NCBI RefSeq assembly: GCF_007859315.1
Contig: NZ_VOHA01000039.1
Coordinates: 1 to 40,644 of the forward strand
Length of the DNA: 40,644 bases
Direction of reading: 5' to 3'
Origin: Reyranella sp. CPCC 100927
GTDB taxonomy: Bacteria > Pseudomonadota > Alphaproteobacteria > Reyranellales > Reyranellaceae
Shown: positions 1 to 40,644 of the stretch, piece by piece
How positions within the stretch are numbered: position 1 is the first letter of the stretch
Layout: each line of letters opens with the position of its first letter
Position numbers and translations under genes: made by a program
The notes under the pieces: model-generated
The model's input: the letters and a program-made list of their open reading frames with translations, nothing else
Database searches by the model: none
Told to the model about the DNA's origin: nothing

Positions 1-92
1 AGCACCTCGCCCTGCTTGGGCCCCTCGAGATCGACCATCTCGATCTGGAGCGGCTTCTTGGCGGCAACAGCGAGCGCGGCGCGCGTCTTCAT
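1..92 (-). CDS. S-(hydroxymethyl)glutathione dehydrogenase / class III alcohol dehydrogenase, N-terminal fragment
   Basis: Only the first 30 codons are in the window and the gene continues off the left edge. The reading begins MKTRAALAVAAKKPLQIEMV and continues DLEGPKQGEVL, the characteristic start of the zinc-dependent class III alcohol dehydrogenase (FrmA/AdhC) that oxidises S-hydroxymethylglutathione in glutathione-dependent formaldehyde removal. A GAAGGA ribosome binding site lies 6-7 bases upstream of the ATG. The catalytic zinc ligands lie outside the window, so assignment rests on the N-terminal signature only. Confidence 0.75.
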   Translation of the reverse strand, partial: MKTRAALAVAAKKPLQIEMVDLEGPKQGEV

Positions 93-209
93 CGGTGATC
101 CTTCGTTCAGCGGCAAACGAAGGCAATGCTAGCGCACCTGAGGCGCCGGTTGGAACGCCGCTATGGCATGCCCACCGCACAGATATGCAAGGCTGCGATC
201 TGCCGATGA

Positions 210-989
210 TCAGTCGCCGGCGCCCTCCGCCGCCAGCTTGCCGTAGCGCTTGCGGCTGTTCTCGAGGTGGCGGCGCATGGCGCGGCGGGCGGCAGGCGGC
301 TGATGGTCGCGGATGGCCTCGAAGATGGCGTGGTGCTCGCCCTGGATCATCTCGAGATAGGCGCGGCGGCTGGCCATGCGGCCGCGCGCGGCGCGCACGC
401 TCTGGCGCGGGATGATGAAGCGCCCCAGGAATTCGTGGAAGCGCACGAACTGCGGGTTGCCGGTGGCATCGGCAATGGCGCGATGGAAGGCGAAATCCTC
501 GTCGACCGCCCCCTCGTCATGTTCGATGGCACGGTCGATGGCCTTGAGCGCCGCAGCGATGCGGCGCACGTCCTCCGGTGTCGCGCGCTCGGCGGCCAGT
601 CCCGCCGCCTCGACCTCGACGCCGCAGCGCAGTTCCATCACGTTGAGCACGTCGCTGATCGCGCGCAGGCCGTCGGGATCGATGCGGAACGGCCGGCGCT
701 GGATGTCGCTGGCGACAAACGCACCGACGCCCTGGCGCGTCACCACCAGGCCCTCGGCCCGCAGCGCCGCCACCGCCTCGCGCACGACCGTGCGGCTCAC
801 GCCCAGCGCCGCCATCATCTCCGGCTCGGTCGGCAGCTTGGCGCCGGGTGCCAGGCTGCCGTCGAGGATCTCGGCCGACAGGCGCTCGATCAGCGTCCGC
901 GTCAGGTTGCGCGGCGGCGTCAAGGGACGGAAAGCGGGACTCTGGGCTTGGGCACTTGACACGGCCGCGCACACCTGCGGTATGGTCAT
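210..989 (-). CDS. FadR/GntR-family transcriptional regulator (FCD domain)
   Basis: A 259-residue protein with a GntR winged helix at about residues 28-98 (LIERLSAEILDGSL, LPTEPEMMAALGVSRTVVREAVAAL, VTRQGVGAFVA). A C-terminal all-helical FCD ligand-binding domain follows at about 110-240; its conserved residues include the run MELRCGVEVEAAGLAAERA and the later HRAIADATGN and HHAIFEAI histidines, which bind metal in this fold. It is divergently transcribed from the TRAP transporter operon, so it is probably the local repressor responding to a carboxylate substrate. The assigned ATG at 989 lies inside a perfect inverted repeat (984-998) that looks like its own operator, so translation may really begin further in, for example at GTG 962. 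The family call is firm; the ligand is unknown. Confidence 0.88.
   Translation of the reverse strand: MTIPQVCAAVSSAQAQSPAFRPLTPPRNLTRTLIERLSAEILDGSLAPGAKLPTEPEMMAALGVSRTVVREAVAALRAEGLVVTRQGVGAFVASDIQRRPFRIDPDGLRAISDVLNVMELRCGVEVEAAGLAAERATPEDVRRIAAALKAIDRAIEHDEGAVDEDFAFHRAIADATGNPQFVRFHEFLGRFIIPRQSVRAARGRMASRRAYLEMIQGEHHAIFEAIRDHQPPAARRAMRRHLENSRKRYGKLAAEGAGD
956..986 (+). promoter_or_regulatory. Candidate promoter of the TRAP operon
   Basis: TTGACA at 956-961 is a perfect -35 hexamer. The best -10 candidate is TATGGT at 981-986, with a 19-bp spacer that is longer than ideal. The position between the divergent regulator and dctP fits, and the candidate -10 overlaps the inverted repeat at 984-998. 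Confidence 0.35.
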
Positions 990-998
990 CGTATGACC
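984..998. promoter_or_regulatory. Inverted-repeat operator candidate for the GntR-type regulator
   Basis: GGTCAT-CGT-ATGACC is a perfect 6-bp inverted repeat with a 3-bp centre. It lies in the divergent intergenic region and is of the size and style bound by FadR-subfamily regulators. It overlaps both the annotated start codon of the regulator and the candidate -10 of the TRAP operon, so binding could repress both directions. Confidence 0.5.
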
Positions 999-1111
999 TG
1001 ACTTCTAAAGCGGTCATCGCCCCGGGTCAATCGACGGGCGCGACCATTCAAGCCGGCGAACGACCGGCCAGGCGGGACGGGGCGCCACGGGCGTGTCGTC
1101 GGGAGGAGACG

Positions 1112-2116
1112 ATGATCAATCGACGCGAGATCCTGAAGGTCGGCGCCGGCGCAGCGGCGGCTGGTCTGGGCATGGCCGGCGCTGTCGGCACGGCCGCGGC
1201 GCAGTCCAAGATGGTGATGAAGGCGGCCGACGTGCACCCGCTGGGTTATCCCACGGTCGAGGCCGTGCAGCAGATCGGCAAGAAGCTGGAGGCCGCTACC
1301 AACGGCCGGCTGAGCGTTCAGATGTATCCCGCCATGCAGTTGGGCGGCGAGAAGGAGATGATCGAGCAGGCGCAGGTCGGCGCCCTGCAGTTCGCCCGCA
1401 TCAGCGTCGGCCCGGTCGGCACCATCGTCGACGACCTCAACGTCTTCAACCTGCCGTTCGTGTTCCGCAGTGAAGCGCATATGCGCAAGGTGATCGACGG
1501 TGAGATCGGCAAGGAACTGCTGGCCAAGGTCAGCACCAATGCCCGCACCAACCTGATCGCGCTGTGCTGGATGGACGCCGGCTCGCGCAACATCTACACC
1601 CACAAGGCGATCCAGAAGCCCGAGGACCTCAAGGGGCTGAAGATCCGCATGATGGGCAACCCGATCTTCGTCGACACCATGAACGCCATGGGCGGCAACG
1701 GCATCTCGATGGGCTTCGACCAACTCTACAACGCGATGCAGACCAAGGTCGTGGACGGTGCCGAGAACAACCCGCCGACCTTCATGGTGCAGAACCACTA
1801 CCAGGTCGCGAAGTTCTTCTCGATGACCGAGCACCTCATCATCCCGGAGATCCTGGTGTTCTCGCGCCGGTCCTGGGAACAGCTCTCCAAGGACGACCAG
1901 GCCCTGGTGCAGAAGTTCGCCACCGAAGCGCAGTTCGAGGAGCGCAAGCTGTGGGATGAAAAGGTGAAGGAAGCCCTGGGCAAGATGAAGGAAGCCGGCA
2001 TTACGCTGGTGACCGATATCGACAAGAAGGCCTTCCAGGACTCGGTGAAGCCGGTGTGGGACAAGTACGGTGCCAAATACGCCGAGCTGATCAAGCGCAT
2101 CAACGCGATCACCTGA
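1112..2116 (+). CDS. dctP: TRAP transporter substrate-binding protein (DctP family)
   Basis: A 334-residue periplasmic solute receptor of a tripartite ATP-independent transporter. The start at 1112 is chosen because it follows a GGGAGGAG ribosome binding site and gives MINRREILKVGAGAAAAGLG, a twin-arginine-type signal peptide (RRE) with a hydrophobic core and an AAAQ cleavage region. The mature part has typical DctP features: GRLSVQMYPAMQLGGEKEM near residue 70, NLPFVFRS, WMDAGSRNIYTHK, and the ligand-clamping arginine region LKGLKIRMMGNPIFVDTM near residue 175. It is first in an operon with dctQ and dctM. The substrate is probably an organic acid but cannot be read from sequence. An in-frame extension back to 848 runs over the divergent promoter and is rejected. 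Confidence 0.92.
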   Translation: MINRREILKVGAGAAAAGLGMAGAVGTAAAQSKMVMKAADVHPLGYPTVEAVQQIGKKLEAATNGRLSVQMYPAMQLGGEKEMIEQAQVGALQFARISVGPVGTIVDDLNVFNLPFVFRSEAHMRKVIDGEIGKELLAKVSTNARTNLIALCWMDAGSRNIYTHKAIQKPEDLKGLKIRMMGNPIFVDTMNAMGGNGISMGFDQLYNAMQTKVVDGAENNPPTFMVQNHYQVAKFFSMTEHLIIPEILVFSRRSWEQLSKDDQALVQKFATEAQFEERKLWDEKVKEALGKMKEAGITLVTDIDKKAFQDSVKPVWDKYGAKYAELIKRINAIT

Positions 2117-2152
2117 GGGCCGCCTCTGCTGTCATCCGGCCGCGCGCTCCAT

Positions 2153-2174
2153 CCTTCCCCCAAGAGGGGGAAGG
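2153..2174 (+). repeat. Perfect hairpin between dctP and dctQ
   Basis: CCTTCCCCC-AAGA-GGGGGAAGG is a 9-bp perfect stem with a 4-base loop in the 82-bp gap between dctP and dctQ. There is no T-tract, so it is more likely an RNA stabiliser or attenuator than a full terminator. Such stem-loops after solute-binding protein genes commonly raise receptor mRNA over permease mRNA. The arms match the palindromes at 10989 and 11142, so it belongs to the same repeat family. Confidence 0.6.
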
Positions 2175-2198
2175 GCCATCACTGCTGAGAACAACGCG

Positions 2199-2777
2199 AT
2201 GAAGGCTGCCTACATCCGCGCCATGGACGAACTGCAGCGCATTTGCCTGTGGATCTCCGGCATCTGTTTGGTCGTCGTGACTCTGATCGTCCCGTGGGGC
2301 GTCTTCGTGCGCTACGTGCTGGCGGACCCGGCGAAGTGGCCCAAGTTCCTGGCGCCGTTGCTGGGATTCATGAACAGCGTGCTGGGCCATGATTCGAGCT
2401 GGCCCGAGCCGATGGCGATCCTGCTGATGATCGTCTTCTCGATGGCCGCCGCGGCGGTGTGCTACCGCGACAACCTCCATATCGCGGTGATGGCGTTGCC
2501 CAATGCGCTGTCGCCGGGGCCGCGCCGCGCGATGGGCTGGCTGGCCGAGATCGGCATGCTCGCCACCGGCCTGTTCATGGTGATCTGGGGCTTCATGCTG
2601 GTCGAGACTACGTGGCAGCAGACCATTGCCGAGTTTCCGGCCCTATCGACCGGCATCACCTATCTGCCGATCCCGATCGGCGGCGCCATCATGGTGCTGT
2701 TCATCATCGAGCGCTTCTGGACCGGCAAGCTGTTCGAAGCGCCCCCCGAAGGCAGCGTCGCCACCACCACGGAATGA
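2199..2777 (+). CDS. dctQ: TRAP transporter small permease (DctQ family)
   Basis: A 192-residue membrane protein with four predicted hydrophobic segments (about 16-38 ICLWISGICLVVVTLIVPWG, 60-85, 115-140 and 155-180). This is the normal topology and size of DctQ, which pairs with the large permease to form the membrane part of the Na+-coupled carrier. Start ATG 2199 is used; an in-frame ATG at 2223 (MDELQRIC) is equally plausible because neither has a strong ribosome binding site. It ends 12 bp before dctM and must be co-transcribed with it. Confidence 0.88.
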   Translation: MKAAYIRAMDELQRICLWISGICLVVVTLIVPWGVFVRYVLADPAKWPKFLAPLLGFMNSVLGHDSSWPEPMAILLMIVFSMAAAAVCYRDNLHIAVMALPNALSPGPRRAMGWLAEIGMLATGLFMVIWGFMLVETTWQQTIAEFPALSTGITYLPIPIGGAIMVLFIIERFWTGKLFEAPPEGSVATTTE

Positions 2778-2789
2778 TCGGAGCGACGC

Positions 2790-4073
2790 ATGGACGCCCT
2801 GGTTCTCATCGGCTCCTTTGCCATCATCTGCGCCATCGGCGTGCCGGTGGCCTATGCACTGGGGCTGTCGGCGATCGTCACCCTGATGTGGATCGGCGTG
2901 CCGCTGGAGGCGGCGATGATCCGCCTGTCATCCGGCTTCAGCGGCTTCTCGCTGCTCGCGATCCCGTTCTTCGTGCTGACCGGCGCGCTGATGGCCGAGG
3001 GCGGCGCGGCGCGGCGGTTGATCAACCTGGCGCAGGTCTTTGTCGGCTTCATCCGCGGTGGCCTGACTCTGGTGACGGTGCTGGCCTCGACCTTCTTCGG
3101 CTGCATCTCGGGGTCGTCGGTGGCCGACACCGCCTCGATCGGCTCGGTGATGATTCCGCAGATGATCCGCAACGGCTATCCGCGCATTTTCGCCGTCAAC
3201 GTCACGATCTGCAGCTCGCTGCAGGCGATCCTGCTGCCGCCTTCGCACAACTCGGTGATCTACTCCATCGCCGCCGGCGGCACGGTGTCGATCGCGCATC
3301 TGTTCCTGGCCGGCATCTTCCCCGGCGTGCTGCTGGGCGTCGCCATCATGGCGCTCTGCCTGCTGCTGTCGCACCGCAACAACTACCCCAAAGGTGAACT
3401 GGTGAGTCCGCGCCAGGCGCTGCGCATCGCGCTCGACTCGCTATGGGGCTTCTTCACCATCGTCATCATCATCGGCGGTATTCTGTCGGGCATCTTCACC
3501 GCCACCGAGGCGGGCTCGGTGGCCTGTCTCTACGCCTTCTTCATCACCATGTTCGTCTACCGTGAATGCAAGTGGCGCGACCTGCCCAAGCTGGTGGCTC
3601 GTGTTGCGCGCACCGTGGGCATGGTGATGATCATGATCGGCTTCTCGGTGGCGTTCGCCTACGCCATGGCGCTGATCCAGCTGCCGGCCAAGGCCACCGA
3701 GTTCTTCCTGTCGATCTCCGACAACAAGTATGTCTTCCTGATCCTGATCAACATCCTGCTGCTGCTGCTCGGCACCTTCATGGATCTGGCGCCGATGCTG
3801 CTGATCTGCACGCCGATCCTGTTGCCGGTGATCATGAAGTTCGGCATCGACCCGGTACATTTCGGCATGATCATGCTGCTGAACCTCGGCATCGGCCTGG
3901 TGACGCCGCCGGTCGGGCCCACCATGGTGGTGGGCTGCGCCATCGGCCGTGTCACCATGGAGCAGATCACGCGCCACATCTGGCCCTTCTATGTCGTGAT
4001 GACGGCCGTGCTGCTGCTGGTGACCTACGTGCCGGCGCTGTCGCTGTGGCTGCCCAGCTTCTTCAAGCCGTGA
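2790..4073 (+). CDS. dctM: TRAP transporter large permease (DctM family)
   Basis: A 427-residue, very hydrophobic protein with about 12 membrane spans, of the usual DctM length. Family signatures are visible: the N-terminal VPVAYALGLSAI, the IPFFVLTGALMAEGG segment, FFGCISGSSVADTASIGSVM for the substrate and sodium path, and the C-terminal NLGIGLVTPPVGPTMVVGC. It carries out Na+-driven import of the ligand delivered by DctP across the inner membrane. It is the last gene of the three-gene operon. Confidence 0.93.
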   Translation: MDALVLIGSFAIICAIGVPVAYALGLSAIVTLMWIGVPLEAAMIRLSSGFSGFSLLAIPFFVLTGALMAEGGAARRLINLAQVFVGFIRGGLTLVTVLASTFFGCISGSSVADTASIGSVMIPQMIRNGYPRIFAVNVTICSSLQAILLPPSHNSVIYSIAAGGTVSIAHLFLAGIFPGVLLGVAIMALCLLLSHRNNYPKGELVSPRQALRIALDSLWGFFTIVIIIGGILSGIFTATEAGSVACLYAFFITMFVYRECKWRDLPKLVARVARTVGMVMIMIGFSVAFAYAMALIQLPAKATEFFLSISDNKYVFLILINILLLLLGTFMDLAPMLLICTPILLPVIMKFGIDPVHFGMIMLLNLGIGLVTPPVGPTMVVGCAIGRVTMEQITRHIWPFYVVMTAVLLLVTYVPALSLWLPSFFKP

Positions 4074-4091
4074 GGCTGCAAATAATTGCAA

Positions 4092-4108
4092 TTGCGAGTC
4101 ATTCGCAA
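4092..4108. promoter_or_regulatory. Fur-like inverted repeat upstream of two unknown genes
   Basis: TTGCGA-GTCAT-TCGCAA is a perfect inverted repeat with a 5-bp centre. It sits in the AT-rich stretch 4077-4110, which also contains TGCAAATAATTGCAA. The combination resembles the overlapping Fur boxes described upstream of iron-uptake genes in high-GC proteobacteria. It lies 42 bp before the start of the gene at 4150. Iron control is an inference from resemblance only. Confidence 0.45.
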
Positions 4109-4149
4109 AGTCTTTATGGGTCATGGTCACAACCCGGTAGGGAGGGACC

Positions 4150-4689
4150 ATGCCGAACCAGTGGCCGAGCGGGCCGGCAGCCGATGCGGCGCCGAGCCAT
4201 GGCTGTCCGCCGCAACAGCGCAGCGTGCAGACGCTGGCGGTGGCCGAGCGTTTCCTGGTCTGGTGCCTGCGGCAATGGGTCGAAGGCTGGCGCGCCGGCG
4301 CGCCCGACAGCCTCGCGCTGCGCGACGGCTTTGAGGTTGCCTACGTACCCGATGGCATGGCGCCGTTCGACGCCATGATGCGGGCGGTGGTCGCCGGTAC
4401 GCAGCGGCAACTGGACGTCCGCTGTCTGCGCTGCCGCTTTGTCAGCGACGACGAAAGCATGTTCCTCAACCTCGTCGCCGCCGGCCAGCGCGATCGCGAT
4501 GACCTGCTGACGGCGGCGTTCGATGAATTCCTGGCGCCGGCCGCGGTGCGTGTGGCGTCCTCGGCGGCGCTGGCGCTGGGCGCGGCGATGACGGCGGCGG
4601 ATATGCTGTTGCCGATGACAGCCGTGCCGGGCGCGGCACGCGCGGCGTCGGTGCACGCCGCCAACCACGGCCTGCGCCTGGTGCAGTGA
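4150..4689 (+). CDS. Conserved-looking hypothetical protein
   Basis: A 179-residue protein that I do not recognise. The ATG follows a good GGGAGGGACC ribosome binding site. The sequence has no signal peptide. It contains a CLRC pair in DVRCLRCRFVSDDE near residue 95, and ends in an Ala-rich helical region (ASSAALALGAAMTAADMLLP) that may be amphipathic or membrane-associated. The next gene starts 2 bp after its stop, so the two form a translationally coupled pair. A Fur-like inverted repeat lies immediately upstream, suggesting a role connected with iron status. Confidence 0.6.
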   Translation: MPNQWPSGPAADAAPSHGCPPQQRSVQTLAVAERFLVWCLRQWVEGWRAGAPDSLALRDGFEVAYVPDGMAPFDAMMRAVVAGTQRQLDVRCLRCRFVSDDESMFLNLVAAGQRDRDDLLTAAFDEFLAPAAVRVASSAALALGAAMTAADMLLPMTAVPGAARAASVHAANHGLRLVQ

Positions 4690-4690
4690 G

Positions 4691-4948
4691 ATGCCGATGC
4701 CCGATCCCGACCGTTTGCCCGATCTGCGTCATGCCATGCGTCGCATCGCCGATGCGGTGGAGGCTCTGCCGGCCGCGCACCGCGACCTGGCCGGCAACGC
4801 GCTGCTCAATATCACCGCCGAAACCCTGATCGATGAGGTTGGTGCCGGACAAGCGGCGCAGCTGCTGCGCCGGCTGGCCGCCCTGGTCGAGCACGGCCTG
4901 CAGCCGCCGGCGAGCGGCGCCATCAACCTCAGCCGCTGCGACGCCTGA
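4691..4948 (+). CDS. Small hypothetical protein paired with the preceding gene
   Basis: An 85-residue, mostly helical acidic protein with no recognised domain and no cysteine pair. Its start codon is 2 bp after the stop of the preceding gene, so they are surely co-translated. The last 20 bases overlap the 3' end of the convergent LysR gene. Function is unknown; the shared Fur-like promoter element is the only clue. Confidence 0.55.
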   Translation: MPMPDPDRLPDLRHAMRRIADAVEALPAAHRDLAGNALLNITAETLIDEVGAGQAAQLLRRLAALVEHGLQPPASGAINLSRCDA

Positions 4949-5927
4949 CCCGCGTCGGCTTCACCGCCGGTGCCGCGGGATGGCGGCGGCCGCCAGTCCG
5001 GGCTTGCTGCCGCGGCATGGGCGGTGATGTGACGATGGCGGGCAGGCTCTTGAACGTCTCGCTGACGAACCTGAGGAACGCGGTGACTTTGGGTGCCGCA
5101 TGCCGGCTGCTGGGATACACGACCCAGAAATCCTGTCCGGGCGCATTGTACGCACCGAGCACCGGTTCCAGCCGCCCCGCCGCGACGTCCTGGCCGAACA
5201 AGTAGGACGCTGCCTGTGCGATGCCGAGGCCGGCCAGCGCCGCTTCCCGATAGGCATCGCCGTTATCCAGCAGCAGATTGCCCCGAATGGGAACGGTACG
5301 ATCGCCTTCCGGCGTTCGGAACAGCCAGTCGCGCCCGCGCCGCCAACTCGTGGTGGCCAGGCAGTTGTGCCGCACGAGATCGTCCGGTGTCGCCGGCCGC
5401 CCGTGGATCCTGAGATAGTCCGGCGTGGCGCAGGTCAGCCGATACGTGCGCAGCAGCAGCTTGGCGATCATGCTGGAGTCCGGGATTTCGCCGACCCAGA
5501 TCGCCACGTCGATGCCGTGGGCGATCAGGTCCATGTGCTGATCGCTCAGGGTCAGGTGCAGGCTGATGTCAGGGTACATCGCCGTGAAGCGCGGCAGCGC
5601 CGGCACGATATGGAGCCGGCCGATGGCCACCGGCATCAGCACATGCAGTCGGCCGCGCGGTGTCGTGCTGACCTGGCGCATGGCCAGATCGGCGCTCTCC
5701 ATGTCCTCCAGGATCCGCCGGCAACGCTCGTAATACTCGCGGCCCTCGTCCGTCAGCGCGATGCGACGCGTCGTGCGGTTGACCAGGCGGATGTGAAGCG
5801 ACTTCTCGAGTTGAGCGATGCTCTTGGTCACCGACGATATCGAGACATCCAGGTGCTCCGCCGCGGCCGTGAAGCTGCCGCGCTCGACCAGCTTCACATA
5901 AGCCAGGATTGCTCTGAACTGGTCCAT
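4929..5927 (-). CDS. LysR-family transcriptional regulator
   Basis: A 332-residue protein with a textbook LysR N-terminal helix-turn-helix at residues 1-60 (MDQFRAILAYVKLVERGSF, AAAEHLDVSISSVTKSIAQLEKSL, RLVNRTTRRIALTDEG). A linker helix and a periplasmic-binding-protein-like effector domain follow at about 90-295. The pattern LVNRTTRRIALTDEGREYYERC places it in the CrgA/AphB-like subgroup. The C-terminal 35 residues form a basic Pro/Arg-rich tail that is longer than usual. It is divergent from the solute-binding protein gene at 6094 and may control that catabolic cluster. Its 3' end overlaps the small gene ending at 4948 by 20 bp. Confidence 0.92.
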   Translation of the reverse strand: MDQFRAILAYVKLVERGSFTAAAEHLDVSISSVTKSIAQLEKSLHIRLVNRTTRRIALTDEGREYYERCRRILEDMESADLAMRQVSTTPRGRLHVLMPVAIGRLHIVPALPRFTAMYPDISLHLTLSDQHMDLIAHGIDVAIWVGEIPDSSMIAKLLLRTYRLTCATPDYLRIHGRPATPDDLVRHNCLATTSWRRGRDWLFRTPEGDRTVPIRGNLLLDNGDAYREAALAGLGIAQAASYLFGQDVAAGRLEPVLGAYNAPGQDFWVVYPSSRHAAPKVTAFLRFVSETFKSLPAIVTSPPMPRQQARTGGRRHPAAPAVKPTRVRRRSG

Positions 5928-6004
5928 GGGTGTCCTTCAGGAGGGCGACCATCGGGATGACATGCGGGCCGTTTTTCGCATTTTCGACAAAGTATTTTTC
6001 TCGA

Positions 6005-6021
6005 AATCGCATATATCGATT
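6005..6021. promoter_or_regulatory. LysR-type operator candidate
   Basis: AATCG-CATATAT-CGATT is an AT-rich inverted repeat, 5-bp arms with a 7-bp centre, close to the T-N11-A form recognised by LysR regulators. It is in the 166-bp gap between the divergent LysR gene and the solute-binding protein gene. Confidence 0.4.
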
Positions 6022-6093
6022 CTCGCGACAACCCTACCCTCGGATCAAGGGATCCCGGCAGTTGGACCCAGCGCGTTTGTGGGAGGGAAAGTC

Positions 6094-7299
6094 ATGCGAA
6101 GCCTGGTTGGCGCGGCAGCCTGTCTGCTGGCCGCGGCATTCTTGGCGCCGGCGTCGGCGCAGCCGAAGTACGGGCCTGGTGTCAGCGATAGCGAGATCCG
6201 GGTCGGCCAGACGCAGCCGCTCAGCGGACCGGCATCGGCCTACGGCACCCAGGGGCGCATTGCCACGGCCTTCTGGAAGATGGCCAACGAAAAGGGCGGG
6301 GTTAACGGCCGCAAGGTTGCGATGATCGTGCTCGACGATGCCTACAGCCCGCCCAAGACGGTCGAGCAGACGCGCCGTCTGGTCGAGAACGATCAGGTCC
6401 TGGCGGTGGTGAACTCGGTCGGCACGCCGACCAACACCGCTGTGCACAAATACATGAACCTCAAGAAGGTGCCGCAGCTGCTGATCTCGACCGGGGCGTC
6501 GAAATGGAATGACCCGGTCCACTTCCCGTGGACCACGTCGTTCTACCCGTCCTACGAGATGGAGGCGCAGGTCTACGCGCGACACCTGCTGCAGACCCAG
6601 CCCGACGCCAAGGTCGCAATCCTGTACCAGAACGACGACATGGGGAAAGACTATGTCCGCGGCTTCAAGGCCGGGCTGGGCGACAAGGCGAAGACGTTGA
6701 TCGTCGCCGAGGCGACCTACGAGGTCACCGACCCCACGGTCGATTCGCAGGTCATCAGCCTGAAGGCATCGGGCGCCACCGTGTTCTTCAACGTCGCGAC
6801 GCCGAAATTCGCGGCCCAGGCGATCCGCAAGGTACACGACCTCGGCTGGAAGCCGGTGCACCTCCTGGCCAGCGTGTCGAGCTCGATCGGCGCCGTCCTG
6901 CAGCCGGTCGGGCCGGACAAGGCCATCGGCCTGATCACCGCCATGTCCTACAAGACGCCGGGCGACCCGACCTGGGACAATGACGCCGGCATGAAGGCCT
7001 ATCTCGACTTCATGAAGGCGTACTACCCCGACGGGCAGCCGGCCGATACCAGCAACATCTTCGGCTACACCGCCAATCAGTTGCTGCTCGACCTGTTGCG
7101 CCGCTGCGGCAACGAGCTGACGCGCGAGAACCTGATGAAGCAGGCGACGAACCTCAGCAACCTGCAGATGCCGATGCTGCTGCCGGGCGTGACGGTCACC
7201 ACCACGCCGAAGGATTTCAACCCGTTCCGGACGCTGCAGCTGGCCCGCTTCGACGGCACGAGCTGGAAGCTTTTCGGCTCCATCATCTCGGCGCAGTAG
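6094..7299 (+). CDS. ABC transporter substrate-binding protein, branched-chain amino acid (LivJ-like) type
   Basis: A 401-residue periplasmic receptor. ATG 6094 follows GGGAGGGAAA and encodes a clear signal peptide (MRSLVGAAACLLAAAFLAPASAQ). The mature protein starts with the type I periplasmic-binding signature DSEIRVGQTQPLSGPASAYG and continues with NEKGGVNGRKV, DDAYSPPKTVEQTRRLVE and the YQNDDMGKDYVRGFKAGL hinge segment. No permease or ATPase genes are adjacent, so it is an orphan receptor or works with transporter parts elsewhere. Neighbouring amidohydrolase and CoA-transferase genes suggest an amide, acyl-amino acid or aromatic ligand. Confidence 0.9.
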   Translation: MRSLVGAAACLLAAAFLAPASAQPKYGPGVSDSEIRVGQTQPLSGPASAYGTQGRIATAFWKMANEKGGVNGRKVAMIVLDDAYSPPKTVEQTRRLVENDQVLAVVNSVGTPTNTAVHKYMNLKKVPQLLISTGASKWNDPVHFPWTTSFYPSYEMEAQVYARHLLQTQPDAKVAILYQNDDMGKDYVRGFKAGLGDKAKTLIVAEATYEVTDPTVDSQVISLKASGATVFFNVATPKFAAQAIRKVHDLGWKPVHLLASVSSSIGAVLQPVGPDKAIGLITAMSYKTPGDPTWDNDAGMKAYLDFMKAYYPDGQPADTSNIFGYTANQLLLDLLRRCGNELTRENLMKQATNLSNLQMPMLLPGVTVTTTPKDFNPFRTLQLARFDGTSWKLFGSIISAQ

Positions 7300-7338
7300 C
7301 GCACGCATCCCGTCCGATCGAACGAAGCGGAGGAAGCC

Positions 7339-9051
7339 ATGCATGACATCGTGATACGGGGCGGTCTGGTCGTCGACGGCACCGGTGCGCCGGCGTTCGA
7401 AGGCGACGTTGCGATCGAGAACGGCAAGCTCGTGGCCGTCGGCGGGTCCGTCGGTGCCGGCCGCGAGGAAATCGATGCCCGCGACCGCATCGTGACGCCG
7501 GGCTGGGTCGATATCCATTCACACTATGACGGCCAGGTGACGTGGGATCCTTATGTCAGCCCGTCCGGCTTCCATGGCGTGACGACCACGGTCATGGGCA
7601 ATTGCGGTGTCGGCTTCGCGCCGGCCCGCCCCGACAGCCACGACCATCTCATCAACGTCATGGAGGGGGTGGAGGACATCCCCGGCACGGCGCTGCACGA
7701 GGGCATGCGCTGGGGCTGGGAGAGCTTTCCTCAGTATCTCGATGTCCTCGAGGCCATGCCGCGCGTGATGGATATCGCCGCCCAGGTGCCGCACAGCGCG
7801 GTCCGCGACTATGTCATGGGCGATCGCGGCGCGACACGCGCGGCTGCCAATGCCGACCACGTCGAAGCGATGGCGAGGATCGTCGAGCAGGCGCTGCGCG
7901 CCGGCGCCATCGGCTTCTCGACCTCGCGCACCAAGCTGCATCTGGCCGCCGACGGCAGCGCGGTGGCCGGCAGCTTCGCCGACTCGACGGAACTGCTGGC
8001 GATCGGCCACGCCATGGCGCGAGCCGGTCATGGCGTCTTCCAGATGGTCTCCGACCTGGTTGATCCCGAGGCCGAGTTCGCCTGGATGGAACAGCTCGCC
8101 CGGCAGCATGGCGTGCCCGTGCACTACATCCTGGTGCAGTTCGAGGAGCAGCCCGACAAGTGGCGGCAATTGCTGGCCATGACCCGGCGGGCGGCGGAAG
8201 GCGGTGCCGACATCACGGCGCTGGTCGGTTGCCGGCCGGTGGGCATGCTGATCAATCTGGAAAGCCGCTATCACCCGTTCTCGGAGCATCCGTCCTATCG
8301 CGCCATTGCCCACCTGCCGCTGGAAGCGCGCATCGAGGCGCTGCGGCAACCGGCGCTGCGGGCGCGGTTGCTGGCCGAGGAGACGACCAGCACGAACCGG
8401 TTCTGGCGTACCCGCATGGCGCATTTCCACAACATGTTCCAACTCGGTGATCCGCCGGACTACGAGCCGCCGCCGGAGCGCTCCGTCGAGGCGATCGCGC
8501 GCGCCAGCGGACGTCGGCCGGAAGAGATCGTGCTCGACATCCTGACCGGGCAGGGCGGGCGCGACTGGCTGTACTTTCCGTTCATCAATTACGCCGACCG
8601 CAGCCTGCAGCCGCTCTACGACATGATGCGCCATCCGCACACCTTGCTCAGCCTTGCCGATGGCGGGGCGCATTGCGGCCTGATCTGCGATGCCAGCGCA
8701 CCGAGCTTCCTGCTCAGCCACTGGGCGCGCGACCGCCGGCGCGGGCCGCTTCTGGGCCTTGAGGAGGCCGTCGCTTTGCAGTCCAGCCGCGGCGCCGCCG
8801 CCTATGGGCTGGTGGACCGCGGCCGGCTCACGGCGGGCTTGCGCGCCGACGTCAACGTGATCGACTTCAACAAGCTGCGGCTGGAACCGCCGCGCTGGGC
8901 GCACGATCTTCCCGCCCAGGGGCGTCGTCTGCTCCAGCACGCGACCGGCTACGATGCCACCATCGCCGCCGGCGTCGTGACATGGCGGCACGGCGAGGCC
9001 ACCGGTGCGCTGCCCGGCCGCCTCATCCGTGCCGGGCGCGACGCGGCCTAG
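7339..9051 (+). CDS. N-acyl-D-amino-acid deacylase-like amidohydrolase
   Basis: A 570-residue metal-dependent hydrolase of the amidohydrolase superfamily, D-aminoacylase/dihydroorotase-like branch. Visible features are the N-terminal beta-sandwich strand [16 protein letters not shown], the metal motif HSHYDGQ at 60-66, the GNCGVGFAP loop at about 88-96 with the cysteine typical of D-aminoacylases, and the late DGGAHC segment supplying a catalytic aspartate and ligand. It probably removes the acyl group from an N-acyl-D-amino acid or related amide in the cytoplasm. It lies 39 bp downstream of the solute-binding protein gene and 32 bp upstream of a CoA-transferase gene, so all three are likely one operon. 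The exact substrate is unknown. Confidence 0.85.
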
Positions 9052-9083
9052 CCCACGCGATCGCACGCAACCTGGATGGATGC

Positions 9084-10301
9084 ATGACGGGACCGCTGGC
9101 TGGGCTGAAGGTGCTCGACCTGTCGCACTACGTCGCCGGCCCCTATTGCGCGATGATGCTGGGCGACATGGGTGCCGACGTGGTCAAGGTCGAGCGGCCG
9201 GATGTCGGCGATCCCCTGCGCCGCTTCGGGCCGGCGATCGAGGGCCGCGGCCTCTACGCCATGATGCAGAACCGCAACAAGCGCAGCGTGGCGATCGACC
9301 TGGCCCGGCCCGCCGGGCAGCGGCTGCTGCGCGCCCTGGCCGGCCAGGCCGATGTGCTGGTCGAGAATTTCCGCCCCGGCGTGCTGGAGCGGCTGGGCTG
9401 CGCGCCTGATATCCTGCACGCGGACAACCCGCGGCTGGTGATCGCCCGCATCTCCGGTTTCGGCCAGGACGGCCCGCTGGCACAGCAGCCCTGCTTCGAC
9501 GTCGTCGCGCAGGCGATGAGCGGCCTGATGGAGATGACGGGCGCCGCCGACGGACCGCCGCACATGGCGGGAACGGTCGTGTGCGACTACACGACCGCAA
9601 TGAATGCCGTGATCGGCATCCTGGCTGCGTTGCAGTCCCGGAACGTCAGTGGTCGCGGGCAGGTGGTCGATGTCGCGCTGCTCGATGTGGCGACCTCCAT
9701 GCTCATGACGGCGATCCCGGAACAGATCCTGTTCGGACGCCCGGCGACGCGGCGCGGCAATCGCGATCGTTTCTCGGCGCCCACCAACAGTTATCGCACC
9801 GCCGATGCGCGCTGGGTCCATCTCGTAACGGCGTCGGATCCGGCATTTGCGCGCCTGGCGGCGGCCATGGGACGGCCGGCATTGGCGCGGGATGCGCGCT
9901 TTGCGACGACGGCTGCCCGCCTCGAAAACGTCGATGACGTCGACGGCGAGGTCGCGCGCTGGATCGCATCCCTGTCGGCTGCCGACGCCGTGTCGGCCCT
10001 CAACCGGATCGACATTCCCTGTGCGCTGGTCGCGACCCTGGACGAGGTCGTGGCCAACCCCCAACTGCGGCATCGCCGGCAAGTCACGTCCGTCGAGCAC
10101 GACACCATCGGTCCGATCCCGACCGCCGGTGTCACCATCAGGCTGTCCGATACCCCGCTCACGATCCGCAGCGCCATGCCGGATGTCGGCCAGCACACGG
10201 CGGAGGTCCTGTCATCCTGGCTGGCGTATGGGGCTGGCGACATTGCGCGGCTCTCCGGCGAGGGCGCGATCGCCGTGCCGCAGGCAAGCAGCAACGCGTA
10301 G
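9084..10301 (+). CDS. CaiB/BaiF family CoA-transferase (family III)
   Basis: A 405-residue family III CoA-transferase. The ATG at 9084 gives the family's standard beginning MTGPLAGLKVLDLSHYVAGP; ORF sequence upstream of it belongs to the previous gene region. Typical features are MMLGDMGADVVKVERPDVGDPLR, NRNKRSVAIDLARPAGQ, DVLVENFRPGVLERLG (with the conserved Asp-Val-Leu-Val-Glu-Asn segment) and the PTNSYRTADARWVHL core. The enzyme moves CoA between carboxylic acids without an acid anhydride intermediate. Its partner acid is likely the product of the upstream amidohydrolase, but this is inference. Confidence 0.9.
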   Translation: MTGPLAGLKVLDLSHYVAGPYCAMMLGDMGADVVKVERPDVGDPLRRFGPAIEGRGLYAMMQNRNKRSVAIDLARPAGQRLLRALAGQADVLVENFRPGVLERLGCAPDILHADNPRLVIARISGFGQDGPLAQQPCFDVVAQAMSGLMEMTGAADGPPHMAGTVVCDYTTAMNAVIGILAALQSRNVSGRGQVVDVALLDVATSMLMTAIPEQILFGRPATRRGNRDRFSAPTNSYRTADARWVHLVTASDPAFARLAAAMGRPALARDARFATTAARLENVDDVDGEVARWIASLSAADAVSALNRIDIPCALVATLDEVVANPQLRHRRQVTSVEHDTIGPIPTAGVTIRLSDTPLTIRSAMPDVGQHTAEVLSSWLAYGAGDIARLSGEGAIAVPQASSNA

Positions 10302-10376
10302 CGCACGCCGAGCCGGAAGACGCCCGGCGCCTGAGGTGTTAGGACATTCAGGCAAGCCACAAGAGGAATGCGGCGG

Positions 10377-10985
10377 ATGGCGCTCAAGGTCTATGGCGCG
10401 GCACGGACGCGCACGGTGCGTACGCTCTGGATGATGGGCGAGCTCGGCATGCCGTATGAGCACATCCCGATCACGACCCAGGATGGCGCCAACCTGAAAC
10501 CCGACTATGTCGCCGTGAATCCCACCGGCCGTGTGCCGGCGATCGACGATGGCGGGTTCGTGCTGTCGGAGTCGATGGCGATCAACCTCTACCTGGCCAA
10601 GACCTATGGCGGCGCGCTCTATCCCGCGACGCCGCAGGGCGAGGCGCGCGCCTGGCAGTGGAGCTTCTGGGCCGTCACCGAGATCGACAAGACCATCATC
10701 GAATGGGCGCTGCACAGTTCCGTGCTGCCGGAAGCCGAGCGCGACTCCAAGCGGGCACGCGCGGCAAGACTCGAGCTTGAGCGGCCGCTGGAAATGCTCG
10801 AGGGCGCGCTGGCCCACACACTGTGGCTGGCCGAGGACCGCTTCACGGTCGCCGATCTCAATGCGGCGTCGGTGATGTACCGTGCGCTGTGGATGGACCT
10901 CGACGACAAGCCGCACGCGCGCGACTGGCTGCGCCGCTGCTGGGACCGTCCCGCCGCCCGCGCCGCCCGCGCCATGCGGGAGTGA
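10377..10985 (+). CDS. Glutathione S-transferase family protein
   Basis: About 202 residues with an N-terminal thioredoxin-fold GST domain (KVYGAARTRTVRTLWMMGELG, the cis-Pro segment GRVPAIDD, and the glutathione gamma-glutamyl contact ESMAINLYLAKTYG). A helical C-terminal domain contains the conserved FTVADLNAASV N-capping box. ATG 10377 gives MALKVYG, the normal family start; an in-frame ATG at 10368 (MRRMALKV) sits directly behind AAGAGGA and could also be used. It probably conjugates or isomerises a glutathione adduct in the catabolic cluster. Confidence 0.87.
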   Translation: MALKVYGAARTRTVRTLWMMGELGMPYEHIPITTQDGANLKPDYVAVNPTGRVPAIDDGGFVLSESMAINLYLAKTYGGALYPATPQGEARAWQWSFWAVTEIDKTIIEWALHSSVLPEAERDSKRARAARLELERPLEMLEGALAHTLWLAEDRFTVADLNAASVMYRALWMDLDDKPHARDWLRRCWDRPAARAARAMRE

Positions 10986-10988
10986 AAT

Positions 10989-11167
10989 ACCTTCCCCCGC
11001 TTGCGGGGGAAGGTGGCGCGCAGCGCCGGATGGGGGATGGTTCAACAGAGTCGATTTGGCTGTCGATGCACTGAGTCCGTTCAGGCATCCCCCATCCGCC
11101 TCAGGTACTTCGACGCAACGCGTCGAAGTACCGAAACGGGCACCTTCCCCCGCAAGCGGGGGAAGGT
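10989..11167. repeat. Composite palindromic intergenic repeat (BIME-like)
   Basis: Two 26-bp palindromes (10989-11014 and 11142-11167; CTTCCCCCGC arms around TTGC or AAGC) bracket a nested inverted pair, GGATGGGGGATG near 11028 and CATCCCCCATCC near 11088. In addition, GGTACTTCGACG-CAACG-CGTCGAAGTACC forms a perfect 12-bp stem at 11104-11132. The structure lies between convergent genes and may end transcription from both sides. The arms recur at 2153. Confidence 0.75.
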
Positions 11168-11176
11168 AGTAAAAAG

Positions 11177-11599
11177 CTACTCCCCCTCGCGTGGGCCGCG
11201 GCGCAGGGTCTTGGTCTTCGACCGCCGATCCTTGTCGTCCAGCCGGCGCTTGCGCGAGGCGGCGGTCGGGCGCGTGGGGCGTCGCGGCGTGGGCGGTATC
11301 GCGGCCTCACGGATCAGGTCGACCAGCCGTTCGAGCGCGTCTTCGCGGTTGCGCTGTTGCGTACGATGGCGCTGTGCCACGATCACCAGCACGCCCTCGC
11401 GGGTCAGCCGCTTGCCGGCCAGCCGCTCCAGGCGCGCGCGCACGGCGTCGGACAGGGACGGCGAGCCGCGCACGTCGAAGCGCAGCTGCACGGCCGTCGA
11501 CACCTTGTTGACGTTCTGGCCACCCGGCCCGGCGGCCCGTACGAAGCTTTCGTCGATCTCCGCTTCGTCGAGCGCGATGCGGTCGGTGATGCGGATCAC
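11177..11599 (-). CDS. arfB: Alternative ribosome-rescue factor / peptidyl-tRNA hydrolase ArfB
   Basis: A 140-residue class I release-factor-like protein lacking stop-codon recognition domains. The catalytic GGQ motif is at about residues 26-28 in VRAAGPGGQNVNKVSTAVQL. A basic, flexible C-terminal tail (PRRPTRPTAASRKRRLDDKD, then RRSKTKTLRRG) would insert into the empty mRNA channel of a stalled ribosome. The start codon is GTG at 11599, preceded by a GAGG that overlaps the stop codon of the upstream MAPEG gene; the 6-bp gap implies coupling. It hydrolyses peptidyl-tRNA on non-stop ribosomes. Confidence 0.92.
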   Translation of the reverse strand: MIRITDRIALDEAEIDESFVRAAGPGGQNVNKVSTAVQLRFDVRGSPSLSDAVRARLERLAGKRLTREGVLVIVAQRHRTQQRNREDALERLVDLIREAAIPPTPRRPTRPTAASRKRRLDDKDRRSKTKTLRRGPREGE

Positions 11600-11605
11600 G
11601 GGACC

Positions 11606-11992
11606 TCAGAGAAGTTGCAGGAAGATCAGGACCAGGCCGGCGAGCGACACGAACCACGCCAGCGTGCGCAGCCAGGGGATGCCGGCGACGTAGATGACGG
11701 CATAGGCCAACCGGGCCCAGAAGAAAAGCTGGGCGCCCAGTGCCGTCATGGCGTTGCTCTTGCCGGCGACATGCGCCACCAGCACCAGAGCCGCGAACAG
11801 CACCAGGTTCTCCAGCATGTTGGCGTGCGCGCGCTTGGCCCGTCCGGCCCAGCCGGTGATGGCCGGCATGTCCTCGCGGTTGCCGGCCAGGACCGTGAGC
11901 CCGACCTGCACGTTGGACCCCATGCCTGCGACCAGCATCTGCGCCAGCGTCAGGACAACCGACCATGCCAGCAAGGACAGTTCTGCGCTCAT
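11606..11992 (-). CDS. MAPEG family membrane protein
   Basis: A 128-residue integral membrane protein with four hydrophobic helices. The start at 11992 has an AGGGGAAC ribosome binding site; a 29-codon in-frame upstream extension has no support. The motif RAKRAHANMLENLVLFAALVLVAH is the MAPEG signature (R-x-x-x-A-x-x-N-x-x-E). Family members in bacteria are glutathione-dependent or of unknown enzymology. It is co-transcribed with arfB. Confidence 0.88.
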   Translation of the reverse strand: MSAELSLLAWSVVLTLAQMLVAGMGSNVQVGLTVLAGNREDMPAITGWAGRAKRAHANMLENLVLFAALVLVAHVAGKSNAMTALGAQLFFWARLAYAVIYVAGIPWLRTLAWFVSLAGLVLIFLQLL

Positions 11993-12189
11993 GTTCCCCT
12001 TCCTGTCGTTAGGCCTGCTCCCGCAGGCGCCGGCACTCTCCGATGACAACCATGGCGATGCAAGGTGCTTCCGTTCCACACGTGCGCCATCTGAAGAGTC
12101 TGCATGCGCGTGACGGGAAACCTGTCGACGGCGCGCCGTCGTCTGCTAGGGTCCGCAGGATCGGTCCGGACTCCGATGCGAGGAAAACC

Positions 12190-12738
12190 ATGACGTATAC
12201 GCTCGAAGGCTTCATCGACGATTGCCGCGCGGCCCTCAAGGAGAACGCTGGTCCTGCCGGTCGCGAGAAAGTGCGCCAGCTGTTGGAACGGCTGCTGGCC
12301 AACGCGGCCTTCGTCGATACGGCCGTCGGTCCCCAGGCGCCGATCGGCACGCGCAAGCTCTACGAGGATACCGAGATGGGCTTCGTCGTGCTGGCGCATT
12401 GCAACCCGCGCCCGCACCGCTCGCCGCCGCACGACCACGGCAGCTCATGGGCGGTGTACGGTCAGGCGGTCAAGCATACCGACATGACCGAGTGGCGCCG
12501 CACCGACGGTGGCACCGCGGCCGGCGCGGCCGATCTGGAGATCGTGCGCAGCTACCGGCTGGAGCCGGGCAAGGCCGGCGTCTATGACGTCGGCGCCATC
12601 CACTCGATCGACTACCCCGATGGTTCACGCTTCGTGCGCGTCACCGGCCGCGACCTCGACTATGTACAGCGCCTGAAGTTCGACACCGCGGCCCGCAAGG
12701 CCGTCGTCATCGAAAGCGCCACCGCCGGCGCCGGGTAA
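12190..12738 (+). CDS. Cupin-fold, cysteine dioxygenase-like metal-dependent protein
   Basis: A 182-residue protein with the double-stranded beta-helix pattern of COG5553-type predicted metal enzymes. The metal-binding motif RSPPHDHGSSWAVYG lies at about residues 79-93, and a second histidine lies in VGAIHSIDYPDG at about residue 138. ATG 12190 is chosen because the sequence before it overlaps the divergent MAPEG promoter. It may oxidise or bind a small thiol or organic acid; no substrate is evident. Confidence 0.78.
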   Translation: MTYTLEGFIDDCRAALKENAGPAGREKVRQLLERLLANAAFVDTAVGPQAPIGTRKLYEDTEMGFVVLAHCNPRPHRSPPHDHGSSWAVYGQAVKHTDMTEWRRTDGGTAAGAADLEIVRSYRLEPGKAGVYDVGAIHSIDYPDGSRFVRVTGRDLDYVQRLKFDTAARKAVVIESATAGAG

Positions 12739-12782
12739 CGGTCACACGCTCATCCCGACAGCCTGTGATTTTATGGGCCCAC

Positions 12783-12921
12783 GCTGTCATCCCGAGCGTA
12801 GCGAGGGATCTTTTCCGGCCGTGAACGGCCCAGAAACTGCCGAAGATTCCTCGCTGCGCTCGGAATGACAGCGCGAAGCGATAAAGATCACATCCTCCGA
12901 GCGCAGCGAGGGATGACAGGG
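12783..12921. repeat. Palindromic intergenic repeat cluster (three half-elements)
   Basis: A 29-bp unit at 12783-12811 (CTGTCATCCCGAGCG...GCGAGGGATC) is matched in inverse by 12844-12872 (GATTCCTCGC...GCTCGGAATGACAG). A third, plus-oriented half follows at 12894-12921. The first two could pair into a long hairpin. This is a REP-type non-coding repeat between convergent genes, probably acting as a terminator or mRNA end stabiliser. Confidence 0.75.
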
Positions 12922-12922
12922 A

Positions 12923-14074
12923 TTACGCGACCAGCCGCCGGAACGTCGACACGAAGCGGTCGACATCGTCCTCGTCGTTGTAGACGTGCGGGCTGATGCG
13001 CATGCGGCCCAGCCGCGGCGCGACGTGGATCTTCTCGGCGGCCAGCCGCTCGATCAGGCCGTCGGGCATGCCCGACGGGAAGCTCAGGCTCAGGATGTGC
13101 GGCGCCCGCAGGCGCGGGTCGGGCAGGCGCACGTCCTTGAGGTTGCCCAGGCCGTCGGCCAGGCGCTGGGTCAGCATCGACAGCCGCGCCTCGACCTCGG
13201 CCTGGCCCCAGCCCGCCATCATCTCCATGCCGACGGCGGCCATCTCCATAGAGATGAAGTGATCGCGCTCGCCCATGTCGAAGCGCCGGGCGCCCGCGGT
13301 GTACGAGGCGTCCTTCATGTAGGGCACGCTTTCGGCCGAGATGGCGCGGCGGCCGAAGCCGGTCTGTTCCAGCGGCGTGCCGCCCTGGTGGCGGCGCGCG
13401 ACGTAGAGGAACGCGCGGCCGTAGGGACCCAGCACCCACTTGTAGGTCGGGAAGATCAGGAAGTCGGGGTCGAGCGCCTGCACGTCGACCTTCATCACGC
13501 CGACGCCGTGCGTGGCGTCGACCAGCAGGCCGGCGCCCTTGGCGCGCAGGGCCGCCGCGATGCGATCGAGATCGAGCGCGCCGCCGTCGGACCAGTGGAC
13601 CGAGGCGATCGAGGCCAATGCCAGCTGCGGCGCGCCGGGCCGCGCGATCGCCGCCAGCACCGAAGCGGTCCAGTCACCGTCATAGGGCTGGCGCACCGTC
13701 TCGACCGTGAAGCCTTCGGCCTGGGCCCGCGTCATCCATTCCAGGACCGGCGAGGAATGATCGTCCTGCAGCACCAGCACGCGATAGCCGGCCGTGACCT
13801 GCACCAGCTTGCCGGCGGTGGCGACGCCATAGGCGACCGAGGAGATCAGCGCGACATCCTCGGGATCGGCGTTGATCAGCGCCGCCGCGGCGCGGCGGGT
13901 GCGTTCGTTCAGTCGCGATGCAAGGCCGGCATCGAGCGTCCAGGGCTGGCCCTTGCGGCCAACGCCGGTGCGGCCGGCTTCCTGGACCGCCAGCGGCAGC
14001 GGGCTGTAGGACGCGGCGTTGAGATAGCAGACGTCGGCCGGAATATCGAACAACGCGCGTTGCGAGGGCAGCAT
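12923..14074 (-). CDS. Class V aminotransferase family PLP-dependent enzyme
   Basis: A 383-residue fold type I PLP enzyme related to cysteine desulfurases, selenocysteine lyases and kynureninases. The cofactor-binding aspartate-histidine segment LLVDATHGVGVMKVDV is at about residues 185-200. The PLP-binding lysine is in FPTYKWVLGPYGRAFLY at about 213. The start MLPSQRALFDIPADVCYLNA resembles isopenicillin-N epimerase-like members. The C-terminal SPHVYNDEDDVDRFVS is the family's closing motif. It lacks the cysteine-loop pattern of true IscS/SufS, so a general amino-acid lyase or aminotransferase role is more likely. Confidence 0.87.
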   Translation of the reverse strand: MLPSQRALFDIPADVCYLNAASYSPLPLAVQEAGRTGVGRKGQPWTLDAGLASRLNERTRRAAAALINADPEDVALISSVAYGVATAGKLVQVTAGYRVLVLQDDHSSPVLEWMTRAQAEGFTVETVRQPYDGDWTASVLAAIARPGAPQLALASIASVHWSDGGALDLDRIAAALRAKGAGLLVDATHGVGVMKVDVQALDPDFLIFPTYKWVLGPYGRAFLYVARRHQGGTPLEQTGFGRRAISAESVPYMKDASYTAGARRFDMGERDHFISMEMAAVGMEMMAGWGQAEVEARLSMLTQRLADGLGNLKDVRLPDPRLRAPHILSLSFPSGMPDGLIERLAAEKIHVAPRLGRMRISPHVYNDEDDVDRFVSTFRRLVA

Positions 14075-14211
14075 GCAGGCTCCGTGGACAGCGTTGCGCC
14101 GACCTTAGCAAAGGGCGCCGCGCGTGGCGAAGCGGCTCTATGCCACAAATGCGCGCGCTTGCGGGAAGCCAGTCATGCGTTAGGGTGCCGGCACCACCGA
14201 GGGAGCAGGGC

Positions 14212-14613
14212 ATGGCCGAGAGCGATCTGTACAAAAAGGGCAGCGAGATCCGCCGCCAGCTCATGGGCGACAAGCTGGTCGAGAAGATGGCGGGCACGGT
14301 CTATGACGATCCGCTGATGAAGAAGTTCGGCGACTATTCGCGCGAAGCGGTGTTCGGCATGCTGTGGTCGCGGCCGGGCCTGGACTTCAAGACGCGGGCG
14401 CTGATCTGTGTGATCTCCGACGCTGCCACGGGCGCCTGGCCGGAACTGGCCATCCATCTGCGCATGGCGCGCCGGCAGGGCTGGACCGAGGACGAGCTGG
14501 GCGAGGCGCTGCTGCATCTTGCCGGCTATATCGGCTTGCCCTCGGTGCGCGAGGCGATGATCACCGCCAAGGAAGTGTTCGCCGAGATGCGCGCCGAAGG
14601 GCCGGGGGCATGA
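14212..14613 (+). CDS. Carboxymuconolactone decarboxylase family protein
   Basis: A 133-residue all-helical protein. ATG 14212 follows GAGGGAGCAGGG. The CMD pattern is clear: RPGLDFKTRALICVISDAATG, then ELAIHLRMARRQGWTEDELGEALLHLAGYIGLPSVREA. The position usually holding the CxxC of the AhpD-type peroxidase group is not cysteine here, so it belongs with the 4-carboxymuconolactone decarboxylase-like branch. Its TGA overlaps the start codon of the ankyrin gene (ATGA). Confidence 0.87.
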   Translation: MAESDLYKKGSEIRRQLMGDKLVEKMAGTVYDDPLMKKFGDYSREAVFGMLWSRPGLDFKTRALICVISDAATGAWPELAIHLRMARRQGWTEDELGEALLHLAGYIGLPSVREAMITAKEVFAEMRAEGPGA

Positions 14614-15272
14614 TGCAATGGCGACGCCGGAGCATCCTGCTGCTGCTGGCGGCGATCGGTTCTGGTGACGCCATGGCCAACCAGGGCGACCTCCACCGCG
14701 CAGCCGCGGCCAACGACGCGGCGCGGGTCACCGCGCTGCTGGCGGGCGGTACTGCCATCGATGCGCGGGACTCCGCCGGCAGGACCGCGCTTCTGCTAGC
14801 GACGCACGCCAACGCCATCGACGCCGCGCGCGTGCTGATCGCGGCCGGCGCCGACGTGAATGCCAAGGACGGCATCGAGGACACCCCCTATCTCTATGCC
14901 GCCGCCGAAGGCCGGCTCGAGATCCTGCGCTTGACCCTGGCCGCTGGCGCCGACCTCAAGAGCACCAACCGCTATGGCGGCACGGGCCTGATCCCGGCGG
15001 CGCATCACGGCCATCCCGCCATTGTGCGCGAACTGCTGCGCACCAAAATCAACGTCGACCACGTCAACCGGCTGGGATGGACCGCGCTGTTGGAGACCAT
15101 CATCCTGTCCGACGGTGGTGCGGTGCATGTCGAGATCTTGACTCTGCTGATCAACGCCGGCGCCGACGTGAGCCTCGCCGACCGCGACGGCGTCACCCCG
15201 CTGGCGCACGCCAGGCGGCGCGGTTATCGCGAGATGACGGCATTGCTCGAGGCGAAGGGCGCCCGTGAGTAG
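14610..15272 (+). CDS. Secreted ankyrin-repeat protein
   Basis: A 220-residue protein that starts within the stop codon of the preceding gene. It has a basic-hydrophobic N-terminus (MMQWRRRSILLLLAAIGSGDAMA) that looks like a signal peptide. About five to six ankyrin repeats follow, each with recognisable units: GRTALLLATHANAIDAARVLIAAGADVN, DTPYLYAAAEGRLEILRLTLAAGADL, GLIPAAHHGHPAIVRELL, and a final DGVTPLAHARRRGYREMTALL. It is probably a periplasmic protein-binding module; the partner is unknown. Confidence 0.88.
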   Translation: MMQWRRRSILLLLAAIGSGDAMANQGDLHRAAAANDAARVTALLAGGTAIDARDSAGRTALLLATHANAIDAARVLIAAGADVNAKDGIEDTPYLYAAAEGRLEILRLTLAAGADLKSTNRYGGTGLIPAAHHGHPAIVRELLRTKINVDHVNRLGWTALLETIILSDGGAVHVEILTLLINAGADVSLADRDGVTPLAHARRRGYREMTALLEAKGARE

Positions 15273-15569
15273 CCGCATCCGGCGCGAGGCGCTGGGGTGG
15301 TCAGGCAATCTGGTCAATAAGTGACCATGCTGCTGCCGTGGCAGGCCGCGGCGATGGCCCGCGATATCTGAGATTGCTGGCATTCTGACGAGGACCGGTC
15401 TGGCACGGTTCGTGCTGCCTCGGTCCCGCAAACGCTGTCGGGCGATGAGGTCCTGACGGCCGGCGTCCAACGGCGGGCGTCCCAGGCAAGGCTGCCAACC
15501 GGCTGTTTCCTTCCTTTTCGCGGAGGGATGCAGGGGTGTGCGGCTTTCATTTTGGGGCTCACCGCGGAC
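15273..15569 (+). promoter_or_regulatory. Long leader/promoter region of the nirBD operon
   Basis: This 297-bp non-coding stretch precedes nirB. A short hairpin GCACG-GTT-CGTGC lies at 15403-15415, and several GC-rich complementary segments occur between 15425 and 15510, ending in a pyrimidine run near 15508-15520. Nitrate and nitrite assimilation operons in alphaproteobacteria are often controlled in the leader by NasT antitermination, but I could not identify the paired hexanucleotide loops with confidence. I see no gene in this stretch. Confidence 0.35.
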
Positions 15570-18020
15570 ATGACCCAGAAGCTCGTCATCATCGGCAACG
15601 GCATGGCCCCCGGGCGCATGCTGGAACATCTCCTGGAGCAGGCGCCGGGCCGCTTCGACGTGACCATCTTCAACGCCGAGCCGCGGGTCAATTACGACCG
15701 CATCATGCTGTCGCCCGTGCTGTCGGGCGAGAAGGACTACGAGCAGATCATCATCCACGGCGACGGCTGGTACATCCGCAACGGCATCACGCTCTACAAG
15801 GGCCACCGGATCGATGCCATCGACCGCGTCGCGCGGACCGTGACCTCGGCGCAGGGCCAGACGGCGCCGTACGACAAGCTGGTCATCGCTACCGGATCGA
15901 CGCCGCTGATCCTGCCGGTGCCGGGCCATGATCTGGCGGGCGTGCTGACGTATCGCGACCTCGACGATGTCAATGCCATGCTGCTGGCGGCGCAGTCGCG
16001 CGCCAAGGCGGTGGTGATCGGCGGTGGCCTGCTCGGGCTGGAGGCGGCCGCGGGACTGCAGGCGCAGGGCATGGACGTCACCGTCGTGCATCTCATGCCG
16101 ACCCTGATGGAGCGCCAACTCGACCCCGCCGCGGGCTATCTCCTGCAGAAGGCCGTCGAGGCGCGCGGTATCAAGGTCCTCACCAAGGCCAACACCAAGG
16201 CGATCCTCGGCAGCAATCGGGTCGAAGGCGTGGCGCTCGCCGACGGCACCGTCATTCCCGCGACCCTGGTCGTGATGGCGGCCGGCATCCGGCCCAACGC
16301 CGCCGTGGCGCGCGGCGCCGGCCTGGCGACCAACCGCGGCATCGTCGTCGACCACGGCATGCGCACCTCCGACCCCGACATCCTGGCGCTCGGCGAGTGC
16401 GTCGAGGTCAACGGCCATGTCTACGGCCTTGTTGCGCCGCTGTACGAGATGGCCCGTGTTGCCGCCGAGCAGCTCGCCGGCAATGACGAGGCGCGCTTCG
16501 TGCACAGCGACACGCCGACCAAGCTCAAGGTGACGGGCATCGATGTCTACTCGCTGGGCGATTTCGCCGACGGCGACGACCGCGAGGAGATCGTCCTGCG
16601 CGATGCGTCGGCGGGCGTCTACAAACGGGTAATCCTCAAGGACAACCGCATCATCGGCACGGTGCTGTTCGGCGAGGTCGCCGACGGTGCCTGGTTCAAC
16701 GATCTGAAGCGCAAGGCGGCCGACATCTCGGAGATGCGCGATACGCTGATCTTTGGTCAGGCTCGCCAAGGAACGTCTGCGCCCGATCCCACGGCGGCCG
16801 TCGCGGCGCTGCCTGACGATGCGGAGATCTGCGGCTGCAACGGCGTCTGCAAGGGCAGGATCACCGGCGCCATCACGGCCAAGGGACTCACCTCGCTCGA
16901 CGACGTGCGGGCCCATACCAAGGCATCGGCCTCGTGCGGTTCGTGCACCGGCCTGGTCGAGCAGCTGATGGCGTTGACCTTGGGCGATGCCTACAACCGC
17001 GCCGCCGTCCAGCCGATGTGCGCCTGCACCGATCTCGGCCACGACGACGTGCGTCGCCTGATCAAGGCCCGATCGCTGAAGTCGCTCGCCGCCGTCATGC
17101 AGGAACTGGAGTGGAAGACCTCGTGCGGCTGCGCCAAGTGCCGGCCGGCATTGAACTACTACCTGGTCTGCGACTGGCCCGACGAATACGCCGACGACTA
17201 CCAGTCGCGCTTCGTCAACGAACGCGTCCACGCCAACATCCAGAAGGATGGCACGTTCTCCGTGGTGCCGCGCATGTGGGGCGGCGTCACCAGCGCCCAG
17301 GAATTGCGCGCCATCGCCGACGTCGTCGACAAGTTCGCCATCCCGACGGTCAAGGTCACCGGCGGCCAGCGCATCGACATGCTGGGCGTTCGCAAGGAGG
17401 ACCTGCCTGCCGTGTGGGCGGATCTCGGCAAGGCCGGCTTCGTTTCGGGCCACGCCTACGCCAAGGGGCTGCGCACCGTGAAGACCTGTGTCGGCACGGA
17501 CTGGTGTCGCTTCGGCACGCAGGATTCGACCGGGCTGGGCATTCGCATCGAGAAGTTCATGTGGGGTTCGTGGACGCCGGCCAAGGTCAAGATGGCGGTG
17601 TCCGGCTGCCCGCGTAATTGCGCCGAGGCGACATGCAAGGATGTCGGCGTGGTGTGCGTCGACTCGGGCTACGAGATCCACTTCGCGGGCGCCGCCGGGC
17701 TGGACATCAAAGGTACCGAAGTGCTGGGCCTGGTGAAGACCGAGGACGAGGCGCTCGAGCACATCGTCGCGCTGGTCCAGATGTACCGTGAGCAGGGCCG
17801 CTATCTGGAACGCATCTACAAGTGGGCCAAACGGGTCGGCGTCGAGGAGATCCGGCGCCAGATCATGCAGGATGGTGAGAAGCGCCGCGCCTACTGGGAC
17901 CGCTTCGTCTTCTCGCAGAAATTCGCACAGGTCGATCCCTGGTCGGAGCGCGCATCCGGCAAGCACAAGCATGAGTTCCATCCGATGGCGCGCGTCGGCT
18001 TTGCCCAGGCGGCGGAGTGA
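15570..18020 (+). CDS. nirB: Assimilatory nitrite reductase [NAD(P)H], large subunit
   Basis: An 816-residue enzyme reducing nitrite to ammonium in the cytoplasm. ATG 15570 gives MTQKLVIIGNGMAPGRMLEH, the family start and FAD dinucleotide fold. A second Rossmann motif, AVVIGGGLLGLEAAAGLQAQG, binds NAD(P)H at about 148. Two BFD-type [2Fe-2S] regions follow (CGCNGVCKG with CGSCTG near 415-460, then CACTD with CGCAKC near 485-530). The ferredoxin-like sulfite/nitrite reductase half-domain follows, then the siroheme-[4Fe-4S] ligands TCVGTDWCRFG and SGCPRNCAEA at about 640-690. nirD follows after 5 bp. Confidence 0.97.
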   Translation: MTQKLVIIGNGMAPGRMLEHLLEQAPGRFDVTIFNAEPRVNYDRIMLSPVLSGEKDYEQIIIHGDGWYIRNGITLYKGHRIDAIDRVARTVTSAQGQTAPYDKLVIATGSTPLILPVPGHDLAGVLTYRDLDDVNAMLLAAQSRAKAVVIGGGLLGLEAAAGLQAQGMDVTVVHLMPTLMERQLDPAAGYLLQKAVEARGIKVLTKANTKAILGSNRVEGVALADGTVIPATLVVMAAGIRPNAAVARGAGLATNRGIVVDHGMRTSDPDILALGECVEVNGHVYGLVAPLYEMARVAAEQLAGNDEARFVHSDTPTKLKVTGIDVYSLGDFADGDDREEIVLRDASAGVYKRVILKDNRIIGTVLFGEVADGAWFNDLKRKAADISEMRDTLIFGQARQGTSAPDPTAAVAALPDDAEICGCNGVCKGRITGAITAKGLTSLDDVRAHTKASASCGSCTGLVEQLMALTLGDAYNRAAVQPMCACTDLGHDDVRRLIKARSLKSLAAVMQELEWKTSCGCAKCRPALNYYLVCDWPDEYADDYQSRFVNERVHANIQKDGTFSVVPRMWGGVTSAQELRAIADVVDKFAIPTVKVTGGQRIDMLGVRKEDLPAVWADLGKAGFVSGHAYAKGLRTVKTCVGTDWCRFGTQDSTGLGIRIEKFMWGSWTPAKVKMAVSGCPRNCAEATCKDVGVVCVDSGYEIHFAGAAGLDIKGTEVLGLVKTEDEALEHIVALVQMYREQGRYLERIYKWAKRVGVEEIRRQIMQDGEKRRAYWDRFVFSQKFAQVDPWSERASGKHKHEFHPMARVGFAQAAE

Positions 18021-18025
18021 GGCGC

Positions 18026-18355
18026 ATGAACTGGATCGCCATCGGTACCATCGATGATATCCCCGTGCGCGGCGCGCGCTGCGTGGAGACGCCCCAGGGC
18101 CGGATCGGTGTGTTCCGCACCGCGCAGGATCAGGTCTTTGCCATCGAGGACCACTGCCCCCACAAGCGCGGGCCGCTGTCGCAGGGCATCGTGCACGGCA
18201 CGTCCGTGACCTGCCCGCTGCATAACTGGGTGATCTCGCTGGAGACCGGACAGGCGCTGGGCGCCGACGAGGGCGCCGTCCGCACCATCCCGGTCTGCCG
18301 CGAGGGCGGACACCTGTTCATCGCGCTCGCCGCCGTCGTGGAGAAAGCTGCCTAG
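18026..18355 (+). CDS. nirD: Nitrite reductase small subunit (Rieske-type)
   Basis: A 109-residue Rieske-fold partner of NirB. The [2Fe-2S] ligand motifs CPHKRGPLS and CPLHNW are both intact, so this copy should bind a cluster, unlike some NirD proteins that have lost the ligands. It starts 5 bp after the nirB stop. Confidence 0.95.
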   Translation: MNWIAIGTIDDIPVRGARCVETPQGRIGVFRTAQDQVFAIEDHCPHKRGPLSQGIVHGTSVTCPLHNWVISLETGQALGADEGAVRTIPVCREGGHLFIALAAVVEKAA

Positions 18356-18382
18356 GCTTGGTGAGTTGCACCACTTCATGGC

Positions 18383-18467
18383 CTTCATGGTGAGCCTGTC
18401 GAACCATGAAGGCATCGCACGGACCGCCGGTGCGAACGCTTCATGGTTCGACAGGCTCGCCATGAAG
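18383..18467. repeat. 29-bp inverted repeat pair
   Basis: The 29-base arms at 18383-18411 and 18439-18467 are inverse copies with a single mismatch (core GAGCCTGTCGAACCATGAAG) separated by 27 bases. They would form a strong hairpin between nirD and the nitrite channel gene. This may partly separate expression of the reductase from that of the channel and kinase genes. Confidence 0.8.
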
Positions 18468-18523
18468 CGTCCTCTCCAACGACCAACCCAACCACCACCA
18501 ACGACAATCCCAGGAGTAGTTTC

Positions 18524-19390
18524 ATGTCGTATCTCGTTCCGTCGGAATTCGTCACGAAGATGGTGGATGCCGGCGAATCGAAAATCTTCATGTCGACGCG
18601 CGACACCGTGATCCGTGCCTACATGGCGGGCGCCATCCTGGCGTTGGCGGCGGCATTCGCCGTTACCGTGACGGTGCAGACCGGCGTACCGATCCTGGGC
18701 GCGGTGCTGTTCCCGGTCGGCTTCTGCATGCTCTACCTGCTGGGGTTCGACCTGCTGACCGGCGTCTTCGTGCTGACGCCGCTGGCGCTGATCGACCGGC
18801 GACCGGGCGTCGACCTCAACGGGATCCTGCGCAACTGGGGCCTGGTCTTCATCGGCAACTTCGCCGGCGCCTTCACCGTCGCCGTGATGATGGCGATCGT
18901 CTGCACCTACGGCTTCTCGACGCCGCCGGACAAGGTCGGCACGGTCATCGGCCACATCGGCGAGGGCCGCACGCTGGGCTACGCCGAGCACGGCGCCGCC
19001 GGCATGCTGACCCTCTTCATCCGCGGCATGCTCTGCAACTGGATGGTGTCCACCGGCGTGGTCGGCGCCATGATCTGCACCAGTGTCAGCGGCAAGGTGA
19101 TCGCGATGTGGATGCCGATCATGCTGTTCTTCGCCATGACCTTCGAGCACTCGATCGTGAACATGTTCCTGTTCCCGTCGGGCCTTCTTCTGGGCGCGAA
19201 GTTCTCGCTGATGGACTACCTGATCTGGAACGAGATTCCGACCGTCATCGGCAACCTGGTCGGCGGTTTGGCCTTCACCGGCCTGACGCTCTACACCACG
19301 CATGTGAAGACGGCGCCCAAGCGCGGCCAGGGCATCGTGGACCGGCGCGCGTCCCGGGCGCGGGCCCTGGACGCTGCTGATGCCGCGTGA
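18524..19390 (+). CDS. Formate/nitrite transporter (FNT) family channel, probable nitrite importer
   Basis: A 288-residue membrane protein with about six spans and the FNT architecture. It begins VPSEFVTKMVDAGESKIFMS, followed by AVLFPVGFCMLYLLGFDLLTGVF with the conserved first half-helix break, and GMLCNWMVSTGVVGAMICTS then FEHSIVNMFLFPSGLLLG for the second half with the central histidine. Position directly behind nirBD makes nitrite the likely substrate (NirC role) rather than formate. The last 11 bp overlap the start of the phosphatase-kinase gene. Confidence 0.9.
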   Translation: MSYLVPSEFVTKMVDAGESKIFMSTRDTVIRAYMAGAILALAAAFAVTVTVQTGVPILGAVLFPVGFCMLYLLGFDLLTGVFVLTPLALIDRRPGVDLNGILRNWGLVFIGNFAGAFTVAVMMAIVCTYGFSTPPDKVGTVIGHIGEGRTLGYAEHGAAGMLTLFIRGMLCNWMVSTGVVGAMICTSVSGKVIAMWMPIMLFFAMTFEHSIVNMFLFPSGLLLGAKFSLMDYLIWNEIPTVIGNLVGGLAFTGLTLYTTHVKTAPKRGQGIVDRRASRARALDAADAA

Positions 19391-21110
19391 GCTCAGGGTC
19401 TCGATCGGGCAGCATTCCGACAAGGGGCGCAAGCAGACCAACCAGGACTTCCACGGCGCGCTGATCCCCGCGCAGCCGGTGCTCGGCCTGAAGGGCATCG
19501 CCGTTGCGCTGGCCGACGGCGTCAGCAGCAGTGCCGTCGGCGGCATTGCCAGCGAATCGGCGGTCAAGAGTTTCCTGGCCGACTACTACTGCACGTCGGA
19601 GTCATGGTCGGTGAAAACGTCGGCGCAGCGCGTCATCGCCGCGACCAATTCCTGGCTCCATGCGCAGACGCGGCGCAGCCAGTATGCCTACGAAAGGGAC
19701 AAGGGCTACGTCTGCACGTTGAGTGTGATGGTCGTCAAATCCGCGACCGCATACATTTTCCATGTCGGCGACGCGCGCATCTACCGCGTATCGGGAAGGT
19801 CGCTGGAGCAGCTCACCGACGATCACCGGGTCATCGTGTCGTCCCGGCAGTCCTATCTCGGTCGCGCGCTGGGCGCCGACCAGCAGATCGAGATCGACTA
19901 TCGCGCGCTGGCGCTCGATGCGGGTGACGTTTTCATCATGGTGTCGGATGGCGTCCATGAGCATGTCGGCGCCGCCTTCGTCATCCAGGCCATCGACGAG
20001 CACGCCCGTGATCTGGACCAGGCGGCCAGGGTGATCGCGCAGGAGGCGTACGACCAGGGCAGCCCGGACAACCTCACCGTCCAGATCGTTCGGGTAGACG
20101 ACGTGTCGGCAGGTGACGCTGACGAAGTCCTCGGGTCGGCTTCTGAATTATCGCCACCGCCGCTGCCGGACGCCCGGATGACCCTCGACGGCTACCGGAT
20201 CCTGCGGCAGATCCACGCCGGCAGCCGCAGCCACGTCTATCTGGCGGTCGACACCGACAGCGACGAGATCGTCGCGCTGAAGATTCCATCGACGGATCTG
20301 CGCGGCGACGCCGCCTCTCTCCGGCGGTTCATGATGGAGGAATGGGTCGCACGCCGCATCGACAGCGCACACGTGCTCAAACCGCGCCCACCGTCGCGCC
20401 GGCGCAACTACCTGTACGTCGTCACGGAATACATCGAGGGCACGACGCTGGCACAGTGGATGATCGACAACCCGCGGCCCGACCTCGAGACCGTGCGCGG
20501 CATCGTCGAGCAGATCGCCAAGGGCCTGCGCGCCTTTCACCGCCTGGAGATGCTGCACCAGGACCTGCGGCCGCAGAACATCATGATCGATAAGGCCGGC
20601 ACGGTCAGGATCATCGACTTCGGCGCCGTGCGGGTGGCCGGCGTGCTGGAAGCATCGCCGTCCGTCGACGACGGCGCGATTCTGGGCACCGCGCAATACA
20701 CCGCGCCGGAGTATTTTCTCGGCGACAGCGGCACCCCTCGCGCCGACCTGTTCTCCCTGGGCGTGATCGCCTATCAGATGCTGACCGGGCAGCTCCCGTA
20801 CGGCGCGCAGGTGGCGCAGGCGCGCACCCGCGCCCAGCAGCGCCGGCTGGTCTATCGACCGGCACGCGCCGTCAATCCCGAGATCCCCGCGTGGGTGGAT
20901 GGCGCACTGGAGAAGGCGGTGCGCGCCGACCCGTATCGGCGCTACGAGGAGTTGTCGGAATTCACCTTCGACCTGCGCCACCCGCGCGAGGCGTTCCTCA
21001 GGACATCGCCATTGCCGCTGATGGAGCGCCGTCCGCTGTTGTTCTGGAAGGGCCTGTCGTTCGTCCTGGCCTGCACGGTCCTGGCGCTGCTCGCCATAGC
21101 CATCCGCTAG
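19380..21110 (+). CDS. PP2C phosphatase - Ser/Thr protein kinase fusion, membrane anchored
   Basis: A 576-residue bifunctional protein. Residues about 5-245 form a PP2C-type phosphatase with all metal motifs (KQTNQDFHG, ALADGVSSS, FHVGDARIYR, MVSDGVHEH, SPDNLTV). Residues about 265-530 form an eukaryotic-like kinase with VALKIP (ATP lysine), HQDLRPQNIMI (catalytic loop with HQD instead of HRD), IDFGAVRVAG and TAPEYF. A single C-terminal membrane helix (FWKGLSFVLACTVLALLAIAI) anchors it with the enzyme in the cytoplasm. It overlaps the nitrite-channel gene by 11 bp. The same fusion is known beside nirBD and nitrate transporters in Pseudomonas, so control of nitrogen uptake or assimilation is likely. 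Confidence 0.93.
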   Translation: MPRELRVSIGQHSDKGRKQTNQDFHGALIPAQPVLGLKGIAVALADGVSSSAVGGIASESAVKSFLADYYCTSESWSVKTSAQRVIAATNSWLHAQTRRSQYAYERDKGYVCTLSVMVVKSATAYIFHVGDARIYRVSGRSLEQLTDDHRVIVSSRQSYLGRALGADQQIEIDYRALALDAGDVFIMVSDGVHEHVGAAFVIQAIDEHARDLDQAARVIAQEAYDQGSPDNLTVQIVRVDDVSAGDADEVLGSASELSPPPLPDARMTLDGYRILRQIHAGSRSHVYLAVDTDSDEIVALKIPSTDLRGDAASLRRFMMEEWVARRIDSAHVLKPRPPSRRRNYLYVVTEYIEGTTLAQWMIDNPRPDLETVRGIVEQIAKGLRAFHRLEMLHQDLRPQNIMIDKAGTVRIIDFGAVRVAGVLEASPSVDDGAILGTAQYTAPEYFLGDSGTPRADLFSLGVIAYQMLTGQLPYGAQVAQARTRAQQRRLVYRPARAVNPEIPAWVDGALEKAVRADPYRRYEELSEFTFDLRHPREAFLRTSPLPLMERRPLLFWKGLSFVLACTVLALLAIAIR

Positions 21111-21163
21111 CGAGACAGTATGCACCGGAGTTGGCCACCGGCCTTCAGCCGACCCTTGGGCGA

Positions 21164-21345
21164 TGAAACGAGTAGAAGGCGGGTTGCGAGCGAAGCGAGC
21201 CATGGGAGCGCGGGCGTCCCGCCCGCTCATGCTTCAGCGCTGCGCGCAAAGGCGAAAGCTAACGCTTTCGCCGGAGATGCGGGCGAGACGCCCGCGCTCC
21301 CAGGAATGATCGTCCTGGCTCCGAGACTGTTGTTTCTTGTTAGTG
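21164..21345 (+). repeat. 182-bp dispersed intergenic repeat, copy 1 (uninterrupted)
   Basis: This stretch is repeated at 40091-40481, starting TGAAACGAGTAGAAGGCGGG and ending TTGTTTCTTGTTAGTG, with very high identity. It contains an inverted GGGAGCGCGGGCGTC / GGCGAGACGCCCGCGCTCCC pair and an internal GGCGAAAGC...GCTTTCGCC stem. It lies just outside the left attachment site of the integrated element, so it is chromosomal. Confidence 0.8.
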
Positions 21346-21371
21346 CCGAGGTTCGCTCTTGTCCGCGCAGG

Positions 21372-21388
21372 TGGCGTCCCCGAGAGGA
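21372..21388. other. attL core of the 13.5-kb integrated element
   Basis: TGGCGTCCCCGAGAGGA is an exact 17-bp copy of the sequence at 34892-34908, where it spans the 3' end of tRNA-Arg(CCT). The copy here is not part of a tRNA: sequence on both sides differs. A truncated copy of a tRNA 3' end next to a tyrosine integrase gene is the hallmark of the far attachment site of a tRNA-targeted element. Confidence 0.85.
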
Positions 21389-21449
21389 CGGGGCGTGGTT
21401 CGACCGTCGGATGCCAATAATTCTTGAATTATGGGGTTTGATCGGGTTG

Positions 21450-21476
21450 CGTGTACTCCACATTCGTACTCCACAA
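21450..21476 (+). other. Integrase arm-type site, left copy
   Basis: This 27-bp sequence contains the unit GTACTCCACA twice in tandem. It matches 34804-34830 at 25 of 27 positions, in the same orientation. Each copy lies exactly 62 bp inside the nearest 17-bp core, as expected for arm-type integrase binding sites in the two attachment sites. Confidence 0.65.
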
Positions 21477-21488
21477 TCCGAGATACAG

Positions 21489-22808
21489 ATGGCCACTCAC
21501 CTACGCCTTCAGCGCAACGTTTGGTTCGCGCGGTTCCGCGTTCCTGCTGACGTGCAAGACGCTTTCGAAGGCAAGACCGAAGTCTACCGGACCACGGGAG
21601 CGAGCGACAAAGCGCTTGCCAAGCTGCGGGCCGCGAAAATTGTGGCGGACTTGAAGGCGAAGGTGATGGAGGCGCGGGGGCGGGCCGGATCGATTGAAGC
21701 CGAGGCACTGTGGTGGCGCGAGCAGATCAGACAAGACGACGTCGGTGTGATGCATGACGCGTTGGCGCGGCACGTTGCCGACCGCTACGTGAGGGGCGGA
21801 CACCAACGGTTCAACAGAGTAGGCGTTCTGGCACCCTATGACGGCAACGAACTGGCCGCCATTGTGGACCTTGGTGGCCCCAAGGCAGCTACTTTCGTTG
21901 CCATCGCGACGGGCAAGGCGTCTCCACTGGCGCCATTCATCGCCGCTCACATCGCGAAACGCCGCGACGCGGTCGAGGAGAAGACCGCCGACATGGAGAA
22001 GTCCGACCTTGAGAAGCTGATTGATGTGTTGCCCACTCTCGACAAGCTGACACGCTCGGGTGTGGCTGACTGGGTACAGGGGCAGATTGATGCCGGCCTT
22101 AAGCCCGACGCTATCAAGCGCAAGCTGTCCGGGTTTCGTCGCTTCTGGGAGTTTCTACAGGGGCGTGGCGAGGTGTCGAAGGATGCGTCGTCGCCGTTCG
22201 AAAAAGTCAAGGTCCCCGAGCGGGCCAAGGACGCAGCACGGGGAAGCTATCTATCGTTTTCGCCCGCGGAAGTCGCGAGGCTCTACGGCGCGGCGAAGAA
22301 GGATCGACAGCTTGCCGACCTGATAATGCTGGCCAGCTACACGGGCGCGCGCATTGAGGAGCTTTGCGCGTTATCCGCTTCTGCGGTCCTTCAGAACACC
22401 TTCCGAATCACTGACGCCAAGACCGAGGCGGGCAACCGAGAGGTGCCGATACACGACAATCTGAAGGGACTGGTGAAGCGGCTCGTGAAAGAGAGCAAGG
22501 ATGGGTTCCTGCTGTCGGGCCTGACCGTGAACAAGTATGGGGATCGCTCGAATGCCGTTGGTAAACGCTTCGGATATCTCAAGAAGGCCTATGGGTTCGG
22601 CGAGAGGCATGTCTTCCACAGCATCCGCAAGTGCGTTGTGACGCAATTCGACCGCGCCGACGTGCTGGAGAACGTCGCAGCGGACGTCGTCGGGCACGAC
22701 AAACCTCGGATCACCTACGGGCTATACTCGGGCGGATCATCGCTGGCGCAGAGGAGGGCGGCAGTGGCAGCGCTGTCGTATCCCGGTGCGCTGGGGAAGG
22801 TCAGCTAG
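21489..22808 (+). CDS. int: Tyrosine site-specific recombinase (phage-type integrase)
   Basis: A 439-residue integrase. ATG 21489 (MATHLRLQRNVWFARFRVPA) is chosen because the DUF6538-like opening is typical of this family; the much longer in-frame upstream extension covers attachment-site DNA. The N-terminal arm-binding and SAM-like regions are followed by the catalytic domain with SYTGARIEELCAL (first arginine), HVFHSIRK (H-x-x-R), VVGHDKPRITYGLYSGG (second histidine and the nucleophilic tyrosine). All catalytic residues are present, so it should be active. It reads away from attL and presumably inserts the element into tRNA-Arg(CCT). Confidence 0.93.
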   Translation: MATHLRLQRNVWFARFRVPADVQDAFEGKTEVYRTTGASDKALAKLRAAKIVADLKAKVMEARGRAGSIEAEALWWREQIRQDDVGVMHDALARHVADRYVRGGHQRFNRVGVLAPYDGNELAAIVDLGGPKAATFVAIATGKASPLAPFIAAHIAKRRDAVEEKTADMEKSDLEKLIDVLPTLDKLTRSGVADWVQGQIDAGLKPDAIKRKLSGFRRFWEFLQGRGEVSKDASSPFEKVKVPERAKDAARGSYLSFSPAEVARLYGAAKKDRQLADLIMLASYTGARIEELCALSASAVLQNTFRITDAKTEAGNREVPIHDNLKGLVKRLVKESKDGFLLSGLTVNKYGDRSNAVGKRFGYLKKAYGFGERHVFHSIRKCVVTQFDRADVLENVAADVVGHDKPRITYGLYSGGSSLAQRRAAVAALSYPGALGKVS

Positions 22809-22811
22809 GAG

Positions 22812-22863
22812 CCCCGCTGAAGGTGTTCCACTCGATCCGCAAGGCCCGGTTGCACGGCGGCTG
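22812..22863 (+). pseudogene. Possible residue of a second integrase C-terminus
   Basis: Immediately after int, the reading APLKVFHSIRKARLHGG-stop repeats the VFHSIRK active-site segment of the integrase above but in a different context and with different codons. It may be the scar of an older, related integrase gene. It is only 17 codons, so chance cannot be excluded. Confidence 0.25.
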
Positions 22864-22937
22864 ACGGCGTGGCTGTGGCTCAGCACGCCATCGAGGATTG
22901 CTAGGCCATGAGAAGGCCGGCGAGTCGTTCGGATAGG

Positions 22938-24140
22938 TCAGGGGGCGCGGTCAGCCCGCCATTTGTCGATTGCCGCCGGTAGCTCTCTGAGCGCGGGTAC
23001 TATCCGGTTGGCACGGTGTGGCACTGCGTCCTTAAGCAGGGCTGAAAAGCGCCGATCGCCGCGCCATAAGTCCACATGAGGAAGATAAAACGCGTGGATC
23101 AGATCGCCGCCGAAGCTTCGTTCGATCTTGGCCTCGGAACCAGTCAGCCCCATGATTTGACTGATATAGGCGTGCATCACGGCGTTGACGATTTCGCAAA
23201 CTGGCACCTCAGCCGCGAAGCTGGCATCACACAAAAGCGTATCTCGCAAGGCCGCATCAACGCCAAACTCGGCAGTGTCGTCGTTTGCCATATGTAGCAC
23301 TTTGCGCGCCATCTCTCCTGCCCTGTCGACAAGCGTTGCTTGGAATTGGTCGCGAGCCAGATCGAGGTGCATGAACGGCTGGAGCTGGTCACGTAGCGCT
23401 ATAAAGCTGTCTTGAAAAGTGCGGCCAGTCTTGCCAATCCAATCAGGCAAGGAACGGTCGGACTCCATCTTTTCGAAGTAAGTCTCGACGAACTTTACCG
23501 GTTCGGCGATTGCAGTAAACAGTCGCCGGCTCGCTTCCTCAGGCGTGATCGCCCCGCCCATCAGGGCAACAAGCGAGCCAGAAATCGCGTTGAGTGGTAG
23601 GCCGTATTTTTCCGCCATCTTCGGCGCCGCGAGTTGCGCCATTTTGGCGAGATCGATCTTGCGCGCTTTCCTAGCAATCTGGCGCCTGAGTGCGCGAGAT
23701 GGGAGGGTAGCAAGCTCGGCGTCGACCGTTTGACGCCATGTGGAACGCACATCGGCGAAACTGTCCGAGACGTTGGGATACCAGTACCGATCCGGCGAAA
23801 GGATGCGAGTATCTTGGGCGTTAGGAATGGCACCGCGCCTTATCGCGGCCTCGGCAATCTCCGCCGCGATAAGGCGTGTGGGATAGGCGAGCGCCCAGGC
23901 ACCGCACAGCCGCTCAACTGCCTCGGCTTTCCTAATCGTGGTGTCGCGATAGTCGGCGTCATATTGCAGCAACTCGCCAAGGATTGGCATCGAAACAGCA
24001 AAGATTGCGTCGCCTGAGTGCTTGCGTGCCACGAGAGCCGTGAAGAGCGCTTCGGTGGCACCGTCAGATTTGCCCCGTAGCACATCACCGAATCGCGAAT
24101 AGTCCTGAGTATCCAGATAGACAATAGGAGGAGAAGACAT
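22938..24140 (-). CDS. PIN-like domain protein of unknown role
   Basis: A 400-residue protein. The N-terminus PIVYLDTQDYSRFGD resembles the first acidic strand of PIN-fold nucleases. The C-terminal part, GGDLIHAFYLPHVDLWRGDRRFSALL at about residues 345-370, matches the closing PIN pattern with its D-x-x-H-A-x-Y-L-P-x-V-D and D-x-x-F acidic sites. The central 250 residues are helical and unfamiliar, so the protein is much larger than a VapC toxin. Codon use is less GC-biased than the chromosome around it. It has no obvious antitoxin partner. A cargo nuclease, possibly antiviral, is an inference from fold and position next to the integrase. Confidence 0.6.
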   Translation of the reverse strand: MSSPPIVYLDTQDYSRFGDVLRGKSDGATEALFTALVARKHSGDAIFAVSMPILGELLQYDADYRDTTIRKAEAVERLCGAWALAYPTRLIAAEIAEAAIRRGAIPNAQDTRILSPDRYWYPNVSDSFADVRSTWRQTVDAELATLPSRALRRQIARKARKIDLAKMAQLAAPKMAEKYGLPLNAISGSLVALMGGAITPEEASRRLFTAIAEPVKFVETYFEKMESDRSLPDWIGKTGRTFQDSFIALRDQLQPFMHLDLARDQFQATLVDRAGEMARKVLHMANDDTAEFGVDAALRDTLLCDASFAAEVPVCEIVNAVMHAYISQIMGLTGSEAKIERSFGGDLIHAFYLPHVDLWRGDRRFSALLKDAVPHRANRIVPALRELPAAIDKWRADRAP

Positions 24141-24449
24141 GACGACTCTCGCGATCCGGCACTGACCTAGATGATCTCCTGCACGGCAGGAGGGGTTGCC
24201 GGCATTGACGCACTAGCTATGCACTGTCCGCCCCCCACACAAGCCCCGCGGCGTGTACCGACAGGCGGACGGGGACACTGGACGTCGCGTGGTGGCATGG
24301 CGGGGAGACCGCGGGGGTTGCCTTCGAGTGGCCCGCGGAGGGGCGTTGAGGCCGCCCTAGAGCGCTCGCTTTCGTGAGCGCGAGTCGAAGTGATTAGCCT
24401 CGCTCCAAGCTCAACAGTGCGGAGCCTTCTGTTCCGATCCGCGGTGCTT
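24141..24449. other. Non-coding gap within the element
   Basis: These 309 bp hold no convincing gene. A stem GCGCTC...GAGCGC at 24362-24381 is the only clear structure. Promoter activity for the leftward PIN-like gene should lie at its left end, but no consensus hexamers stand out. Confidence 0.4.
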
Positions 24450-25016
24450 TCATCGTGTACCCGTTTCCTTGCCTTCTGCCTCATCCCATTCCTTCTCGAT
24501 CTTGGCGGCCAGTTCGAACAACCGCTTCGGTATCTCCTCCTCGTCCTCCATGAAGTGGAAGGGCACCTCTGCCGTCGCCTTGGCCAGGGCGGGATGGACC
24601 TCCTCGCCGCCGTCGCGCGTGCGCACCCATCGCGCAGCTTCCGGCCGCCTCCAGTAGCCCATCAGGGTCGTGCATCGAGCGAGCAAGGCGTGCCCCTTAT
24701 CGGGATCGTCCTTGAACGCGTCGAGCAGCGCCATGGCTGCCCGGTTGAGAGGGATATCCTTGAGCGTGAGGTAGCCTGGCTCCGGGTCGGGCAGCGGCTT
24801 TGTCGGTGCGGTGCCGACGTACGCCGCGTGCAGCAGGTGGTTCGCGAAGCCAAGCTCCTCGTAGGTCACGGACGGAATGATCGAGCGCAGTGAGCGCGGG
24901 GACCTTTTAGCCTTCGGCTTCTTCGTCACGGGGCGCCTATCCTGTTTGCCCCAAGGGTACGACAGCGGCTCCCCCGTTGGTGGAAAATGTCTGGGGGTAT
25001 CCTCGCGAGCCGTCAT
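24450..25016 (-). CDS. Hypothetical protein of the element
   Basis: Up to 188 residues, hydrophilic, with no domain I recognise. It has a basic segment (TKKPKAKRSPRSLRS) then an acidic C-terminus (FMEDEEEIPKRLFELAAKIEKEWDE), suggestive of a nucleic-acid or protein adaptor. The ATG at 25016 would make the protein read through the repeat at 24976-25010. GTG 24929, with an AGGA 10 bases upstream, gives 159 residues and is a good alternative. It is divergent from the HNH gene. Confidence 0.5.
   Translation of the reverse strand: MTAREDTPRHFPPTGEPLSYPWGKQDRRPVTKKPKAKRSPRSLRSIIPSVTYEELGFANHLLHAAYVGTAPTKPLPDPEPGYLTLKDIPLNRAAMALLDAFKDDPDKGHALLARCTTLMGYWRRPEAARWVRTRDGGEEVHPALAKATAEVPFHFMEDEEEIPKRLFELAAKIEKEWDEAEGKETGTR
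24976..25010 (+). repeat. Imperfect direct repeat, left copy, flanking the HNH gene
   Basis: This 35-bp stretch begins GTTGGTGGAAAATGTC and continues through GGGTATCC. It matches 25711-25745 at about 30 of 36 aligned positions, same orientation. The two copies bracket the HNH nuclease gene. Confidence 0.6.
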
Positions 25017-25114
25017 TGGCGCCCCCCTCTGAGAGGCCCATAAGACACCTCTTCCGGCCGCCCACCCTGCCCATTAAGGTTGGCCCGGATCGTCCCCTAC
25101 GGAGGGATTGTAGC

Positions 25115-25687
25115 GTGCGCGTCATCAAGATTTTGGACCCGGAAACGGGAGAGGAGCTGGACCTCGAACCCAACGCTGCGGTCTACGAAGAGATTGGCGA
25201 GGGTGAGAAGTGCGAGCACCAGACGACTGAGATCCGGCGGCGACAGGTGAAGGGCGGCGGCTTCCAGCACCGATACCAATGCCTTCAATGCGGCGAGGCA
25301 ATAGGCACGGCTGTCTCGAAGGCTGTGGCAGGTGCCGCCCCCGACTTTGACGAACATCTAAGTGCCAAAACCAAGGCTGACCGGGAAAAACGCCGCGAAG
25401 AGATCATGCTCCACCACGCCCGTGCTCAGCGCGAGAGGACGTCAGTATTTTGGCAGCAGTACGAGGCTTACCGCGAGACGCCGGCGTGGAAGACCCGGCG
25501 CGACAAGGTCTTGGCGAGGGCCGGCGGGATATGCGAGGGCTGTGGTTTTCGACGGGCGACCCAAGCCCACCACCGTTCATACGAGCATCTCGGACACGAA
25601 TTTCTTTTCGAACTGGTGGCGGTTTGCGACACATGCCACGACCGGCTCCACGGTGAGAGCGAGGAACCCGGCGAGATCGCTTTTTGA
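25115..25687 (+). CDS. HNH endonuclease-like zinc protein
   Basis: A 190-residue protein. GTG 25115 is chosen because GGAGGG sits 8 bases upstream and the reading MRVIKILDPETGEELDLEPN is natural; an earlier in-frame ATG at 24977 lies in the repeat. An N-terminal zinc ribbon (C-x-H at KCEHQT, then CLQCGE) is followed by a helical linker and a C-terminal HNH module: ICEGCGFRRATQAHHRSYEHLG and LVAVCDTCHDRLHGE, with two CxxC pairs and the catalytic HH. It is probably a metal-dependent DNA nuclease. In phages such genes often sit by packaging sites; here it lies between direct repeats. Confidence 0.8.
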   Translation: MRVIKILDPETGEELDLEPNAAVYEEIGEGEKCEHQTTEIRRRQVKGGGFQHRYQCLQCGEAIGTAVSKAVAGAAPDFDEHLSAKTKADREKRREEIMLHHARAQRERTSVFWQQYEAYRETPAWKTRRDKVLARAGGICEGCGFRRATQAHHRSYEHLGHEFLFELVAVCDTCHDRLHGESEEPGEIAF

Positions 25688-25710
25688 GTTGTGAAACGGG
25701 TGCCACCAAA

Positions 25711-25745
25711 GTTGGTGCAAAAATGTCCGAGGGTATCCCGTGAGC
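25711..25745 (+). repeat. Imperfect direct repeat, right copy, flanking the HNH gene
   Basis: It begins GTTGGTGCAAAAATGTCC and continues GAGGGTATCC. It starts 24 bp after the HNH stop codon and pairs with the copy at 24976-25010. The similarity fades into a C-rich run in both copies. Confidence 0.6.
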
Positions 25746-25964
25746 GGCCGGCCGCCGGTCCCCCCGTGTGCCTTGCTGCCGGGGTCTAGGCGCGAGACGC
25801 GATGCCGAGGGGCGGGAGGGCACCGCGCTGGACTGCGCCCTTTCGCAAGTCTACCGCGGGGCCTCCTGCAGGGCCGTAGAGGGGCCGTACAGAGCCACGC
25901 GTCACAGCCGCCATCCGAGGCCAGCCGGGGCCGCAATCGCTCTGTACGAGTCCCGCAGCGAATC

Positions 25965-26099
25965 CTAGGCCTTCCTGCTGGTCACGATCTGCAGCCGGCC
26001 CAGGTAGAACCACCACGACCCAGGCGCGACGCCGCGGACGGGCAGCGACCAGACCGACCACGACTTAGGTACCCATTGAACGTGAACTTCGACAGGCAT
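25965..26099 (-). CDS. Possible small protein (44 aa)
   Basis: This is too short for ordinary gene finding but reads MPVEVHVQWVPKSWSVWSLP and on to WWFYLGRLQIVTSRKA, rich in Trp and hydrophobic strands with no low-complexity bias. AAGGA lies 8 bases before the ATG. The surrounding 600-bp gap otherwise lacks a gene. No homolog is recognised. Confidence 0.4.
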   Translation of the reverse strand: MPVEVHVQWVPKSWSVWSLPVRGVAPGSWWFYLGRLQIVTSRKA

Positions 26100-26311
26100 C
26101 TTACAGTCCTTCCGCGCACCATGCGCTGCCCCTCAAATGCCCTGAAGTCGACCTGAAGAGGAGCGCGAAGAAGTCATCTCGCGGGCGCAAATATCGCCAG
26201 AAATGCATAGGTCGACACAGCCCGTGTCACAGACTGCGGCAAGTCTCAAGCGCCACGGGACTTCACAGTAGACTATTCATCTTCTTGCGGGGATTGAGGG
26301 GCGATCAGGGG
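26100..26311. other. Non-coding region before the recombinase site
   Basis: I see no plausible gene here on either strand; the open frames have arginine- and proline-rich composition typical of shadows. The DNA becomes more AT-rich near 26190-26290, which may hold the recombinase promoter. Confidence 0.4.
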
Positions 26312-26412
26312 TGTTCAGAAACCCCGTCGAAAACAGCGCCTCGAAACCCCAGCAAATGCGGCCTCGCCGACCTGCCCCTCAGAGTGTTCCGAAACCTATT
26401 GTTTTCTGAACA
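26312..26412. promoter_or_regulatory. Resolvase-type recombination/operator site
   Basis: Half-sites share TGTTCnGAAA: one at 26312-26321 (TGTTCAGAAA) and an inverted pair at 26385-26412 (TGTTCCGAAACC-TATT-GTTTTCTGAACA; 10 of 12 arm bases agree). The inverted pair spans 28 bp, the size of a serine-resolvase dimer site. It lies 43 bp upstream of the serine recombinase gene, as res sites usually do. Confidence 0.55.
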
Positions 26413-26455
26413 ATGCTCCGGTACAAGATCGCTCGCCGAGGAGGCGAGGGCTGTC

Positions 26456-27055
26456 ATGACGAAGAACAGAACATCGATCTACCTGCGCGTGAGCACGGAC
26501 GGTCAGACGGTCGAGAATCAGCGCCGCGACCTTACCGCCTTCGCCGAACTGAAGGGCTGGCCTATCGTGGCCACCTACGAGGATGCCGGCATCAGTGGCG
26601 CCAAGGGTCGAGAGCACCGGCCCGGCCTCGACGCTCTACTGAAGGATGCCCGTAAGCGCCGCTTCGACCGAGTCCTGTTCTGGTCAGTGGACCGGCTGGG
26701 CCGCAGCACAGCGACCGTCACGCAGCACATGGCGGACTTCGCGGGCGCGGGTGTGGCGCAGTTCTACTTCAAGGAATCCATGGACACCGCGACAGCGCAT
26801 GGCCGGGCGATGCTTGAGATGGCAGCCGTGTTCGGGACGCTGGAACGGGAGATGATCCGAGAGCGGGTTAAGGCCGGTATCGATCGTGTCCGCGCGACCG
26901 GCAAGACCAAGAGCGGCAAGCCGATCGGGCGGCCTAAGGTAGGAGGCGACGTCGAGGCCAAGGTCGTCGAGCTACGGGCCGCGGGCATGGGTATCCGGGC
27001 AATCGCCGCTGAGGTGGGCTGCGGCGTTGGGACGGTGCTGAGGATCACCGCCTAG
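26456..27055 (+). CDS. Serine site-specific recombinase (resolvase/invertase family)
   Basis: A 199-residue protein. ATG 26456 follows GAGGCGAGGG and yields MTKNRTSIYLRVSTDGQTVE, with the nucleophilic serine in RVSTDGQ. Conserved pieces follow: YEDAGISGAKGREHRPGLDALL, VLFWSVDRLGRS (second catalytic arginine), MLEMAAVFGTLEREMIRERVKAGI, and the C-terminal helix-turn-helix GIRAIAAEVGCGVGTVLRI. Size is that of resolvases and invertases rather than large phage serine integrases. A likely dimer site lies just upstream. It may resolve element multimers or flip DNA. Confidence 0.93.
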   Translation: MTKNRTSIYLRVSTDGQTVENQRRDLTAFAELKGWPIVATYEDAGISGAKGREHRPGLDALLKDARKRRFDRVLFWSVDRLGRSTATVTQHMADFAGAGVAQFYFKESMDTATAHGRAMLEMAAVFGTLEREMIRERVKAGIDRVRATGKTKSGKPIGRPKVGGDVEAKVVELRAAGMGIRAIAAEVGCGVGTVLRITA

Positions 27056-27102
27056 GGCCGCTAGGAGCGGGTCCAAACGGTTAGGGAAAGTGGTGAGCGG
27101 GG

Positions 27103-27579
27103 ATGATGTACGCAATCGGCTTGCTCCTGTTGGGGCTCGTGATCTGGTTCGTTGGGAAGCGGCAAGACGAGGACCTACGCTACCCAGACCACGCAGAGCG
27201 GAAACGAGTGGACGCGATCGATGCCATGGCCCGCAAGGCGGAGGCGCAATATCAGAAGCGGGCCACGAAGATGGGATGGACAGCGCCCACGGCAGAAGAT
27301 GACCGCAAGTGGCACGAAGAGTCGAAGCGCAGAGCGATGGCGAGGGCCATAGTGATGACCGAAGCCGGCCTCGACCTTTCCGACGCTCATCCGGGCCCCA
27401 CAGGCACCGTCATCAACACCAAGGCGGACCGCGACGCTTACGAGAAGGCACGCGTCGCGGCCGAGAAAGCGGCCATAGCGAAGGTCATAGCGGAGGCTGA
27501 AGCCACGGCTAAGGCTGAGGCAACATCCCTAGACGAGCAACTTCAGCGCCGCTTAGCGAGCGCCCCAGGGCCGCGCTAG
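27103..27579 (+). CDS. Membrane-anchored coiled-coil hypothetical protein
   Basis: A 158-residue protein with one N-terminal membrane helix (MMYAIGLLLLGLVIWFVGKR). A long charged alpha-helical region rich in Ala, Glu and Lys follows, likely a coiled coil at about 110-150. There is no recognised family. It could be a spanin- or scaffold-like protein. The 9-mer CGCTAGGAG occurs on both sides of the gene (27059 and 27593). Confidence 0.5.
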   Translation: MMYAIGLLLLGLVIWFVGKRQDEDLRYPDHAERKRVDAIDAMARKAEAQYQKRATKMGWTAPTAEDDRKWHEESKRRAMARAIVMTEAGLDLSDAHPGPTGTVINTKADRDAYEKARVAAEKAAIAKVIAEAEATAKAEATSLDEQLQRRLASAPGPR

Positions 27580-27810
27580 GCGCGTCTAGCGACGCTAGGA
27601 GGCCGCTGACGCTAAGGCCTTGATGCGACTCGGAAAGTCCCGAAAGGACACCATAAGACGGACCCAGGTTATGCGGCCGTGGGGATCAATCCCGGCCCAT
27701 GTAACTAGGTAGAGGGGCACCGACTCACCCTCATCGCCACAGGGACAAGCCTCTCTGTGTCTTTACCTGGGGGCACGGGTCCATACCCTCTTCAAAGGAT
27801 CAATCCCAAC
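27580..27810. other. Intergenic region with short repeats; possible replication origin or leader
   Basis: This 231-bp gap contains the palindrome CTAGCG-A-CGCTAG (27586-27598), several CGCTAG-type words, the inverted GGGAT-CA-ATCCC (27682-27693) and a second GGATCAATCCC (27798-27808) just before the next start codon. Clustered short repeats upstream of replication-type genes are typical of origins, but no true iteron array is present. Confidence 0.3.
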
Positions 27811-28554
27811 ATGACATCACGTACCTGCGCTTGCGCCGGGTGCGACTCGCCGACTGCGTCTCGGTTCGCCCGCTACTGTCAGCGCCACAAGAACCATATG
27901 GTCCGGCATGGCCATCCAGAGCAGCGGCCGGTCAGTTCCACCGAGTTGAAGCCGTACCTGAAGACCGTCGAGACACTCCGCCGACGTGACCCTTCAGCAC
28001 CCCTTTGGCCGCTCCTCTCGTCCCGCTGGGAGGCCATCGCGAAGGCCGCTGAGAGTGTAGCCAACGACTCGACCCATCGGCCCAGCCGGGAAGCCGCAAA
28101 GCTGGTGCTGGGGATCGCCCGCGATGCGGACGCGGCAAAGGTGGTCGACACCGCGCTCGCTTGTTTCATGTACCGCGAGGCCCAGCCGAACACCTTTGCT
28201 AGTGAGAATGCCTTCGACTTCCAGATGGTCCGCAGGGTCCGCAACCTAGCGCCGACGAACCGGGGCCAATGGGTCAATCCGAACACCGGAAAGACCCACT
28301 ACGCCTACCCATTCATCAGCCCGAGGGCCATGGCAGTGATCGCTAAGACCATTCGGGACAATTTCAGCCTTCCAGCTTTTAAGCTCACTCGCCGCCTCGA
28401 AGCCGAGAAGGACGCGAAGGCGCAGGAAAGGGCGGCCGTGAGCGAGGCCATCGACAGTCTCGATATCACCCCGAAGCCAAAGCGCATCACGACGCTGGGC
28501 GCCCGCGAGGTTGCGACCCGCGAGATCGAGGCCAAGGAAATCAGCATCCCCTAA
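27811..28554 (+). CDS. Zinc-finger hypothetical protein, helicase partner
   Basis: A 247-residue protein. The start at 27811 gives MTSRTCACAGCDSPTASRFA and YCQRHKNHMVRHGHP, a Cys/His cluster at residues 6-40 that should bind zinc. The remainder is helical, with a conserved-looking aromatic segment WVNPNTGKTHYAYPFISP near residue 175. The next gene (helicase) starts 19 bp downstream, so the two are one transcription unit and perhaps a replication module. The family was not recognised. Confidence 0.6.
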   Translation: MTSRTCACAGCDSPTASRFARYCQRHKNHMVRHGHPEQRPVSSTELKPYLKTVETLRRRDPSAPLWPLLSSRWEAIAKAAESVANDSTHRPSREAAKLVLGIARDADAAKVVDTALACFMYREAQPNTFASENAFDFQMVRRVRNLAPTNRGQWVNPNTGKTHYAYPFISPRAMAVIAKTIRDNFSLPAFKLTRRLEAEKDAKAQERAAVSEAIDSLDITPKPKRITTLGAREVATREIEAKEISIP

Positions 28555-28573
28555 ACAGAGAGACACCACCGAC

Positions 28574-30598
28574 ATGGACAAGCTTCTGGAGGAGGCGCGC
28601 GCCGCGAGCGTCATTCGCGACAACCCAGCCTACGCCGCCGTCCGCCGTCTCTCGGATCGCGCCCACAGCATCGTCACGAAACGCTTGATCGACTACGGCA
28701 GCATCCCCAGCGGGGCCCATTCACAGGCCTTGATGGTCACTGCCGGCGGACTGGCGTGGCAGCTGTACGCCATCTCACCGCGACACCGCGCGCGCCGCGC
28801 CTACCCGCTGCCGTGCGGGACGGGAAAGACTCAGAGCGTCGTTGCCTTCGCCCAGGCCCTCTATGAGATCGGTCTCGAAGACGGCCGGCCGTGGTGCGGC
28901 AAGTCCTTTCTGGTCGCTCAGACCCAGATAGACAGCCTGATCGCCCTTCGCCGGGACATGATCGCAGCCGGCATCCCGGAGGACGACATTGGCTTGATCT
29001 ACTCAGGAGAGGAACGGGAAGTCCCACCGACCACCGACAACAGCCGCCGTCCGGTGCTGCTGGTCGCTCACGCCAAGATCAAGCGGACGGGGGACAGCGC
29101 CGGGAAGTTAGAGGAGGTGACGCAGTACCGGCCCCGGCCGTTAAAGGCCCTAAGTACCCTTTCTATAGACTTGCGGCCTCTAACTCGACCGCGGGACCTA
29201 CTCATCTGGGACGAGGTCCTTCTCAGCACACAGGCCCATTCCATCGCCACAGAGGACGCCAGTGCGCTTGCCGCTGGCGCCTCTGCGCGATGCGAGGAAG
29301 CCCCTGCCCCGTTCCGTAAGGAGTGCGCGGACTACCTCGCTCGCTGTTGGTCGCTGATCAAGATCGAACGGGAACGCCAACTCGCCGGACATGAGCCGTC
29401 GAAGGTGACACTTCCGTCCATCCCGGAGGACCTTGAATTGCCCTACATCCAGGCTTTCAAGAAGATGGCCAAGGGCGACACCAACGCTTTCGCGACGCTG
29501 GTCGAGATGAACGGCATGGACGCTCGCTTCACCTTCTTGGTCGAGCCGGGCAAGGACCGTAGAGGCGGTATGGTGTCGTTTGAGGTGTCGGTCCCAGACG
29601 CGTTCGACAACATCGCCATCCTCGACGCCGGCCACGCCGTCAATCGACTGGTCAGGCTCGACAGTCGGATAGGCCTGGCCATCGGCTTCGACAAGCTTGG
29701 TGTCGTCAAATCGTACGACAACGTCGAGGTGCATTTCGCCAACGGTAGCTCCGGCCGCAGTCCAACGGAGAAGGATTGGGACTCCATGGCCGAGAAGCAA
29801 TCCGTCAGCGAGATTATCGCAACGGTGAAGGCCATCCCTGCCGAGGAACACGTCCTGATATGGACCTTCAAGCACAGCGGGTACTGGCGCGCGCCGGATC
29901 TGCCGACTCTGATCAAGAAGCGGCTTGCCGCGGCGGGTGTCGACGTCGAGGCCAAGATCAACGGCAGAGACCGAATTAGCGTCGCGACGTTCGGTCGACA
30001 TATCGGCTTCAACGATTGGTCGCGCGTCGAGAACGTGATCTTCGCTGGCGTCCTGCAGCGGGACCGCTTCGACCTGCTATCGTCATCCATCGCGCAAGTC
30101 CGCGACATCATGGCGGACACTGACAGGCTCATCCCGGTAACGGAGGTGTCCCTCGGCGAAGTCGCGGGGACCCTCTATCAGGCCATCTCGCGCGGTCGCT
30201 GCCGGGACACTGTCGATGGACAGGCGAAGCCCATGAAGGTGTGGCTTCGACACCACGACAGGAAGATCAGAGAGGAACTGAACGCGCTCCTACCGAGCGC
30301 CCAATGGTCCCGCTGGTATGGCTCAGAAGCCCGCGGCGGGAAGATCGACGGCGTTGCAGAGAAGGTCGAAGCGGCATTGTCGAGCCTACCCCAGGACGTC
30401 GCGTCCATTTCCGTCCGCAAGTTCAAGGAGCAATGCGGACTGAAGGACGCCCCTAACAAGACGTTCCAGAAGGCATGGGCAACGCTCGCCGAACGGGTTG
30501 AATGGACGCTGTCGGGTCGATCATTCGTCCGGCTCGAACATGCCGGAGCGATGGCGGCGCCGCGCCTTGGCTTCAAGGACGAGACCGCGGCCGCCTAG
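28574..30598 (+). CDS. SF2-type helicase/ATPase of the element
   Basis: A 674-residue ATPase starting at ATG 28574. Walker A is PLPCGTGKTQS at about residues 78-88, and the DExx-like motif is LLIWDEVLLS at about 215. A helicase C-terminal half shows LIWTFKHSGYW, ATFGRHIGFNDWSRVENVIFAG (motif V-like) and LYQAISRGRCRD (motif VI, Q-x-x-x-R-G-R). A winged-helix-like tail (SISVRKFKEQCGLKDAPNKT) may bind DNA. It is probably the replicative or origin-opening motor of the element, or an anti-host effector. It is not a recognised Cas3, RecG or primase; no primase or polymerase domain is visible. Confidence 0.75.
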   Translation: MDKLLEEARAASVIRDNPAYAAVRRLSDRAHSIVTKRLIDYGSIPSGAHSQALMVTAGGLAWQLYAISPRHRARRAYPLPCGTGKTQSVVAFAQALYEIGLEDGRPWCGKSFLVAQTQIDSLIALRRDMIAAGIPEDDIGLIYSGEEREVPPTTDNSRRPVLLVAHAKIKRTGDSAGKLEEVTQYRPRPLKALSTLSIDLRPLTRPRDLLIWDEVLLSTQAHSIATEDASALAAGASARCEEAPAPFRKECADYLARCWSLIKIERERQLAGHEPSKVTLPSIPEDLELPYIQAFKKMAKGDTNAFATLVEMNGMDARFTFLVEPGKDRRGGMVSFEVSVPDAFDNIAILDAGHAVNRLVRLDSRIGLAIGFDKLGVVKSYDNVEVHFANGSSGRSPTEKDWDSMAEKQSVSEIIATVKAIPAEEHVLIWTFKHSGYWRAPDLPTLIKKRLAAAGVDVEAKINGRDRISVATFGRHIGFNDWSRVENVIFAGVLQRDRFDLLSSSIAQVRDIMADTDRLIPVTEVSLGEVAGTLYQAISRGRCRDTVDGQAKPMKVWLRHHDRKIREELNALLPSAQWSRWYGSEARGGKIDGVAEKVEAALSSLPQDVASISVRKFKEQCGLKDAPNKTFQKAWATLAERVEWTLSGRSFVRLEHAGAMAAPRLGFKDETAAA

Positions 30599-30626
30599 GC
30601 CTTTGCACCGCGCCTACCGCCACCCT

Positions 30627-30649
30627 CTCCGTGATTCCCGTTCACGGAG
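30627..30649 (+). terminator. Stem-loop after the helicase gene
   Basis: CTCCGTGA-TTCCCGT-TCACGGAG forms an 8-bp perfect stem 28 bp after the helicase stop codon. The tail (TCTTCC) is only weakly T-rich, so termination may be partial. Confidence 0.5.
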
Positions 30650-30698
30650 TCTTCCGCCTATCCTATACTACCGCCCACACACACAGAAGACTTGATCC

Positions 30699-30908
30699 AT
30701 GAACCCAATCGAGCGCCTCGCCGACACCCGCCTCGGCTACGCTGTGATCCTCATCGCGGCCGTTGTCGGCTTCTACTTCTTCGCCGACTGGCTCGCTTCC
30801 ATCTTCCCGCACCCGCGCTCGGCGCTCATCCCGCCCGAATGGGTCGTTTACGGCTCGACCGCCTTCTTAGCCTACGCTGCAGCGCGCGCGTGGTGGAACG
30901 ACCGATGA
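30699..30908 (+). CDS. Small two-helix membrane protein (holin-like)
   Basis: A 69-residue protein with two hydrophobic helices (AVILIAAVVGFYFFADWLASIF and WVVYGSTAFLAYAAARAWW) joined by a short polar turn, and a charged C-terminus. Size and topology match small phage holins, and it lies between replication- and morphogenesis-type genes, but no sequence signature proves that role. Confidence 0.5.
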   Translation: MNPIERLADTRLGYAVILIAAVVGFYFFADWLASIFPHPRSALIPPEWVVYGSTAFLAYAAARAWWNDR

Positions 30909-31183
30909 AGTCCCGGTCCGCATCAGAAGTTTCGGTACCGAAACTTTTCTCGGCCGCCGCGTAGTCCTTCTCGCCCCACTACCGCCAACCTCAAAGGCAC
31001 CGCCATCGTGCGGGGCTTTCTCATTTCAGCCCTCCGCCAGCGGCGCTTTAGCCGCGCCCCTCGCGGCGCCCACGGGCCCCGGCCACCGCGCCGGGTTCTC
31101 CATTTTGAAGGCACCCCGGCGCGAGCCTTGCGCGGCCCGGTGCCGTTTGGTGTGCAGGGACTCCCTTTCTACGAGATCACGAG
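30909..31183 (+). other. Intergenic region with a 20-bp perfect palindrome and terminator-like stem
   Basis: AAGTTTCGGTACCGAAACTT at 30927-30946 is a perfect palindrome followed by TTCT, which could be a repressor operator or an intrinsic terminator. A second stem (AAAGGCACCGC against GCGGGGCTTT) lies near 31000-31012. I see no gene in this stretch. Confidence 0.5.
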
Positions 31184-31735
31184 ATGTGTGAACCAACAAC
31201 CATGGCACTAGCCACGTTTGCCGTTGGCGCAGCGTCGGCTGGTGCAAGCTACACCGGGCAGCAGTCCGCGGCCAAAGCACAGAACAAGCAATACGCCGCC
31301 AACGCGGAGTCAGCCCGCCGCGCGGCTTCTGAGAGCTACGCCTCGCTGCAACAGCGCATCGATCAAGAGCGCGCTGCTACTATCGACGAGCAGTTTCAGA
31401 CCGCCATCGACGCCAAGCGGGCCGGTGCCACCGCGACCGTTGCGGCCGGCGAGGCCGGTGTCAACGGCCACTCCATTGACGCTCTTCTGGCCGACTACAA
31501 GGCACAGCAGGGGCGCTTCAATGCCAACACGCAGCAGAACCTTAGGTCCACTGAAGGGCAGCTTCGGCAAGAGATGAAGGGCGTCCAGGCTCAGGCAGAG
31601 ACGCGCATCAACTCGGTCCCGAGAGGTCAGAAGCCGTCGTTCATTGATGCGGGGCTACGCATCATCGGCGCTGGTATCGGCGCGTACAGCGATCGGGAGC
31701 GGTGGATTCGCGGCAATCCTGAAAGCCGGGGCTAG
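31184..31735 (+). CDS. Phage internal virion protein, T7 gp14-like
   Basis: A 183-residue protein. It starts MCEPTTMALATFAVGAASAG and continues with QQSAAKAQNKQYAANAE, then a long helix with GVNGHSIDALLADY, closely following the plan of the T7-type inner core protein gp14 of podoviruses (a short MC(D/E)P start, a Gly/Ala-rich hydrophobic segment and an AAKAQN coiled helix). In T7-like phages this protein forms part of the DNA ejection channel in the outer membrane. No other core or capsid gene surrounds it, which is unusual for a prophage. Confidence 0.72.
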   Translation: MCEPTTMALATFAVGAASAGASYTGQQSAAKAQNKQYAANAESARRAASESYASLQQRIDQERAATIDEQFQTAIDAKRAGATATVAAGEAGVNGHSIDALLADYKAQQGRFNANTQQNLRSTEGQLRQEMKGVQAQAETRINSVPRGQKPSFIDAGLRIIGAGIGAYSDRERWIRGNPESRG

Positions 31736-31783
31736 GTTCGGCCATCATCAAGCGCTCTCTCAGCGCTCAACACCACTGAGAAG

Positions 31784-31801
31784 GCCCGCCATCGCGCGGG
31801 C
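31784..31801 (+). terminator. Terminator-like stem after the virion protein gene
   Basis: GCCCGC-CATCGC-GCGGGC is a 6-bp GC stem followed by TGTCGTCTTTCT. It lies 49 bp after the stop codon. It is similar in style to the stem near 31000. Confidence 0.5.
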
Positions 31802-31912
31802 TGTCGTCTTTCTGGGAAAGCCTCGAACGCCATGCGCACGCACGCAACCTCAACTACAGCCATCCCGTCGCCCGCTTGGGCTCACCTCTCCCTCATCTAC
31901 GGAATCACCACC

Positions 31913-32278
31913 ATGACCTATCCCCTGCCGTCGGGGGGCAGCCAAGTATCAGTAGTACCGCCGACCAAAGCCGCTCAGCAATTCAGCGTCCAAGACCTCG
32001 CTGATCTGCTGATCGAGTACATCCCGTGGCCGACGCCCCGTTGTGCACGCGCCTACGCTCGCACCGTCTTGATCGGCTGTGACCTGGGACGCTGGAACTG
32101 CAAGTCACGGGCGGCCGCGATGATCCCCACGGAGATCGCCATCAAGAATGACTGGGCGTTGCCGTTGGCCGCGAAGGTCATGCTAACAGCGGTGGGCCTG
32201 GAGGTCTTCTTGGCACACGCCGCGAAGGCTCTCGCCACGCGTGGACCGATCGAGTCGCGTTCGATCAAGGTCGCGTAG
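31913..32278 (+). CDS. Hypothetical phage-type protein
   Basis: A 121-residue protein starting at ATG 31913 (MTYPLPSGGSQVSVVPPTKA); an in-frame ATG at 31832 would add 27 residues of poor quality. It contains a possible membrane-near segment (LPLAAKVMLTAVGLEVFLAHAAKAL) at the C-terminus. It ends 2 bp before the terminase-like gene, so they are co-translated. I do not recognise the family. Confidence 0.5.
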   Translation: MTYPLPSGGSQVSVVPPTKAAQQFSVQDLADLLIEYIPWPTPRCARAYARTVLIGCDLGRWNCKSRAAAMIPTEIAIKNDWALPLAAKVMLTAVGLEVFLAHAAKALATRGPIESRSIKVA

Positions 32279-32280
32279 TC

Positions 32281-32643
32281 ATGGCCGCATCGAAAGCCAC
32301 TCTGAACAAGTTAGCCAACCTCCTACTCGCTGAATTCATCGACGTTCTCGAGAAGGGTGAGGAGGTAGTCGACTTTGATCGCGATGGCGGAGCGATCACC
32401 CGGTACCGCCGTCGGCCGACCGCTCCCATGCTCCAGACGATTCGCCAGGCCCTGAAGGACTCTGGCACTGATCTGGGCGGCACCGATGCGGTCGGGGCCT
32501 TCAACAAAGGCGGCGACAGGATCAGCGGCTTTGCAATCCCGTTCGAGGTCCCGTTCCTGTGCGAGAGCGATGAAGGCGACGCGGAGATGATCCCAGCCGC
32601 CAACGCAGACGACGACACCGCAGACGAGGACAACGAACGATAA
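32281..32643 (+). CDS. Small terminase subunit-like protein (T7 gp18/DNA maturase A type)
   Basis: A 120-residue protein. The N-terminal helix (TLNKLANLLLAEFIDVLEKGEE) is followed by PTAPMLQTIRQALKDSGTDLG, which strongly resembles the PSAAVLNAVRQFLKDNGI signature of T7-like small terminases. The C-terminus is acidic (DDDTADEDNE), as in gp18. In phages this subunit recognises viral DNA for the packaging motor. No large terminase gene is present in the element, so if active it must work with another phage's motor. Confidence 0.65.
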   Translation: MAASKATLNKLANLLLAEFIDVLEKGEEVVDFDRDGGAITRYRRRPTAPMLQTIRQALKDSGTDLGGTDAVGAFNKGGDRISGFAIPFEVPFLCESDEGDAEMIPAANADDDTADEDNER

Positions 32644-32808
32644 CTATGGAATCTGAACACTGAAGAGTCTGGCTGGACCACCACACCGCCTTCAGTGAGG
32701 CTCACAGCGACGGGCCTAGAGCGGCTCGCCGGATTCTTGCTGGCCTCGTGGAAGCGCTCGCGCGCCCCTGAATAGGTGGCGGTATGAGCGATCGGCGTTG
32801 CTGAGCGC

Positions 32809-33201
32809 ATGGGCTTGGTCCGCCGCGGTCCGTACGCCTATGAGGCCGTCGGCGCGCCCCCTCAGCAGCAGCAAAGTGCGCCTCACGACGCTCAGCAAAG
32901 CCCACAAGGGCGGGAGCAGCAGCCCGAGGAAGCCCCCATCGACGCCCCGAAGGTGGTTCTCGATAGTGCCACCGACAAAGCCATCGGCGTCACGTACGAC
33001 AAGGCACCCGACGCCTTCAACGCCGTGATGCGGGAGGCCCGACTGCACGGCAGTGACTTCGACCCGAACAACTCACGAGCCGTCGAAGCTCTGGCGAGCC
33101 GTATAGGTGCCGAGCCGGGCGAGATCGCGCAGCTGGCGACGTGGCGGAAGCCGACACCCGCATGGGCCAAACTGGCCGAGCGGACTACAGCAAGCCTATA
33201 G
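32809..33201 (+). CDS. Hypothetical protein of the element
   Basis: A 130-residue protein with a Gln/Pro-rich low-complexity segment (APPQQQQSAPHDAQQSPQGR) followed by an ordered-looking region (AFNAVMREARLHGSDFDPNN, ALASRIGAEPGEIAQLA). The ATG has a weak ribosome binding site. Its last 60 bases overlap the next reading frame. The family is unknown; it might be a scaffold or core-type fragment. Confidence 0.45.
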   Translation: MGLVRRGPYAYEAVGAPPQQQQSAPHDAQQSPQGREQQPEEAPIDAPKVVLDSATDKAIGVTYDKAPDAFNAVMREARLHGSDFDPNNSRAVEALASRIGAEPGEIAQLATWRKPTPAWAKLAERTTASL

Positions 33202-33380
33202 CCACGTTCCTCGCCGAGCTTGGTCGCAATGACCCGGCGCGCGTTATCGCGATGGCCGCCGAAGCCGGACTACAGGCGCGCAAGGCGGATGGCGACGTGA
33301 TCGTCTCGATACCCGGCCGGGGCACCATGCGCTGGGCCGTGGCCGTGCGTCAGAAGCTGATCCCGCTGCGAGTTGGGTGA
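33141..33380 (+). CDS. Hypothetical small protein overlapping the previous gene
   Basis: 79 residues from GTG 33141, or 72 from ATG 33162 (MGQTGRADYSKPIATFLAEL). It continues DPARVIAMAAEAGLQARKAD and ends at 33380, just before a strong terminator. It overlaps the preceding gene by up to 61 bp. A single frameshift could join the two into one protein of about 190 residues, but each frame looks natural on its own. Confidence 0.45.
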   Translation: MAEADTRMGQTGRADYSKPIATFLAELGRNDPARVIAMAAEAGLQARKADGDVIVSIPGRGTMRWAVAVRQKLIPLRVG

Positions 33381-33416
33381 GAGGGGTGCGTACACAGGAC
33401 GTGCCTTAGGTGGGGT

Positions 33417-33449
33417 GCCCGGTTTCCCTCAGGGGAGGCCGGGCGTTTT
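33417..33449 (+). terminator. Strong intrinsic terminator ending the phage-type gene block
   Basis: GCCCGG at 33417-33422 pairs with CCGGGC at 33439-33444, with an inner TTCCC/GGGGA extension, followed by GTTTTC. It closes the rightward block of phage-like genes before the AlbA_2 gene. Confidence 0.85.
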
Positions 33450-33595
33450 CATCCTTCAGTTTGCCTTGATGGTCCTCTTGTTCCCACATGAGCAGGTTGT
33501 GGCCGCCGTTGGTATGACACATGCTGACCGGGTATTGGCTGGCACCGTCCATCGGTAGCCTCTCGATGCTGGGCGGAAGACGTTAGGATGCACAG

Positions 33596-34771
33596 ATGAT
33601 CGATGTACCTCTCAGCAAGATAGATCTTGCGACGATTGACGCCCTGATCAGCAATGGCGTCACAGAGAGCCAGACGCTGGATTTCAAGGCGGACCTTTCA
33701 CTCACCACACCAGACGACAAGAAGGAATTCCTCAAGGACGTGTCGGCGTTTGCAAACGCTGCCGGAGGTGATCTTGTGCTCGGCGTGACTCAGGATAAGG
33801 CAACGGGCGCGGCTAATGGACGACCGGGAATTGCCATACCAAAGTTCGATAGCTGGATGCAGACATTGGAAAACCTGCTTCATAGCAGCATTGACCCGCG
33901 TCTACCTGCCGTTGCTTTTCATCCGATCCCTTTAGGTGGTGATCTGTTTGTCGTTGTTCTTCGCATCCGACAGAGTTGGTATGGACCGCACAGAGTTGAG
34001 TTAGGACGCAGCAAGTTCTACGGCCGGCACTCAGCGGGCGTGTTTGAGATGAACGTCACCCAGTTGCGGAATGCGTTCACCCTCTCCGACACTTTGACCA
34101 AGCGGGTACAGGATTTCCGCGATGAGCGCTTGGCACGAATCGTGTCAAATGCCGGTGCAATCGGTCTTAAGGAGGGAGCTAAACTAGTTGTCCATGCGTG
34201 TCCCATCGCCTCCTTCGCCGGACAAATCCAGCTTTCGCAGTCGACATTGCAAAGTGACGGCGCGTTGATGACACCGCTGGGCAGTTCTGGAACAAATTTC
34301 TCGAATGTTCTCGAAGGCTTTATGACGTACAGCGGGCGAGAGGATGATCCTACCTCGCGGGCGTACACGCTCAGCCTTCGAAATGGGGTCGTTGAGTTCG
34401 TGACGACATTCACGCCAACACAGACGGAGAAGGGGACCATCCAGCGGTACCTTTGGCTGGGCGATGTGGAGGCAGGAATGATTTCTGCTTTCGACAAGTT
34501 CATGAAGTATTACAAGTTTGTGGGCATTACGCCGCCGCTCTACGCATTCGTTTCGATCGTGGACGCGCTTGGATACGATGTGCGGAGAGATTCGTACGGT
34601 CGACCACAGCCGCTTCGGCGACACGATCTCATGTTGCCGGAGGTGGAAGTTACGGACGAGAGCTTTGACTGTTATCGCGAACTGAAGCCGACCTGCGACA
34701 TCCTATGGAACGCTTTCGGGTACTCGGGCTCACCCAACTTTCGTTCCGGCGCGTGGAGGAGGCCAACCTAG
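33596..34771 (+). CDS. AlbA_2 (Schlafen AlbA-like) domain protein
   Basis: A 391-residue protein. ATG 33596 has AGGA 7 bases upstream. The N-terminal 150 residues carry the AlbA_2/divergent AAA-4 pattern: ESQTLDFKADLS, KKEFLKDVSAFANAAGGDLVLGV, and a late FYGRHSAGVFEMN strand. The C-terminal 240 residues are unassigned. Base composition is clearly lower in GC than the chromosome. AlbA_2 proteins occur in regulators and in several bacterial antiviral loci. Its solitary position beside attR, after a strong terminator, fits a cargo gene. Confidence 0.78.
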   Translation: MIDVPLSKIDLATIDALISNGVTESQTLDFKADLSLTTPDDKKEFLKDVSAFANAAGGDLVLGVTQDKATGAANGRPGIAIPKFDSWMQTLENLLHSSIDPRLPAVAFHPIPLGGDLFVVVLRIRQSWYGPHRVELGRSKFYGRHSAGVFEMNVTQLRNAFTLSDTLTKRVQDFRDERLARIVSNAGAIGLKEGAKLVVHACPIASFAGQIQLSQSTLQSDGALMTPLGSSGTNFSNVLEGFMTYSGREDDPTSRAYTLSLRNGVVEFVTTFTPTQTEKGTIQRYLWLGDVEAGMISAFDKFMKYYKFVGITPPLYAFVSIVDALGYDVRRDSYGRPQPLRRHDLMLPEVEVTDESFDCYRELKPTCDILWNAFGYSGSPNFRSGAWRRPT

Positions 34772-34803
34772 CTTGTGGCTTGAACCGGGATCAAACGAGG
34801 CCA

Positions 34804-34830
34804 CGCGTACTCCACATACGTACTCCACAA
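34804..34830 (+). other. Integrase arm-type site, right copy
   Basis: Two tandem GTACTCCACA units, 25 of 27 positions equal to 21450-21476, lying 62 bp inside the right attachment core. Same spacing and orientation as the left copy. Confidence 0.65.
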
Positions 34831-34891
34831 GATTAATAATGCAGCTAATCCGATGCCGATATTTGCTGCGTTTTTCAGGGAATGCAGGGGC

Positions 34892-34908
34892 TGGCGTCCC
34901 CGAGAGGA
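34892..34908. other. attR core, overlapping the tRNA-Arg 3' end
   Basis: TGGCGTCCCCGAGAGGA repeats the attL core at 21372. Its part from 34895 on is the acceptor 3' strand and part of the T arm of tRNA-Arg(CCT), so insertion of the element leaves a complete tRNA gene. Confidence 0.85.
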
Positions 34909-34968
34909 TTCGAACCTCCGGCCTACGGTTTAGGAAACCGCCGCTCTATCCGGCTGAGCTACGGGGAC
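34895..34968 (-). tRNA. tRNA-Arg(CCT)
   Basis: Complete cloverleaf of 74 nt on the minus strand. The acceptor GTCCCCG pairs with CGGGGAC (discriminator G). The D arm is GCTC/GAGC. The anticodon stem GCGGT/ACCGT holds the loop TTCCTAA (anticodon CCT, reading AGG). The T arm is GGAGG-TTCGAAT-CCTCT. CCA is not encoded. This is the integration target of the 13.5-kb element and also of an older insertion on its 5' side. Confidence 0.95.
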
Positions 34969-35017
34969 ATAGTCACCTAAGCCGTTGACCTAACAGGTTT
35001 TGCCGCCACGGACAACC
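34969..35017 (-). promoter_or_regulatory. Promoter region of tRNA-Arg(CCT)
   Basis: Reading on the minus strand, TTGTCC and TTAGGT are separated by 16 bases and precede the tRNA by about 20 bases. The same block is repeated at 35983-36030, evidence that it is functional sequence copied with the tRNA 5' half. Confidence 0.45.
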
Positions 35018-35146
35018 CGCCGGCGCTTCTGGGTGTTAGTGACTTCTGTTCGTGACTCGGTGCCCTGATTGTTCACGGCGGTGTTCGCAGCTCGCTCATC
35101 CCGGCCGTGAGGCCAGTGGAGGGCGGGCTTTTCTGCGTTCTGATGA
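35018..35146. other. Gap between tRNA promoter and antitoxin gene
   Basis: No gene is visible here. A GC-rich stem with TTTT at about 35092-35132 (GGCC...GGGCGGGCTTTT) may act as a terminator, most clearly in the plus direction. Confidence 0.35.
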
Positions 35147-35455
35147 TCAACGCTCTGGCTGGACGCTCTTGATCACTTTCAGCACCGTCTTTGGGTGCTG
35201 GTCGATGACGTGCAACAGAAGTCGCGTTGCGCCGGTTGGGCTGCTCTGACCTTGCTCCCACTTCACGAGCGTGGGGAGCGGGATCGAGTACGTTTCGGCG
35301 AAGTCTTCCTGTGTCATCTGCTGCTTGGCCCGGACCCCCTTGACGTCGATCGGCGGCACCTCGTGCACACGGGTGACGCGGCCGGGTTCGCCCTTCGCGT
35401 GGCCGATCGCGTCGCGCAGCCCCGCTGCGATGCTGTCAAATGCCTTCTTGCTCAT
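35147..35455 (-). CDS. XRE-family antitoxin (HigA/NadS-like)
   Basis: A 102-residue protein with a Cro/C1-type helix-turn-helix at about residues 42-85 (VRAKQQMTQEDFAETYSIPL, TLVKWEQGQSSPTGATRLLL). It starts 4 bp after the restored stop codon of the upstream toxin frame, with its ribosome binding site GGAG inside the toxin 3' end. In this class the antitoxin both neutralises the toxin and represses the operon; two matching palindromes lie at the promoter. Confidence 0.87.
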   Translation of the reverse strand: MSKKAFDSIAAGLRDAIGHAKGEPGRVTRVHEVPPIDVKGVRAKQQMTQEDFAETYSIPLPTLVKWEQGQSSPTGATRLLLHVIDQHPKTVLKVIKSVQPER

Positions 35456-35459
35456 AGCC

Positions 35460-35806
35460 TCACTCTCCTTTCTTCGTCGGGCGCCACGCGGCCTTGAGGA
35501 CCGTCGTCAGTTTGAGTAATTCGTTCCGCTCCTTTGCACTGAGGTCCGACTTCTCGTTCTTGGTGAACACCGTCAGCAGGTAGATCGGAAACTGCTCATT
35601 GAAAAAAAGTAGATGACCCGTGCGCCACCGCTCTTGCCCCGGCCGCCAACCGCGACCCGGATTTTCCGTACCCCGCCGGTGTCCTTGATCACGTCGCCGG
35701 CGGCCGGGTTCTTGGCGATTGCGTCGATCGTCGCGTGCAGCTCCTCGACCGTCAGCCGGCGCTCGGCGCGGGCGGTGAAGGTGGCAGTTTCAAGCACGGT
35801 GTGCAT
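35460..35806 (-). pseudogene. RelE/HigB-family toxin gene, frame broken at a T7 run
   Basis: The reading from ATG 35806 gives MHTVLETATFTARAERRLTV and continues to GGARVIYFF, then runs into a premature stop at residue 77. Restoring one base in the run of seven T (minus strand; 35602-35608) gives NEQFPIYLLTVFTKNEKSDL and on to LKAAWRPTKKGE, a normal RelE/HigB C-terminus of about 115 residues. The restored stop is just before the antitoxin start. The gene is either inactivated, phase variable, made by transcript slippage, or miscounted in the assembly. Confidence 0.82.
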
Positions 35807-35815
35807 GGGTTGAAG

Positions 35816-35832
35816 CTAACCATATTGGTTAG
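35816..35832. promoter_or_regulatory. Toxin-antitoxin operator 1
   Basis: CTAACCA-TAT-TGGTTAG is a perfect 7-bp inverted repeat centred 18 bp upstream of the toxin start codon. It is the likely XRE antitoxin binding site. Confidence 0.75.
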
Positions 35833-35849
35833 TTGTCGTCAACACAAAA

Positions 35850-35866
35850 CTAACCAAAATGGTTGG
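35850..35866. promoter_or_regulatory. Toxin-antitoxin operator 2
   Basis: CTAACCA-AAA-TGGTTGG is a near copy of operator 1 (one arm mismatch). The centre-to-centre distance is 34 bp, about three helical turns, so two repressor dimers could bind the same face. Confidence 0.7.
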
Positions 35867-35943
35867 TATTTTTGGACCGCAGTTTGGGTTTGGTGCAAGC
35901 TGAAATGTAGCAATTTCAATCACTTATAAATTGGTCGACTTGC

Positions 35944-36030
35944 TAGGAAAACCGCCGCTCTATCCGGCTGATCTATGGGGGCATAGCCACCTAAGCCGTT
36001 GACCTATCAGGTTTGCCGCCACGGACAACC
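35944..36030 (-). repeat. Decayed copy of the tRNA-Arg(CCT) 5' half and its promoter
   Basis: This matches 34931-35017 with about five substitutions and two single-base indels. The tRNA part (35944-35982) runs from the 5' end to the anticodon loop and has lost acceptor and D-stem pairing (G-T-C-C-C-C-G has become G-C-C-C-C-C-A). It is the footprint of an insertion that split the tRNA gene and supplied a fresh 5' half. Confidence 0.8.
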
Positions 36031-36058
36031 GGGCCACATCATGGTGTCAGGGTTCCTG

Positions 36059-36826
36059 TCAGGGACGCTCACCGAGCCAGGCATCGAGCACGGATGCGAA
36101 GCGCACGGGCTTCTTCTCCGGCAGCATGTGATCTGCGTCCTCGATGATGCGCAGCGCGGCCGATGAAATGCTTCGTGCGACGGCCCGCGATGCGATCTCG
36201 AAGAGCGGCCGTGTCTGGCGTCCGAATGACACGGTGACCGGGACCGCGATGCGGCCCAGGTCGTCGGCCGTGATGTTTGCCGGTGGTTGGCCGCCGCCCA
36301 TCAGCAGGGGCATGATCCTGGCGCTCGCGCGATATCGCGCGCGGCGGTCAGGCGAAAGCATGCCGAAACATCCGTCGCCGCCTGAACTGTCGAAGAGAAC
36401 CTCGACGGCGTGCTCGGCGCCTTTCGTCCGCAGCGCGTCTGCGATCGGACCAAACGCGCGATGGGCGTCGGCATGGAATGCCGCCCTGTCATCGGCGTCG
36501 GCCAGATAGGTGCTCAAACCGGGTTCGTACAGGAAGGCCTTTCGAATGAGGTCGGGTCTGCGCAGCAGCGCGCTCAGCAATACATGCGTGGAATAGGACC
36601 AGGCCGCGACGGCGACCGGGCGATCGGCTTCGGCCTCCAATAGTGCGATGAGCTGCTCCGTATGCGCCGCGGTGCCGAAGCCGCTACCGTCGTCATGCCA
36701 GGGATCGGGTCCGAACCAGCGCAGGGTGGGGCAAAGCACGCGGGCATCGCGGGTGAGCGCCGCGGCGACGGGCCGCCACAGCGTACCGTCGCCGGGCGCG
36801 CCATGCAGAAGCACAAGCGTTTGCAA
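36059..36826 (-). CDS. Alpha/beta hydrolase
   Basis: A 255-residue hydrolase. The oxyanion region LVLLHGAPGDGTLW lies at residues 4-17, the nucleophile elbow is VAAWSYSTHV at about 92-101 (A-x-S-x-S rather than the usual G-x-S-x-G), and the late histidine is in IIEDADHMLPEKKP at about 233. It is likely an esterase or lactonase acting in the cytoplasm; the substrate is unknown. Confidence 0.85.
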   Translation of the reverse strand: MQTLVLLHGAPGDGTLWRPVAAALTRDARVLCPTLRWFGPDPWHDDGSGFGTAAHTEQLIALLEAEADRPVAVAAWSYSTHVLLSALLRRPDLIRKAFLYEPGLSTYLADADDRAAFHADAHRAFGPIADALRTKGAEHAVEVLFDSSGGDGCFGMLSPDRRARYRASARIMPLLMGGGQPPANITADDLGRIAVPVTVSFGRQTRPLFEIASRAVARSISSAALRIIEDADHMLPEKKPVRFASVLDAWLGERP

Positions 36827-36865
36827 ACCTTCACTCCTGTCGTTGGGAGGCGCGTGGTCTCGGCG

Positions 36866-37261
36866 TCACGGTGAACGATCGGCGCCGCGTGGCCACAACA
36901 GCCACACCGATGCGGCAATGGCCAGCACCCAGATCGCGACGATCACCGCCAGCCCGGTCCGGCTCACGGGACGCGCTGCGCGCCGCACGGCTTCGGCGCG
37001 AAACTCGGCCATCAGTGGGGTGGGCACCAGCTTCACGGCAAGCAGGATGCCGAGCGGAACGATGATCAGGTCGTCGAGGTAGCCCAGCACCGGCACGAAG
37101 TCCGGGATCAGATCGATCGGGCTCAGCGCATAGGCGGCGACCGCGCCGGCGACAGCCTTCGCATACCACGGCACACGGGGATCGCGGGCGGCGAGCCAGA
37201 GCGCGACCGTGTCCCGCCGGATCGCCCGCGCCCAGTGCTTGACGGAGCCGATGATCGTCAC
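36866..37261 (-). CDS. YkvA/DUF1232 family membrane protein
   Basis: A 131-residue protein with the DUF1232 signature WYAKAVAGAVAAYALSPIDLIPDFVPVLGYLDDLIIVPLGI, a second amphipathic region, and a C-terminal membrane helix (GLAVIVAIWVLAIAASVWLLW). The biochemical role of the family is unknown. Confidence 0.9.
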   Translation of the reverse strand: MTIIGSVKHWARAIRRDTVALWLAARDPRVPWYAKAVAGAVAAYALSPIDLIPDFVPVLGYLDDLIIVPLGILLAVKLVPTPLMAEFRAEAVRRAARPVSRTGLAVIVAIWVLAIAASVWLLWPRGADRSP

Positions 37262-37324
37262 GCCGCCAGTATAAGGCGTCAGGCGGGTGCGAACACGGTT
37301 CGTCCCCGCCGGCGGTATGTCGCC

Positions 37325-38758
37325 TTACGATGCGGCGGCCTTCGCTGTCGTATCCGATGCCAGCGCCGGCCAGCGATCGCTCAACGCCAGGGCACGCTCC
37401 AGCGCCGCGCCGATGCGCAGCACCATGGGCTCGTCGAACGGCCGGCCGACGATCTGCATCGACAGCGGCAGGCCTTCCTTCGAGAAGCCGGTGGGCACCG
37501 ACATCGCCGGATGGCCGGTGACGTTGAACGGCATGGTCTGCACCGGCCAGGCGACCGGATAACCCTCGCGGTAGTCGCTGAAGCGCGGCGCCTGGGCCAG
37601 CGACGAGGCCGTGATCACGGCATCGTAGCGCTGCAGGACCGCGTTCAGTCCCGCGACCAGTTCGCGGCGCACGCGCAGCGCCTGCATCAAGTCGGCGGCG
37701 GAGATGAAGGCGCCCATGATCAGGCGGGTATGGCCCATGCGGCCATAGTCGAGCGGCCGCGTCTGCAGGTCCTGCTCGTGGATCGCATAGGCTTCCGAAT
37801 TCAGGATGATGCGGCCGCAGGCGTTGAAGAGATCGTAATCCGGCAGCGTGATCTCCTCGACCTTGGCGCCGTGCCGGGCCAGCGTCTCGGCGGCGCTGTC
37901 GATCGCCGCCACCGTCTCGGGCGAAACACCGTTGGTCTTGGCGTAGAAATGCCGCGGTACCGCGATCTTCAGGCCATGGACGCCCCAGTCCAGTCCGCGC
38001 GTGAAGTCGGGGGTGACCACGTCGGCGCTGGCCGGATCGTGCGAGTCGTACGCGGCGATCACCTGCATGGTCAGCGCGCAGTCCTCGACCGTGCGTGCCA
38101 GCGGGCCGCAATGATCCAGCGTGTAGGACAGCGGGAAGACGCCGCGGCGCGACACCAGGCCATATGTCGGCTTCAGGCCGACAATGCCGCAATAGGCGGC
38201 CGGCCCACGGATCGAGCCGCCGGTATCCGATCCCATGGCCATGCGGCACAAACCGGCCGCCACGGCGGCGCCGGAACCGGATGACGAGCCGCCGGGAATG
38301 TGGTCGCGGTTCCACGGATTGCGCGCCGGCGGAAACGGCAGATCGAAGCTGGGGCCGCCGATGGCGAACTCGTGCGTCGCGAGCTTGCCCAGCAGCACGC
38401 CGCCACCGTCCTTGAGTCGCGTCGCGACCACCGAGTCGGCCGACGGTACGTTATCGACCCGCAGCTTCGAGTGGCACGTCGTGCGGATGCCGGCGGTGTC
38501 GTAGATGTCCTTCAGGCCGTAGGGGATGCCGTGCAGCGGACCCTTGTCGATGCCGGCCTTGAAATCGGCATCGGCCGCGGCGGCATCGGCCAGCGCCCGC
38601 TCGGTGGTCACCAGCAGGAAGCTGTCGAGTGCGCCATCGATCGCGGCAATGCGCGCCAGCGCGTCGCGGGTCAGCGCGGTCGAGGTCAGGGTGCCGGCAC
38701 GCAGCCGGGCACCGGCTTCGGCAATGGAGAGCGTGTGCAGCGGTTCGGTCGCAGCCAT
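37325..38758 (-). CDS. Amidase (amidase-signature family)
   Basis: A 477-residue amide hydrolase. The Ser-cisSer-Lys triad is visible: Lys in HGIPYGLKDIYDTAG at about 84, the Gly/Ser-rich IPGGSSSGSGAAVAAGL at about 155-170, and the nucleophilic Ser in MGSDTGGSIRGPAAYCGIVG at about 175-195. An upstream 68-residue protein ends 13 bp before its start, the arrangement of AtzG-AtzE and related small-subunit/amidase pairs. The substrate is unknown. Confidence 0.93.
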   Translation of the reverse strand: MAATEPLHTLSIAEAGARLRAGTLTSTALTRDALARIAAIDGALDSFLLVTTERALADAAAADADFKAGIDKGPLHGIPYGLKDIYDTAGIRTTCHSKLRVDNVPSADSVVATRLKDGGGVLLGKLATHEFAIGGPSFDLPFPPARNPWNRDHIPGGSSSGSGAAVAAGLCRMAMGSDTGGSIRGPAAYCGIVGLKPTYGLVSRRGVFPLSYTLDHCGPLARTVEDCALTMQVIAAYDSHDPASADVVTPDFTRGLDWGVHGLKIAVPRHFYAKTNGVSPETVAAIDSAAETLARHGAKVEEITLPDYDLFNACGRIILNSEAYAIHEQDLQTRPLDYGRMGHTRLIMGAFISAADLMQALRVRRELVAGLNAVLQRYDAVITASSLAQAPRFSDYREGYPVAWPVQTMPFNVTGHPAMSVPTGFSKEGLPLSMQIVGRPFDEPMVLRIGAALERALALSDRWPALASDTTAKAAAS

Positions 38759-38771
38759 GGGTTGCCTCCGC

Positions 38772-38978
38772 CTAGCGCCGGGGTGCGAGCGAATAGACGT
38801 TGGACGGCTCGACCGCCGCGCTGCGCGGCTGCGCGCGCACCAACGCCACCATGCCCTTGAGTTCCTTGTAGCTGGTCATGATCGCATCGTGGCGATCGGG
38901 CTGGATGGTCACGCCGGCCTTCTTCGCGGCGGCGTCGAGTTCCTGCTTGAGATCATCATCGGACGGCGGGGTTGGCAT
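38772..38978 (-). CDS. Small AtzG-like amidase partner
   Basis: A 68-residue helical protein (MPTPPSDDDLKQELDAAAKK, then YKELKGMVALVRAQ and SNVYSLAPRR). It immediately precedes the amidase gene, 13 bp apart. Length, helical character and position resemble AtzG/DUF4089 or GatC-like subunits that stabilise amidases. It is inferred from context as much as from sequence. Confidence 0.6.
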   Translation of the reverse strand: MPTPPSDDDLKQELDAAAKKAGVTIQPDRHDAIMTSYKELKGMVALVRAQPRSAAVEPSNVYSLAPRR

Positions 38979-39130
38979 CGCGGAATGCTCCTGTGCGTGG
39001 ACGCAGTGAACGCAATGGCCGCGATAGTTGCATGCGGCGCGGCGATGCAAAAGCGACGCCGACACCACGTCACCTGCTTTGCAGTGGATGCATGATGGGC
39101 TGGACCGGTAACCGACGCACCCCGCGCCCG

Positions 39131-39910
39131 CTATTGGATGATGTGGAGCGCGCGTCCGGTACGGCCCTTGACGATGGCGGCGCAGACCGGTGTCACGTGA
39201 ACCGTTCGGATCTGGTGCTGTTCCACCGTGCAGCCCTGGCAGACCGGCCTCGAGGAGAACGTCTCCGCCGTCGTGAAAGGTGGCCGCGGCGATCCGGCGA
39301 CGACCAGATGCAGGTCGTCGGTGAGGCCGAAACCCTTGTCCGGGTCCGGGCCGGCCCCGGGCATTTTGATCGGCTTGCGGGCCGCCAGGCCGATCTCCTG
39401 CCACCGGCCACCGTCGGCGCGTGGCGGCTGACCGGGGCGTTCGCGATAGGCGTGATCGATCTTGCGATCCTCGATGACCGTCATCCGGTAGTCGATGCGG
39501 GTGATCTTGCCGTCCGTGCCGGCGACCGCGTCGAACGTCACTGTTTCGTCGATCTCGCGGCCGTCGGGTGTCTGCGCGCGCTGAAAACTGTACGTGGCGA
39601 CATGGAGAGTGACCTCGTTCGTCCGCGGATCGTACCGGCCGCTGACCGGCAGCACGCCGACGATCATCGGGATCGGCAACCGGCGCATGACCTGCGCGGC
39701 TCGTTGCGCGACCTCTGTCGGCTTGGGCGGCGTCGCGCCGGACGCCGCGCGGTCCGTCATGGCATCGTGGAACATCCTCACCGTCGCGGCGGGCAATCCA
39801 TGGCGGGTCAGGTCGCCGCACGACTGCGACCACGATGACGGCTGCGCCATGGCGCTGCCGGCGCCGCTCGCCAGCGCCAGCCCAAGAGCAACGGATCGCG
39901 CGGTTCTCAC
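39131..39910 (-). CDS. Secreted protein of unknown function
   Basis: A 259-residue protein from GTG 39910, which has GGAG 7 bases upstream and gives a clean signal peptide (MRTARSVALGLALASGAGSAMA). An in-frame ATG at 39949 adds 13 basic residues. The mature part includes two cysteines in VCQGCTVEQHQI and single ones near each end (SQSCGDL, TPVCAAIV), suggesting periplasmic disulfides. I do not recognise the family. Confidence 0.65.
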   Translation of the reverse strand: MRTARSVALGLALASGAGSAMAQPSSWSQSCGDLTRHGLPAATVRMFHDAMTDRAASGATPPKPTEVAQRAAQVMRRLPIPMIVGVLPVSGRYDPRTNEVTLHVATYSFQRAQTPDGREIDETVTFDAVAGTDGKITRIDYRMTVIEDRKIDHAYRERPGQPPRADGGRWQEIGLAARKPIKMPGAGPDPDKGFGLTDDLHLVVAGSPRPPFTTAETFSSRPVCQGCTVEQHQIRTVHVTPVCAAIVKGRTGRALHIIQ

Positions 39911-39964
39911 GAAGCATCTCCGTCTGTGTCGGCACATATGACGTAGCACGTCGCCGAACGGCCG

Positions 39965-39986
39965 GGATCAACCCTGGGGTTGATCC
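39965..39986. promoter_or_regulatory. Perfect inverted repeat upstream of the secreted protein gene
   Basis: GGATCAACCC-TG-GGGTTGATCC is a perfect 10-bp inverted repeat with a 2-base centre, 55 bp upstream of the GTG start at 39910. It may be a repressor operator or a short hairpin in the leader. Confidence 0.4.
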
Positions 39987-40090
39987 GGCTGCGCGAGAAG
40001 GCCTCGTATGAGGCAATCTACTGGCGTGTTCTGTAAAATCGTCCAGTTGATCACCAGAGTTCTCCACCGGCTGCGCCGACCACAAGGACC

Positions 40091-40481
40091 TGAAACGGGT
40101 AGAAGGCGGGTTGCGAGCGAAGCGAGCCCCTGGGAGCGCGGGCGTCCCGCCCGCTCATGCTTCGGCGCTGCGCGCAAAGGCGAAAGCTACGCTTTCACCG
40201 GAGATGCGGGCGAGACGCCCATAGGCGCTAACTTACGCGCAAACCTCACCCTGAGGAGCGGCCCGCAGGGCCGCGTCTCGAAGGGTGGCAACAGCGCAGG
40301 CGTTGCAACATGTCCTTTCTACGACTCCGTCTGTAGCTCATCCTTCGAGACGGCCGCTGCGCGGCCTCCTCAGGATGAGGTTGGCGGCTCGATGATCGTC
40401 AAAGTTAGCGCCTATGGGCGTCCCGCCCGCGCTCCCAGGAATGATCGTCCTGGCTCCGAGACTTGTTGTTTCTTGTTAGTG
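40091..40481 (+). repeat. Dispersed intergenic repeat, copy 2, interrupted by another element
   Basis: It has the same ends as copy 1 at 21164-21345 but is 391 bp long, because about 210 bp with its own terminal inverted repeats (40208-40428) sits in the middle. Flanking parts align closely with copy 1, including GATCGTCCTGGCTCCGAGAC. Confidence 0.8.
40208..40428. mobile_element. Small non-autonomous (MITE-like) element with 27-bp terminal inverted repeats
   Basis: The left end at 40208-40234 and the right end at 40402-40428 are inverse copies with one mismatch in 27 (inner part CCCATAGGCGCTAACTT). The interior holds a second inverted pair at about 40244-40288 and 40336-40381 (CCTGAGGAGCGGCC...; ...GGCCTCCTCAGG), a widespread palindromic repeat type. 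It encodes no protein. Confidence 0.65.
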
Positions 40482-40644
40482 GCGCGCTCCCAGCGAAGAC
40501 GTACCGTTTCCTTTCAGGAAGGTTGATCAAGCGCGGGCCGGGCCGCCGGGTGTGCCGGCGTGGAACGGGATCGACGATCCGCACGAGACATCCCGAAGAT
40601 TTATTGTCGATGTCGATCTTTGGACTCTTGTCGGCGCCGCACCC
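40482..40644. other. Unassigned right end of the window
   Basis: No gene is identifiable in these 163 bp. The last 60 bases become more AT-rich (AAGATTTATTGTCGATGTCG), which may be the promoter of a gene beyond the window. Confidence 0.3.

Follow-up and report, generated by a model that had tools for sequence, protein, structure and literature searches.

Boundaries and genes of the tRNA-Arg element

The window, the whole 40,644 nt stretch of Reyranella sp. CPCC 100927 DNA that was analyzed, contains a 13.5 kb element integrated at a tRNA-Arg(CCT) gene on the minus strand (34892-34968). The exact 17 bp cores proposed in a first reading of the DNA (the sequence-only reading) were confirmed at both ends: the left copy of TGGCGTCCCCGAGAGGA (21372-21388, plus strand) exactly repeats the tRNA 3´ end, and the right copy (34892-34908, plus strand) is the tRNA 3´ end itself. 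The longest left-region word in common with the tRNA was 14 nt in 1000 dinucleotide shuffles, compared to the 17 bp core. The paired arm-type sites likewise were found, one pair per end, with two copies of GTACTCCACA 13 bp apart on the left (21453-21475, plus strand) and a second pair on the right (34807-34829, plus strand). The motif starts at 21453, 21466, 34807 and 34820, and no further copy is present on either strand of the window.

The gene adjacent to the left arm sites (21489-22808, plus strand) encodes a tyrosine integrase with domain matches to both a DUF6538 N-terminal domain and the catalytic domain, in agreement with the complete integrase noted earlier. It is followed on the minus strand by a 400 aa cargo protein (22938-24140) without significant Pfam, PHROG or PADLOC match and a 188 aa protein (24450-25016) matching phrog_19137 (1.7e-5). 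All remaining genes are on the plus strand. An HNH nuclease-like protein (24977-25687, start uncertain) has a PHROG match at 1.5e-8, bearing out the nuclease assignment, and precedes a resolvase/invertase-type serine recombinase (family module F4, 26456-27055), a 158 aa protein covered by the Pfam and PHROG scans (27103-27579) and family module F10 (27757-28554), which adjoins the ATPase/helicase gene (28574-30598). The helicase has no Pfam or PHROG match; its predicted structure resembles DinG/XPD SF2 helicases, though the model is moderate (mean pLDDT 64.7, pTM 0.53). Thus, for what had been called a replication-type helicase, the SF2 likeness holds but "replication-type" is unproven.

Downstream of a 69 aa protein (30699-30908) lies an intact 183 aa frame (31184-31735) for a T7 gp14-type internal virion (ejection) protein. 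The match to PF24072 T7_gp14 (E = 6.4e-35), together with matches to solved structures of internal virion/ejection proteins, confirmed the single internal virion protein gene. The next genes encode proteins of 148 aa (31832-32278) and 120 aa (32281-32643). Family module F9 (32809-33380) is divided between two frames, 32809-33201 and 33141-33380, which overlap. A Schlafen/AlbA_2 cargo protein identified by domain match (33596-34771) completes the element; the G024 element has a similar protein at its tRNA end.

A small terminase-like gene also had been proposed but was not borne out. The 120 aa ORF matched the TerS family phrog_891 only at E = 0.055 and had no relative in IMG/VR viral contigs or phage records, and a motif scan for a small terminase in the window gave nothing usable. 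The HNH protein matched a TerS-labeled PHROG at 1.3e-4, but over the HNH region and ranked below eight HNH families, and neither gene is supported as a small terminase. Among the 15 element proteins, no Pfam match (E up to 0.1) was detected for capsid, portal, large terminase, tail, AlpA or primase, consistent with the reported lack of particle genes and of an AlpA/Stl regulator or primase, and no capsid-size gene was recognizable in the element.

A family of related elements and its virion genes

The window element is not an isolated case. Relatives with several of the shared modules (integrase, serine recombinase, SF2 helicase and internal virion gene) were found elsewhere in the Reyranella sp. 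CPCC 100927 genome and in nine further genomes of the Reyranellaceae. Beyond this family, they were found in a second alphaproteobacterial family and the betaproteobacterium Eleftheria. The sequence-only reading had made its interpretation depend on conserved gene order elsewhere; the modules do recur, in elements inserted at different tRNA genes and in further bacteria, and the elements apparently constitute an undescribed family. Six of seven other elements have similar arm-type pairs at one or both ends. For the G027 element, empty attachment sites were identified in G054, G023 and G069. No empty tRNA-Arg site was found in the genus of the window, where G075 has a different 8.7 kb element at the tRNA-Arg site, flanked by the same 17 bp core, and where the left flank of the window was not found in the three other genomes. 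No attachment repeats were detected for the G035 element, the G068 element gave only a 13 bp word, and the G070 and G036 elements run to contig ends.

The seven elements with both ends mapped are 13520, 14331, 14757, 14525, 14676, 14274 and 13867 bp (mean 14.28 kb), compared to a mean of 42,962 bp for the five phages whose gp14 is nearest. The ratio of 0.332 draws on these seven elements and on phages that infect other hosts. Members with core proteins are tight in length, whereas those without are shorter and scattered. The defense-type cargo near the element ends varies, with AlbA_2/Schlafen, AbiJ-like, HEPN and NucC-like proteins in different members.

We searched the ORFs of 20 loci with profiles for 11 T7-like virion and packaging genes (E up to 0.05). 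Matches in 12 loci were to gp13 (4), gp14 (10), gp15 (1) and gp16 (1), while the other seven profiles (portal, scaffold, capsid, tail, fiber, large terminase) had none in any of the 20, window included. The gp16-type protein of one relative is near full length; the gp15-like match, in the second element of the window's genome, is weak (4.9e-6). An internal virion gene is the signature of the family.

Five distinct podophages of Rhizobium/Mesorhizobium, 40.5-45.7 kb in size, carry the nearest relatives of the window gp14. The window gp14 also matched eight viral contigs; the four whose surroundings were inspected (L012, L014, L018 and L019) are all phages. In the gp14 tree we counted five label changes, two forced by well-supported branches; label clustering was not significant (57 of 500 shuffles reached as low a count), and long branches affect three rows. 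For one pair of satellite gp14 genes dN/dS was 0.21, with dS near saturation, and it was higher (0.64 and 0.42) for another group. The gp13, gp14, gp15 and gp16-type genes recur, probably from more than one phage source.

We also compared the 66 called genes of a T7-like prophage in the Reyranellaceae genome G023, the ends of which were not found, with 1615 element ORFs. Matches to elements were limited to gp13, gp14, two small portal-flanking genes, a 196 aa gene preceding the large terminase gene (TerL), the integrase and, weakly, a 76 aa gene; the portal, scaffold, capsid, tail, fiber and large terminase genes had none. The 196 aa gene, common to the prophage and the G019 element, was considered as a TerS and set aside, as it lacks a TerS-like look and has no PHROG match.

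Comparison with known satellites and phages

The element shows sequence features general to phage satellites: it is integrated, encodes an integrase of its own, does not encode a complete particle and carries a helper-related virion gene. PICI/SaPI elements are ~15 kb, about one third of the helper genome, and P4-like satellites are integrated, have their own replication gene and also are one third of the helper length. The size ratio is like that of PICI/SaPI elements, but the AlpA/Stl regulator and primase/Rep module that define PICIs were not detected among the 15 proteins, nor was a supported TerS, and the element instead has a T7-type core protein. Compared via profiles, it had no Pfam or PHROG match to P4 alpha primase-helicase, Psu or Sid. 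The cf-PICIs have virion genes related to phage genes and of more than one origin, and make their own capsids (PMC11389934); phage-related virion genes are thus a shared trait, but the capsid, portal and terminase block was not matched here. The sequence-only reading had set the layout apart from PICI, P4, PLE and cf-PICI elements, and this held for PICI, P4 (by profile matches) and cf-PICI.

Vibrio PICMIs (phage-inducible chromosomal minimalist islands) are similar in that they are integrated, encode their own integrase and anti-phage cargo, have no recognized capsid-size gene and may be packaged as multimers. They adjoin fis and depend on AlpA and primase (PMC10803314). Of the fis site, alpA, int and prim that mark a PICMI, the element here, which is at tRNA-Arg, has no AlpA or primase match, and it has an ejection protein. 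As far as the available excerpts go, EcCIMP1, whose helper vB_EcoP_Kapi1 is a podophage by name, is a PICI for which ejection-protein genes are unmentioned; VEIMEs and tycheposons, judged by description, are alike in kind in their tRNA site and tyrosine recombinase; and the Charybdis elements, in the literature on satellites and ejectosomes, differ from the window family. The closest full-phage gp13/gp14 homologs are in the G023 prophage and rhizobial Autographiviridae (40-46 kb), which, unlike the elements, have a complete virion block and no match to the family helicase. The seven profiles for the parts that mark a T7-like prophage (portal, scaffold, capsid, tail tubular, fiber, TerL) found nothing in the window.

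A probable satellite of T7-like podophages and the alternatives

What is read directly from the DNA is tRNA integration, a dedicated integrase, serine recombinase and SF2 helicase, a lone virion gene, a recurring set of modules and near-constant length. Together these support the proposed phage-satellite gene content, and we consider it likely that the element is an integrated satellite, from a family of ~14 kb elements parasitic on T7-like (Autographiviridae-type) podophages, whose virion genes are confined to the internal core (ejectosome; see PMC8954989 and PMC11784390). Encoding inner injection proteins alone suggests that the rest of the particle would be borrowed from a helper phage; excision, the helper, mobilization and packaging are what we infer.

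The sequence-only reading named a decayed prophage as its competing view. Deletion from a T7-like prophage could have left the integrase, helicase and one virion gene, and gp13 and gp14 indeed are phage-type genes, the G027 gp14 shares 76% identity with the gp14 of the G023 prophage, which has a complete virion block, and F9 is split over two frames in the window. However, the non-virion modules and the length recur in elements without any other virion gene, neither the family helicase nor the serine recombinase has a match among the G023 prophage genes, and the tRNA, cores and integrase frame all are intact. Moreover, a T7-like tail tubular B profile matched two of 75 family genomes (G007 and G023, neither with such an element among those found) compared to 12 for the gp14 profile, and no version of the element with a full virion block was found in the 20 loci. 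The recurring modules and the lack of a full-phage version therefore disfavor a deletion derivative, which we regard as very unlikely, and support a satellite.

An unpackaged genomic or defense island with its own integrase, in which gp14 would serve as an anti-phage weapon that poisons ejection or blocks entry of related phages, is somewhat less easily set aside, though still unlikely. Some relatives of the helicase are in islands that carry type I restriction genes but gave no virion match, the elements carry defense-type cargo, and the virome searches gave no evidence of a viral form: no helicase relative was found in IMG/VR among 14 and then 161 candidate stretches, G027 gp14 gave 0 of 18, and there was no gp13-gp16 match in 80 (of 154) viral contigs carrying the serine recombinase. 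Against such a weapon, the core proteins differ by member, including the near-full-length gp16-type and gp15-like proteins, and core-bearing lengths are tight at one third of a phage. It is highly improbable that the helper is another phage, for example a siphophage, with gp14 as incidental cargo acquired by recombination; no helper was identified for the window's genome, but core-type genes recur, probably from several phages, and the 15 scanned proteins include no virion gene of another phage type.

For a satellite of T7-like podophages, the helper would have to come in by infection, since the tail tubular B profile gave no T7-like tail gene in the window's genome. When such a phage infects or is induced, the integrase would excise the element, the helicase and recombinase would support replication and multimer handling, and element DNA would enter helper-made particles. 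The length suggests either a small capsid or a head of normal size holding three copies, two options that length does not distinguish. Satellite gp14 (in relatives gp13 with gp14, a gp15-like or a gp16-like protein) would be built into the portal-bound internal core, replacing or competing with the helper's version, which would ensure proper DNA ejection from satellite particles, put helper particles at a disadvantage, or both. The end-located cargo would shield the host from competing phages. Tentatively, we suggest that the ejection machinery is the point of attack, with each lineage carrying its own T7-type core layer or layers from more than one phage source (gp13/gp14 accompanied by small portal-side proteins, or alternatively gp15 or gp16), and that the swap decides which genome is packaged, in small or multimer-filled heads, or which cells are injected.

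Known satellites reshape capsids, redirect terminases or build their own heads, and we know of none that hijacks a phage at the ejection or internal-core layer. Our literature search, which covered mainly open-access papers, found no phage satellite with an internal virion protein. If correct, a family confined to this layer would represent a new hijacking strategy and, within the literature searched, the first satellites tied to T7-like phages. The role of the T7 core in assembly and host entry then could be tested through natural replacements, and the gp14-type genes outside phages, seen in 9 of the 12 matched family genomes, would be accounted for.

Internal-core virion genes

Fifteen element proteins were scanned against Pfam and PHROGs. 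Clear matches were obtained for a DUF6538 integrase, a serine recombinase, an HNH nuclease, a T7 gp14 and a Schlafen/AlbA_2 protein, confirming the tyrosine integrase, HNH nuclease and single internal virion gene named in the sequence-only reading; the small terminase-like gene listed with them was not supported. The gp14 gene (31184-31735) matched PF24072 (6.4e-35) and solved internal virion or ejection proteins, namely 28sd_C (7.8e-5) and, by profile, 9vvp_J (1.8e-6), with a weak profile match to 8vb2_M (0.069). The closest relatives among phages are rhizobial Autographiviridae (seven records, five distinct phages), one of them TRX32-1, whose record states induction from a lysogen. The 674-aa ATPase (28574-30598), previously called a replication-type helicase, had no family match in the Pfam/PHROG scan and none among 50,697 phage records; its predicted structure, a moderate model, is nearest to CasDinG and XPD.

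Eleven T7-like profiles (portal, scaffold, capsid, tail tubular A, tail tubular B, gp13, gp14, gp15, gp16, fibre, built from two sequences, and TerL, built from one) were searched against the ORFs of 20 loci; L072 and L073, the outer portions of two elements, lay outside this set. Twelve loci matched, exclusively with gp13 (4), gp14 (10), gp15 (1) and gp16 (1). The portal, scaffold, capsid, tail tubular A, tail tubular B, fibre and TerL profiles matched in none of the 20 loci, the window included, as expected from the earlier statement that it has no capsid, portal, large terminase or tail gene. No match to any of the 11 profiles was found in eight loci (L021, L062, L064, L047, L048, L057, L058 and L065). 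Five positive loci (L050-L053, L068) had been picked by the gp14 search itself; an internal virion gene is present in seven of the eight helicase-picked elements that have these modules (window, L020-L025, L056).

G023, a genome of the same family, harbours a T7-like prophage whose virion block is complete (L070, L049 and L071; G023:C56). Full-phage versions of the element were sought by comparing the 66 called genes of this prophage with 1615 element ORFs, L072 and L073 included. Only gp13, gp14, the integrase and four further genes matched, with no capsid, portal or tail match. Two of the four, encoding 81 aa (upstream of portal) and 79 aa (after portal), are both common to the G027 and G036 elements; the 196-aa gene that precedes TerL has a match in the G019 element, and a 76-aa gene has a weak one (3.2e-4) in the G027 element. 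According to an excerpt of PMC11784390, T7 gp6.7 and gp14 are small proteins bridging the portal and the gp15 core, and an excerpt of PMC8954989 describes gp14 as the first protein ejected, which makes an outer-membrane pore. The 81-aa gene resembles gp6.7 by position only.

Distribution and length of the family

The gp14 profile matched 12 of 75 genomes of the host family, Reyranellaceae: the G023 prophage, a phage-like stretch in G051, a 5.3-kb contig in G064 and, in the remaining nine, window included, elements of the window's kind, with gp14 interrupted in G018 and the elements of G036 and G070 cut by contig ends. Across 387 genomes of the class there were four matches: the window, G068, a T7-like phage region in G383 and an element in G284, which belongs to another family. 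The ATPase was present in 6/76 genomes of the order, the window's genome carrying it in a second element as well, and its profile matched 4/385 class genomes. The ATPase also matched three plasmid records: one of Eleftheria terrae, which has the family layout together with a gp16-type protein (phrog_342, 6.8e-113), and those of Azospirillum and Ruegeria, whose islands lack matches to the T7-like virion profiles. Several modules of the window element recur in other family genomes, in another alphaproteobacterial family (G284) and in Eleftheria terrae, answering the question of conserved gene order elsewhere.

Module profiles built from the elements themselves were run on 19 loci. The serine recombinase was found in 9/12 elements with internal virion genes; the negatives were L023 and L050, which contig ends truncate, and L025, where it is visible by BLAST alone (7073-7747). 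Modules F9 (32809-33380 in the window, in two overlapping frames, which are counted) and F10 (27757-28554, adjoining the ATPase) were found in seven and six of the 12. Four elements (L051, L052, L053 and L068) lack the helicase and keep integrase, gp14 and serine recombinase; the helicase was not seen in the cut L050 either. The L051 integrase was shown by Pfam on L072 and that of Eleftheria by annotation, and the window integrase is absent from the profile results solely because its longest ORF starts outside the element.

The seven core-bearing elements with both ends average 14,279 bp (SD 446): the window element (13520, tRNA-Arg(CCT)), the second element of its genome (14331, tRNA-Asn), G027 (14757, tRNA-Glu), G019 (14525, 21-bp repeat, no tRNA found), Eleftheria (14676, tRNA-Ala), G024 (14274, tRNA-Ser) and G284 (13867, tRNA-Ser), leaving out the other five of the 12 core-bearing loci, whose ends are not mapped (L022, L023, L050, L052, L053). 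ATPase islands without virion genes are shorter (6.9-12.8 kb, mean 8,963, SD 2,465, n = 5; rank test p = 0.0025, 7 vs 5), with the G073 ends estimated from the interrupted gene and with L048, L062 and L065, which lack mapped ends, outside the set.

Several relatives were also noted. The second element of the genome (L020 5289-19637, C45) is divergent and encodes a gp15-like protein and a NucC-like nuclease. L021 8237-17814 (G073) has a large serine integrase and interrupts a Mg-chelatase (ChlI/comM-type) gene. The ATPase family also occurs in alphaproteobacterial islands without virion matches (L047, L057 and L058, with tRNA-gene repeats, and L048 and L065); type I restriction-modification genes are annotated in L057, two with homologues in L047. 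Homologous proteins lie near the integrase in alphaproteobacterial L025 (4742-5659) and betaproteobacterial L056 (8711-9625), called PDC-S32 by PADLOC in both and AbiJ_NTD4/DUF7014 by Pfam in L056.

Mobility, gp14 ancestry and helper phages

Of 75 family genomes, 39 contain the right flank bordering the G027 element. Among 17 loci compared from this search, the attachment core was present in five (G027, G054, G023, G069, G068). G054, G023 and G069 have the left flank as in G027 (91-95%), an intact tRNA-Glu and the right flank (90%), and are therefore empty sites for the G027 element; in G068, neither a matching left flank nor a tRNA lies within 1.5 kb.

In a gp14 tree of 21 rows, three of them long-branched, the satellite label requires five changes, at least two of them forced by well-supported branches; label clustering was not significant against shuffles (57/500 as low). 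The gp14 genes of G027 and G036 group with that of the G023 prophage (support 99/96). dN/dS was 0.21 for the two satellite genes of this group (dS about 1.8), 0.22 for the G027 satellite gene compared with that of the prophage, 0.27 for the window's gene compared with that of phage Lo5R7ANS, and 0.64 and 0.42 for two pairs of the other satellite group; one pair yielded no value.

The best account of the family is that its members, in which internal-core genes are the only virion genes recognised, are satellites of T7-like podophages; the window element would work like a phage satellite. Satellite DNA would be packaged in helper particles, with the satellite core protein substituted. Mean length is 42,962 bp for the five phages whose gp14 is nearest, an element/phage ratio of 0.332. 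Small-capsid satellites, P4 and SaPI among them, show a length of one-third of the helper; the value fits these and also fits three copies per head. Against the satellite reading, no helper is known for Reyranella sp. CPCC 100927, no packaging-redirection gene was recognised, and no satellite contigs of the family were found in the viral collection. The T7-like tail tubular B profile matched 2/75 family genomes, neither with an element found in this analysis, and had no match in the window's genome; one such gene is in G007 (L197, G007:C3). By the features tested, the window element is not a PICI, cf-PICI, P4 or PICMI, upholding the view that its layout differs from the first three.

Attachment sites and surroundings

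The element (21372-34908) is bounded by the 17-bp word TGGCGTCCCCGAGAGGA at 21372 and 34892, the latter copy being the 3´ end of tRNA-Arg(CCT). The longest word common to the tRNA and shuffled 20801-23000 was 14 (1000 dinucleotide shuffles), bearing out the exact cores proposed from sequence alone. The proposed paired arm-type sites were also recovered: the 40.6-kb window contains four copies of GTACTCCACA, one 13-bp-spaced pair inside either element end. We sought this arrangement in seven further elements. In six (L020, L024, L025, L056, L051 and a tRNA-Arg element of G075), the left end holds two copies of a word, spaced 13-14 bp, and the word is also present at the right end, with no right-end pair seen in L024 or L056 and with GT repeats as the words of L025; the seventh, L068, has just one shared 13-bp word.

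In G075, of the same genus, the window's 17-bp core occurs twice, bounding a different 8.7-kb element whose integrase is related to the window's (66% DNA identity over 476 aligned columns). This element (L083 7607-16345, G075:C57) lies at the same tRNA-Arg.

Directly outside the window element is a dispersed repeat (21184-21313 and 40052-40220) that measures ~100-200 bp and contains a strong inverted repeat. The left-flank query matched 19 places in the genome at E ≤ 1e-20, its own counted, and none in three other genomes of the genus. HTH antitoxin-like (MqsA/HTH_3) and RelE-like toxin genes lie directly past the tRNA (35147-35806). About 1 kb downstream of the tRNA, 35944-36029 matches the same part of the G075 tRNA-Arg region as the true tRNA does (86% over 87 columns), and may be a scar left by an earlier integration around these toxin and antitoxin genes.
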